DNA of 64,000 bases, taken from the NCBI RefSeq assembly GCF_032854445.1, contig NC_088302.1, positions 36,274,191-36,338,190 of the forward strand, read 5' to 3'. The DNA is from Liolophura sinensis. Lineage: Eukaryota > Mollusca > Polyplacophora > Chitonida > Chitonidae. The number at the start of each line of letters is the position of its first letter. The first letter of the stretch is position 1. Of this stretch, positions 1-64,000 are shown in pieces. The position numbers and the translations under genes were made by a program. The notes under the pieces were generated by a model. It was not told where the DNA came from and ran no database searches. It saw nothing but the letters and a program-made list of their open reading frames with translations.

Positions 1-29
1 ATGTATACAGATGTGTATACAGGCTTTGT

Positions 30-62
30 CCATGTTGAACCGGTACTTTTCGTGGGCCACGT
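30..62 (+). repeat. Left arm of a 33-bp inverted repeat
   Basis: A 33-bp block containing AACCGGTACTTTTCGTGGGC. Its exact reverse complement occurs at 3151-3183. Confidence 0.7.
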
Positions 63-169
63 GGAAACCCATCGATATAGGGAATTCGTAGATTCCCCTT
101 CTCCAACTGTTTCTGAGGCTTTGGTAAACGTAAGCAATCGACTACGCTCGTGTGGCAGATGTCTATCAC

Positions 170-418
170 CAATATTTATTTATTTGACTGATATTTTAAC
201 GCCGTACTCAAGAATACTTAACTTTTTGTACACAACGGCGACCAGCATTATGATGGGATGAAACCCACGACCAACCGTAGGTTGCTGGAAGACCTTCCCA
301 CTTACGTCCGGAGAGGAAGCCAGTACGAGCTAGACTGAACAGCGACAGCAATGGTGGGAGGCTCTTGGGTCATTGCGCCGCACTGGTGTGCTTACCCCCT
401 AGGCCATAGAGGACCCAG
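170..418 (-). mobile_element. tRNA-derived SINE (family A)
   Basis: Minus-oriented copy. The TTTATTTATT tail is followed by ACGCCGTACTCAAGAAT, the CAGCATTATG block, the GGTTGCTGG and ACCTTCCCAC blocks, GAGAGGAAGCCAG, and the tRNA-like head up to about 418. Nearly full length. Confidence 0.75.
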
Positions 419-422
419 CTAT

Positions 423-590
423 CTGAGTGATGCTAGAATGTAATCGGTTATTATAACATAATATTCTGTCATATTCAACATAATATCTTGTTAGTCTTAT
501 AAAATCTGTATGTTGAATTAATAGAATATGTGTGTTATGTTGAACAGTGCGACATGCTGCAGTAACAAGATACATTCTAGCATCATTCAG
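423..590. mobile_element. MITE-like element with terminal inverted repeats
   Basis: 168 bp bounded by CTGAGTGATGCTAGAATGTA and the inverse of CTGAATGATGCTAGAATGTA, an inverted repeat of 20 bp with one mismatch. The interior is AT-rich with no ORF. No clear target duplication was seen, and it directly abuts the SINE at 170-418. Confidence 0.55.
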
Positions 591-3150
591 ACAACATACT
601 TTTTGTTAAAATGAACAGATTAATTTTTTGAGTGCATCTTATAATTACATAATCATATAACAGTGTTTATGTAACATACAACATGCCATTTAAATCATAA
701 TGACATAAATACCGTTAATTCCGTGATGAAATAAAATCAATGGATGTTTTGTTTTTCGAATGAATGCCGGTAGTCTATCTTTGCTTGTCTCCAAAGCTAC
801 ATTTATTGAAATTACACACACCGACTGCATCTTCAGTGTTCTGCGGAATCTGTTTCAAATTAACGGCCGTTTCAGTCTGACCAAAGAAGGGTTGAGAAAA
901 GCACCTGAATATGAACACTGAATGGTGGAGTTAACGATGAACAGAAGAGGCCTGCCAGCAGTCTTCTCCACTTCATCTTAGTCGCCGGCACTCAACTGTA
1001 ACATACATAAACAGTATACCTCTACGGAGGCCCATCAGTTATATAGTACGTCTGTCGAGGTCATAATGGCGAGGTCCGGGGTTCAAATCTGATGTGGTCA
1101 AAATACATTGTCGCTTTACTTTAATTTTTTGTGCGGGAGGGAGGGGGTGGGGGTGAGGGTCACCATTGCAGAAACCGGTCTACCCGATGGTCATGCTATG
1201 TATATATGTAAGTTGCGTGATGGAGTGTCATGTATAATTAGCATCACTGTTATATCGTGTCGCTAGGAGACACAGTCTTGTGTAATCGAAATGAGTAGAT
1301 CCCAGTTTCTACTGGGATGGGGGCGGGCATATTGATGGGGGATAAAGCAAAGATCAACACCAACTGCTGAAGTCAGCTCTATCTGTAAACGCGATCAGCT
1401 TGCGTCAATAATTCAAGGGAGATAACTTTAGATCATGACTGATTTTGCTCGTTATCTTAGCCAGTATTTTGAGTATTTTTTTAAAGCATAATCTGCAACG
1501 TGGATATAGAGAGAAAATTACCTTCAGACACTAAGAAAGAAATGTACTAGAATCATTCCAATTACTGTTAGAAAAATGTTAGGTAGCCTACGGTTTGGAT
1601 ACGTGCTGCTATTTACGAATGACAGTTCCTATTTAGACATCCGTTCTATTTATACAATGGTGTAACCTAGAAAGTCTATACCTTAGTAAAGGGTCGGGTG
1701 ATGTTCCCGCCCCCTGACCATGCAGGCTAATTACACGCACAGGAATGCACCGTTAGTACCGGGGGCCCCTTCTATCACACAGACATCGCCGTGCAGGATA
1801 AGCTGACGAGGAGATAGGAGGCAAACCATGACATAATATATACATGACACCCTGCTGCATGTACAGTAACAACCCACCAAACGGTCAAAATGTAGAAAGC
1901 CTAAGCACAACTATATATATATATATACAACTAGCTGAACTTCGTGAAATAAAGATTCACTGTGCACGTGTGTGCGATCTGCCAAATGTTCGTAACAAAA
2001 CAGTGTATACTGACATAAGTGGCTCCAGCACTGAATGAAGATTTTATTTAAAAAAAAAGTCTTTATAGATTTTCCCGTTTACAGCTGACGACGTATCAAG
2101 TTCTCCCTCAGGCTAAAGTATGAATGCGGTCAGCATGCGTGACATAGATACATGTATCTACGTGTCCAGTTGTATCCAGTTAAATCCTGATCTCACTGCT
2201 CAAAGAAATACGGAACCTACCCAGCCTAACGGTAATGTGGGACCAAGCAGTGTAGTCTGTTGCTCACACCTTCCCTCTCGTTGGCGAGTTGTGGACAAAC
2301 TGGTATTTCACGCAGTAGTCATGTATTACAACAATACAAAGGTCATTTCGGCTTGGACCATAGTCACTATTGCACAAGAAAAGTTGTTATATTCACAGAC
2401 TACCGCTGAACTATTGATGCCGTTCGAGTTATATGAGCAGAAAATAATATACACAACAAAAGACTTACAGTATAGAAAGTAAAACCAGAGGAACGACGAA
2501 AGCGTGATTGTTGGCAACACAAAACCGGTGAAATTCGGCCTCTCGTCATTTTTCATGAATTAGGGATTTATTCTAACTATACATTTAAAGGCTTAAACTC
2601 CAGCATATTACACCCTCCGAGCACGATGTCTTAAGCAGAAGTACGTAAAATGAAAAGAAAAATTGCAGTGATGGTAATTGCAAATTATTAACCGTCACTA
2701 GACTATGTCTTGAATTACATACAATCGCATTAGAACAATGATGATGAGTGAAAATTAAACTGCACAGTTAAATTGAAAAAAAATGTATAAAAAAGTACTC
2801 CAGCCTCTAGGTGGTAGGGGAGCAAGTACGTATTTATCGATTCTGTGGTTTTAAATGGAATATTAATGCAGCCTTGATTTTACATCAGAAACTCGCCACA
2901 TGTATTCTCTCCTTGTCGAAGTATGTACTCAACCGACTCGTGTCGAGTCTTCTACGTGTAATTTTCGGTGTACCCTATGCCTACGTTTTCTCAGAAACCC
3001 AGGAGAACACTTGCCTTTTCTGGCTCAAGAAGAGCGTGAGATAAGGCAGCTCTATAAATACTCACCTGTCTCCCCCTACCCCTCACTTCATAACTCATAT
3101 ACTTAAAGAGAACATCTTTCTCATTTCAAACAGACTCAGGAAAGATACAA

Positions 3151-3183
3151 ACGTGGCCCACGAAAAGTACCGGTTCAACATGG
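3151..3183 (-). repeat. Right arm of a 33-bp inverted repeat
   Basis: Perfect reverse complement of 30-62. No matching target duplication was found outside the arms. Confidence 0.7.
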
Positions 3184-4329
3184 ATATGTACATAGTGGAG
3201 CCTTAGAATACACCCAGGTGTTTTTTGCGCTTGTAGACTTATGCAATGTTTAAGCGTTTATGTAAAATCTATCTAATCTTCATAAAGGTATATTCACTGT
3301 AGTGTTCATGCTGCTCATGACACCAATGTCTCAAAGCAAAGATGCTGACAAGGAAATGTTTTCATATGTGGTATTTTTTATAAAATACGCCTATTTACAC
3401 TTTACCAAAGAACAGATTACTTGGTAAGACTTGGCAGGATTGGCAGTACCAGAGTTGGTATAGGACTGAACGCTTGTTTCGCGTTTTATAACGTTAATTG
3501 CCTCACTGTAAAAAAATTGGGACTTCACACGAGAAAGTAATATACCGTAGAGCGAATTCCACAGGCCGGTTTTGTGATCGGTCTGTGTTCGGATGGATAT
3601 GATTTGTTCTGTATAGGCCGATTCCACAAAGCAACTTCTGACTTCAGGACAAACAGAGAACCTCATCACAAAGCATAATGCCCCGTACCATGAAATTTTG
3701 ATACATTTGTCTTAAGATCAAATTCGTGATGTGGTCAAATTATAAATTTCAAAAAAAAAAAATAAGCTCTAAAATGGTATTTCAAAAATTGACAGTCAGA
3801 AATGGCTTTGTGGTATCAGTCTCTGATTTTAGTTCGTTTCTGTGTGATCTGCTGTTCGTGTAATGTGTAGACACCACAATGAGATATAAATAGTTCGCAA
3901 CTGTGGACATAGCTCTCTATACATTGCCAGGCCGCATTATTAGCACACGCCATTCTGATAATGCCCCATGATTTCTTCTGACAGCTTCTACCTGAGATTC
4001 TGAGGGTATTTAACGGCTTCTACGCGAAATTCAGAAACTCTCTCTGTATGCTAAAAAATCATTATGGAATGTGGCTTGCTCAGGTGGTTAAATCGATGGT
4101 TTGCTGGAATCACAAAAGGCAGATTCCACAAAGCCATGTCTAACTTGAGCAAACATTTGTAATACAAAATTTTTAAATGTTTGGGACCGAGAAATTAACA
4201 TTCAAATCACCTCAAAATGTGACAGTCATCTTATGACAAACTTATCAAAATTTCATCTTTCAGTACCAAAAAATAAGCTCTGTGATGAGATTTTAAATTT
4301 TGACTTACGTGAGAAATTGCTTTGTAGAG

Positions 4330-4518
4330 TCGACTTTAAGAGCGTGATAAATGAGGTCGTGAGTTCGAATCCAGATTCACTGTCTTGACTGTGGCTTTTA
4401 CAAACGTCAGGTACACGTTAAAGGTCGGTCCGGTTTCCACCACAATTAAACATTACCACCTTCATATACGTAAAAAATTCTTCAGTATGGTGTTAAACAA
4501 CAATTAAATAAATAAGTA
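4330..4518 (+). mobile_element. SINE-like element (family C)
   Basis: B-box-like GTGAGTTCGAATCCAG near 4359, then CGGTCCGGTTTCC and a 3' end TATGGTGTTAAACAACAATT with an AAATAAATAAG tail. The head sequence differs from family A. Confidence 0.5.
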
Positions 4519-4898
4519 AATATTCATGGTGTGAATTTACTGTATAGAGTTACAAGAATCATGGAAATGCATATTAGCCTCGTGAAGGAGACGAAAGCAG
4601 TTATACAGAGTCTTACACTTAAGCTGAGTTGTCAACCTTGGATACACGTTGGTGATGGTATATTTTCCACTGTCTGAAACGTGATCAAAGGAAGCAACGT
4701 GGAAATCTCTACGTCTTTAACATCTTAGTCAACACTTAGGTTTTAATTTCATAAATTATATAAAAATCCATATCTTTTGTGACGTGTATTTGCCATACTT
4801 AATTTATAAACGCGATTGCGATTATGTTCAAATATTGGTAACATGAGCTCTTGCCCGAAACACTTACTTACGTGCAGTCAACAGATTTGTTCGTTTTG

Positions 4899-5011
4899 AT
4901 TGGTGGATAAATAACTGCACTTCGTGGCAGTCACAATGACATAAAAAGCGGGCCAGTTGTCGTTTGACATAATTATTTAGTGTACAAGTTTGGATGGGGA
5001 TAAGAGTCTGG
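4899..5011 (+). promoter_or_regulatory. Promoter and 5' leader exon of cyclophilin gene 1
   Basis: ATTGG at 4899-4903, CGTGG at 4923-4927 and a TATA-like ATAAAAAG at 4941-4948 precede a candidate noncoding leader exon that ends at 5011 with a strong donor (GTGAGT at 5012). The leader intron would run to the acceptor at 5613. The layout matches the other five genes: CGTGG/CCACG about 13-17 bp before TATA, and the donor roughly 60-110 bp after TATA. Transcription start is inferred near 4970, not shown. Confidence 0.6.
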
Positions 5012-5279
5012 GTGAGTAACACATAAACTGACTTTTACTAATGAAGAATTCTACAATTCCAAGATAACACAAATATACATTGTACACGCAACTTAGCTAA
5101 AGACGGCTTATTGAGCCAATTCTCTACAAAATATTACGATATTTTATTCACTAATTTCGACAACAACGCACTCCACTATGCGCATTAAATTAGTGCCTTT
5201 TTATAGGTGAGTATAAGATCATATTTTAGTAACAAAATTCATAAAAGAAAAAGTAAAAGAAAATAATGCACGGAAGTTT

Positions 5280-5487
5280 AAATTTATTTATTTATTTGAT
5301 TGGTGTTTAACACCGTACTCAAGAATATTTCACTTATACGACGGCGGTCAGCATTATGGTGTGAGGAAACCGGGCTGAGCCAAGCAGAAAGTCACAGCCA
5401 TCCACGGGATGTTGGAAGACCTTCCCATATACTGCCGGAGAGGAAGCCAGCATGAGTTGAACTCACAGTGACCGCCTTGGTGAGAGC
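5280..5487 (-). mobile_element. SINE family A in leader intron of gene 1
   Basis: TTTATTTATTTATTTGATTG tail, then ACACCGTACTCAAGAATATT, CAGCATTATGGTG and GAGAGGAAGCCAGC, in minus orientation. It ends about 130 bp before the exon 2 acceptor. Confidence 0.8.
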
Positions 5488-5620
5488 ACGGAAGTGCTGG
5501 TAAATCTTATACTTGGCAATATCTGGCAATATACTTACGTCTGCATTACATTTAATCATTCCGTTCACTGAAATGAATAATTCGTTTGTCGATTTCTCTC
5601 TTTTTCCATACAGAGAAACG

Positions 5621-8600
5621 ATGAAGCTGATGATATTCGTGTTTTTGGGATGTCTCTTATCCGTTGTGAATTGTGAGAACTACACGGTAACGGATGAAGT
5701 ATGGTTTGATATTGAGATCAGAGATTTCGACGGTGCGGGCGATGATTATAGAGGGCGCTTTGTAATCGGCTTGTTTGGTGACACAGTCCCTATGACAGCA
5801 TTGAACTTTGCCTCCATTGCCAATGGCTACGAGAGGCAAATAACTGGGGTAAGAGAGAATGTCCTAAAACAGTGAATTTTCATAGGTTAAATCAAGCTTA
5901 TCACAGAATCTGAACGCACCGGAATGGCCTCATAAATCACTTATGAATAAAACCATATCAAAGTTGTAGCTGCATATGGCCTGGAGTAGTAAAACATTGT
6001 GTTGGAGGCCGCAAAATTAAAAGAACACGTGATGAATTCGACCAATCGATAGACCAACTCACACGTAGCCTTTTTAACACGTAACGTCTGGTGATTCAAC
6101 TTGGGGTTCATTTTAGTACAGATGAAAACACAATCACAAATTCTGATAATGCTATGCCCCATATTTAATTTGCATTTGCAAGAAAACACAGAATCTTGTT
6201 AATTTTAAGGACAGTGTGCATAAAGTTTCCGATGATCACGCTACCGCTTCAAGTCATTAGGTTTTCCATGTATCTGTCCAAGTGCGGTAATATGTAAGAA
6301 GCCACTCACCAGTGCGGTCGTTGTGAGTTCATGTCATGCTGGCTTCTTCACCGGTCGTATGTGGGAAGGTCTGCCAGCAACCTACGAATGGTCTTGGGTT
6401 TTCCCAAAGCTCGGCTTCCTCGCACCATAAATCTAATTGCCCTCATATAAATGAAATATTCCTAAGTACATGGAGTATAACATCAGTAAAATGATATATA
6501 AAAAAGCTATACTAAAATCAATACTCATGGCACAAGTTTCATATCCAACGGTGGTTGGATTTGTTCTAATCCTTCGCGTTTTGTAAATGTTCTCAAAATC
6601 TACAGACGTGCCAAGACTTTCAAAGAACAGCTTTTGTTTTTCTGCAGAGGAAGAAGAAGAAGATCCAATACAAGGGAACACATTTCCATAGAATTGTTCC
6701 AGATTTTGTCATCCAAGGAGGAGACACTACCCACGGGGATGGACAAGGAGGTAGGTGGTAAATGATGAACGGGGTTGGGGAATGGTGCAGTGGGCATGGA
6801 GAGTTGAAGTAGTGCATCATGAGGAGATTGGTAGGGTACACGAGAAGATATAAGCTATGTTTTGTATTATCATTTGGATATTATTTGCAGCCAGGAAACA
6901 CAGTTTGAGGTGCGGATTTCGACCTTGGACAGTGAATTTGTATTCCCGTGTTTTTATTGTTCGTGGGGCCTTGGTGACAACAAGCGATCGATGGCGACTT
7001 TTTGGCCTTTTGTGCAGTCTTTAAAGTCCGCTTGTCGCCCACTAGCGTGGCTTGTATATCTGTATGGCACACGTAGGAAAGATCATCAATACGCTGCCAA
7101 ACATCAGTGGTTTATTCCCCATTCGCAAACGTTCTTCGCAAGAATAATATCAATATCAAACCACTTTACTACCATGTGTGAAAATACGATACATTTACTT
7201 CTTGCATTGTCTGACAGGTGAGGCTATATTCTGTCCTCAGTTTGTGGATGAAAACTTTCACCTGAGCCACAAGGCTGCAGGTTACGTGTCCATGGCTAAC
7301 CACGGCCCTGACACCAACGGCTCGCAGTTTTTCATCATACTGAGTAAGGCAAGGTGGTTGGATAAAAAACACGTGGTGTTTGGGAAAGTCGTGAATGGCA
7401 TGGTAAGTTGTATGTCACAATAAAAACTAGAACTCAATTGATCTCCGAGAACACAAATCTCAGCTACAGCCGAATATATCAATTCCACTATACCGTCAAA
7501 GGGACAGTACTCGGTATGGTATCTCAAAATGATGAAAAAAGGTTTAAAAAAATTCTGGATTCTGAGCCAATTCAATTTTCACCAAACTTGTGTACAAAGA
7601 GATAAAGCACTTGGCAGAAGGGAAGCATCGTTTAAGAGATTCTTTGACGGGATTCAGATTCTGATCTGTACCATAACTCAATGGATCGGTGTTGGTGTTA
7701 AAGGCCCAGCTGTGAACAATATTTTATCAAAATCCGTGAAATATAATTTTCACAAAGGTATGTGGCAATGGTGAAGAATCGTTTAAATGTCTGAAAAATG
7801 ATACACAGGCACGAGATTCGCTCAGAATTTAACTTTTTGTTTTATCTGATTGGTGTTTTACGGTGTACTAAAAATATTTCATTATGGTTGGAGGAAACCG
7901 GACAGAAGGAAACCCTGGGGGCGGGGACCCAGGACCATCCGTAGGTTGCTGGGTTTAAGCAAGCAGCTGTATGGAGACTGACTGAAAGGTTTAACTGGAA
8001 ACTTTTCAAATGCACCCATCAGGTTGCACGTGCACGTCAACACGCCTGATGCTTTCCACTATTTGGTGTATCCTGTAGATTAGCATTGCACAGTATGAAC
8101 AACCTAACAGTATTCTTTATTTATTCCCATTTATACAATAGTATTTTCCAGAAATATAAAAACCGTCATGAATATCTGTTACTTTTTGAATAGTATACAT
8201 CACACGACCTTCGATTATACACCACCCATTGGGAAATATGAAAAAAAAAACCAATGGGCATCATCTCTGTGATTATATTGAAAATAAGCTTGTTCATGCT
8301 CATTGATGTCGCCCATGGTATGAGCTTGACAGGTAAGGGTATGCAATGGACGCGAAGAGGTTGCAGTATTCTGGTATTGTCGCAATATTCTGTTGTTACT
8401 GAGGATTTTGTTTGTGGATAGTAACTCTGTCACATGTAAACAGGATAAATCAATATCAAGCAATAACAATTAATTTCGATGAATTATTTGATTTCCTTTG
8501 ATCAATTTAAATACAGTCTGAAACAATGCTTTGAATACATTTCAGGACGTTATTCGAACCATAGGAACTGTTGAGACGGATGAGTTTTCGCAGCCAAAGA

Positions 8601-8695
8601 AACGGGTAAAGATCATAGACTGTGGCGCCGATGAGGTGAAGAAATACACACTGACCGAGGGGCAGACATTATCCGACCAGGATATAGAACGCTAA
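5621..8695 (+). CDS. Secreted cyclophilin (PPIase), gene 1, divergent paralog
   Basis: Cyclophilin-type peptidyl-prolyl cis-trans isomerase predicted to enter the secretory pathway. Coding exons are 5621-5848, 6648-6750, 7218-7402 and 8546-8695, all flanked by AG and GT; joined they give 221 aa. The start at 5621 lies 7 nt inside an exon whose acceptor ends at 5613, and it begins a hydrophobic signal peptide ([18 protein letters not shown]) followed by an NYT sequon. Active-site residues equivalent to human CypA R55, F60, Q63, Q111, F113, W121, L122 and H126 are present ([26 protein letters not shown]). Position 103 is His (MANHG) instead of Ala. It is the outlier of the six: different signal peptide, one extra codon in the second coding exon (RKKKK), several substitutions in the third, and C-terminus ending DIER with a Cys lost (DCGA). 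There is no KDEL-type retention signal. SINEs lie in three of its introns. A polyadenylation hexamer follows at 8736. Family certain; exact cellular role unknown. Confidence 0.9.
6307..6500 (+). mobile_element. Degraded SINE family A in gene 1 intron
   Basis: TGTGAGTTCATG, GCTGGCTTCTTCACCGG, GGGAAGGTCTGCCAGCAACC and CACCATAA are recognisable, and the 3' end is eroded. Confidence 0.65.
7836..7960 (-). mobile_element. Truncated SINE family A in gene 1 intron
   Basis: TGATTGGTGTTTTACGGTGT, GGTTGGAGGAAACCGG and CCGTAGGTTGCTGG in minus orientation. Confidence 0.65.
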
Positions 8696-8735
8696 ACTTC
8701 ACAAGACGTTAGAAGTTCAAACCTTACGCAGACCG

Positions 8736-8741
8736 AATAAA
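8736..8741 (+). terminator. Polyadenylation signal, cyclophilin gene 1
   Basis: AATAAA about 40 nt after the gene 1 stop codon. Confidence 0.6.
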
Positions 8742-11490
8742 ACTTTAGCTGATTTCCACCATGATATGTAATAAAAAAAGTCCTGTGAAAATATAGCTTT
8801 TTATATAAGAAAAAGACTTGTGTTACATATCGGGCGAGAGTAAACATTTGCTAGATAAATAAAATTGCAATGATCATTGATGGACTTTCATATTGTTAGT
8901 AGCAAAGCGATGGCCTGCGAAGGAATGAAATGTAAGTAAAGAACAGCATTCAGTTGGCCGCTGCTATAAAAGAACGCCACAGATTGTGTACAAAGGATAA
9001 TCCAACAAAATAATTTTAAACAGTAATTTTTCATGTCCATGTTTAATTCATTGCCCTCAATCTCCCGCAGAGTTGTCATTGTGTTGACTACGCGATTAAT
9101 ACTATAGTACATTAGCGGAGTAGCCTAACATATCTTTCTGTATAATAACATCTTGCAGCTACTTAAATAAAGTATTTGCATTGCGTTATGATGTTCATGT
9201 GGAAGTTTCGTTATTTCGTAAATAGCCACATGATGGAATGATGGTAGGTTTTGATGTAAGTGGTCTCACCATCATTTAGGTTAGAGTCGATTTTGATATT
9301 TATATGATTGGTTTTTTACATTTTGTTAAAGGTCTATAGTATGTCTTTCATACTGTGGCTGCAAAATGTATTGGCGGAGCAAACCCGCGTGCTTTTGTGT
9401 TATCCAGGTACCTGACATACTTGTTGACATTCACATCCAAATTATACCGGGATCTTAGATTCAAACACGTGTCTACATTTAATGAATGGGTAGTCCTATT
9501 TTCAGAATAACAAATTAAGTAAAACAACCAGGCCCGTAACATTGTTAACTATCTTTACCGATAGACTCTGCATATGATATGTACATATCTTGTACATTTG
9601 CTATAGATTCTTTATGTTGTATGACGATTTCATTATAGTTAAAGCTTGATATATCTGATACAATGCCTAAATTTATAATAAGGTAAAAGGAACAAAAATT
9701 TATATCTGAGGACATGAGGGTATCGGCTGAAAAGTGTATTATAGCTAATACTGGTATTAGGTCATATTATATATTTACGATTTTAACAAACTCCAGCAAT
9801 CAATGCAATAGTGTAGAAATCAAATGGGACAGCAGCAGATTTAGTTCATATTTAATATACTTTTTATTCAAGTATTTTTGGAGTAAGTACAAACCTGAAG
9901 ACTTGGCTTAAAGTTAAATCCGGTATTAAGTCCTAGGACAGTTTTGAACAACTGGTCCCTGGTTTTCAAAGCAAACATATCTTTTCAAAACCATGGACAG
10001 TGAATGCGATCACGTGAACTGCCTGAAAACAGACATCCGCATACCAATCGTCAATCAATATAAACGTTCCAGATCAGTAGTCGCTAGGCCAATTCCTAAA
10101 AAGAACCATGAGGCAAACTTGAACAAGCAAGTTTCGAGCTTGTAGCCACATTAAAGATAAATTATTTTATGCCTATAAAGAGATACAAACCACAACTCTT
10201 CATTGGTACATTTAGTTGCGTATCAATGTGATGACAAACAACATTTTGAGCAAAATGCGAGAAATTCTGGAAACCACGTCTGTACTGTCTTACAACCGAA
10301 TTCTGCGAGAGAATAGCAGAATTTAAGAATCTTAAACTTTGAGAATTTTAAGAATATCCTTGTAACATTGGGTCTAGGTCTTACAACGGGTAATACTGGC
10401 TGATTAATGTGACAAATTCTCATGCTGGCTTCCTCTCCGGCCGTAAGTGGGAAGGTCTGTCAGCAACCTGCGAAGGATCGTCGGCTTCCCCCGAACTCTG
10501 CCTGGATTCCTCCCACCATAATGCTGTCCGCCGTTGTATAAGTGAAATATTCTTGAGTACGGCGTAAAATACCAATCAAATAAATAAAAAAATCAAATAA
10601 TGTGACATATTAAATACTGGACGTTCCAGTGCTAGTCTACGGTGAGAAAGTGATAATGTTTGTCAGCTGTTATCGCCATGGCGTTCCAGTGAGGTTGCAC
10701 TACAAATATCTCGCCTGCTATTCGAAAACGTGACGACGTGAAATCTCAGTCAGTGACTCAAAATCTTTTGAGATTTTCGTGATGTCTATAGATTAGTCAC
10801 AACAAAGTAAAGTTTATATCTTCCACATAAATTCACCTGACCGCCGTCGTAAAGGTCGTAACGATAACTAAATAGACATACAGGTAATGTGTCTTATAAG
10901 TTATGGCTTCAGAAAAATATATCCACATACAGATGGCTGGTTATAAAATCGATGTGTTTTATTTCGCAAATCAGACATTCATCCATGCATACACACATAC
11001 ATACAACCAATCAAGTGTAAATAAGCGTAAGCGGAACAGAGAAATAAGTCATTCTTCATACAGAAGAGTACATGCTCATAATCTGGTCCTTACTTTAAGT
11101 ATCAAATGCCGCAGTAAAGAAAATCACTACACACAAATAAACATACAAATTTATACACATGATTCACTTCTACTCCTTCTAATTTGAATACATACATATC
11201 TTTTTTTTGTAGCAACAACATCTGCAATGATCATGCAAATGAAGCTTAATCTACAGTATGGTCTATAAACTCTATCCATTTTCAACCAATTCTACCAATA
11301 TAAATATGCCAATATAATTTTGGCATCATCAGAACATCCGTAAGATGGCATCAAAAGAGATATATTTCACCCCTCATACATTTGTAGTGAGTGACACGTG
11401 ACTGTTTCGCTCAGTCAAAGCAAACTGTGTCTGTTGTAGGAGAGACAACAACGTCTCCTCCATACAACCCGTTGTTTTTATACTGTCTTT
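8742..11490. other. Intergenic region between genes 1 and 2
   Basis: No gene supported between the 3' ends of these convergent genes. It contains one SINE (10420-10600) and otherwise AT-rich sequence with short unrecognised ORFs. Confidence 0.6.
10420..10600 (+). mobile_element. SINE family A
   Basis: GCTGGCTTCCTCTCCGGCCG, GGGAAGGTCTGTCAGCAACC, CCCACCATAATGCTG and TTCTTGAGTACGGCGTAAAA, with an AAATAAATAAAAAAAT tail. Confidence 0.85.
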
Positions 11491-11498
11491 GTTCAAGT

Positions 11499-13903
11499 TT
11501 ATTCTCTGTCAATATCCTCGTCGGACTTTGTTTCGTCCTCGGTCAGAGTGTACTTCTTAACGTCCTCACAGCCACAGTCAATGACCTTGACCCTGGTTTT
11601 TGGTTTTGCGAAGTTATCTGTCTTGACATCTCCAATGGCACGGACGGTATCCTGTAAACCCAAATTTCCAATTATCTCAAATTTTTATTTCCAGTTATCT
11701 CATAAAAACAGAAATCTGTCATTGTGTCTATGAATTTGTCCCAATCCTCGGTTTAAAAAGAGTCATGTATCGTTTTTATTTCCCTGCAAGTATTTAAAGA
11801 TTTGTAGCTTAGAAAGTGTAACCAGCGTAATGCGGATTCAAACTGTGTTATTGGAGTATGCGAACAACATCCGGCTAAGTCCACCTTAATTCGTTACATT
11901 CTTTCCGCTGCATCCAGCAAGTACCTGGTTTGATCTGATCACTTCAAAGTAACATATTGCACGAGCTACTTTATTCAATTGTCCAACATTTAGAATAATC
12001 TGTTTTACATTTTTATTCGCTTAGATGTAGATACATACCATTCCCTTGACGACCTTGCCGAAGACGACGTGCTTGTTGTCCAACCATCTGGCCTTAGTCA
12101 GCATGATGAAGAACTGAGAGCCGTTTGAGTCTTGACCGTGATTTGCCATGGATACGTAACCAGCTGCTTTGTGGCTCAGGATGAAGTTCTCGTCAACGAA
12201 TTTGGAGCCATAAATGCTCTTGCCTGTTAAAACAAAAACAGATTATTATTATCATTATTAAATAAAGACAGTTATGGATGACGAACAAATGTTATCGATG
12301 GCAACCCAAATCGTTTGCGAAATGTTTTGCTTACACTGTGTATACAGACATTCTTGGTATGGTTAAAAATAGAGCTTGTAAATAACGTTTGCTGTGTATT
12401 ATCTTATACAACTCAAAATATTGCGCTGGACAAAGGGGAACAACTCATAGTTTTTTTAACGCAGGATTTACCTCCTGTGCCATCACCGACAGTGATATCT
12501 CCTCCCTGGATTACGAAATCTGGTACAACACGATGGAAGACTGAGTTCTTGTATGTCAGCTTTTCCTTCCTCTGCAAGTTAACGAAAAACAACAGATATC
12601 AATAAACGTGTTTCAATATCAAGGGTAATTAATTCACCATACACCAAGTTCCAGAATCATGAAGCTGACTCACGATTATCACAAAGGTCTTAATTAAATA
12701 CATGTTTCTATATAACCAATACAATAATTTTTATTTTAATACAGAAAGTAACAGTAACATGACACAACAAATATAATAATTAGTACTTAATGACAAACGA
12801 ATGATCAGGAATACGCACACTACTGTAGTTAAGAATATTTTATTTAGTTATTTGATAGGTGTTTTATGCCGTACTCAAGAATTAAGCATTACGGTGGGAG
12901 GAAACCGAGCAGAACCCGGGGCAAAGCTAAGAAGTTAACTGTCTTAACATAAGACAGCTTTGGAACTGATTTAGAAAAGCCAGTTTTGAATTGATCAACG
13001 TATATCTTCAGACATTCTAATGAAGACTGATTTTTCTAAAAAGAACGTCAATGAAGCGTATTACTCATAGTAGCAAGAAATAGGCACTTATTCTCAATAA
13101 AACTTCAGTTTTATGGGAAAAAATGGTTTCAACAACAAACAGTTCCCATTGTACATATGTGACAAGTACAAATAACCCTGCTGGAAATGGTTTGCAATGG
13201 AGCAAAACATAGAGAACAAAAACTAAAAACAAACCAAAAATAAAGCACACGAACCAATTTTAAATGTATTTAACTAATTTGTTTCTATGTAAGAACAATT
13301 TTTCTCACTATCTAAAGCCTACATGTAATGAGAATTAATTTCTGTGGTGCGCTTGATTAACAATGTCATTCTGTATATTAAGTTTATTGCATATATTTTC
13401 TCATAGCACGTATACACTTACAACTACATTCCCATTTACGTCGCACTTGTTATAAGGCATGTCTTCAGTATATGTTCTATAATCGTAAAGCCACCACTTT
13501 TTAATAGCTGGATATGCAGGATCGCCATGGGAACTAGCAATATAAATGCAATTTATCAAGGCAAAACTTTTGAAAGAAACTTGGTTCTGTTTTTTTGTGC
13601 ATGGATTACATTCACTTGGCTGACATCGCTAGGTAGCTACTTATTGCATATGTGCTTGAAAATACCGCTTACCCCATTTTTGTCCTTGCGCTCGAATCCG
13701 TTTGTGATGGAGGCGAAGTTCATGACTGTCATTGGTGTAGTTTCTCCGAAAAGTCCGATCACAAATCTTCCCCTGTAGTCCTCTCCGGGTCCGTCATAAT
13801 CCCGGATTTCAATATCAAACCAGGCTTCTTTTGTGACGGTGTAGTTATCACAGTATCCCATGGAAATAACGGAGGCCAAGGCCAACAACAGTAACGCCGC
13901 CAT
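11499..13903 (-). CDS. Secreted cyclophilin (PPIase), gene 2
   Basis: Minus-strand cyclophilin B-like isomerase. Coding exons in transcript order are 13903-13673, 12571-12472, 12223-12039 and 11651-11499, giving 222 aa. The ATG at 13903 lies 8 nt inside an exon with acceptor TTGTGTTGTAG. Signal peptide [18 protein letters not shown], then an NYT sequon. The catalytic set is complete ([25 protein letters not shown]), with His at the CypA-103 position. Its first exon matches genes 3-6 almost base for base up to the FER codons, then changes to RKDKNG where the others have TTKSG or TTKEG. It also has a Ser in QDSNG where the paralogs have Thr. The C-terminal tail is acidic (DEDIDRE). An AATAAA overlaps the stop codon (minus strand, 11498-11503); no better polyadenylation signal was located. 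It is divergent to gene 3 across a 4.9-kb spacer. Lumenal or extracellular folding, or a matrix role, is inferred. Confidence 0.92.
12836..12925 (-). mobile_element. SINE 3' fragment in gene 2 intron
   Basis: GATAGGTGTTTTATGCCGTA, CTCAAGAAT and GGTGGGAGGAAACCGAGC in minus orientation; truncated. Confidence 0.65.
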
Positions 13904-14170
13904 GATGGTGTCTACAACACAAATAAAAGATAAATTTTGAGCGAATTCAGTTCTGTTCCAAACTTATTCTAATATGAGGTTTTTTCCATAATAAGTAAAA
14001 ATACAACGAAATAACTTAACATAAAAGTTTGCAACCATTTATAATTTACGTCTTCAAAAGCAAGTTAACATTTTGTGTCATGATGACTGGATGACGTGTT
14101 CTTTTATAACAGTATCTCCCAGTTGACTATCAGTCACTACCAAAACAGTACTAGCCATTGTACAACTTAC

Positions 14171-14319
14171 CTCCAATATAGTCCTTTTTGAGTTGAAGAA
14201 GTCAAACTGTTGGTACAAAGCCCGAACTGACTGTGGTATGCTAACCATATATTTTCATAAGCCTTATATTGACCAGTTCACATCCTTCCACGCCACCAGG
14301 CTGTATTGGGTCAGCCAAT
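14171..14319 (-). promoter_or_regulatory. Promoter and 5' leader exon of cyclophilin gene 2
   Basis: Read on the minus strand: ATTGG (14319-14315), CCAAT (14309-14305), 12 bp, CGTGG (14292-14288), 17 bp, AATATAAG (14270-14263), then a leader exon ending at 14171 with donor GTAAGT (14170-14165). The matching acceptor is at 13912-13913. CGTGG-to-TATA spacing equals that of genes 5 and 6, but the CCAAT and CGTGG boxes are both flipped relative to those genes. Confidence 0.65.
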
Positions 14320-16481
14320 GAGAGAGCGGCAATATCGCTACGTCTCACGCACCCATACGTTGCCAATGCCACGAGTTTAGCCTCACATAGTCTCTACGTG
14401 ATACCTGGCCACGTTTTTTGTTGACGGATCGTAAATTAGGCATAACCCGTGGACTTATTATCAGTTAAACGGTGTAATGACGTTCCGGGGTGCACCATCT
14501 GTGACAGGACAACACTGCACTTCTCTTGTAACACATCTCTTGTAAAATGACGTGTAAAACTATAATGACAAGATATTAAAGCTCGTGGCTTGTTAAATGT
14601 TAATCAAGAAATCCCAATAAAAAAAGAAAAAATAAAAACTAAAAAATTAGCATTGAAAAATTAAACATTGAAACATTTTCTGTTACCATATTTTTGTTTA
14701 CCTTGAAAAATCAATTGGTATTAAATGTTCTTTGATAACCTTAAATAAAGCTGTCTCGATACATATATACATACAGCTGTAATGCACTTATAGTTTCTGA
14801 CCTAAATATAGAAAATGATTAAAAATATGTTTAAAAACCTGAAAAGTTTTTCTGTTCTTTACATTAAAAACAAAATAATATATATTATCTGTTGGCCATG
14901 TTTATAAATGCCTTTAATTTTTCTGAAGTATGCATTATTTCAAGATGACTAAGTGCCTTTAGTGCTCATCTATATACCATTAAACACACCTATAAGGTTA
15001 AACTGATTTTAAAATAGTCTTTATTTTATATAAACATTTCCATACCATTTATTGAATTTTACAACCGGTGCAGAACAAGATGGTCAAGTTTGGACTTATT
15101 TCAGAAACAATGACTATTCCAAATACATGAAATCCTTTCTTGGAACAGATAAATCTTGTTTTGTCACAAAGGTAGCAATGATAAAAGAACAAATTCTATG
15201 TAAACCGTTCATGCCCGGGGCCAAAAACGTCCCTTTTGACAAGATATCGGTTTGTAGAATGATCTCCGCGTACAGTAACCGTAACCATTTCCGGGAATAC
15301 GTTGTACATTTGCAACTTGTAGCCAACTAGGATTGCTGATATTTTTTTTTTCTCAAATTTTATTTCTTTTAAATTCTTTTTACATTTAAAAAACAGATGA
15401 GTTTAGAAGCACTATGCACTTGTAAGAAATACACTCGTAATACAAGTATACATAAGTTTACATAAACATTTATCTTTATATTGTTGGCAAAAATATTCAG
15501 TGGATATGCGTCCAATATAATAAAAACTGTTTACTACCGAAACTTAATGACTTATTGCAATTTTATTATAAAATAATTATAATATTTATAAAACAAAAGA
15601 AAAAATTAAAAAAATAGAATCTTGTATAGTACTACTGCCAATTAATGGAAAAATTATGAACAGGAAGTAAAATAAAAGAACATTGTTAGATACCGAAATA
15701 TTTGTTGTCAATGCTATTGTTCATCGTAGCGTCATGAACGCCCTACGTCTGAATGCAACACGTTTCAGTATTACACAATAGATCCCTTATAAACTGTGGT
15801 GTGTCTTTGTTATGATCGTCCTGAGTGGATGAGGCATTGATCCTGGGCTCTAATCTGTCTCCTCGCTGATCTACGTTAAACACTGACTTGTGGTGACAGG
15901 TCACAGCTGCCTCTACCTGAAAGGTCTGGCCAACAGAGATGTAAAATCTGGATATTATACTGTTAAAACGTATGTTTTATCAAACACGCCTCATCGACCC
16001 GGAATAAGATATACGAGGAGATGAATAGCCAATAATAAGAAAGTTACAAAAAGATATAATCTAGAGATTACAACCTTGATTTGAGACTTGTAATAATTTC
16101 ATCGTTGGGGACTTTGATTTTAAAATAAACGTATATTATCCATTAAGATTAAGATAAATTTGCTGTTTTCTAAACCATCATAAAAAGATGTTTTTATTTA
16201 ATAATTACTCTGGGGTTTTGTTGTGGTATATATATACACATATCACCCGGTATGAATACGGAATGTGAAAGAATTCATGGCTTTAGACAGTTCCCAAATC
16301 CTACCATAAAATTCGGCACATTTTCTGATTTTTATTCAGAGCAATCCTGGAGATTGATGTGATCGTTTGCAAAGTAGCAGATTTCGTTCTGGTATAAACA
16401 GTATTCATTCGTAGCATCTACATTCACATTGTCTTTTCATATATCATATTCTTGTTGCATGCTTGAATAAAATAATATAAT

Positions 16482-16643
16482 GGGTCGCTGTGAGCTCATG
16501 CTGGCTTTCTCTCCGGCCGCAAGTGGGAAGATCTCACAGCAACCTGCGGATGGTCGTGCTCTGCCCAGTTTCCCCTCACCATAATGCTGGCCGGCGTCGT
16601 ATAAGTGAAATATTCTTGAGTATGGCGTAAAACACCAATAAAA

Positions 16644-16678
<35 letters not shown>

Positions 16679-16679
16679 C
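16482..16679 (+). mobile_element. SINE family A with long AAAT tail
   Basis: GCTGTGAGCTCATGCTGGCT, GCAACCTGCGGATGGTCGTG, CACCATAATGCTGGCCGG and TTCTTGAGTATGGCGTAAAA, then an uninterrupted AAAT tetranucleotide array to 16678. The clean tail suggests a fairly young insertion. Confidence 0.85.
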
Positions 16680-18057
16680 GGGTTACTTAACTCTGGCACT
16701 TAACATCAGTATTAACAATTTTTCACGAACAAACTATCCACAACCATTATGATAAGGCTCATTTGTAGACCTTACTGAAACCAAGCATTATCCCTTAGCA
16801 CCAGAAATTGCAAATGTTCAAAATTTGGATAACCGTCTAACTGTCGAACTAAAACCACTTTCTAAGTGACACCCACTGATCTGATTTGTTCAGCTTTATG
16901 GGAACTGCGTTATCATGAGAGGTTTAATGCATCCTCAGTAAAGTCTATTGGTGAGCTATCCGCTATTCTTACGTGAGGCATGTATTAAAGCCAGATTGCG
17001 CAGACACGTATTTTGTTAGTGATTAGATGCCTGATCCTGAGGTCTGAGGTTCGAACCCTAAAGTGGTCACCCAATTTTCGACACAACAATCTGTGCAACA
17101 GCAGGATAATTGAATCGGTGATACCAGTATTGTGACGATATCATCTAAAGTAATAATTTGCATCAATAATATTACTGTATGAAAGGAAGTCAGTCAAGAC
17201 ATTTACATTTAACTGTGTAGTGAAACTAAATAAATTAGATATCTGATACTATTCAGACACTATTTATGAGTGTTTTCGCCAGATATATGGAGCTTTTGAA
17301 CCGTTGGTATACCTAAAATTGTAAAGCTCAATTTATTACTATTTTCTGCTATGAGGCAATTATTATGCAAATATATACCAGGGACCCAAATAGACCCTAG
17401 ACATGTTAGTTACATGACATGGTAGTTACAGTCAACAGTCTTCCATTACTTTGTGGTAGAAAACCCGGGCGTTCCGGTTTCCTCCATCCTTAAATTGACC
17501 ACCATTCCATCCGAAATGACCATAAATGTCGCCCATGAAAGGTGTTTTGAGGCTTGCTTGGACATTAGATGATATTCTAGTGGAAAATTGAAAGTTTCAA
17601 CACCGAAATTAATATTTTGTGACCTTTACTTGTCTCTAAAAATGCATTTTTGTGTACGAAATTTTAGGTCATTTAGTGTATTTAAAAAACTTTATGTTTA
17701 TGGGATGGGGCTTTAAGGTCTGGGTATTGGGTATTATTCAAGTTGATATTAATTCACCTTATTTATTATGAAACCAGCATACACTAGTTGAAGAGCTAAA
17801 TGTAACACCTTGTAAGATAAAAATTAAATATCTAATACGTAACAGCAGAAAGAATAAAGGTTTGACAAAGAGCGCAGGAGTGGTATTGTACGTAATACAG
17901 GTAGGTGTCTGACAAAAGCCTATGTTCCGTGGTGAGCATATCTAGGTGTGGATTCCAAAAACAACACCTGGTGTCAAACTGCGCACAGCGGTGAACATTT
18001 TCTTCAAAGTTGATTTTGAACAATTCGCCTAAGAACTGATCATGAAATGTGTATTTC

Positions 18058-18172
18058 GTATTTATTTATTTATTTATTTACATGTTTATTTATTTATTTT
18101 GATTGGTGGTCTACGTCGTACTCTACATTCCACTTATACCACAGCGGCCAGCATTCTGGTAGGAGGAAACAG
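18058..18172 (-). mobile_element. Truncated SINE family A
   Basis: TTTATTTATT tail, TTGATTGGTGGTCTACGTCG, CCAGCATTCTGGTAGGAGG. Confidence 0.65.
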
Positions 18173-18480
18173 GATGTATCCTATATTTTTATATTTTATG
18201 CCTGCAAAAACCAGGATTCTCCTTGTTGACTAAACATCTCACGGTTCGTGCACTGTTTTCATGTTGTTGTTCGTTAAATCTGACGACAACTTTGCACTTT
18301 GAGTCATTCTACAGCAGTGACGTCTAATAAATTTAACATCATTGCATTTAAGAATCGAAATACTCAGGACATCGTTCTTTGTTGGCTAACAGTGAAGAGT
18401 GAAATTAGAGCTCTCGATGGTATATACTCTAATTCTTCTAAATTTTGAAACATCTGGTCTATTCTTTTTGGTCAGTACAC

Positions 18481-18512
18481 GTTTATTTATTTATTTATTT
18501 ATTTATTTATTC
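18481..18512. repeat. TTTA microsatellite
   Basis: About seven TTTA units without other SINE sequence. Confidence 0.7.
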
Positions 18513-19062
18513 GGCCGTGATAAAAACGTATCAACCAACCGAACAATTAATCAACCTGTAAGTTCTGTAGCATATAAATATTTATCATTCCATATTCCAA
18601 CCAAACATCCATAAGCAAAATAAAATAATTAAACATAAAACAGTTAAGTGACATATATACTTCAAATGCTCTGGCCGACGCCAATAAATAACACTTTGGA
18701 ACGATTTATTCCTTAAAAAACTGTTATACATTTCTCGGCCGATAAAATTTATTTTTTGGAGAAAACATTTTAATTTTGAAAGGGACTACAACTTTTTTAA
18801 GAAGTTTAATAACAGGCCAAGAGTCTAAAAAAAGTAATAACACGCAAATGCAACCGAAGAGCTAAGCAACAGTATGTTACAGACCACATACGTGGTATTG
18901 TACGTAATACGGATATATGTGAAGCAATAGGAAAATGTCCTGCTGCGGAATGTGCATATAGTCCCATATGTGTGATAGGTAAATGTGTTGATTCCAAACA
19001 ACAGCTGCACGGGACAAAACGAAACTGCAGCGAAGCTCCTAACACGCGTCACTTTTGAGGGA

Positions 19063-19206
19063 CCACGTGGTTCCAACTTCGTGGCCACAGTTTCTCTTGT
19101 ATTTAAAGAGCCAAAAGAGGCAATTATGAGCATTCCAAAAGAACAACGGATATCGGATTACATCTTACGAGCAGGCCTTCATTTGTATTTAAGCTTATTT
19201 CGAAAG
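19063..19206 (+). promoter_or_regulatory. Promoter and 5' leader exon of cyclophilin gene 3
   Basis: Palindromic CCACGTGG at 19063-19070, CGTGG at 19080-19084, TATA-like TATTTAAA at 19100-19107, and a candidate leader exon ending at 19206 (donor GTAAAT). Its acceptor ends at 19581. No CCAAT or ATTGG box was seen close by, unlike genes 2 and 4-6. The donor is weaker than in the paralogs, so the exon end is less certain. Confidence 0.5.
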
Positions 19207-19589
19207 GTAAATACATAAAGTGTTTGTTTGTTTAAAACGGGTAGTTTGTTTCTTATATTGTTATACAGTTATCTTTGTAATTTGTAACAAAGAAGAAAAA
19301 GATAAATAAGGTTGTTAGCTAAAATATTTTGAATGTATGCAATAAATGTTGCATATTTCAGAGGTTCTCACTTTTTCACAGGCGAAATTACCCTAGTTTT
19401 CTTTTCTTATACGAATCTGGATTCTTTCGTTCTTTCAGTTGTAAACATGGCGGATTTCCTGTTGTTGGTATTGATATTATAACACTGAATGAATATGAAT
19501 ATTATAAATTACTCAAAATATTAAATGAAAGTATTCGAGACAATGAAAGTATTGAACGAGCTTATGTTAATTGTTTTGTAGACACCATC

Positions 19590-22073
19590 ATGGCGGCGTT
19601 ACTGTTGTTGGCCTTGGCCTCCGTCATTTCCATGGGATACTGTGATAACTACACCGTCACAAAAGAAGCCTGGTTTGACATTGAAATCCGGGATTATGAC
19701 GGACCCGGAGAGGACTACAGGGGAAGATTTGTGATCGGACTTTTCGGAGAAACCACACCAATGACAGTCATGAACTTCGCCTCCATTACAAACGGATTTG
19801 AGAGAACAACAAAAGAAGGGGTAAGCTGAATGAAGTTGTTGTCTTTGTACACAAGCAGTAAAATATCATGTTGAGATTTTACACATTTACTCTCCCTTTC
19901 GGTAAGCCAAATTAATCAATTAAATGAAGGTAAACTAAATCTAGTAAATATGAAATATGATTAAGCCATATATTTCTTTGGCAAATTCCGTACTTGCCAC
20001 TTAGTTTTCCTATTATTAAGCCATATATTTCTAGCCACATTCCAGTTTCGCCTCTAAGGAGTTCTTCATATTAAGCCATATAATTCTGGGCAGATTTTAT
20101 ACAAATTGCCATTTAAGTTTTCCTAATAAAATTTCTAGGCAAATTCCATACATGACAGTTGGCACTTCCTATTATTAAACCGTATAATTCTAGCCGATTG
20201 AAGACTTGCTACCTAGTATTTTCCTAGTATTAGTATACTGTCATTTGGGACGGGACAAGTTGTTGGTTACTACATGGGTAGCTTTTGTTAGAGACGTTCT
20301 GAGTTGGAATATTGGAGATTTAGCTACAAAGCCTTCAGGGAAAGGGTTCAAAACTAGATGTAGTCAGCCAATTTCCAAGGAATAGTTTGTGTACTGTACT
20401 CAGATAAAGCAACTCTGAATAATTATAACACTTCCCCTATGATATACAGGGTGTCCCAGAAGTCGCGTACCATCCAGAGCGGTGTGTTGCCCCATCTCTT
20501 CCAAACATAAAAACCATTTCAGGTGTTTCTTGTACAGTTAGTTTATTAGCCATAATTAACTCTGAAAGAGGGGAAAAATATAAAATCAGTATTAAATCTG
20601 AAACACAGAAAAAAAAATGAAAATAAGGATGGTGTGCGACTTCTCGGACACCCTGCACAATGATCTACGCAAATCTGTAACGGTATATAAGCAATATGTC
20701 GTGTTCTCTTTTCGCAGTATAAACAAAAACTGACATACAAGAGCTCTAACTTCCATCGCGTTGTGCCAGACTTTGTGATCCAGGGCGGAGATATCACATC
20801 TGGTGATGGTTCAGGAGGTAAGACATAATTTTATTTGCTTACTTCTTTGGTGTTTTACACACATATCGTGTTTAGTATAGTTCCAGTATGATGGGTGGAG
20901 AAATCATTCAGGTAGAGTCTTGCTGAAACTATCACATCTCGCCTAGGATCTGTCAAGGAATCTTCGTGGCCTGGTTGTTAGCATGCTGGCGCAGCACAAT
21001 AACCCAGGAGCCCTCACCTTGACTTTCTCTCCAGTCGTACTTGGGAAGGTCTGGTAGTAACCTTTGAATGGTGGTGGATTTCCCTAGGGCTATGGCCAGT
21101 GTTTTCTCACAATAATGCTGCCCGCTCTCGTATAATTGAAATATTCTTGAGTACGGCGTAAACACGAATCATATATATAACTAAATAAACAGAATCTGTC
21201 AGATCTTCCCACAAAAACCTATCTTTCATAACTGTAAACAGATACTGTGTCTATTGTCCATAAACCCGGAGCTAAAGAAAATATCCTGTAAAATTACAGG
21301 GATGTATATACCTCTGTTGACATTTTTAAAACTCAAAGTGGTAAGTATGGCTAATATATGCTCTCTTTATTTTTTAATAGGTCAAAGCATCTATGGCTCC
21401 AAATTTGTTGACGAGAACTTCATCCTGAGTCATAAAGCCGCTGGTTACGTATCCATGGCAAATCACGGGCAAGATACAAACGGTTCTCAGTTCTTCATCA
21501 TGTTGACCAAGGCTAGATGGTTGGACAACAAGCACGTCGTCTTCGGCAAGGTCGTCAAGGGAATGGTAAGTAGACTTAGGATGTTCGTTTTAAAAATGGT
21601 AATTCACGATTGGACGTGAATTGTGCTGTGTGAATTTCACCTGAGGATTTGAGTTCTGTTTATGTTAGTCGACTAATTTAAAGTCAATTTTTTTAATGAG
21701 AATCAATATCCAAACCTCACAGTCCTTATCAATATATATATATATAATGAATGCAAGTATTTATAAATAAAATAGCTGATACCCTTGCAGTCCAGGTCTT
21801 GTTTCCAACTATTAAAATATTTATTTAAATATTTAAACATTTATTTAAGTATAAACCTCTATTTTGCTAATGTGGCACACATTTCTGTACTCTTATTGCT
21901 ATGAACTTCTTTTATTACAGGACACAATCCGTGCTATAGGAGACGTAAAAACCGATAATTTTGCCACACCCAAGAATAGGGTCAAGGTCATTGACTGTGG
22001 ATGTGAAGACGTCAAGAAGTACACGCTGACCGAGGCCGAGACACTCTCTGAGGAGGACGTCGACAGGGATTAA
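19590..22073 (+). CDS. Secreted cyclophilin (PPIase), gene 3
   Basis: Cyclophilin B-like secreted isomerase. Coding exons are 19590-19820, 20718-20817, 21381-21565 and 21921-22073 (222 aa). An open frame extends upstream of 19590 through the intron, but the acceptor TTTTGTAG ending at 19581 and the [18 protein letters not shown] signal peptide set the start at 19590. The mature part has the lengthened acidic loop ([11 protein letters not shown]) and the basic loop split by the first coding intron (TTKEG, then [10 protein letters not shown]). Catalytic residues are complete: [31 protein letters not shown]. The second coding exon starts YKQK rather than the RKEK of genes 2 and 4-6. The tail ends DVDRD. 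The first coding intron carries a minisatellite and a MITE-like element, and the next carries a SINE. AATAAA lies at 22163. Convergent with gene 4 across about 5 kb. Confidence 0.93.
19962..20235. repeat. Imperfect minisatellite in gene 3 intron
   Basis: About five degenerate units of roughly 50-60 bp, each with a form of TTAAGCCATATATTTCT, then GCAAATTCC and a TTTTCCTA element. Confidence 0.65.
20447..20655. mobile_element. MITE-like element in gene 3 intron
   Basis: 209 bp. The left end starts CAGGGTGTCCCAGAAGTCGC; the right end, reverse-complemented, starts CAGGGTGTCCGAGAAGTCGC, and the inverted repeat extends about 29 bp with three mismatches. No transposase ORF, so a non-autonomous DNA element is likely. 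Ends about 60 bp before the next exon. Confidence 0.7.
20964..21188 (+). mobile_element. SINE family A in gene 3 intron
   Basis: Head-like GCCTGGTTGTTAGCATGCTG, GGGAAGGTCTGGTAGTAACC, CACAATAATGCTGCCCG and TTCTTGAGTACGGCGTAAAC. Confidence 0.75.
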
Positions 22074-22162
22074 ACCACATACTATTACATCACAATTATG
22101 TCATCACATATCAAAATCAATTTTCTGATGGAATGTTTTACACTACTGTGACATTTCCTTTG

Positions 22163-22168
22163 AATAAA
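22163..22168 (+). terminator. Polyadenylation signal, cyclophilin gene 3
   Basis: AATAAA about 90 nt after the gene 3 stop codon. Confidence 0.6.
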
Positions 22169-25100
22169 TATTACGAAATTTTGAAATAGTGTTCGTACGT
22201 GTTCTGATTTGTTGTAGTGAAGGTTATTACTTTATTGCTGTCGCCTACACTTTGGTAGTTGAGGACCCCCCGCGAACATGGATATTTACATTTATCAGGT
22301 TATGAGTCAGAGGTGTGACTCACCTGAGGCTTTAAGTCAGGAGGTTTGTTGGGTAACTGACTCAGGGCGGTTTACTGAGGGGACTGTCATCCAACTAACC
22401 TGACCGCGTTGCATCAGGAAACAATATCTGCGCACAGCGTTAAACACCAACCAAATGAATAAATAAATTAAATAAAAAGTTAAATTAGCTGCCCTTCTAA
22501 TTCTGTGTGGATTTAGCCCATTGTCCATTACGGACGACATATGAGTTTTAAACTAATGAATGAGAACAGATAGTGGCCATAATTATATATGACGTCTTTA
22601 TTTGAGACTACATCATTTGTTTATTTATACATTTGATCAGGTTACGCTGTACTAAAGAAGATTTGCCCGGATATAAGGACCGTAAGGCCTGAAGAAAACC
22701 AGTATACATTGCCTTGCAAACTATAATATCTTACTTTCTATATTTTCTGAAATCTTGCGGCTAGTGTTGGTATGGAAATTTGTCTTGCGATTCTTGTTTT
22801 TATGACTGACTATTCGTATACAAATGTCTGTTACGACGTTTAGGTGAATACTCCTTGCACACATGTATTAACAATGTTAAGGCGAGGACGGGATTTGAAC
22901 TCGCTACCAGGCTAGTAGACACTGTATGTCTATATTGCAGAAGCATATTTACAAAACATATATGGTTTATGCCGCACTTATTTATTTATCAGTAGTTGCT
23001 TAACGTTGTTTTCACTGATACTATGATGGTCAATTTGACTTGTGTTTACTGACATACTTGTGGAAGACAGGCTCCTTTCAGAAAAAGTACATTACACAAA
23101 TAGCCTTACGACCGTACGAATGTGGAATGCTTATAGTCACCATGAACAAAAAAAGCAGGGAAATCAAATTTCGTGGGCAAGACCGAGGTTGATTTATTGG
23201 GTGGCCATGTGCTGAGAAAACTATTGAAATCGTTCGGATTTTTATTATTTTTCTTCCATTTTCTTGAAAGCTTTTTTGGAAGCTTTAAAAGCTGTAAAAG
23301 GAAAAGTTTTCATTGGATGTTGTTGAAATCTGATGATTTTAGGAACAAGGCTGTCAAGTGACATGACAGCCATCTTGTATTTTGATCAAAGCCTTTAAAA
23401 CTCTTCTCAAGAGCCAACGAACAGATTTTTTTGACATTTGATGTACTTGTAGAGTAATTTCAGTTGAAGCAAGTTTGAAGAAATATTGGACATTCATTCC
23501 AAAGCCTTGGAAGCTAGCCATTGGTCGAAGTTATTGTTTTCATGTATTCTGCTGTATTAGGCAACGCTGAATCCGAATCTGCTTTCGGATTTTTCCTAAC
23601 TTTTTGAGATATGGTCAAAAAACTTTTTTCAGTTGCTTAATTTCAAAGGCCTGCAACTCGAGAACAATGGTAGTTAGAAATGTGAAACCTCTGCAAACAA
23701 ACTATAACCCAAGATATGCCCTTTCGGCAATATGCCAACAGATTTGAGCTACGATCAATAGTTTTTTCGATAGAAATGTTTAAATGACACCACCCTACTT
23801 CAGAAATAGAAATGTAAGCCTCTGAATTTAACATAACATTTTGGCATTCCCCGAAGCATTCCCCTATATCCCCGTGCTATCAGGAATATAGCACGGCCAA
23901 ATATACCAAAAAATTCTATTCATACAAGTATCTTGAGTCATTACCAGACCCAAAAATGTAACTCTTATTAGACAAAATTCAACTGTTAAAGAAATGTCGT
24001 GGTTTCCAGTTTTTTCAGGTCTAGACCTTACATGCCCGTAAGGAAGAGGAAGGCTTTAGGATGCCGCACAGAAAAGTAACTACGAAACCGTACGCCATGG
24101 CTGGGATCTTTTGTAAGGAAAACAACACATAACACCGCCTATTCCCTCTAACTATTTAGACAAAATTTTTTATCTTAATAGTCTCTTGACATTTCGTCTC
24201 AGCTACATGCACTCTGTCCTCAACCTCTCTCAAACTGAACTGAGCTAAGGCAAACCAGATGGGACTCTAATATGGGGAGAAACTGTGGGGATTTTCAGGA
24301 CCACTCGTAGTGTGGGGTTCAACCTCAGTTGAGTATTTTTTCATTTTTGTCATGGTTTTTCAAGCTATTCGTCGTTATGTGAGTTACATCTTTTCGAAGG
24401 CATTTTAAGAGAAATAAGTGAAACATATAAACATCAGTGTTAGTTCATTCCATTCTCGATACCGTCATTTGCAAAATCAGAATTTCCTGAAGATTTTACT
24501 GATAATACGATGTTTTGTTTCACAATGTAAAAAAAGTGGCGTATCTCACAAATTTATTCATGCTGTACTCTTCACCAATAAGAATTGCGTCATGCTGGTC
24601 TATAAGTCTATATGATTCACGATAAAGCTTGGCGTACAATAGGGTACCAATTGAAAATATACTATTTTATATGCTTTTGATGCGAGAAATCTTGTTGTAT
24701 GGTATAACAGCCTTGATGAAGAAGGACATTAAATGCATGAATCAAATACTTCGTAACTCAAAATCATACAAGCATTATGGTATTCTTAGGTGTCATCTTC
24801 TTATGTGTTGCTGTCCCAGTTAGTTTTAAAAACTTTGCCTTCTATACAACTTTTTATGACATGTATACAAGATAGGAAATCAAAGAAAGAAGAATATTTT
24901 TAAAGGTTTATTTAGGTTTTCAAAAGTTCCATCTGAATGTCAGAAGTGCATGTTCATGTAATATTGAAAATATAGATTTAAAATTGATAAAAAGCTTTCC
25001 TCTTGATTCCTCTAAATTAAACATACAAACCATTACTATACATAACACTTTCTGTATGTGACCTAGTAGGCCTAGGGCCAATATAGTCTCTAAACGGTTA

Positions 25101-26336
25101 ACGAAATCTTTAGCAGTAAGAATATTGTAGATCAGCGGCGTTAAGCCATTGCCTGAGATTTTGACTTGGTTGGCTGGATTACCAACAGCAGGAGGACCCA
25201 GTAGACACGTGATGCGCAGGTGCACAGACAACATGTTGGTTTGTAGAAAATATAAAGTAAAAGAACAGCAACAGAAAGAAACAGCTACAATAGCAGCAGG
25301 CATTTACTCTCTCCGAAAGACAACAGCCATCTTGTGCATACAAAACTTCCCGCTGGAAAATGCTTTAGCTATAAGCTTCACGCGGAAATTCTTATTTTCT
25401 TATTGAGGAAACTTATATTGGGACCTTTCTCCACCAATGGCTTGTGTAGCACAGAAGCGTCCAACAGGTAACTTCATCAAGCCTGCTCTTCACATAAACG
25501 ATACATCATTCAGACAAACGATTACAGTCAGGAATGATATTTCAAGGATTTAGAGTCCCGAATCGTCAACATCGATTTCCATCTGATTCAGTAATCCTTT
25601 TGGGGTTTCATGTTAGCATCAGGTTATTTGCTTAACGTGACCAACACATATTGGCCAAATGTACAATGTTTCTGCTGACATAATGTCATCCTGATCAACA
25701 GTCACTGATGTTTATAGCAACATCTTTGTTGGTGACACGTTTTGTGTCCTCAAGTTTACTTTTCTTTCGGGCAGGTCTGGTTTGCAGTTTGCAGTTGATG
25801 TAAATCAACGCTCTCTTGAATGCTATTATGGCGGTGCTGTATAGACATTCATACAAAGATTAAAGTCAGTGCGAACCCGTAGCGAAAGCATTTTCTCAGT
25901 TTATTCTGTATTATGCGTGCAGTTAAGGGAGAGTATGCAAAGTGTGTGGAATTCCGCTACAGGAATACATAGCTATGACAAATTGTTGTCATAGACTAAT
26001 TAAAATTTCTCTTTCCTTTCTTCTTCATAAACAACTAATTAGAAGTTGTATGATTTGCCTTCATTTTTCCACCCTACAAAATGCTGATCTTGTTTTTTTT
26101 TACCATTTAGAACATAGGTATACAACCTAGTCACAACACATGTTATGCTTTTATTTGTGTAATTTAATTACTTTCTTAGATGTTATTTCTGGCAAAAACG
26201 GCGTAGTTCTGTCACAAAAGGAAATATAACGTGGCACAAAGTGAAAACGTTGCATTTATTGTTTTCTCTCATTTGACATTCAATTGGTCCTTGATGTTTC
26301 GCCACGGGTATCGCTGTAAAGATTGTAACAGCGTTA
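22169..26336. other. Intergenic region after gene 3
   Basis: No gene supported. A SINE-like unit lies at about 22230-22475 (CAGCGTTAAACACCAACCAA before an AAATAAAT tail). The 127-residue minus ORF at 24920-25303 has no recognised domain or signature. Confidence 0.55.
22230..22475 (+). mobile_element. SINE-like element (family C)
   Basis: Core with CACCTGAGGCTTTAAGTCAG and GGGTAACTGACTCAGGG, 3' end CAGCGTTAAACACCAACCAA with an AAATAAATTAAATA tail. Limits approximate. Confidence 0.45.
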
Positions 26337-26337
26337 A

Positions 26338-26615
26338 TTTATTTATTTAATTATTCTTGAGCACGGGGTTTTACGCCGTGCTCAAGAATATTTCACTTAT
26401 ACGACGACAGCTAGCGCTATGATGACAGGAAACCGGGTAGAACCCGGGGGAGGTTTCCGACCATCCGCAGGTTTCCGCCAGACCTTCCCACGTACGACCG
26501 GAGATGAAGCCAGCATGAACTGGACTTGAACTCACAGCGGCGGCATTGGTGAGAGGCTCCTGGGTCATTGCGTCGCGCTGGCGTGCTAACCCCACGGAGG
26601 CCAGGGAGGCCCCCG
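26338..26615 (-). mobile_element. SINE family A, full-length, with hairpin at its 3' end
   Basis: ACGCCGTGCTCAAGAATATT, CGGGTAGAACCCGGGGG, CCTTCCCACGTACGACCGG, GAAGCCAGCATGAACTGG and a head with GGTGAGAGGCTCCTGGGTCA in minus orientation. The 3' 14 bp is repeated inverted at 26353-26366, making a hairpin with 26376-26389. Confidence 0.8.
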
Positions 26616-26928
26616 AGGCCGATGTTGAACCCGCACATCATGGTTTGATGTCACGCACTTTACAAACGGCACACTTCCTTTACCGGTATCGGTCGTGAGT
26701 ATACGATATAAAGCACCCATCAAGTCAGGTCAGTCCTTCCATCAATCAGCCAGCCAATCTCTTCCACAAAGTCACATCACAGATTGATCGAAGGAATCAC
26801 CAACCCACCAAAACCATAAAAAAATGGGAAGTTCCGCATTTCATGCAGAAATTTGGAAGCTACACATGATAGTTAGAAATCAATAAATAAAACAAAATAA
26901 AACCTTTACATAAAAAGCGAATTCAGAA

Positions 26929-26934
26929 TTTATT
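26929..26934 (-). terminator. Candidate polyadenylation signal, cyclophilin gene 4
   Basis: AATAAA on the minus strand about 110 nt past the gene 4 stop codon. Confidence 0.45.
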
Positions 26935-27043
26935 TACTAAAAAATTTCATGCTCCATACTGTAATACAAGCCTCAAGTGAAAAATGAATATGATGTACGT
27001 GAACTGATAAATTGTGTCAGTGAATTGAAATGAATTGTGTAAT

Positions 27044-29030
27044 CTATTCTCGGTCAAGGTCCTCGTCAGACTTTGCCTCAGCCTCTGTCAGGGTGTACTT
27101 CTTGACGTCTTCACATCCACAGTCAACAATCTTAACTCGGTTCTTGGGTCTGGCGGTATCGTCTGTCTTGACATTTCCAATAGCATTGACGGTATCCTAC
27201 AACAGAAAATACGGATACTGTAGATATTAACTACGCATTGGTAGCAGTGATCAAAGAAGACGGAAATGTGTGTTCGAGTGAAAAGGCTAAATGATCCCAA
27301 ACAGACAAATGTCTTTCATCCATCTGTTTTAACATACAGGGAACTATATCAATTTCGTAAAATACGGCACATCATCAAAAAGCTGCGATTTTACTTACCA
27401 TTCCCTTGACGACCTTGCCGAACACGACGTGCTTATTGTCCAACCATCTGGCCTTTGTCAACATGATGAAGAACTGAGAACCGTTTGTGTCTTGTCCGTG
27501 GTTTGCCATGGATACGTAACCAGCGGCTTTGTGACTCAGGATGAAGTTCTCGTCAACAAATTTGGAGCCATAAATGCTCTGACCTGTATACGAAAAAAAA
27601 GATCACAGCAACCTATCGTTGAAAAGGAAGAAATAACAGAAAAATTCTAGTGACGGGTTTTAAAGGGATGATATTCCTTTCCACACACCCTGTGATTGGT
27701 CCACTGTTGTTCATTCATGATTTTTAACCAATCATATACTACAATCAACTGACCTACTTCTTTAATCTCTTGTGATCAAAATTCAAAATGGTGGACGTTT
27801 AAACTTGTGTAAGCATGCATAAAAAGCTTTTTACGAGCATGATAACTTATAATTCAGAGGAATTACAGTTTAAAACGTCCAGCACCTCTCCTTGTGTCCG
27901 TCAGTTACTTTGCCAGCAATGTACGTTATGAGCGCCGATCATTGCTCTATATCTGAAACGATGTACATGATGCCCTGGACCCAATTGTTCACAAGCGTAT
28001 CAGCAATTAAATCCAGGAGTAATTTTAGGCTGGACTAAAGTGCCATTAGTTTTGCATTAGGTCAAGACTAAATACGATCTAAGCCTGGTTTAACTTATAA
28101 TGCAATTTTGTGCATTACAACCGTTTCCGAACTCACACCAACCATCCAATACATACCTCCTGTTCCATCCCCAACCGTGATATCTCCCCCCTGGATGAGA
28201 AAGTCGGGAATAACTCGGTGGAAGTTCGTGCTCTTGTAGGTTAGTTTCTCTTTTCTCTGTAAAATATGAAATTGAGAAAATATACTTTATGCTCTGAGAA
28301 GTTGATCCAGTGCCTTAAAGGCCCGAAAAGATGGACAATCACACAGTATGTGCTTGATACAATACATGTCACCCATACCATTTGTATAAAGTGATTGTAG
28401 ATAACAATGGAAGGTTGACTATGCTCCCCAGTTTTACTTTTTGATTTTAATACTGTATCCTGTTAGGTGAATTAAAACTTTAAATAAATAATATCCATGG
28501 TAAGATTACAGCTGGTTACCCGAGAGAATTTTGATCTTCAAAGAAGTACATACGGTGCACCCATTTATGATTTACCTGTGGTATTCGAATGTCGGACGTG
28601 AGATGTTGCCAGAACAGCTTACTGTTGGTCCAAATACTATCCAAAAATCACGATTTAATGGAAACATGTTCTCTACAAGGCGCAAATTTAAAATCAGAAA
28701 TAGTGATATCGTTATATAGCACCACCACATGGATCGACGAAGCGCAAAAAACTATCCACATTAAGATAAAAGGTCAGATACCGTGTAATTTTAACTCACC
28801 CCCGATTTTGTTGTTCTTTCAAATCCGTTTGTGATGGAGGCGAAGTTCATGACTGTCATTGGTGTGGTTTCTCCGAAAAGTCCGATCACAAATCTTCCCC
28901 TGTAATCCTCTCCGGGTCCGTCAAAATCCCGGATTTCAATGTCAAACCAGGCTTCTTTTGTGACGGTGTAGTTATCACAGTATCCCATGGAAATAACGGA
29001 GGCCAAGGCCAACAACAGTAACGCCGCCAT
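27044..29030 (-). CDS. Secreted cyclophilin (PPIase), gene 4
   Basis: Minus-strand secreted cyclophilin. Coding exons in transcript order are 29030-28800, 28256-28157, 27583-27399 and 27196-27044 (222 aa, stop TAG rather than the TAA of the others). The start follows the acceptor GTCTGCAG at 29039-29040. An in-frame upstream ATG (29117) lies in the intron and would bury the signal peptide, so it is rejected. Active-site motifs are [25 protein letters not shown] and WLDNKH. The last exon differs from its paralogs at several sites ([30 protein letters not shown]). Gene 4 is the most compact member and its introns hold no recognised repeat. It is divergent to gene 5, whose promoter has the same ATTGG-N12-CCACG-TATA order. 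Predicted to be a lumenal or secreted prolyl isomerase; substrate unknown. Confidence 0.93.
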
Positions 29031-29236
29031 GATGGTGTCTGCAGACAAGAAGCATGGACAATAAAATATGCTCGTTGCTAGGAAAGATCTATCAAAGTCT
29101 ATATCCCTGCGTTTCACCCTAAAACAATATCAGCAATAAAAATATTCTAACTATTTTTATTCATTCATAGACTTTGAGATACCTTCAAATGTTAGGCAAA
29201 GAAAACGTAATTTGTATACATATAATATAATCTCAC

Positions 29237-29358
29237 CTTAAGAGTGCAATGAATGGTATATCCTAAGTAGCTGATCGCAGAGTCTGAATGAAAACTGTGA
29301 AACAAACACCTGCTTATATTCTAAGTTTGAAGGATTCGTGGCAATGGCATCAGCCAAT
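29237..29358 (-). promoter_or_regulatory. Promoter and 5' leader exon of cyclophilin gene 4
   Basis: Read on the minus strand: ATTGG (29358-29354), exactly 12 bp, CCACG (29341-29337), 16 bp, AATATAAGCA (29320-29311), then a leader exon ending at 29237 with donor GTGAGA (29236-29231). The acceptor is at 29039-29040, giving a leader intron of about 198 bp. Order and spacing match genes 5 and 6 although most of the surrounding sequence does not. Confidence 0.7.
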
Positions 29359-29712
29359 GACAGGAACCGGAACTGTTACATCTCCATAGCGACCTTACAG
29401 GACACGAGGGACGCGCTGGCATCTATGACGAGGGCAATGTGTACACCTATAGAGTGTACAGCTGTTGTTGTTGTGCACACATAGCGTTTGCTATACAGGC
29501 TAATAATAACCAACCGGATGAGAGATTTCTAACTCTGTTGCCTCCCTATAACCTCTCGAGCTCTACATTCTTTTTCTTTGTTATAACATTCATGTTATAA
29601 ACTTTACAAGCAATCGATGCATTTTACAATACCGTAATATAAAACGTGTAGATTAGTTGATATTATATTTTTTATAATATTCTGTTTTTATTCATGTAAC
29701 ATTTATATTAGC

Positions 29713-31010
29713 CCTATAATCTCAGAAAAAAATTACAACATGTAACCATCAAATTAAGTTACTTAACTACTTTCCAGCAACTAAAATTCAAATAAGACAA
29801 GAAAGAATAAAAGATCTTGAGCTTCAAAATGCTTCTAAAGAAATATATGCAAACAATAATCATCAAAATAGCTCATTATTTCTCAAATGTTGGGCAAATC
29901 TTTTGCATTTTATCTTTACAATATCAAAGAAAAGTCTCATATTAAAGCAGTTGTAATATGGCCCTGTTTTCTAAGCTCTCTCCCTTGCAAATAATGTTCT
30001 ATATGTATAGCCAAATTGACATTTTTGACATTAGATGCCTGACCAGATAGGCCTATCTATTGCGAGATCTAGTAGTATTATATCATATAATAGTCCCAAA
30101 TGTCCAAATGCAATATAATACGGAAAGAGTCTAGATATGTACCTGAGCAGTAAGGTTGTGGGTTCGAATCCAGCTATTTCTGGTTGGGCTGCGGCTTTAA
30201 GTGAGGATAATTGTCAGGTGACTGGCGAGGGACATGTAGTGGTTCACTCCAAAGAGGCTCAGGTTTAATCTAGCCCTGATCACTTCGTTTATTTTCCCCC
30301 ATATTTACATGATGGTATATACCGTCCTTCATTGTACCGTAATCTAAATAATCTTTGGTGATGAATGTCGTGCAGAAAACACCACATGCTACTGTTGTAA
30401 GAAAGAGTCTTGTTTTAATTATCTAGCAAGTTTTAATAAATTAAATATTTTACTCCATAACATCCCAAAATTCGAAAATTCATCAATTCGAAAAATTATG
30501 CGTGACAAATCCACTATTTATTGCACATATGGTATGATAACTGAGAAGCCGTTGAAATTAAGTATAAGACACAATTAGAAACTTTGAGTAGATGTGCCTT
30601 AGTAAAAAATTATTTTATTAAAATTTAAAAATTGGCAATTATAATGGGCAAAATTAATCCATGTAATGTTCTGAGTACGTGAAGGTCCACGGCTCCCTAG
30701 CTTATCCTGATATGTGTACCTTAGGATGTGTGTGGTGTATGTAGAAGTGGGACAGCTGTTGCCGTGCGAGTTCGTCGTTCATCGACAAAAAATTAGATTA
30801 AGGTTAAAAGGCTCTTTAGAGAGATAAGTAGCTCTCCCATAGAGATCAATACAACAACCTACGTGTTCATAATGTACAACACAGAAAGGTGTATAGAAAA
30901 CAATTTGTTAACACGATGTGTCGCAACACAATTAGGTATTCATTCACGAAGCACGCTGTAATTCCTGTCTCGTATGACTGCACAGCTCTTTATCATTTAT
31001 CTTGTTATCA
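29713..31010 (+). repeat. Local duplication, copy 1
   Basis: Alignable by eye to about 32755-33870. Shared landmarks are the tRNA-like GGTTCGAATCCAGCT block (30160), the GTGGGACAGCTGTTGC block (30746) and the GAGATCAATACAACAA block (30841). Diverged, with small indels throughout. Confidence 0.7.
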
Positions 31011-32754
31011 TTATTATGTACAACATCCTCAAACATTCCAATGCTCCCCGTTTTCTTCATTTACATTTTAACAATTCAACCTTGATCTATTAATTTAAAT
31101 TAAAGCTATTCAAATCATACTTAGTTCGCTCTTGGAAGCAGTTCCAGTTGCCCAAATAGATACATTTGGCCACTGTGCCTAGTAAAGCGCCCAGAAAAGA
31201 ATCAAACATACAGGCCTAGGTTCCCAATGGCCTAACTATGACTGTGACCACAGATTGCAACAGGGGAGTTTCGGGTTCGAACTCTTTTATCGTTGAAGGT
31301 AGAAAAAGTCCAACTGTATCATGAGATCTGTCAAAAATGTTAGACAACTATTTTTGAGCTTATTCACTACAGCATGGGCGTCTGTAAAAAGTGTCCTAAA
31401 AACTAGTTTAGAGTAGACGAATGAAAGTGAAAATTGAGAATCTGAACGTTTTGTGAACTGGAGAAGTTCCTTAAGGAAAGGGGAGTCATTTGTGATGCTG
31501 GAAAAGAGTGAGACAGGTGATCAATAAACCAGTCTCAATAAGGCTGCCTGACATTATTCACCATTCACATGGCACAGTAGGATTGTTTTTACCTTTGACG
31601 ACGAAAGAGTTCCAACTCGAAACTCCTCTATCAAACCCTAATATTTTGGTAAAGTTTTACACAGTTAAGCGGCTATGATGACAGCCTCCATTAAGAAGTT
31701 CTAGCGGACATTGTTCTATGACGTGTGATGAAATGTATGAAATGTATGAAACAAGAAATTTTGCAAGATGCTCGGACTGAAAGACAGTCAGGTTAATTTT
31801 GTTATATATCATTTACTCAGCTCAAGGTTTCCGCCAGTTGGTATGTGTTACTATGGTTACGTCGTTCAATTCAGTAACGCAGTTGTGTTCTAAGTATTTG
31901 TCAACTCATGACAATAAAGTTTTTCAACATATTTCACGGCTTTCTGTATTTACAAGCACCTATTTGTGACCTACAGGATATTGAGTAATTCTAGATCAGC
32001 GACGCCTAATAAATTGCAATAACATCAGTGTATTTTTATCTATTTAAAGTCATATTACATGTAAGTTATTATTTATGCATTTGCACGAGCAGTCAGAATA
32101 AGGCCCTTACTGAGGGAAATTGACAAGAAGTTGCATTTCACCCGTGACCATTTGCCACCTATCACACGGTCGTCGCTGCTCTGGTTTCATCCTCTAGGTT
32201 GTACGTCGTTAATTATATTTATTCATTTTTTTTTTTTTTTGCCCTTCTCAAGACGTTTTCATTTGTGTGACGGCGTTTAGGTTTGTGGGTTGGGGAAACA
32301 TAGATCCAGGTGAAACCACCGCACCGACCAGAATAATGCGTTAGTCAAATGATGTCACTTGTTAGAACCATTCTAGTACACCTTGCCCACCTGTGCCTAG
32401 TGTGCTCTGCCAGGGGGATTATCCCATTGTTAACAAATTGTTCTCTGCACCCAGGCTCTCAGAGGTGCACGTCTCTAACATGCTGGTTAGTGAATTCGCC
32501 ACAATGTCCGTTAGTCTAAAGAGTCTCGGTGATGAACATCGTAACAGCTGGGATGCGATACTGGGACATACCTATGGTGACACCTCTCCATTCACCCCCT
32601 CCTCCCCAACACCCCTCACACACTTCTTATAGCACAAAACACTATATCTCGTCTATAGGCTTATCGCTCCCTCTCCGAAACACTCATTAAATTACTCAAG
32701 TTATAATTTACATATTTAGGTCATTACCGGTATTTTACAGTTTGGTAATTTTAA
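31011..32754. other. Intergenic, between the two duplication copies
   Basis: No gene supported. It includes a poly-T run at about 32227-32240 and, near 32500-32640, a block related to those at 35.1 and 43.4 kb (AACATCGTAACAGCTGG, ACATACCTATGGTGAC). Confidence 0.55.
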
Positions 32755-33870
32755 GCCTATACCCTGAGAAAAAAATCGCAATACGTCACAATTAAATTAA
32801 GTTACTCAACATATAATACTTTCATAGCTAAATAAAATAATACAAGAAAGAACAAAAGAGAGAGAGAGTATTATATCACGTTACTGTCCCTTTTTGAGTA
32901 AATAACCCTGAAATTTCCAAATGTAATACAATACTAAGAGAGACTAGAGCTATAACAGAGCAGTTAAATTGCAAGTTCAAATCCAGCTGGTTCGGCTGTG
33001 TTTTAAGCCAGGAAAATTGTCATGTACCTGACGAAAGGAATGTAGTGACATACTCCCGGGAACTCCGGTTTCCTCCGCCCCTTATCCTGTCCACTTCGTA
33101 TATTAATTGAAAATATTTCCACGGAGGAATATAACATTTTATATTGTACCTTAATATAAATGGTAAGTTTTTGGTGATGAATATATTGCTGATGGACACT
33201 ACATGCTACTATTGTAAGAAACTGATAATTTATGATGCAGTGATTGTCAATAACATTATATACTTTACTCCAAAGAGAAATTCACAAAAATTAGAAAAAT
33301 CCCCAATTATATACTGAAATACATACATTTAAAAAGACTAGCTGATAAACCTAATACATGTATTCACTGCACATGTGGTGTGATATTCCAGTAGCCGTTG
33401 ATGTTTAACCATTGAAATAAGTATCAAATCACTAATGATTCAACTAGAAATTTAAATAGATGTGCTCTAGCAAATAAGCGTGACATTATTTTATTTGCAA
33501 TTAAAATGGAAAATGAAAAATAATCCATGAGATATTCCGAAAATGAAGATTACGTAATGAAGGCATGTCCACGGTTCCCTATAGCTTATCCTGACGTGTA
33601 CCTTATGATGTGTAAGTGTGATATACATGTGGTAGTGGGACAGCTGTTGCGGTGCCCCGCGGAGTTCGTCTGTCATCGGCAAAGAATTAGTTTAAGGTTA
33701 AAGGGCTCATTAGAGAGATAAGCGGCACTTCGATAGAGATCAATACAACAATCAACGTGTTCATAATGTACAACACAGAAAGGTGGATAGAGGACAATTT
33801 GTTTGCACAATGTGTGTCACAACGTTCAGGTACTCATTCACAAAGCATGCTGCAATTTTTTGTCTCAGAT
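32755..33870 (+). repeat. Local duplication, copy 2
   Basis: Counterpart of about 29713-31010, with the same block order (GTTCAAATCCAGCTGG near 32973, GTGGGACAGCTGTTGC near 33635, GAGATCAATACAACAA near 33735). Contains no gene. Confidence 0.7.
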
Positions 33871-33989
33871 AGCCCATTATACATGTAGCACGTACATACA
33901 TGTGTGTAAAACAATTACACACAATATAACAATATAAGCAGAGCTGTGTAGGCCTGTGTAGATATGTGTGCCTGGGATATAACTATCTG

Positions 33990-34350
33990 TAATGGGTTAG
34001 GCCGCTTCGGCGGCCTAAAGGATAGAGTGTTCGTCTCGAAGTCGGGAGAATCCGGGATCTAACCCAGGTCGGGTCATACCAAAGACTTTAGACTTGCATT
34101 TGCTGCTGCCTCGCTTGGCGATGCAGTATTGAGAGGTTAGAGAAAGGAATTGTGGCTGGTTGGGCCCGGTGTCATTATAGTGTCAATGGGTGGGGTGTCC
34201 CTCGGCATGATACTTCAGTGGCGGCAGCACTTTGGTGCTTGGACGTGCACTGCCACAAGAAGACATAGTATATGTACACAAACCTAATGATTTCCGGTCG
34301 CCATTATGACTGAAAAATTGTTAAGTACGACGTTAAACCCCAAGTATACA
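33990..34350 (+). mobile_element. tRNA-derived SINE (family B)
   Basis: Head GCCGCTTCGGCGGCCTAAAG with GATCTAACCCAGGTCGGG as the B-box region; 3' end GTTAAGTACGACGTTAAACC. The sequence is unlike family A but the length and layout are those of a SINE. It lies in the gene 4/5 spacer. Confidence 0.65.
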
Positions 34351-36753
34351 TACACACATATCATACTGGGCAATGAACAACATCGTGCCTCAGAACGAAG
34401 ATACGGAGAGCTTTTACTTTTAATTCTTATTTCAATTTCCGCACACCATTCAATTACAAACATCATCATGTATTAACCTACACCAGATCTATCGGTTTCT
34501 ATTCATCTGATTAATTGGTTGATTGATTATACGAGTTTTAACAAGGTCATCTGTTAATCTTCATCCCGGCTGTTATCCCCAATCAACAACTTTACATCAC
34601 CATACAATACAATTAAAGACGCCCAGAATAGAGAGTAAAATCAAACGACAAGGTGATAGCTTATCTCAGTTAGGGTTTTATTCGAACGGTCATGTAAGTG
34701 CTTACATAGTAGCAAATTACACGCCACCGTGCACCATGGATTAAGCAAAATAGGTAAAAAACTGCAGTGATGTTAGTTGCAATATATTAGACGTCACAGC
34801 AAGGACAGAATAATTCAAAATGCTGCGTTGTCAATTATCATTAAAACAATACCAAGAGACCAGGCTTCAAGAAGCTTAGTCCTTCAGAAGAAACCGGTTT
34901 ATGCAGGAATACAATATAATTAAAGACGTACAGCATACAGAGAGTAAAACCAGAGCAGCCACGACAGTGTGATGCATGGCTGGAAAATGGTGACAATACA
35001 TAAACAAACATAAATAACTTTCTTTATAAAGTAACTTATACATGTACATGTTATTGCTTTGTTTATGTTTGCTTAGTCGAGGATAAACGCTTTACCCCAG
35101 TGCTGTTGCTAACATTCCCTACAATGTGATTAGCTCTGTAGTAAGTCTCTTGAACGTATCCCAACTCCGTTTAGCGAAGACTTAAGAGTCTCAGTGCTGA
35201 ACATCGCAACAGCTGGAACACTGGGGGATACCTATGGTGATCCACCTCCCACCCCCTCTAATACATACACACGCATAGTCCACGTCAAAGTAAAGACGTG
35301 CTGAATTAAACCGTAAATTTTGGCGTCTAACATTGTAAATGGCTGACTCTGTCGGTATTCTATATGTATTGATTTGTTTGAGCGGAATGGGTCCAGCTTG
35401 AAGCGATGTGATATTTGGTCTCAAATAAGTAGCGCGAAAAAATAAACTTAACTTCAATACCAGCACACTTCAACACACAAAGAGTATTTCGCCTTTATCG
35501 CCCTCTCCCCAAAGAGCTCAACAGAATCATAAAATTATAATTTGCATTTTTAAGTCGTTACCAGTATTGTATATTTTGGTTAATAACTGTATTATTGTGT
35601 GTTAAGTCTTCCATTATCTATATTAATAATGAAAAAATGAAAGTGATGAGAATGAATACATTTGACACATTACACTACAGGCCAGTATATTTTGGCAATG
35701 TCAAGATGAAAAACATTTAATTATAGTGAGAATAATTTAAATAATGAAAATCACTTCTATTTATTTTATATTTGTAAGGGTAAAACTGTTTACTTGTATG
35801 ACGGCGGGCACGGCATGTTGGTTCATGATCAGAAAAACGTGTGGCACAGCATTCACCAAACTAGCAAGAGCTAGATTCAAATCTGAGACCTTTTTGACAA
35901 AGGCCATTCACTGATAGTTGCCCCTAACAAAAATGTTAATAACTAAGACCTACCCTAAGTTCTCTTGTATGTATCCGGGTCGTCAGATGTTTAGAATTTC
36001 TCCCCAAAATGGCAAATGTATAAAGTCAAATCATATTATAGAGCATAATCATGGAAATGCTGGTAGATCGGTCCATCGACCACTCTATTGTTTTAATCTT
36101 TCAACATTTTTATCAATCATATATTCTTTTTTGAAACAGAAATATATCTGTTCAAGAAGATTTGCAAACCATTCACTGGCCTTGAATGATTACCGTTCTG
36201 AATAATAAAACATGTATTTTTTGTCTTGAAACAAAAATGTAAGACAGAAAAGCTTCCAAAGTTGGAGGTGTGTCTTCATGTAATTCTCCTATATTATTAC
36301 ATAAATGTATAAAATGGTTCCACATGTAATTTATGAGATAAAATCTATCTACACGAAGTAAAAATTCAGAAGTGGACTTTCATTTTCGCATATGTATTGC
36401 CAAAGTCTCTTTCCGCATTTCAAATAATACACAAGATGTTTTGTCTGGTGATTGTGTGTTATATATGTATTCAAATTCTAAATAGGTAGAAATGCAATAA
36501 TTTAGTTAAACATTCCTGTGGATTTTTGCTAAATGAACGACAGAACATTTTTAGATGTATTTAAGTAGTTAATAATGTATTTAATAATGAAGAGCGCCAT
36601 CCCGCCACGGGTTAGAAACCGGAGGTGACATGAACACATTACACAGCTGTGTCCCACCGGATTGTTGTCAGCGTCAATGCTGCCAACGTATCCATCCAAC
36701 ATACCTGTATGGTATCGTCACTTTACAGATTGGCAACAGTTCTTGTTCCAGTA

Positions 36754-36870
36754 ATTGGTCTATCTGTCTGCCACGAAACCTGGCCCGGTCTGAATATAAG
36801 CTGGGAAAGTTCAGTGCATTTTATTCAAACAGTACAATCTTGGATACACCTGTTTATTCCAGAGAGAAAG
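36754..36870 (+). promoter_or_regulatory. Promoter and 5' leader exon of cyclophilin gene 5
   Basis: ATTGG 36754-36758, 12 bp, CCACG 36771-36775, 17 bp, AATATAAG 36793-36800, then a leader exon ending at 36870 (AAAG before GTAAGT). The acceptor ends at 37314. Confidence 0.7.
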
Positions 36871-37322
36871 GTAAGTTTATTGTCATTATTTCTTTTTATG
36901 TGAAATATTATTGTATTCGTGATAATTCGACGTGTTATAATAATATAAAAATATAAAATTTTGACTGAATTTATTACAAAATTATCTTTGGTTCGAAAAG
37001 AATTATTTTCATTGTTTATAAATTAGCTAGAACAATTTGCATTGCATAAGGAAGCATGGTAATACTATAAACAGTGTTTTCCTGTGGTTTGTCTTCAACA
37101 AGTTACTGGATGTATTGTATATATCAACGCCAGCTGTATATCAACTAAATGTTTGTTTAATAGTACTAAGGGTGTATTATACGATTGGATATTATTGAAT
37201 ATTATACATTATTTTACATTTTGGTAAAAGTTATCTTGAAAATGTGATATGAAATTATTCATTTAGACATTGGAGGAAACAGTATTGAATGAGCTTATGA
37301 TGATTGTTTTGTAGACACCATC

Positions 37323-39793
37323 ATGGCGGCGTTACTGTTGTTGGCCTTGGCCTCCGTTATTTCCATGGGATATTGTGATAACTACACCGTCACAAAAGAA
37401 GCCTGGTTTGACATTGAAATCCGGGATTTTGACGGACCCGGAGAGGACTACAGGGGGGAGATTTGTCATCGGACTTTTCGGAGAAACCACACCAATGACA
37501 GTCATGAACTTCGCCTCCATCACAAATGGATTTGAAAGAACAACAAAATCAGGGGTGAGTTAAAATAGATACAATATTTCTCGCTTCATAGATTAAGTGA
37601 TTTTTGTGTGGTTTTAGGGGCAAATTCATTGTGATGTGTATGTCAGCATGGATCTAATGTAAAACCATGATGGTAAAAGGATAGCGTCTGGGCCAGTAAT
37701 GATGTGGTAAAAGTAAACGAAAGTGAGAAATGGATGACCATTGAAGGTACATAAAAATGTCGTTATTACTGAATTAAATGAGGTCAAAAGCTTCAGTTCT
37801 GAGGTGGGCTTTGTGAACCATGCTTATGGTGAATGTTGGATATACCATTGGTAAGACAATAGGCGCTTTTACTCTTATTTTTACATTTGGAAGAAATTCT
37901 TTTATGGATTGAATTTTTTTTTCACCATGTAATTTTCTTTCCTTTCCAACATTTTTTTTTGCACCATGTGACTTTTACAGCGCCCTATTAACATAGCTAT
38001 TTTGGGGAAGTGATAAAAATAATTGGTGGAAAGCCCGTTATAGCCATCTGAAGTTCTTTAACCTGTTAACCATGCTTTGGTCGTTATAATTAAAATGGTC
38101 TTTGGCCATAACTGGATGCTGTTACAAGCCTTCAGCGTACAAAAAGAACATATTATTGTAAGTTTATATATACTTAGGAAATGAAGTCGTTATATGTTGC
38201 TGCTTTACAGAGAAAGGAGAAACTGACTTACAAGCGCACCAACTTCCACCGAGTTGTGCCAGATTTCCTCATCCAGGGAGGAGATATCACAGTTGGGGAT
38301 GGCACAGGAGGTATGTGGAGTAATGTGGACAAAGAGTGGTTGGTACATAAGTTAGGACAATGTACAGCGTGTCAGTTATGCCCCTTGTTTATCCACTGTC
38401 AATCATCTGAAGATGTAGATCAATGGATTGTAGAATTGGATTGATTAAAACTTATGAATTATAAAGAATGAACCCATCGGGGAGTATATGAAAAGGGTGT
38501 ATATAGAACTAGGAAGTAGAAAGGGAACTCACATGAAAAGGGTTATCTATGATATAAATATTACAGACATTGGTTGATGTAAATCAGGACAGTGTACATT
38601 ATGTCCTGAACAAAAATCTTCTGCTCAAGGACATAGTTTGGTGAATTGCATGCGATCAGTGTACGACCTACATAGAAACGTGGGGCATTTATGGTAGCTG
38701 TGAAACCAACATGAAAGGTCTACCAGTTTGCACCAGTCAAAACAAAATGCAAAAATGAGAGTAGTTATTGATGAATGGCGCTATGTAAACGTTACAAGAG
38801 CGTGGGAATGTAGCACAATGCAGTTAAATATAACGAACAAAAATCTTTAGGTAGTAATACACAAAACTGTACGGAGTTTGTTTATCACATCGCCTGTTGG
38901 TGGAATATATCTAGTATTTCCTACATGGACTCATATACAAGTCGCCAACGAATATATTCTCTCGTTTGTATACAGGTCAGAGCATTTATGGCTCCAAATT
39001 TGTTGACGAGAACTTCATCCTGAGTCACAAAGCAGCTGGTTACGTATCCATGGCAAACCACGGCCAAGACACAAACGGTTCTCAGTTCTTCATCATGTTG
39101 ACCAAGGCCAGATGGTTGGACAACAAGCACGTCGTGTTCGGCAAGGTCGTCAAGGGAATGGTAAGGCTAAAATGCTTTCTCTTCTACAATGTATGATTTG
39201 AACATTTACTGCGTCTTTATGAAAACCTACTAACTCTTTCTCTTCATATGACTCCGTCCTAGTATCTTGCCGTTCATACTTCATATAACTCTTTTGTGGT
39301 ATGAGTTGAACGTTGTTTTGAAAGGTCTTGCTATCATTGACCTGAAACATCCACATATTGTTTGGCGATTTTGACAACGTCTTGCTTGATATTGTTCAAT
39401 TTAAGTTTTCGAAATTTTGCATCAGAAGAAGAAATAACTAATGAGAGCTCCGTCATTTACTGTCAATTCTGATATAATTTTCTTATAGCCTAAAGCTATC
39501 ATCACTTTTCGTCATTTACTATCATTTCTGATATAATTTTCTTATAGACTAAAGCTATCATCACTTTTAAGTATTGATCTTTCAGCGGGTTTAGCTTTTG
39601 TGTGACCATCAAATCTTAACTCAGTCTTGAATCATTGCAGGAAACTGTCCGTGCTATCGGTGACGTGAAGACTAACGATTCAGCCATGCCCAAGACTCGG
39701 GTCAAGGTCATTGACTGTGGATGTGATGACGTCAAGAAGTACACAGTGACAGAGGCCGAGACAAAGTCTGACGAGGACCTTGACCGAGAATAA
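37323..39793 (+). CDS. Secreted cyclophilin (PPIase), gene 5, frameshifted in exon 2
   Basis: Coding exons are 37323-37554, 38211-38310, 38976-39160 and 39641-39793. Exon 2 is 232 nt instead of 231: the run of G at 37453-37458 has six bases where gene 6 has five, so the frame is lost after EDYRG and regained only in another frame ([13 protein letters not shown]). Everything else is intact: signal peptide [18 protein letters not shown], splice sites, [31 protein letters not shown], tail DEDLDRE, promoter and AATAAA (39908). Apart from the extra base the protein would be 222 aa and nearly identical to gene 6. The insertion is either a homopolymer error in the assembly or a very recent inactivating mutation; the absence of any other damage favours the first or a young allele. 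It lies in a 5.3-kb unit duplicated at 43.3-48.5 kb. Confidence 0.85.
39451..39568 (+). repeat. 59-bp tandem duplication in gene 5 intron
   Basis: Two units starting CGTCATTTACT at 39451 and 39510, differing at a few bases. The matching gene 6 intron shows no such pair. Confidence 0.75.
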
Positions 39794-39907
39794 ATCACAC
39801 ATTTCATTTGTCTTCATATAAAAACACACATAATTAATTTAGGCACTATATGCACAATCGTTTTTCATTTTCACTTGTATAACTGTTGTATATGAAACGT
39901 TTTGGAA

Positions 39908-39913
39908 AATAAA
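39908..39913 (+). terminator. Polyadenylation signal, cyclophilin gene 5
   Basis: AATAAA about 115 nt after the stop. A second AATAAA overlaps the stop codon itself (GAATAAATC), and both are shared with gene 6. Confidence 0.6.
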
Positions 39914-40849
39914 TTGTTCCTTTGTTGAATATATATATGGGCCCATTTTCTATTTTTAATTTTACTGATTTCCCCGTGTTTACTTGGTTAGACAGCGGTA
40001 TTTAAGCAGAACGATATCTTCCATGCGTAAACCTATATCATACATAGGATTTTCAGCCGCTTTTGGCACGCTTTTTGTGCTTGCTGTTATATTTGAGCTG
40101 CTGGTGGTTTGTTTGTGTTATTATGCGGTGGAGTTCACCCTTCCTCAAGACGCCTCTTTTAAGACAACATAATCACCTAAGCCCTGACATATCTTTAGAA
40201 TATCGCCATTGTTCTAGTTCTGAAAAACTGTGGTGGTTTCAATGATGGACAACGGCTCCATGTATCTGATTGGCAAATTCTGGACGACAAAGGCTTGTTT
40301 TGGAAATGTGAATAGTACGGATGAGTCATATCCAGGCGTATGTAGATAGCAACAAGAATATTAAATAGTAAGTACATGTAATATGAACAAAAACACTTAT
40401 GGTTTTTGTTTTTACGTGGCAGGCAAACAAGATGTTACAACTCTCAACGTTTGTTATTGCAGTTATATGACCTAAATGCTTTGCGCAAGGTCATACCGAA
40501 TGGAAGATATACAAAACAATCTAATAAAATTCATTAATCAATATATAGTTGAAGGAGACCAATTGAAGTTTGGATATTCATTCAATACTACATAATTTTT
40601 TTTTTAATTTTTTTTTCAGAGGGAGTACGGTACTTTCTACTTTCCAAGAGATGGAGTACCGAGTAGGCTACCACAATGCCCCATATTTGCATGTGCGTAC
40701 ATGCGTACATAGGCCTACATATACAGCGATTCTACCCTTTGTAGTTGCATATAGGATATGTCATGATATTGTGTTAATTATTGGTAAACGCATTAAGATG
40801 AAGTGATTCAACCTACTTCTCAGCCTTCTATATTTATGACAGTGTGTTT

Positions 40850-40920
40850 TATTCATTGGTTGTGTTTTTCCGGTGATCAACGCTGTACTCAACAATTATT
40901 CACATGTGAAATAGCTGTCA
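40850..40920 (-). mobile_element. Degraded SINE 3' fragment
   Basis: CGCTGTACTCAACAATTATTC and a CAGGGC block resemble the family A 3' end in minus orientation. Weak. Confidence 0.35.
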
Positions 40921-41299
40921 GGGCTTTTTGGTTCGGACACGATATATTCAAACCCGGTAAAATCCTTCATAATGGATGACAGTGAATACGTCTGCTCTCA
41001 AGCGGACTTGAGCAAATGACTACGAGCTTCACAACTCCGTCGCTCATATTTATAGACTATTATAAAGAAAATTCTGGATGGTTTGATCGTAAACATGTAT
41101 ACAACACCGATACATATTTCCAGAATGTATACCCTACGTACACTGACACTAAACTCATGAACTCCGAAGCCTCGAGAACGCTCCACTGAATTACAGCGCA
41201 GGGAAAATGTAGGTCAGACACATGACTAGGTAAACTCAAGTACAAATAAAAAAATGTAATACAATATTTAAAGACTGCATTCGTAACATTTATTACAGC

Positions 41300-42130
41300 T
41301 GTAAAGTGCTTCCCTAAGCATCTATAAACGTGATCATTGATCTGTAAATGGGTCTAATCAACCAAACAAGCCCGCCTTCTGGAATACACCCAGCATCGTA
41401 AACGATCTTAAATAATTTATGATAAATGGGAAGCGTGGCTGTTTTAATGCTTGTTATATTTTCATTTCGTATATTGTCACAACCCGAATATTTATTATAT
41501 TTCATTTTATTTATAGCCAAGTCAATGTCCTCAAGCTGAATAGGTACACTGTATATCTAATTCATCATTAAGTAGGTAATCGTAATTACCTACGTAATTC
41601 TTAACACATTCTATATCGTCTTTATTCACGTCATCAGTAGTATTGTAATATTCATAAAGTTTTGCAATATCTGTTCAGTTAGAAGTGTTAGATTGACATT
41701 ATGTTATGTTATTATGTTATTGCTGATTTTCCAATATTCTCTCGGTGATGATTTTTTTTAATTCGCTCAATTTTGATACAATATTACGTAAATAAATATC
41801 CTAACTGTCCTACTGCATATGTTAAGCTTTAACGATTTCCTTCATTCTTATATTTTCTATTCTTATGTTTTTGTGTTCCGTCATTTCTTTTCTCTCTTGT
41901 CGGCATTCGGCATTAAACCAAGGTTTTGACTGGTTAGTTGGTTTCTTATGTGATTTATTATTATGCCTGTAGCCGATCGTTTTTATTGCGCTGTCTTTAC
42001 AGCATTTTTCTGTTTCATTAACAGTTGCAACGTCTTAGGTTTTGCAGTCGATCTCTGATATACGATTGTCTTCAACTGAATTGGAAACTGTTTGATAGAC
42101 GCTTGCTAGCTTATCCACATCTAGAATAAA
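41300..42130 (-). mobile_element. Decayed LINE (non-LTR retrotransposon) fragment
   Basis: Minus-strand translations give pieces typical of LINE ORF2: a segment with PWFNAECRQERKEM (about 41880-41930), and downstream an RT start resembling AINKMKYNKYSGCDNI, then LPIYHKLFKIVYDAGCIPEG and IRPIY (about 41340-41520). Frames are broken between them, so it is an inactive 5'- and 3'-truncated fragment. The clade is not assignable by eye. Confidence 0.7.
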
Positions 42131-42139
42131 CAGGAATTC

Positions 42140-42560
42140 TGGGCTGGGGTACGTGATAAAACAGCGATATCCATCGGATTTGAAAGCGCGACCTCGCTGA
42201 TCAGGAGACGATCGGTTGCGGCGAGGGTAACACTTTGGCCTAATGCTGTGACATGCAAAACACGTTACCTTGTTTGTGCGCAATGACACGCCATGAGCTC
42301 AGTCATGGAGATTATCCAGTTTTGTTTGACAACAGTCAGGGTTTATTTGAAAGCATCTGATCCTAGATAAAACGTGTTTACAAACTCTTCTCTGAACTCT
42401 CACAATGGTGAACATCGATAACAAGCTGGTTAGAGTATCCACAGCACTGTGATTAGCTCATCACTCTGTAGTAAGTCACTTGGTCGTATCCCAAGTCCGT
42501 TTAGCGGAGTCCGAAGAGTCTCACTGCCGCACACAACAGCTGGAACACTCTTGAAATCTG
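42140..42560 (+). repeat. Direct repeat, copy 1
   Basis: Shares with about 43040-43480 the block CATGAGCTCAGTCA, GGAGATTAT, AGTCAGGGTTTAT and then TGTAGTAAGTCACTT. Gene-free. Confidence 0.6.
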
Positions 42561-43039
42561 CTTGTATATTGTATATTGTATAAGTTATAATACCATACTT
42601 ATGAACTGTTTGACTTAGGTTTTATGGGGAAGCACACGGTGTTGGACTACCCACTCTAGGAATTTTTTGAACAATGAAAGTTCTCTGAAACCAGACACCG
42701 ATGTAATATTGCTGTGTTCATGTATCCGAAGTCAAATTTTCTTTTGAAAATGGTCAGATGATCATTTGCATAACTATGCTCAGTGTATGCGAAACGAGAG
42801 ACGCTAAGACTAACAGACTGCCCGGACTTTATTCATTTATTTGTTTGTCTAGTGCTCAGCAGAGTTCTTGAGCATTTTTATTTTCGTTCTCTTGGGTTAA
42901 GTAATCCGGAGATCCCCGAAGCTAGCTACCGCGTTTCGCGAGGTACGTACTTTGCATTGAGAACCATCCGTTTAGAGCTCGCGACCTGTCGGTTAATAGA
43001 CGGCCGGCTGAGACGACGATAACACTTTGGCTCCGTGAT

Positions 43040-43480
43040 GTAACATATTAAAACCGTAACAAGACGTCCTTGAAACTCTAGAGAGAACCATAGGATCCGA
43101 ACCGGCGACCTGGCAATCACTGGACCGCCAGCTGTGGCAAGGATAACTTTTTTGCCTGATGATGACTTATTGGAACTAATACCAACACACGTTGTCTCAT
43201 TTGTGGATAAAGACACCCCATGAGCTCAGTCAGGGAGATTATGTCGGACAATAGTCAGGGTTTATCTGAAAGCATGTAATCATGTGTTTACAAACTGTTT
43301 CTCCCCTCCCTCCCTCCTCCGAGTGGTGAATGTTGCTAACATGCTGAGTAGTGTATTCACCACCATGTGATTAGCTCTTATATCTCTGTAGTAAGTCACT
43401 TAATCGTACCCCAGGTCCGTTTAGTCTAAAGATTCTTAGTGTCGCACATCGCAACAGCTGGAACACTGGGGCATACCTAT
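43040..43480 (+). repeat. Direct repeat, copy 2
   Basis: Same block order as about 42140-42560. It runs into the start of segmental duplication copy 2. Confidence 0.6.
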
Positions 43481-43503
43481 GGTGACCCGTCTTCGCCCAG
43501 CAT

Positions 43504-43520
43504 CCCCCCCCCCCCCCCCC
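43504..43520. repeat. 17-base C homopolymer
   Basis: Uninterrupted C run. Its length is unreliable in most sequencing technologies. Confidence 0.9.
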
Positions 43521-44466
43521 ACTTCCCTCCTCAACACACATTCACACATGCATTGTCCACGTCAAAGTAAAGACGTGCTGGATGAAAGTATAAATTTTGG
43601 TGTGTAAATAGCTGACTCTGTCGGTATTCTGTATCTATTGATTTTTTGGAGTGGAATGAAACAAGCTTTAAGCGATTTGATAATATTTGGTCTCACATAA
43701 GTAGCACAAAGAAATAAACACCACACAAACAGTATTTCGCTTATATCGCTCTCTCTCCGAAAAGCTCAATAGGATCTTCAAGTTATAATTTGCATTTATA
43801 AGTCGTTACCGTTAGTTCACATTCTGGTTATTTATTTTATTATGGTGTGTTAAGTCTTCCATTCATTTATTAATAATGGCGTTGTGAAAGTAACGGGAAT
43901 GAATAAGTTTGACATACTAGTAACACATTACAGGCTGTATTGTTATGCAATGTCACGATGAAAAACATTTAATTTCTCTGAGAATAATTTAAATATTGAA
44001 ATTCACTTCTATTTTTTTATATTTGCGATAATAAAACCGTTCACTTGAGCGACGGCGGGCATGTAAGAAATCGTGTGGCACAGCTTTTAGCAACTTAACA
44101 ATAGTTGGATTCGAACCTGTGTCCTCTTTGGCAGAAGCCACTCACTGATAGTTGAGTCCCGATTAAAAATAACTGAAACCTCAAAAACAAATCTTTCCCA
44201 CGTTCCATTGGATGTATCTGGGTCGCCAAAAGTTTAGACGTCCTTCCACAACTGTCATATCTACACAATTTTTTAAACCACATTATAGGAACATGATCAA
44301 GGAAAAGACTGTTGTTTTAACCTTTCAACATTTCTTACCAAACCTATATACATTTGTTCAAGAAGATTTGCAAACCGTAAATAAGACACCTATTTTCAGT
44401 CTCAATTTTTATTCATTTTGTGAAATAAAAAAAGGTTAAGATAGAAAAGCGTCGAAGGCTGGGGGT

Positions 44467-44574
44467 GCGTTGATTCTCAGTACTATGTATATCAGTGATA
44501 TAGTTTCCAAACTTAACGGTGCGTTGATTCTCAATACTATGTATATCAGTCATATAGTTTCCAAACTTACCGAT
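44467..44574 (+). repeat. 54-bp tandem duplication
   Basis: Two units starting GCGTTGATTCTCA at 44467 and 44521, differing at about four bases; absent from the copy 1 counterpart. Confidence 0.8.
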
Positions 44575-45233
44575 ATCCACTGAAAACTGCCAGCTTGGCG
44601 ATTAGTCTGGGCTCTATGTTTTCTGTAGATTGCGTTATAATTATTTTGCTCACACTTTTTGTGTTAACCGCTTTGTGTGCTAATTACGCGCTCTAATTTA
44701 TTAAGTGCTCAATTTATACGCTTGAATTGTCTTCCCCAGGTAATTCTCCTATATTCTTACGCAAATGTATAAAATTAAGAAAGAAAATGTCCAGCATATT
44801 TTGTTTGTGGTTCCATATGTAAATTATGATATAAAAGTCATCTACACTAAGTAAAAATTCAAAAAGGAGAACGTTTCATTTCGTATATGTATTGTCAAAG
44901 TCTCTTTCTGTATTTAAAATAACACTGGAAATTTTATTCCACGATGATTACATGTTATATAAGTGTTCAAATTCTTAAATAGGTAGAAATATAATAATTA
45001 ACTTACACATTTCTGTGGATTAATGCTAAATGAAAAACAGAGAACATTATTTGTATTTAGGTATGTATTTAGGTAATGAGGAAGCCATGAGTTGGAAACC
45101 GGAGGTGGTATAAACACATTACACAGCTGTGTCCCACCGGATTGTTGTCAGCATCAACGTTGCCAACGCATCCATCCAACATGCCTGCGTGGTATCGTCG
45201 ATTTAAGGTCTGGCAACAGTTCTTGTTCCAGTA

Positions 45234-45349
45234 ATTGGTCCACCTGTCTGCCACGAAACCTGACCAGGACTGATTATAAGCTGTAAAGGTCAGTGGACTT
45301 CATTCAGGCTCTCCAATCTTGGATGTACCTCTTCATCTGAGACAGCAAG
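45234..45349 (+). promoter_or_regulatory. Promoter and 5' leader exon of cyclophilin gene 6
   Basis: ATTGG 45234-45238, 12 bp, CCACG 45251-45255, 17 bp, TATA-like ATTATAAG 45273-45280, then a leader exon ending at 45349 (GCAAG before GTAAGT). The acceptor ends at 45774. Near copy of the gene 5 promoter with a changed TATA box (AATATAAG to ATTATAAG). Confidence 0.7.
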
Positions 45350-45782
45350 GTAAGTTCACTGTTATTATTTCTATTTATGTGAAATATTATTATATTCGTG
45401 ACAATTCGACCCGTTTATAAACTTTTGACACTTAATTTATTGCAAAATTATCTTTGGTTCGAACAGTATTATTTTCATTTTTCATGAATCAGCTAGAACT
45501 ATTCAGATGTGAATAATATTAAGCATTGGATAAGAAAGCATGGTAATACTATAAACAGTGATCTCGTGCACCTGTGGTTTATCTTTAACGCCAGCCGTAT
45601 ATCATCTATATGATTGTTTATTACATTAAGAGGGTATCATACGATTGGATGTCATTGAATGTTATACATTATTTTACATTTTGGTATAAGTTATGCTGAA
45701 ATTATGATATGAATTTATTCATTTAGACATTGGAAGAGACAGTATTGAACGTTTTTATGTTGATTGTCTTGTAGGTACCATC

Positions 45783-47949
45783 ATGGCGGCGTTATTGTTG
45801 TTGGCCTTGGCTTCCGTTATTTCCATGGGATACTGTGATAACTACACCGTCACAAAAGAAGCCTGGTTTGACATTGAAATCCGGGATTTTGATGGACCCG
45901 GAGAGGACTACAGGGGGAGATTTGTCATCGGACTTTTCGGAGAAACCACACCAATGACAGTCATGAACTTCGCCTCCATCACAAACGGATTTGAAAGAAC
46001 AACAAAATCAGGGGTGAGTTAAAACCGACACATTATTTATCGCTTCTTAGTTTAGATGATTTTTCTGTAGTTTTTAAGACAAATTATTTGATGTGTAGAA
46101 AAAGACTAGGTCATAAAATGTTGCATTTATTCGTGTACGGTCCCAATTTACCACCATGATGGTAAAAAGATAGCATCCAGGCCAACAATGATGTGGTTAA
46201 AGTAAAAGAAAGTAAGAAAAGATTGGCCACTAAAACTATTGATCTCTCTGAATTAAATGCTATTTAAATGCTTTAGTTCTAAGATGGGCTTTGTGAACCA
46301 TAGGGATAGTATTGGATTTGATTTTGACGAGGGTCTGGGAACTTTGACCTCTTTTTACCTTTGGAGGAAATTTTTGTTGATTGTGTCGTGTATTATGCAC
46401 CTCTGTTCACTAACGAACTCAACGGGTTTGGCTTAAATCCAAATTGTGACGTCATTGACATCATTACTATGGGTCATGTTGCCTATGTTAGATGTCTGTA
46501 TTAAAAATTTCATTTAATTTCTTTGCTTTCTTTGACTTTAACATAGCTATTTTGGGGGAATAATAAAACTATTCAGTGGAATGGCGGTTATAATTATCTG
46601 AAGTTCTTTACCAGTTAACCATGCTCTGGTTTGTATAATTAAAATCGTCTTTGGCTGTTGCTGTTACAAGTCACATGTGTACAAAAAAGAGACATGTTAT
46701 TGTTAGCTTATATATGCTTGGGAAATAAAATCGTTGTACATGTATGTTGCTGTTTTACAGAGAAAGGAGAAACTGACTTACAAGCGCACCAACTTCCACC
46801 GAGTTGTGCCAGATTTCCTCATCCAGGGAGGTGATATCACAGTTGGGGATGGCACAGGAGGTATGTGGAGTAACGTGGGCAAAGAATAGTTTGATACATG
46901 AGTCAGGGCAAATTAGCTCTATACATCGAGTTTAGTTGTATGCAAAATCTATCTGACTGTACATCTGAGTAAATAACCCTATGAAAGCTATAAATGCATA
47001 ACAAAACAATAGCACGCAGTTATATATAACAAACAAAAGTCTTATAACAGTAATTCATGCGGGCAATTTTACTAGTTTATTAGTGTAGGTGGAACACATC
47101 TAGCATTTCCTGCATACGTTTCAAGTAAAAGTCGCCAATGAATATGTTTCCTTGTCTGTATATAGGTCAGAGCATTTATGGCTCCAAATTTGTTGACGAG
47201 AACTTCATTCTGAGCCACAAAGCCGCTGGTTACGTATCCATGGCAAACCATGGTCAAGACACAAACGGTTCTCAGTTCTTCATCATGCTGACTAAGGCCA
47301 GATGGTTGGACAATAAGCACGTCGTTTTCGGCAAGGTCGTCAAGGGAATGGTAAGAAAAAATACTGTCTTCTTAAGGGTACGATTTGGATATTCCTTGTG
47401 CCTTTATTGGAAACAACTCACTGCTTTTTTATATGACTACGACTTAGTTTCTTGCTGTCTATACTTCCTTAATTATTTCTGTGGTTTGAGTTGAATGTTG
47501 TTTTGAAAGTTAGTCTTGCTATCATTGACCTGGAACATCCATATATTGTTTGGCGATTTTTACCACGTCTAGATTGGGATTGTGCAATTTTAATTTTTGA
47601 AATTTTGCGTGAGAAGAAGAAAATAACTAATGGCATCTTTACTATTATTTCTAATATAGGCCTAAGCTTATTGTAGGCTTAATCTTACAGCTCGCTAAGT
47701 ATTGATCAGATCTGAGGGACAAAACGTACTTATTCTTTCAGCGCGTTTACCTTTTATGTGACCATCAAATCTTAATGCAGTCTTGAATCATTGCAGGAAA
47801 CTGTCCGTGCTATCGGTGACGTGAAGACTAACGATTCAGCCATGCCCAAGACTCGGGTCAAGGTCATTGACTGTGGATGTGATGACGTCAAGAAGTACAC
47901 ATTGACAGAGGCCGAGACAAAGTCTGACGAGGACCTTGACCGAGAATAA
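45783..47949 (+). CDS. Secreted cyclophilin (PPIase), gene 6
   Basis: Intact tandem copy of gene 5. Coding exons are 45783-46013, 46761-46860, 47166-47350 and 47797-47949 (222 aa). The signal peptide [18 protein letters not shown] is followed by NYT. The isomerase core carries FHRVVPDF (R55 and F60 equivalents), IQGGD, SMANHG, TNGSQFF and [10 protein letters not shown], with the Trp associated with cyclosporin binding. Compared with human CypA there are two longer loops: an acidic one after the first strand ([10 protein letters not shown]) and a basic one after the first helix ([17 protein letters not shown]), the latter crossed by the phase-0 intron. The C-terminus extends about 23 residues past DCG and ends in SDEDLDRE, with no KDEL. 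The leader-exon acceptor differs slightly (GTAG followed by GTACCATC before the ATG, where the paralogs have ACACCATC). This is the cleanest member to use as reference for the cluster. Confidence 0.95.
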
Positions 47950-48063
47950 ATCACACATTTCATTTGTCTTCATATAAAAACACACATAATTAATTTAGGC
48001 ACTTTATGCACGATCGTTTTTCATTTTCACTTGTATAACTGTTGTATATGAAATTTTTTGGAA

Positions 48064-48069
48064 AATAAA
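48064..48069 (+). terminator. Polyadenylation signal, cyclophilin gene 6
   Basis: AATAAA about 115 nt after the gene 6 stop, in the same context as in gene 5. Confidence 0.6.
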
Positions 48070-50973
48070 TTGTTTGTTTGTTGAATATATACGGGCCCAT
48101 TTTCTATTTTAATTTTTACTAATTTCTCCGCGTTTATCTGGTTCAGCTGTGGCATTTGGACAGGGCGGCTTCCCCTATCTATATGCCCGACTTGAGTGAA
48201 ACATTCCATCAATCATTGAATCATCGATTGACTTTTCAGCCGTTTTGGGCATGCATTTTGTCGGTGCCATGAGATCTTAGCTGTGGTTTATTGTGGTTTG
48301 TTTGTGCTGATCATGCAGTGAAATGTCCGGCAAGTTGTGGTAGTTTCAATGGCTGACAACCGCTCCGAGTGATCTGATTGGCAGATTCTGGTCGACAGAC
48401 TGATTGTAGAAATGTGAATAGTCTGGGTGAGACATAGTGCTTGCAGATAGCGAGAACACTAAATCTAAGCAATGTGAAGAAAAACACTAGTGATTATTTG
48501 CTTTCGATTTTGGACATGCAGGAGAAACAGCTCTCAAGGATTGTGCTCTGGAACAAAGTGGTTCAAACTGAAATAAAAACAGATCGTTCAATGTTGTAAA
48601 GCTGTATTACTCTTGTGTAGTAGCTTCCTTTCAATGTTGTATGAGCCCTCGTGTCCACCGAAAAGAGCGACTTGCTATACAGTAAACAACAAATAGCACA
48701 CTGTAAATCTTCTGATCGCTTTGTTTAAGGCTGGAAAGAGTGTAAAAAGTTCCATTTCAATCGAGCAAAACCTTTATAGGTAATAATTCAAATGAAGTGT
48801 TGGCATAGGCTATATGTATTCTGCATATATAAATGCACCCGCATTCTGTGTTTTCTCGATATTTAGAGTGGCCTGCGTACACAAAGCATACTTAATTTAA
48901 TATTTTGATTTAAATTCTACAAAACATTTCATAGGAAATCGGTGATTAAGATATAGTTGTTAGTGGTAAACCTGACTATGCTTTTTGGACCTTCAACTTC
49001 GACTAACTTAACAAAAGGTGTATTTTTAAAGCGAAATTTACTGGCATTTTGTGCTGCAGTACCTAGTCTAAGTCTCTCCTGACGGTAAATTTACAGCCAT
49101 TTTCAGAGCTAGGCCTACATAACATCATGTTGTTTTTTGCATAGTGCTGTAAAGGTATAAACTAACTGGGTTGTTGGCGTGCTATAGTTTATTTCTTATA
49201 AAGAGCCGCCCATATTTAGACATCTCTAAAATCAGCCATACTCGCTACAAAAATTGGCTTTAGCGGGTGACACGTAACAACCTAAGCTCTGCACATTGAC
49301 ATGTTGAGTGTCCATATTATTACAAGGAAAATGGAATTAGAACACTTTTTTTCCAATTCATGATGTTGAAGTCCTTAAGATCAGTTTCGACGACAAAAGA
49401 ACCCACTGCTTCGGTTGACGTCATAATTATTAAAAAACCAGTGCCATGCTGGATATTGGTCGGAGTTCAAGATGTTTTGCATCAGTTACCTAAACTGCTA
49501 TCGACAACTATAAACCCTGTTACTGACACTGCCATATTTGAATTTGTTTACACGTTTTAGTATGGTATAACCTTAATAAAGGAATTTTATTTTGTCTCTT
49601 GTACTATATGATCTCTCGGCAGTGTGGATTTAGAGATGGATATTAGGAAATTAAAGCCATGTAGTCTATTCGCAGAGTCACTAGTTTAGGCTGTGTTACT
49701 GCCTTGAGTTTGTTCTAACTGCTTGTTGGCTATCAACTAATTATGACGCCAGCCGAGGCAATGAGTTCTAGGTGTCGAAAATAAGCTAATGGGGTTTAAC
49801 ATCGACGTATTAACATGCGTATAGGGCTTGGGTTGTTACGTGTCACTGGCTAAAGACAATTTTTGCAGCGAACATGATTGATTTTACAGACAGCTGAATA
49901 TAGGTGACTCTCTAAAAGTGTTACGGTATAGAAAACGGCAACAGAAAACAGACTCAGTGACTCAATATTACAATGTAAACAATGGCTTTATATATAAAAT
50001 GAGACGTACAGTTTTACAGACAGTTCAACAACAACAACATAAAAAACATACACATCAGTATTACCGGTCTTTACAAGTTTCCAGTTCACCTTTGCATCTC
50101 AAGGAATGTATTCCAGGAAATCCAACGTAAAGACCATGGGATAAACACACAATTCACACAAGTCACAAATTGTCCTAGACAGGTACTTCGCCAGGTTAGC
50201 GAACACGAACACAGTACACAGGTTACACAGAACTGGAACAGTCAAGCCTTTGAATGACGTCACACCCGCAGAGCACAACACAGGGTAAATACAGGCATGG
50301 AGGTATAATCCACTTCAGATCAGTCACAGCTCCCGCAGAAGCTCACAAACGAGCCGTTCAGAGACGTAGAGTAATGTCACCTTGTGGAAGAACGAACGTC
50401 CTTTGCAAAACTGAAAACTTCAGTTTAGAGTCCTTGACGACCTTGTCGGTCAGGTGAGGTCAGCGTGTTAAACAAATTACACAGTCCACACTGTATAATC
50501 ATAATCAAGATCCGAACACCAATAAACGTGACTTCCGCAGAAATTCACATAAACCAGACATCAGTACTACTGTGGTACACAAACGGTGCCGGCATAAAAA
50601 TCTGTCCTCCCAAATGAAACTGGCATCACCAGCTCATATAAATATAATGGACTCGATACGAGAGCGTCACACACTCTCCTGGCTCCCAGTGGATGCAGCA
50701 AAAATACCTCTACTCTGCACAGAAAACACGGCTTATATACGCTCCAGGTGGATTCAACTATTCTTAGACACAGAATTAACAGCCAATAAACATCCAGTTA
50801 AATAAACAGAGCATTGAACAAGGTGCTTTCGGCCAGGTCCGTGCTGTACATATATAACAGGGCCTGTTATGCTTTCACAAAGGTCCGCAGACTAACAGTA
50901 CATGAAGACGTTAAATAGTCATACATAACAAAAGAAATACACTGTAGCGCAGCACAATGTTTCAGTTCAAGTC

Positions 50974-51105
50974 CAACGCATGCTGGCTTCCTCTCCGGCC
51001 GTGGGCGTATGTAGGAAGATTCCACCATAATTCAGGCAGCCGTGGCAGAAGTGAAATATTCTTTAATACGGCATAAACCATCAATCAAATAAGTACATAA
51101 ACCAG
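50974..51105 (+). mobile_element. SINE family A, internally deleted
   Basis: GCTGGCTTCCTCTCCGGCCG joins early to CACCATAATTCAGGCAGCCG, then TTTAATACGGCATAAACCAT with an AAATAAGT tail. The central part is missing. Confidence 0.75.
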
Positions 51106-51711
51106 TCAACTATTCCCCAGCATGATGTAAGGTTATGTAGCCTAAATCAATTGTCAGTCAATACTTTATACACCTACGTCGGAATATTGTTCATGAAATT
51201 GGCCCAAAGGACCTGGTGTGGTAAGGCGGGGAATCGGCCCTCGTGCATGAAACTGTGCACCCCAGGAAGCGAAACTGACTATAGCTGTGACTGACAGCTG
51301 CTGACACACTCCTAACACTATTTCTATTTTCATTTCTGCTTTACTTTTTCGCTTATATAGGGCAAGAATGCATTAAAGCAATGTATAGTTGATAAAATCC
51401 AAAAATTGGTAGCCCGCTCCAGTAACACTGGAATATACCTTGTTTTTTGCATTAGACACTATAGAGTGGAGAAAATCACTGCACCAAAAATGTAGCTTTC
51501 TGAAAAATTCTTGAGCACGCAGTTATGCACCAGTGAATTAAATACATATATAACAAATGTTCAGCTTATACTTACGCTATGCATAACATGTTAATGATGG
51601 ATAGAAAGCCACATGTGCTCTCAAGCATGATTCACGTATGATTTCGCTATAGTTGCCACACGTTACGTAATACCATGGCTCAACAATTATCCACTCTAAG
51701 TCATGATAAGG

Positions 51712-51974
51712 GGCCTCCGTGGCTCAGTTGGTTAACGCGCCAGCCCAGCGTAGTGACCCATAGGCCTCTTCAACATGCGGGCGCTGTGAGTTCATGCTTG
51801 TGCTGGCTTCCTCTCCGACCGTAAATGGGAAGGTCTGTGAGCAACCTGCGGATGGGCGTGGATTTTCCCCGGACTCTGCCCGACTTTCCTCTCACCATGA
51901 TGCTGGCCGCCGTCGTATAAGTGAAATATTCTTGAGAACGGCGTAAAACACCAACCATATAAACAAATAAATAA
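51712..51974 (+). mobile_element. Full-length SINE family A
   Basis: Best complete copy. tRNA-like head GGCCTCCGTGGCTCAGTTGG (A-box region) and GCTGTGAGTTCATG (B-box region), body GCTGGCTTCCTCTCCGACCG, GCAACCTGCGGATGGGCG and CATGATGCTGGCCGCCG, then TCTTGAGAACGGCGTAAAAC and an AAATAAATAA tail. Use it as reference for the family in this window. Confidence 0.9.
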
Positions 51975-52715
51975 TCCATGACAACACTTAATACAAGACA
52001 GTCTATATCTTTACTCACACGATTTGTATATTGCCACAGAAATAAAACCCTATAAAGATTCTAACTCATTCTCGAGGTAAAAATCTGTTCATCATAGTGA
52101 CTTCGTTAGTCCACTGTACCATGAAGGATGCCTCACCGTCTATGGCAGAAATACGGATTTTAAACTTGCCAAAACATGACAAACCTGATAACATTATAAA
52201 GTTTATTTTTTACATATGAAGACAAACGTTAACCAAAACGAAACGTTGACAGACGTAGAAATGCACACATGAAAGTTTCAGTAAAGCTATTTTTCTGGCT
52301 AACGTCGATTTTCATACTGTAAAGACACAGTGCCTCGTTGAACGAAAAATTGGCGTTTTTGATCGAGTGTGTATTTTTAGCGAGTTATTGCTAAACAACC
52401 ATCTCTTTTATGTTCATATAACTTTATGAGTTATTCGACCAAGTTTTAAACTTTTGCTTTGGAAATTTACAGAATTGTGCTGGGATCTTGAAATTTGCAC
52501 TTTTTTATCGTACCTCTCAGGGGCCGATTCTCCGCCTTACCGTACCAGGTCCTTTCTTATTATGTGCTTACAGAGTTGTCTCTCTTTGTATATGATCTTT
52601 TATGGTTAAGGTAAATTTAGGTAGCGTGAAGCCTGTGAATCAGAATACGGATAATCTGTCAAATGTCTGCTGACACCAGACTAAATTTACTGGTTGTTGT
52701 CGTATTTCGGTAACA

Positions 52716-54159
52716 ATGGCATCGTCTTTACCTCCGCCGAAGCTAAAGGACTTCGTGTTCACGGAGAAACTGGGCAGTGGGACGTACGCGACAGTATACA
52801 AGGCATACAGGACAACCGGTCCTCGAACTGTCGTGGCCGTCAAGTGCGTTCTCAAAAGTAGCCTCACGAAAACATCCACCGAAAATTTGCTCACTGAAAT
52901 AGAGCTGTTGAAAGTGCTGAAGCATGATCACATAGTGGAACTGAAGGACTTTCAGTGGGATGACAATTATATTTACCTGATAATGGAATATTGCAGCGGG
53001 GGTGATCTCTCTCATTTTATTCGCAGTAAGAGAAAATTACCGGTTCATATCGTTCGTCGATTTTTGCGTCAGATAGTTCGAGCTCTTGCCTTCCTCAGAG
53101 AACACAACGTCGCTCATATGGATCTTAAACCTCAAATTTGCTGCTGACATCAAAGCAGAACCCGTCTGTTAAAAATAGCAGACTTTGGCTTTGCAATGCA
53201 CATATTAGATGGAATGGAGTTAATAATGCTGCGGGGCTCGCCCTTGTATATGGCTCCTGAGATTGTGTGTAAAGGGGCTTATGATGCAAGAGTGGATCTG
53301 TGGTCTATTGGAGTTATACTGTACGAGTGTCTGTTTGGCCAAGCTCCCTTTGCTTCACAGACCTACAAGAATTGGGTGAGAAATATGGACACAAAACCAG
53401 TAGAGCTTCCCTATGGTGTTGACATCCCAGACAGCTGTAGACATCTGTTGTTAGGTCTCTTACAGAGGGATCCTGAAAAAAGGATGTCTTTTGAGGAATT
53501 CTTCAACCATCCTTTTCTGATTTGGAACACATGCCCTGCAAAGGACTCGTTGCAGAAAGCTACATCTATTGTCACAAAAGCTGTGCGTCGTGACACTGAG
53601 GGCGATTACAAAACTGCTGTTAAACTGTACTGTGAGGCTCTTGAGTACTTTGTGCCAGCCATAAGCTATGAAAAAGATAGACAAAAGAAAGCAATTCTGA
53701 GGGCTAGAGTGAAAGATTACATGGACAGAGCAGAAGTGTTAAAAGAACAGCTAAAACCTGGGTTCAAGAATGTAGCTGGGCCAGAGGGAACACTGCAGAG
53801 GTCTAACTCTACCCTGGTTACTGGGATAAACTTTGGGAACTGGCAGGAGATAATCAGGAAGTTGCCGCAGCTTTGAAACTTATCAAGGCAGCAGAATTGG
53901 AGAGGAAGCTGATGAGTTTCAAAAGGCTCTGGATCATTATGAAATAGCTTTGGGAGCTCTCATCAAGATTCTCCAGTCTGAACCAAGGCAAGAAGTTAAA
54001 GAATTATTACGCCGTAGAATTGACAAATCGATGGTCAAAGCTGAACAGATTAAAACATACTTATCAGTGAAACAACTGAACACAGTTGACACTTCCCAGA
54101 AAGAGGAGGAAGTAAACAACAGCTATTCAGAGCAGTGCGTGATTCCAGTAGCACTATGA
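52716..54159 (+). pseudogene. ULK3: Intronless ULK3-like kinase copy with frameshifts (probable retrocopy)
   Basis: Related to ULK3, the Unc-51-like Ser/Thr kinase of autophagy, Hedgehog signalling and abscission control. From 52716 the frame shows the glycine loop GSGTYATVY, the ATP-site Lys in AVKCV, and HMDLKPQ, the form of the HRD motif typical of ULK3. It then loses one A near 53133 (frame ends in ICC) and regains frame with an extra A near 53173, just before ADFGFAMH. After 53196 come MAPEIV and the rest of the kinase lobe, then a first MIT-like region (DTEGDYKTAVKLYCEALEY, about 53590-53720). Two more shifts near 53835 and 53905 separate it from a second MIT-like region and the end at 54159. 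Total span is about 480 codons, close to the roughly 470 of ULK3. No intron is present, whereas animal ULK3 is normally split into many exons. Best read as a young processed pseudogene. All four changes are 1-2 nt indels at short runs, so assembly error in a live intronless gene remains possible. Confidence 0.82.
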
Positions 54160-55366
54160 ACAATACATGTGTAAGTGCTAAAAATGTTTCTGTGATATAT
54201 TCATAACAAGGGCAACCTCCAGAAATATATGCTGTTATAAATATACTTCAGGATATTTTTTTCTTATTTTCATACAGCATTTTGGCAGTAAGTGTTTCAG
54301 ACTGCATGTGAGCAGGTTTGTTTACAGGATGAATGAAAGTGTAGCATTTCATTCATTAAATTTCAAGCTAAATCATGACATAACTTTTTGGTAGGAATCA
54401 AGGAATCGATGTCGCTTTACACTACGTTTTGACAGTTTATTTCCTATAAGGACGGGTTCCCTATTTCAGCAGCCTTGGTCAATGTGTTAATAGTATTTCT
54501 TAGTGTTTTACTGCATGAGCTTTATTGAGTTTATTGACCATACACTGACTACACTGCATGTCCCAACAAAGGAAGAAAGGGTAGAAATTAAATCTAGGCA
54601 CTGAGAGGAGAATTTGAATATTTTGCTGTTATGTCTACATTTAGTATCAGGCATTGTAATGCAGATAATAGATCAATAAAAAAGATGGATTCAGCTTGCT
54701 GTGAGATGTGTACAGTGGCTCATACATCGCTGACATATTAAACACCAAAACTTCCATATAAAACTTTGTACATTGCTCCTAATCCTTTTTAAAGCTGTCA
54801 GTTGCAATTATTGTATTGTCAGTCATGTTAAGTATCAGTGTATCACAGAATAATCTGATTTATCAATATTCAAGAAATTCTGATTAACAATTTTGTGTTG
54901 AATCTTATGCCAATTATCTTATCTTTCGCATTCATGATAATAATAATGCACTGTAAGGTTTCAGAGGAAGACTGATTGTTTTATTGAATAACCCATGTAC
55001 AAATGGTTAATGTTGTGGGTAATTACATGTTTTAATATGACTTAAACACAGGCCTGTATTGCACTTGCACCATTCCAAACTGATGACGTCAGCATTTCAC
55101 TGTTGCGATCATTTAAACATTGGTTACTGTGATTTACTGTGTGTCTTAATATAACTTTATGAAATCAGCCAGATACAACTGTAACACTGGGCAACGACGT
55201 CATGATGTTCCACTGGTTTAATGTCAATCAGATCTTTGCTGTTAGTGCAATGTAAGTGATGTGGTTTTTGATTGACGCTGAAGCAAGTCACAGATTTCGA
55301 TGAGATAAATCCATATCAGTGCTGATTATGATGCAGAGCTTTTGCAGTGCTTATTACGTTTGACAC

Positions 55367-55372
55367 AATAAA
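55367..55372 (+). terminator. Candidate polyadenylation signal downstream of ULK3 copy
   Basis: AATAAA about 1.2 kb after the ULK3 stop, followed only 2 nt later by a run of seven A. The run is too short and too close to the hexamer to be a convincing retrocopy poly-A tail. Confidence 0.3.
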
Positions 55373-55569
55373 TGAAAAAAATTCAGTGGTTTGTGAATGC
55401 TGCAGTTGTGTTGAACAAGGGGGGGCAACTCTCTGAGATATAAAAAGAGGCCTATTTCGAAATACCTGATCTGCTTGTTACACGGGCTATGCGAATGTTG
55501 AATGTTCAAGATATCCCTTTTCCACTATGTTGGGGGTGGGTTATGTATGTATGTATAACTCTTTACTAG

Positions 55570-55705
55570 GGCCGTTCCTGGGAAGGTCTTACAGCAACCT
55601 GCGTATGGGCGAGGGTTTCCAGGGGGTCTGCCCCGTTTCCTCCCACCATAATGATGGCTGCCGTCATATATCCTTGGGCACGACGTAAAACACCAATCGA
55701 TTACT
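55570..55705 (+). mobile_element. Truncated SINE family A
   Basis: GGGAAGGTCTTACAGCAACC, CCCACCATAATGATGGCTG and GCACGACGTAAAACACCAAT. Confidence 0.7.
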
Positions 55706-55883
55706 ATAGGGCAACAACCCGAATCGGCCGGGTGCGGTTAGGTGATAGTACAGCCTTTGTTGAGGGTATTTCAGGATCGTCTTTCTGGATCGTCTTTCTG
55801 ATTGCCACTTTCTCAGAACATAATTATTTGACTGATGGTTCACAATTTTTACTTTATATGCAATAACTGTCAGCATTATGAGC

Positions 55884-55977
55884 GGAGGAAACAAGAGTGC
55901 TCGAACACCCGGGATGGAGGAAACAGGAGTGCCCGGACCCCGGGATGGAGGAAACAGGAGTGCCCGGACCCCGGGAT
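55884..55977 (+). repeat. 31-bp minisatellite, three units
   Basis: Units start GGAGGAAACA at 55884, 55916 and 55947. The last two are identical and the first differs at a few bases and is 1 bp longer. Confidence 0.85.
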
Positions 55978-56197
55978 GAGCCACCGACCTGACGACCTTC
56001 AGTCACTGATGAACTTTTTAGGCGCTATACTATGCGCTATACCACGCGTTCGTGTGCTCATAAAACGGCATGTATGTTAGTACTCGATCCGCATGCTTTC
56101 CTTTGTCCTCATTTATGTTTCTATCGAATAAACGATATAGCTGGTTTGAGTGGTGCGCCAGCACGCATTAACAGAGCGCGTCATACTTGGGGATAAA

Positions 56198-56365
56198 TAA
56201 TTTTATTTATTTATTTATTTATTTATTTATTTGATTTGATTTGGGTTTTACGCCGTACTCAAGAATATTTCACTTATACGACGGCGGCCAGCATTATTGT
56301 GGGAGGAAATCCACGATCATCCACAGGTTGCTGGCAGACCTTCCCACGTACGGTCGTAGAGAGGG
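56198..56365 (-). mobile_element. SINE family A with TTTA tail
   Basis: Long TTTATTTATT array, then TTTTACGCCGTACTCAAGAA, CGGCGGCCAGCATTATTG, GGTTGCTGGCAGACC and TTCCCACGTACG; the head is lost. Confidence 0.8.
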
Positions 56366-57415
56366 ATAAACAAAACAGGTGGCATTTTATGCTGTGCTTT
56401 AAAGTGAACATATAGTCTGCCACTATATATACATAGAAAAAATGAAAAGGTTATCATAGAAAAATGTGTGAAAAAAATTCTATTAAGCTTTGAAAGACGA
56501 GAAGATGAAGGTCAGCATTTGGCACTGACGGACAATTCACTCCCAGTAGCCGTGTTGTAGAAGCCGTTATGAACTTGGCCAATCACTAGGGCTGAAGGCG
56601 TCACGTGATAATTGGCTGTCACGTCAAGAAACCTATTAGCTCTCGATTACCAGTGTGGTATCTTATGGTGGATAAACGGATATCGGTGCAATAAAGTAGA
56701 CTTTGCGGTTAGTTTAAGTGTTAAACTGATGAATGTCGAACCAGACATTTATGGCCAGGGAACTAAGAACGACTGCCCGTGTCACAATGCCTAGATGTTG
56801 ACCAGGATACTGCAGTGACTTCTCAGGGTGAGCTGGAAAAAAAAAAACGCCTGGGAAGAGTCATTGCATGAAGACAAATATTATGACTTTGCATTATTTT
56901 TCTTTGGCCAAGTTAGATTTATTACGAAAATATCTCCCTAAAATCTGAATGAACGGGTCTGTTATCAGTTAGAAGGTCCTGTAGTCGGAGCAGGACCCAT
57001 AAAACACAACGCTTGTGACCAAGAACATCGCCCTCACCGGGCGCCAAACTAAAAGAAACATCGACCCTTTCAACTCGGAAGAGATCTGATACTGTTTGTT
57101 TGGGTAATATGCGTTTTTGTTTATATTTTCTCATTGTCACATTTTTTAATATCGATGGTACGGGAGAGCTCCTTGGTTTTGTGACGTCACTCTAGATAGC
57201 TATAACATGGCAAAAAAGTGGTCACCAAATGACTGGCTAGTTACTGACGATTGTTTGTTATTTTTATGTTGTTGAGAAGTGCTGTAGAATTTTGTAAAAT
57301 ATTTTTAGAACATTTCTGGAATACTACTTCATTAATTAAATCAGCTGTAGTGGCTGACTTTATGTTCACTTTAATTAACATTGAAGACTAGTGACAGCAC
57401 GGGATTCAACTCAGC

Positions 57416-57461
57416 TTTATTTATTTATTTATGTATTTATTTATTTATTTATTTATTTTAT
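57416..57461. repeat. TTTA microsatellite
   Basis: About eleven TTTA-type units with one variant (TGTA). No SINE body attached. Confidence 0.75.
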
Positions 57462-60414
57462 GTATTTTTCTTCAGTGTTTCAACATGAAACTCTGGCCCA
57501 ATCCAGGTAAAGTTTCACGTGTCAAACAGAATAACTTTAAATACACGAAATTGGGGGAATTGTATGTGGCAGGCGGCCAAAAATCGGGCTACAATGATCA
57601 AAGGAATCCTACCATGCGCATTCCAAACGGCTACCAGCTATCTCGCTAACTGTCGACAAAGCAAAATGTTTAACAGTAACTGGGTGACAGCTGAAAAGTT
57701 GGTGTATTTGTTATCATTCAGATTTCACATCCATGCACACTTTAACTCTTTTCCAGCCTTTACTGTTCTAGACGGCTTGGTATAGCAATAAGAGATCAAA
57801 GAAGTTTGCCTGACCGTTTTTATGGTCTTGCATGAAGAGATTTCTACCTTCGATCAGTATGTCACAGGCTTTCGCATTGAGCTATAGCTCTGAAGATGAA
57901 AATCTATACTTCACATGCGGGGCAGTTCGCCTGTTACTTGCCATGTAGAAGCTATGGTTTACTACAGGCACCTGGGTTCCCGCATCCATGACACAGCATG
58001 GCCATGTAAAATATTCTTCTCAGTACAGCCTAAAACACTCTGGATCAGTCAGTCATTCACCCTTACTCTGTTTCAAAGTCCATGGCACCATACTTTGTGA
58101 ATTTTGGCTCTGACATGATTATTCTGTAGAAGGTTATTATTCCATGGTGTCAATCGATAGATCTATGTTTTGAGAAACTTCGGTTACTTTTGGCATTCAC
58201 TTTTCAGCAAGAAAACAATGGGGTTCGGTGATGACAAGTATCTAATATGAAAGCATCTAATCTCAGTCGTTAGACAAAGACAAACATCTTGTTAAGCTAC
58301 CTTAATATTATGATTTGTTACCTAATGCGTCTTCTGTTCGCTATACGCTTTCACTAGGGCCACATTGTCACTGCATCGATGGTGCTCCGATCTGTCAGTA
58401 TATGGGAATAGCTATTTTCTGCCTCGTCGCGGTGCTGACAGAGTGGCCGGTGTTTTTGGCAGTAGTTCTTGGCAATTTTGGAATCCCTTGACCGAGTTTT
58501 TGGCTGTAGTGTTGGGAAAATGCGTGGGTATTTATTGGTGAGCGAGTGTAGATTTGCAGACATGAATGACCCTTTTTCTAGATTTAACATGTGGGAAATT
58601 GTCTGCCCAGTGGGCGTGGAATGAAACCAGATATAGCTTGGTATTATAATGACATGGAAACTTGTTTTGCTGAAGGGAATAAGGCTAATCGTAGATTGCT
58701 TGTGGCGGATGTTTATTATACGGAGATTTTTCACGGCTGAAGGGAAATGGCTGTTCGGGAAGTTAGTGACACGATGTATTGTCCGTAATAAGGATTAGTA
58801 GACACATCTACCGTCAGATTTTCCAAGTGCCATAAAAGTAGTGCATCGACCAAACTTCGTTTAGAAGTTTATTCACTGATACACTTTTCAGGACTATCTT
58901 ATTTCCCTTAAATACATAGGCTGTTTGAAGAGTTTCGTCAGAAAACTCATAAGTGCATATTTAAATTACAATATCTTGCATTTGACTGGTCTACGTAAAG
59001 AATTAAAATAACAAGCATATCCACGTTATTACCAGTTTCCTTATTGTTGATTCCTTTCCTTATATAGTATACTTAAACAAAGCTTTAATGATTTCGTGAC
59101 CTATATGATTTCGTGGCTTTAAGAAAATCTTTCTGTGTGGCTAAAGTGCGTGAAAATTCCTATCGCCAAATATATATGGAGAAGCTTAAAAAGATGACCA
59201 GTTAATCTAAACAAGCCACTATTCGGTCTAACCAACTCGTTGGGTTCAATATATTCCTTTAATTTTCTTAATCTCTCAACTTTTTAAAATGTTAGCTGTT
59301 TTAATCCTCAATATTTGTCTTTTACCAGATTGTTAAGTGATGACTTGATAATTTTACAATGCTTATAATGTTAACTAGATCGATATATCGGCCAAATATT
59401 TCTCATTTATCATCTACACCTAAATCAGTCAAATTCCACATAGGGCTTATGTGAGAAACCAATAACTCCACAAGCCAAGTCCACATGGGACTTAACTGTG
59501 TTGATATCGTCTTGGCAAACAGCGGGATGGGGTTCTAACCTGTCCACTATAAACGTGCTATCTGCCCCACTGAGTGTTTGATGAGAGTAGATAATCCGGA
59601 TTATCACATGGCTAATTATCGACTGTAGTTTAATAAAACGGTGCCAGGTGTAAGCCCATGCAAGGTGACAAAGTTCAACCCAGCGTATATTTAAAATATT
59701 TTAGTTAATTGTTCTGCAATTTAAAATGCACAAAATTTTAAAATGCATTTAAAATAAAGATGTTGTGCAAGCATTAAGGGTGGGTTGGATGGTTGCTTTA
59801 AATAGTGTACCTCGAGATTTTTGTTCTGATCGAGTCTGATGTAGTCTGTTCGTGGTATAGGCCTAATTACGATACAGCATCATGCATACGCTACATCACG
59901 AACTGAGAGAATGATAAAAGCAATCTTTTAATATAAAATATATTATTTTACTTAATGTACACTTGACCTTTCCTCTTCATGCATATATGGTTCTGACTTC
60001 TGTAACCACACATCTGCATTTCAGATGTGAACAAACACAGTCAATGGTTAAGTTTGGCATGTCTAGAACACGTCTAGCAATGTACTCAGTGAACAAAACT
60101 CAATCTTCACCTTCAAACATTTGTAAAAGTTACTGGTCTTTCACTGGTTCTGATTAACTATTGGTTTTGAACTCCATGGCGTTTTACGGTCGTTTGGTCT
60201 AATATCAAATTACAATATCTTGCATTTGATAGACATGGACATGGTCTCTTTAGGATTCCATTGGATGCATTCGGGTAGTTGTTATTTTGCATCTTAACTA
60301 CCCACACTTACACTTATTCTAACAACGCTCTTTCTTTGCCTGTTCTTGGTAATATTTGTCCGTCTTTCATTCATTTATTTTACTGGAGTTTAACAACAAC
60401 CTTAAGATTTCTCC

Positions 60415-60612
60415 ACTTACATTACAGCCATAATGTTTGTGACAAAAGGAAACCAGAGTATAATTGGGTGAAGTCGCCGAGCTTTGCCTAGCAAACATCC
60501 TGACTGGTTCTCTACTTACATTACAGCGATAAGGTTGATGACAAAAGGAAACCAGAGTATAATTGGGTGAAGTAGCCGACCTTAGCCGAGCAAACATCCT
60601 GACTGGTTTATG
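60415..60612 (+). repeat. 99-bp tandem repeat, two units plus partial third
   Basis: Units start ACTTACATTACAG at 60415 and 60514. Each holds GACAAAAGGAAACCAGAG, TATAATTGGGTGAAGT and CAAACATCCTGACTGGTT; a shorter diverged third continues to about 60670. Confidence 0.8.
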
Positions 60613-61454
60613 GGTAGAGGAAACAAGAGTATAGCTGGATGAATTCCCCGAGCTTTGCCAGGAACTTGGAAAACATCCCAACTTAATGGCGCAGCTAAAT
60701 CAGCGATGAAGGGATTTGGGCCTCAGACCCCATTGGTCAGGGGCGGATCGCCATAAGCTGTTATGTGGGACTGCCGCCTTCCTACAGATTCAGAATGTGA
60801 CCGTCTTAATGCAGATATCAGACGAAAGCGACCTTATCTGCAAAAAGAATCCAGAGTGGACCGGAAGTTGATAGCAATAGTTCAGGATTCCTAATAATTG
60901 TCACTTAAAGTTTAATAAATAGAAGTAACTACTGCGCTTTAACTGGGAACTTCACGTGTCAGGAAGCCAACGTTTGGAGACAGAATACTGTCTGTAGAGA
61001 GAATGGCTACGCCGTGCACAAGCTCACTGCGGTTCATCTATACGTTGCAGGTTTTTCATAAATTCGTAAGGTAATTAAAGGGTATAGCTTAAAGTTGTCT
61101 TTTCCTAATGTTGATTTCAATTGTTTTGAACCACATTGTATAGATTTTTGATTCATTCTCTTTTCTCACTGACTGCACTTGCCATTTTTGAACACTCCTT
61201 TGCTTGTTTGTTTTATTTAACCTGATGCTCTGTGCAACTTTCACTGAACCCGTTTCAGTTTATGCTTATATGACTGACTGCTATCTGCTATTTTCGAACA
61301 CACTTCGGCTGGTTTGTGTACTGAAACCCGTGAGTGGAGACAACGCACATGGTTGGACATTATCGTCGAATGCAACTTATTTGTTGTGACTTTTATTTCA
61401 TGCCAAGACTTACTGAAAGTTACAGTTATCTTCCTAATATTAGTCTCTGGCTCA

Positions 61455-61705
61455 CATGATGTTTGGCCGAGTGGTTAGCATGATAGCGCAGCACAATATC
61501 CCAACAGCCTCTCGCCAATGCGTTCGCTGTGAGCTCAAGTTCGGGTAATAGTGGCTTCCTCACCGTTTGTACGTGCAACTTTCATGTGCATAATCATGGG
61601 TTTACCTCGGGCTTTGTTCAATTTCCACTATAATGCTGGCAGCCGCGATATAAGTGAAATTTTCTTGACGATGGCGTAAAACAGCAATCGTGCAAAGACA
61701 CAAAC
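61455..61705 (+). mobile_element. Nearly full-length, diverged SINE family A
   Basis: Head GGCCGAGTGGTTAGCATGAT and CGCTGTGAGCTCAAGTTCGG (B-box), body GTGGCTTCCTCACCG, and 3' end TTCTTGACGATGGCGTAAAA. Confidence 0.8.
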
Positions 61706-63670
61706 AAATCAAACAAATGGTTACTATAGCAATCGACAAAGAGGATCCAGTTTGTGGTATCAGAGGTACTATGGATTCCCGTCTGCGTAGTTTTAATATA
61801 CATCACCGAGTTTGTGAGGTATATAGCTGGCGTGTTGTTTTTCTCAAGCGTTCTCAACCAGAAATACTGATGTCAGTATTGACACGCTTCTGAGTACAAG
61901 GCTTCAGAGGACAATGAAATAAATAAACAAACACGATTTCTCAATGAATGCGATAGCGTGCAACGAGTCGATGTCGTCTGCACTCAGTACGTTACGTGAA
62001 ATCTGACCGACAGTACACCGATAGACACACCAACTGACAGATTTATAGAGCTGCTACGCAGACAGACCAACAGACTGATTTATAGAGCTGCTTTTCGCAG
62101 GTAGAATAAATATTTCATTTTTGTCGGAACGCAGTTCCCTAAAACCCAAAGGATGAAGTATATATACTTTATCGCGGTAGAAAAATAACATTTGTACGGT
62201 TTGGACATGAACAGCCAGTAATAAAGTGTTCACCAGGATGTAACACATGGTTCATATAAGGGTTGGTTTTTCCTTGTTCCAAATGGAAAGTTATTGGGGG
62301 ACACGACAGGTCGTCCTTTCTGTCAACATGTGCGTTATCGTGTTTTTCCAGTTGATTAAAACAAACCATGCGGCACGGTTGACAACCGCATGGGATATAC
62401 TCAGAATAGAATTATACAGATAGCCTGCAGAATCATCATTAATAATTTTATTGCCAGGAAATGCCTTTGCCCAGTCTCTTTAAACCATCTGTTTAAATGG
62501 TCTAAATGTTATACGGAATACACTGAAGGGCTTGTGGTTACGTTACTTGTGGCCTTACTTGCCAAAGGGCACACGAGATGTTGGCACAGCCGCAAAAGTT
62601 TATTGTAAATCAGTTGGTTTCCAGCAGTACAGCTTGTATTTTATGATCTCTGATTGCGTAAACGTCTGTTAGGTCACACGTGGAAAATATCGTTATATAA
62701 TTGTCACAGACCGTTGGTGTGTGGGCTCTTTGATTTCCAATATGGACTCGTTAAACTGCTGTCGTACAGGCCTAAGTGAGGAATTCTTGATTGCAGTGTT
62801 AGATCATCGCCCACCAAAATAAGGAAATGAATGAGTACACAGAAGAAGTCTTAAGATAATTATTTCCATCTGAAAGTTTATCAGGTACGATTCTCATTTC
62901 GTCTTATTTTACACATGTATAAACGTGAGAGCTTGAATCTAGACATGGGGATCGTTGGAAAGTATTGTTTGTAATTTTTATCATTGCCTCAAGCCATACT
63001 CATGCATTGCCAAGAAGTTATTGGCCAGCATATATTATGCCTGGTGGAAACCGCAGTACTGGAGGCGCAAACCATCGAGTTTCGGCCAGTTGCATACTGT
63101 CGAACTTTTCAACGTGTGACATATTTCAGATTGGTGGAAGAGAAGTGGTCGCTAGCGAACTGAATGTAAGTCCCTACCTATACATGAAGCAAGCACTGCT
63201 GACCGTTTATTGCCATCAAAACCCTGAGAACAGAAGAAAACTGGGGAATCTCGAAAAATCTCTTGTCCTAACATGGAATTGAACCCACATCTCGTGTTAA
63301 ACAGTGATTGAATTAAGGGCATACACTTCATCCACTCGACCAGAATCCTGTCTCCATTTCCCTTTATAAATTCAACCATTTCACTCATACAGACTCAAAA
63401 GGCGGGTGAATGAAGACTGTTCTCAGAAAGTTTTTTTTTAAATTTTCCATTCTTTTTTTTTTAAAGTCATGAAATTCTTGATAATATCTCTGATTTCTGT
63501 TGTTATGTAAGATGTAATTTGTAATAAATGTATGTATATAGTATGGTAATGGTATAAATAACGAATGACCGTTGTAACAGTTACAGTTTGGCATTATATC
63601 ACGATGTTTTCATTTTTGTTTTTATTTATAGGCATGTCCTAATAATAAATACGGCATGAAAATCCAATCC

Positions 63671-63697
63671 AAAAAAATAAATAAATAAATAAATACA
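63671..63697. repeat. AAAT microsatellite
   Basis: Short AAATAAATAAATAAAT run with no identifiable SINE body next to it. Confidence 0.6.
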
Positions 63698-64000
63698 TTA
63701 TAATAGCCCACCATCAAATCTAATCCTGTTATTGTAACGATGAGTCGCAATCATGTTTCTCGAGAAAACAATCTATATACCCATTTTGAAAGGTACAGGT
63801 GAACTAACGGATACTTAGCCCGTGTAAAGTGCACTGGAACCTACAATTAGTGCGAGACCGAACAGTGTCCATTAGTGTATCTTAATTAACGCGGGTCAGC
63901 GGCTCAATGGAGACAGACCCTGGGGATTGCATGGGTGGGCAGCCACAAAAATACAGTGTAGATATGATACGTGCACATGTTTGCAGCGTTTCACGGTAAA

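Follow-up and report, generated by a model that had tools for sequence, protein, structure and literature searches.

A cluster of six cyclophilin genes in a chiton

How can neighbouring genes be near-identical in two of their four coding exons and deeply diverged in the other two? The question is raised by a stretch of 64 kb of the Liolophura sinensis genome (C8:36274191-36338190), called the window below. The assembly was built from 14x HiFi reads and published under the name L. japonica, with 632 scaffolds, the longest of 96,433,062 bp, and an N50 of 37,343,639 bp (PMC11068029); the species was later corrected to Liolophura sinensis (PMC12441733). The mollusc setting implied by an initial annotation, which had been made from the letters of the window, is right, the animal being a chiton. 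The cluster of cyclophilin genes that it described is real and well built, though partly misdescribed as regards the frame of g5, a leader exon and an exon architecture that is not special to these genes.

Using translated searches and splice-site inspection, we placed the coding sequences of six loci at 5621-47949, in the orientation + - + - + + (Table 1). These tandem loci of secreted type have four coding exons each, predicted signal peptides and a match to PF00160 (148.5 bits against a gathering cut-off of 21.7, E 2.4e-43), and they stand far above chance, since they are the strongest matches across the 609 Mb genome. All introns are GT-AG, with phases 0/1/0. The coding exons measure 228/103/185/150 nt in g1 and 231/100/185/153 nt in g2-g4 and g6. 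At the protein level g2-g6 are 90-100% identical to one another and 66-67% identical to g1. The picture of a uniform six-copy set thus holds for the four exons and their phases but not for g1, which is set apart by its lower identity and its own exon sizes.

The claim of six complete gene models holds for five as assembled (g1-g4 and g6) but not for g5. Its exon 1 is 232 nt long and has six G at 37453-37458 on the + strand, against five in g6, with a stop after residue 70. The extra G is either a true lesion or a homopolymer error of the assembly, and error is a live option because coverage was 14x HiFi and a nearby ULK3-like gene carries more apparent homopolymer indels. Leaving the extra G aside, g5 and g6 differ by a dN of 0.002 and a dS of 0.11, a closeness that points to constraint on g5 up to the very recent past, unless the extra G is an error of the assembly.

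Pfam and protein searches of the 609 Mb genome, followed by gene modelling, gave a family of nine members. Six are the genes of the cluster (C8:36.28-36.32 Mb), which does not make up the entire family; the other three lie elsewhere, h8 and h9 at C8:12.179-12.190 Mb and h7 at C1:74.4543-74.4566 Mb. An ordinary PPIB gene (C8:12.171-12.173 Mb) adjoins h8 and h9, within about 18 kb.

Table 1. Cyclophilin genes and associated features, in positions of the window
Feature	Position	Exons or counterparts	Strand	Basis and remarks
g1, intact divergent copy, 221 aa	5621..8695	exons 5621-5848, 6648-6750, 7218-7402, 8546-8695	+	translated search, gene model
g2, intact, 222 aa	11499..13903	exons 13903-13673, 12571-12472, 12223-12039, 11651-11499	-	gene model
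g3, intact, 222 aa	19590..22073	exons 19590-19820, 20718-20817, 21381-21565, 21921-22073	+	gene model
g4, intact, 222 aa	27044..29030	exons 29030-28800, 28256-28157, 27583-27399, 27196-27044	-	gene model
g5, frame broken in exon 1	37323..39793	exons 37323-37554, 38211-38310, 38976-39160, 39641-39793	+	gene model
g6, intact, 222 aa, tandem partner of g5	45783..47949	exons 45783-46013, 46761-46860, 47166-47350, 47797-47949	+	gene model
Homogenised exon 1, g2 example	13673..13903	counterparts 19590-19820, 28800-29030, 37323-37554, 45783-46013	-	91-97% identity, equal-length copies
Homogenised exon 3, g2 example	12039..12223	counterparts 21381-21565, 27399-27583, 38976-39160, 47166-47350	-	92-98% identity
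g1, possible promoter element and noncoding leader exon (CATAAAAA ... donor GTGAGT)	4940..5011		+	TATA-plus-donor scan, sequence inspection; candidate

Divergence of g2-g6 exon by exon

Where two of the copies g2-g6 encode the same residue, their codons differ in 9.7% (exon 1) and 16.4% (exon 3) of cases, whereas exons 2 and 4 reach 34.3% and 32.9%, respectively. Pairwise dS, counted with the extra G of g5 omitted from the codon frame, ranges from 0.10 to 0.29 in exon 1 and from 0.12 to 0.52 in exon 3. With the g5/g6 pair set aside, exon 2 gives values of 0.68-1.0 or saturation and exon 4 values of 0.58-3.4; most of these estimates, made on 23-34 synonymous sites, are close to saturation or have reached it. 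The introns of g2-g6 are about 45% identical, which is the chance level. Outside exons 1 and 3, identity falls in most pairs from 91-98% to about 25%, again the level of chance, within 20-40 nt. A permutation test against an even spread of differences gave p <= 0.0126 in nine of the ten pairs (all except g5/g6) and p = 0.00005 in four, the ten pairs not being independent of one another.

A recent burst of duplication, after which fast evolution was confined to exons 2 and 4 and to the introns, would explain why the g2-g6 proteins are 90-100% identical and their exon 1 and exon 3 DNA 91-98% identical. However, exons 2 and 4 approach saturation at their synonymous sites, the introns are unalignable, and dN/dS below 0.3 in these two exons speaks against fast protein evolution. 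Only g5/g6 are moderately young. Divergence this deep in the introns and in exons 2 and 4 means that the cluster as a whole is not a recent burst, an explanation that we consider highly improbable.

The exceptional pair, g5 and g6, is a younger tandem pair, with homology that begins at about 35.16 kb and 43.41 kb, respectively. A block of 97-99% identity takes in exon 4 and the 3' flank, exon 3 has a dS of 0.29, and the introns are near 62-74% identity.

Gene conversion as the probable cause

The reading that we favour, with a probability of about 0.8, is that these genes belong to an old family of PPIB/PPIC type encoding probably secreted, active isomerases, that exons 1 and 3 of g2-g6 have been homogenised by gene conversion, and that the copies add dosage. 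Interlocus conversion among g2-g6 would repeatedly rewrite exon 1, which encodes the signal peptide and the first strands, and likewise exon 3, which encodes much of the active-site wall. Exons 2 and 4, which are shorter, would escape and diverge, as would the introns. Conversion would be limited to exon 1 (231 nt) and exon 3 (185 nt) since no other stretch that still pairs is as long, and presumably no other offers enough homology. Exon length is the likely reason for these limits, as judged from the four exons. The g5/g6 exception fits conversion too, since the flanks of these two genes still pair. The copy on chromosome 1, h7, would take no part.

Selection on synonymous sites for splice enhancers, codon optimisation or RNA structure, acting with no exchange of DNA, would predict homogenised blocks that match exons, not random tracts, as the blocks in fact do. 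Yet compared with h7, g1 and h9, exons 1 and 3 show strong synonymous divergence, so silent-site selection has not frozen them; between h7 and the cluster, dS is about 2 or more in exon 1, which amounts to saturation, and 1.0-3.2 in exon 3. Codon usage alone predicts a mismatch of 43% in exon 1 and 47% in exon 3, for exon 1 four times more than is seen, and mixed leucine codons (TTG, TTA, CTG, CTT) are kept position by position. We regard selection of this kind as quite unlikely to be the explanation.

Homogenisation mediated by reverse transcripts was considered and rejected, as it would also cover exons 2 and 4. Moreover, the exon 1 block takes in intronic bases before the acceptor, where g3/g5 and g3/g6 are 80-85% identical from -40 to -21.

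Trees of the separate exon sets were also compared by AU tests, which gave p-AU 0.19 for g5 grouped with g6 in exon 3 and p-AU 0.43 for exons 2 and 4 with g2-g6 grouped without h7. The exon sets are too short to reject alternative trees, and on their own these tests fall short of proving conversion.

Gene conversion of this kind has counterparts in other animals. In Tigriopus californicus, conversion between GOT1Sd and GOT1Sr is, as in the chiton cluster, mostly limited to exons, with an unalignable intron and one damaged frame, but it involves two genes, whereas five take part in the chiton and only two of four exons are homogenised (PMC3728101). Exon-restricted conversion with unalignable introns has also been discussed for Caenorhabditis (PMC3966223). 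In the literature searched we found no description of exon-limited concerted evolution in this cyclophilin family. The family is of an ordinary kind, with a clear pattern of exon-limited concerted evolution, and trees of such clustered gene families mislead, since near-identical exons make old copies resemble a recent burst. With the dispersed h7 as a built-in reference, and four exons of unequal length, the cluster offers a natural experiment on the length of homology that conversion requires in a mollusc.

Relation to PPIB and PPIC

Among solved structures, the best relatives of the family are PPIB and then PPIC. In a protein tree the nine members form one clade (100/100) on a stem of 1.22 next to PPIB/PPIC, most internal branches being poorly supported. 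The family falls outside the PPIB clade, in which chiton PPIB pairs with human PPIB (81/73). Chiton PPIB, 76% identical to its human counterpart and ending in PFAVAKEPAKE, has the phases 0/1/0 and the same intron positions as the family, with exons 2 and 3 of 103 and 185 nt; exon 3 is 185 nt long in all family members as well. The shared exon architecture, which the initial annotation had stressed, is therefore inherited; it represents the ancestral PPIB layout and does not mark specialisation.

The family resembles canonical PPIB (the chiton protein and human PDB 1cyn) in its cyclophilin domain, signal peptide and most catalytic residues, and, in the comparison with chiton PPIB, in intron positions and phases. 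Identity is nevertheless only 49-57%. Relative to PPIB, family members carry a 6-residue insertion after the first strand, not far from the N-terminus. In addition, the loop preceding the HRV motif is longer, the Met61 position holds Val or Leu, and an acidic tail replaces the ER-retention-type one.

These relations suggest that a PPIB/PPIC-type gene founded the family, two members of which still lie beside PPIB at C8:12.18-12.19 Mb, and that one family lineage would have given rise to the six-gene cluster, with a further copy on C1. The case for an origin on the PPIB side is made by the neighbourhood, the intron positions and the closest similarity. The split itself may far predate the present neighbourhood, because the stem branch is long.

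One other cyclophilin of the genome, the PPIC-like L034 (C8:9.816-9.826 Mb), has the PPIB intron positions and an active-site wall that reads GGPDTNTSQFCF in place of NGSQFF.

Predicted export and possible roles

Aligned with human PPIB, the proteins retain R, F, Q, A, N, F, W, L and H at the catalytic positions. From the CypA set (R55, F60, M61, Q63, A101, F113, W121, L122, H126), only M61 is changed, to Val or Leu in every member, so that the active site, noted earlier as conserved, is nearly complete. The products of g1-g4 and g6 begin with a hydrophobic stretch that ends in NC or YC and also have a cyclophilin domain and an acidic tail, and by eye their N-termini do look like the signal peptides that had been proposed. 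Across the coding sequence dN/dS is 0.02-0.15, and the copies are therefore kept functional by purifying selection. The calculated pI of the cluster family proteins is 5.3-6.6, with about 10% Gly. The acidic tail (KKYTLTE...DEDLDRE) shows no KDEL-like end, and all members are without the PFAIAKE-type ER-retention tail. In h7 the C-terminus is changed, with EGLNVPLRTKDLSLI where the others have DEDLDRE.

As PPIB and PPIC are the closest relatives, the proteins could instead be ER-resident folding factors, PPIB-like and not secreted. This we think rather unlikely, given that the PFAVAKE-type tail of chiton PPIB is swapped in the family for an unrelated acidic one, with nothing KDEL-like at the end. 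Purifying selection acts on proteins whose catalytic site is nearly complete, which carry predicted signal peptides and which have lost the PPIB tail; taken together, these sequence features make exported prolyl isomerases our best guess. Exported and active, they would assist the folding of extracellular proteins, and near-identical copies would mainly raise dosage. The near-identity of exons 1 and 3 points towards sameness, and hence dosage, over specialisation, with exons 2 and 4 leaving room for divergence.

A role in shell or mantle secretion had been proposed on the strength of a prolyl isomerase in the shell matrix of Lottia gigantea, a report borne out by PPI_LOTGI (B3A0R0; PMC4094399). 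Like the chiton family, that protein is a molluscan extracellular prolyl isomerase of cyclophilin type, but its listed pI is 4.75 and its listed Gly content 13% (PMC4094399). The cluster could accordingly be a matrix family of shell, sclerite or radula amplified for chiton biomineralisation, which would be compatible with gene conversion. Besides the Lottia protein and the predicted secretion of the family, a mollusc cyclophilin orthogroup that includes shell-matrix hits (PMC8059625) fits such a role, as do pearl-sac expression in Pinctada and a skeletogenic cyclophilin of sea urchins, both as cited within PMC7820862. Dreissena shell peptides assigned to cyclophilin (IVIGLFGK, VLEGMSVVR; PMC4877012), on the other hand, match the canonical PPIB type rather than the cluster family, because chiton PPIB holds IVIGLFGK exactly and the family has FVIGLFGE/D. 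The pI of the Lottia protein also lies below the range found here, and the main text of the paper on the radula proteome of Cryptochiton, searched in full, mentions no isomerase. Peptide strings of the family had no match in the full texts searched. On balance a biomineralisation role appears doubtful. A still bolder version, in which a chiton-specific battery of secreted isomerases serves shell plate, girdle or radula, with the converted exons supplying dosage and exons 2 and 4 fitting the copies to their substrates, is a long shot. If expression were to tie the family to mantle or radula, biomineralisation studies would gain a concrete folding enzyme.

Upstream regions and other features of the window

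All six copies have a splice acceptor 8-9 nt upstream of the ATG, which makes an intron in the 5' UTR of every copy likely. The initial annotation had given all six a noncoding leader exon. BLAST, an ungapped motif scan and a TATA-plus-donor scan found no upstream leader exon common to the copies, and only g1 has a plausible one (Table 1); in the same scans, nothing was common to the upstream regions apart from a dispersed SINE-like repeat and the acceptor close to the ATG.

No tRNAs or Rfam RNAs were found in the 64-kb window. Downstream of the cluster, at 52674-54159 (+), lies the ULK3-like gene, which is intronless and encodes protein kinase and MIT domains. The reading frame breaks at two places, near 53140 and near 53870, apparently where short homopolymers have changed by 1 nt, so that the gene is either a decayed retrogene or marked by homopolymer errors of the assembly; we found no close second copy of it. 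The SINE-like repeat occurs at 5278-5369, 10496-10601, 16559-16664, 26341-26432, 56218-56309 and elsewhere in the window, and its 32-nt core (TTCACTTATACGACGGCGGCCAGCATTATGGT, <=2 mismatches) has about 31,000 occurrences in the genome, against 0 in a reversed control. Two short tandem repeats, with units of 99 nt and 31 nt at 60395-60592 and 55884-55978, respectively, resemble diverged pieces of this SINE-like repeat.
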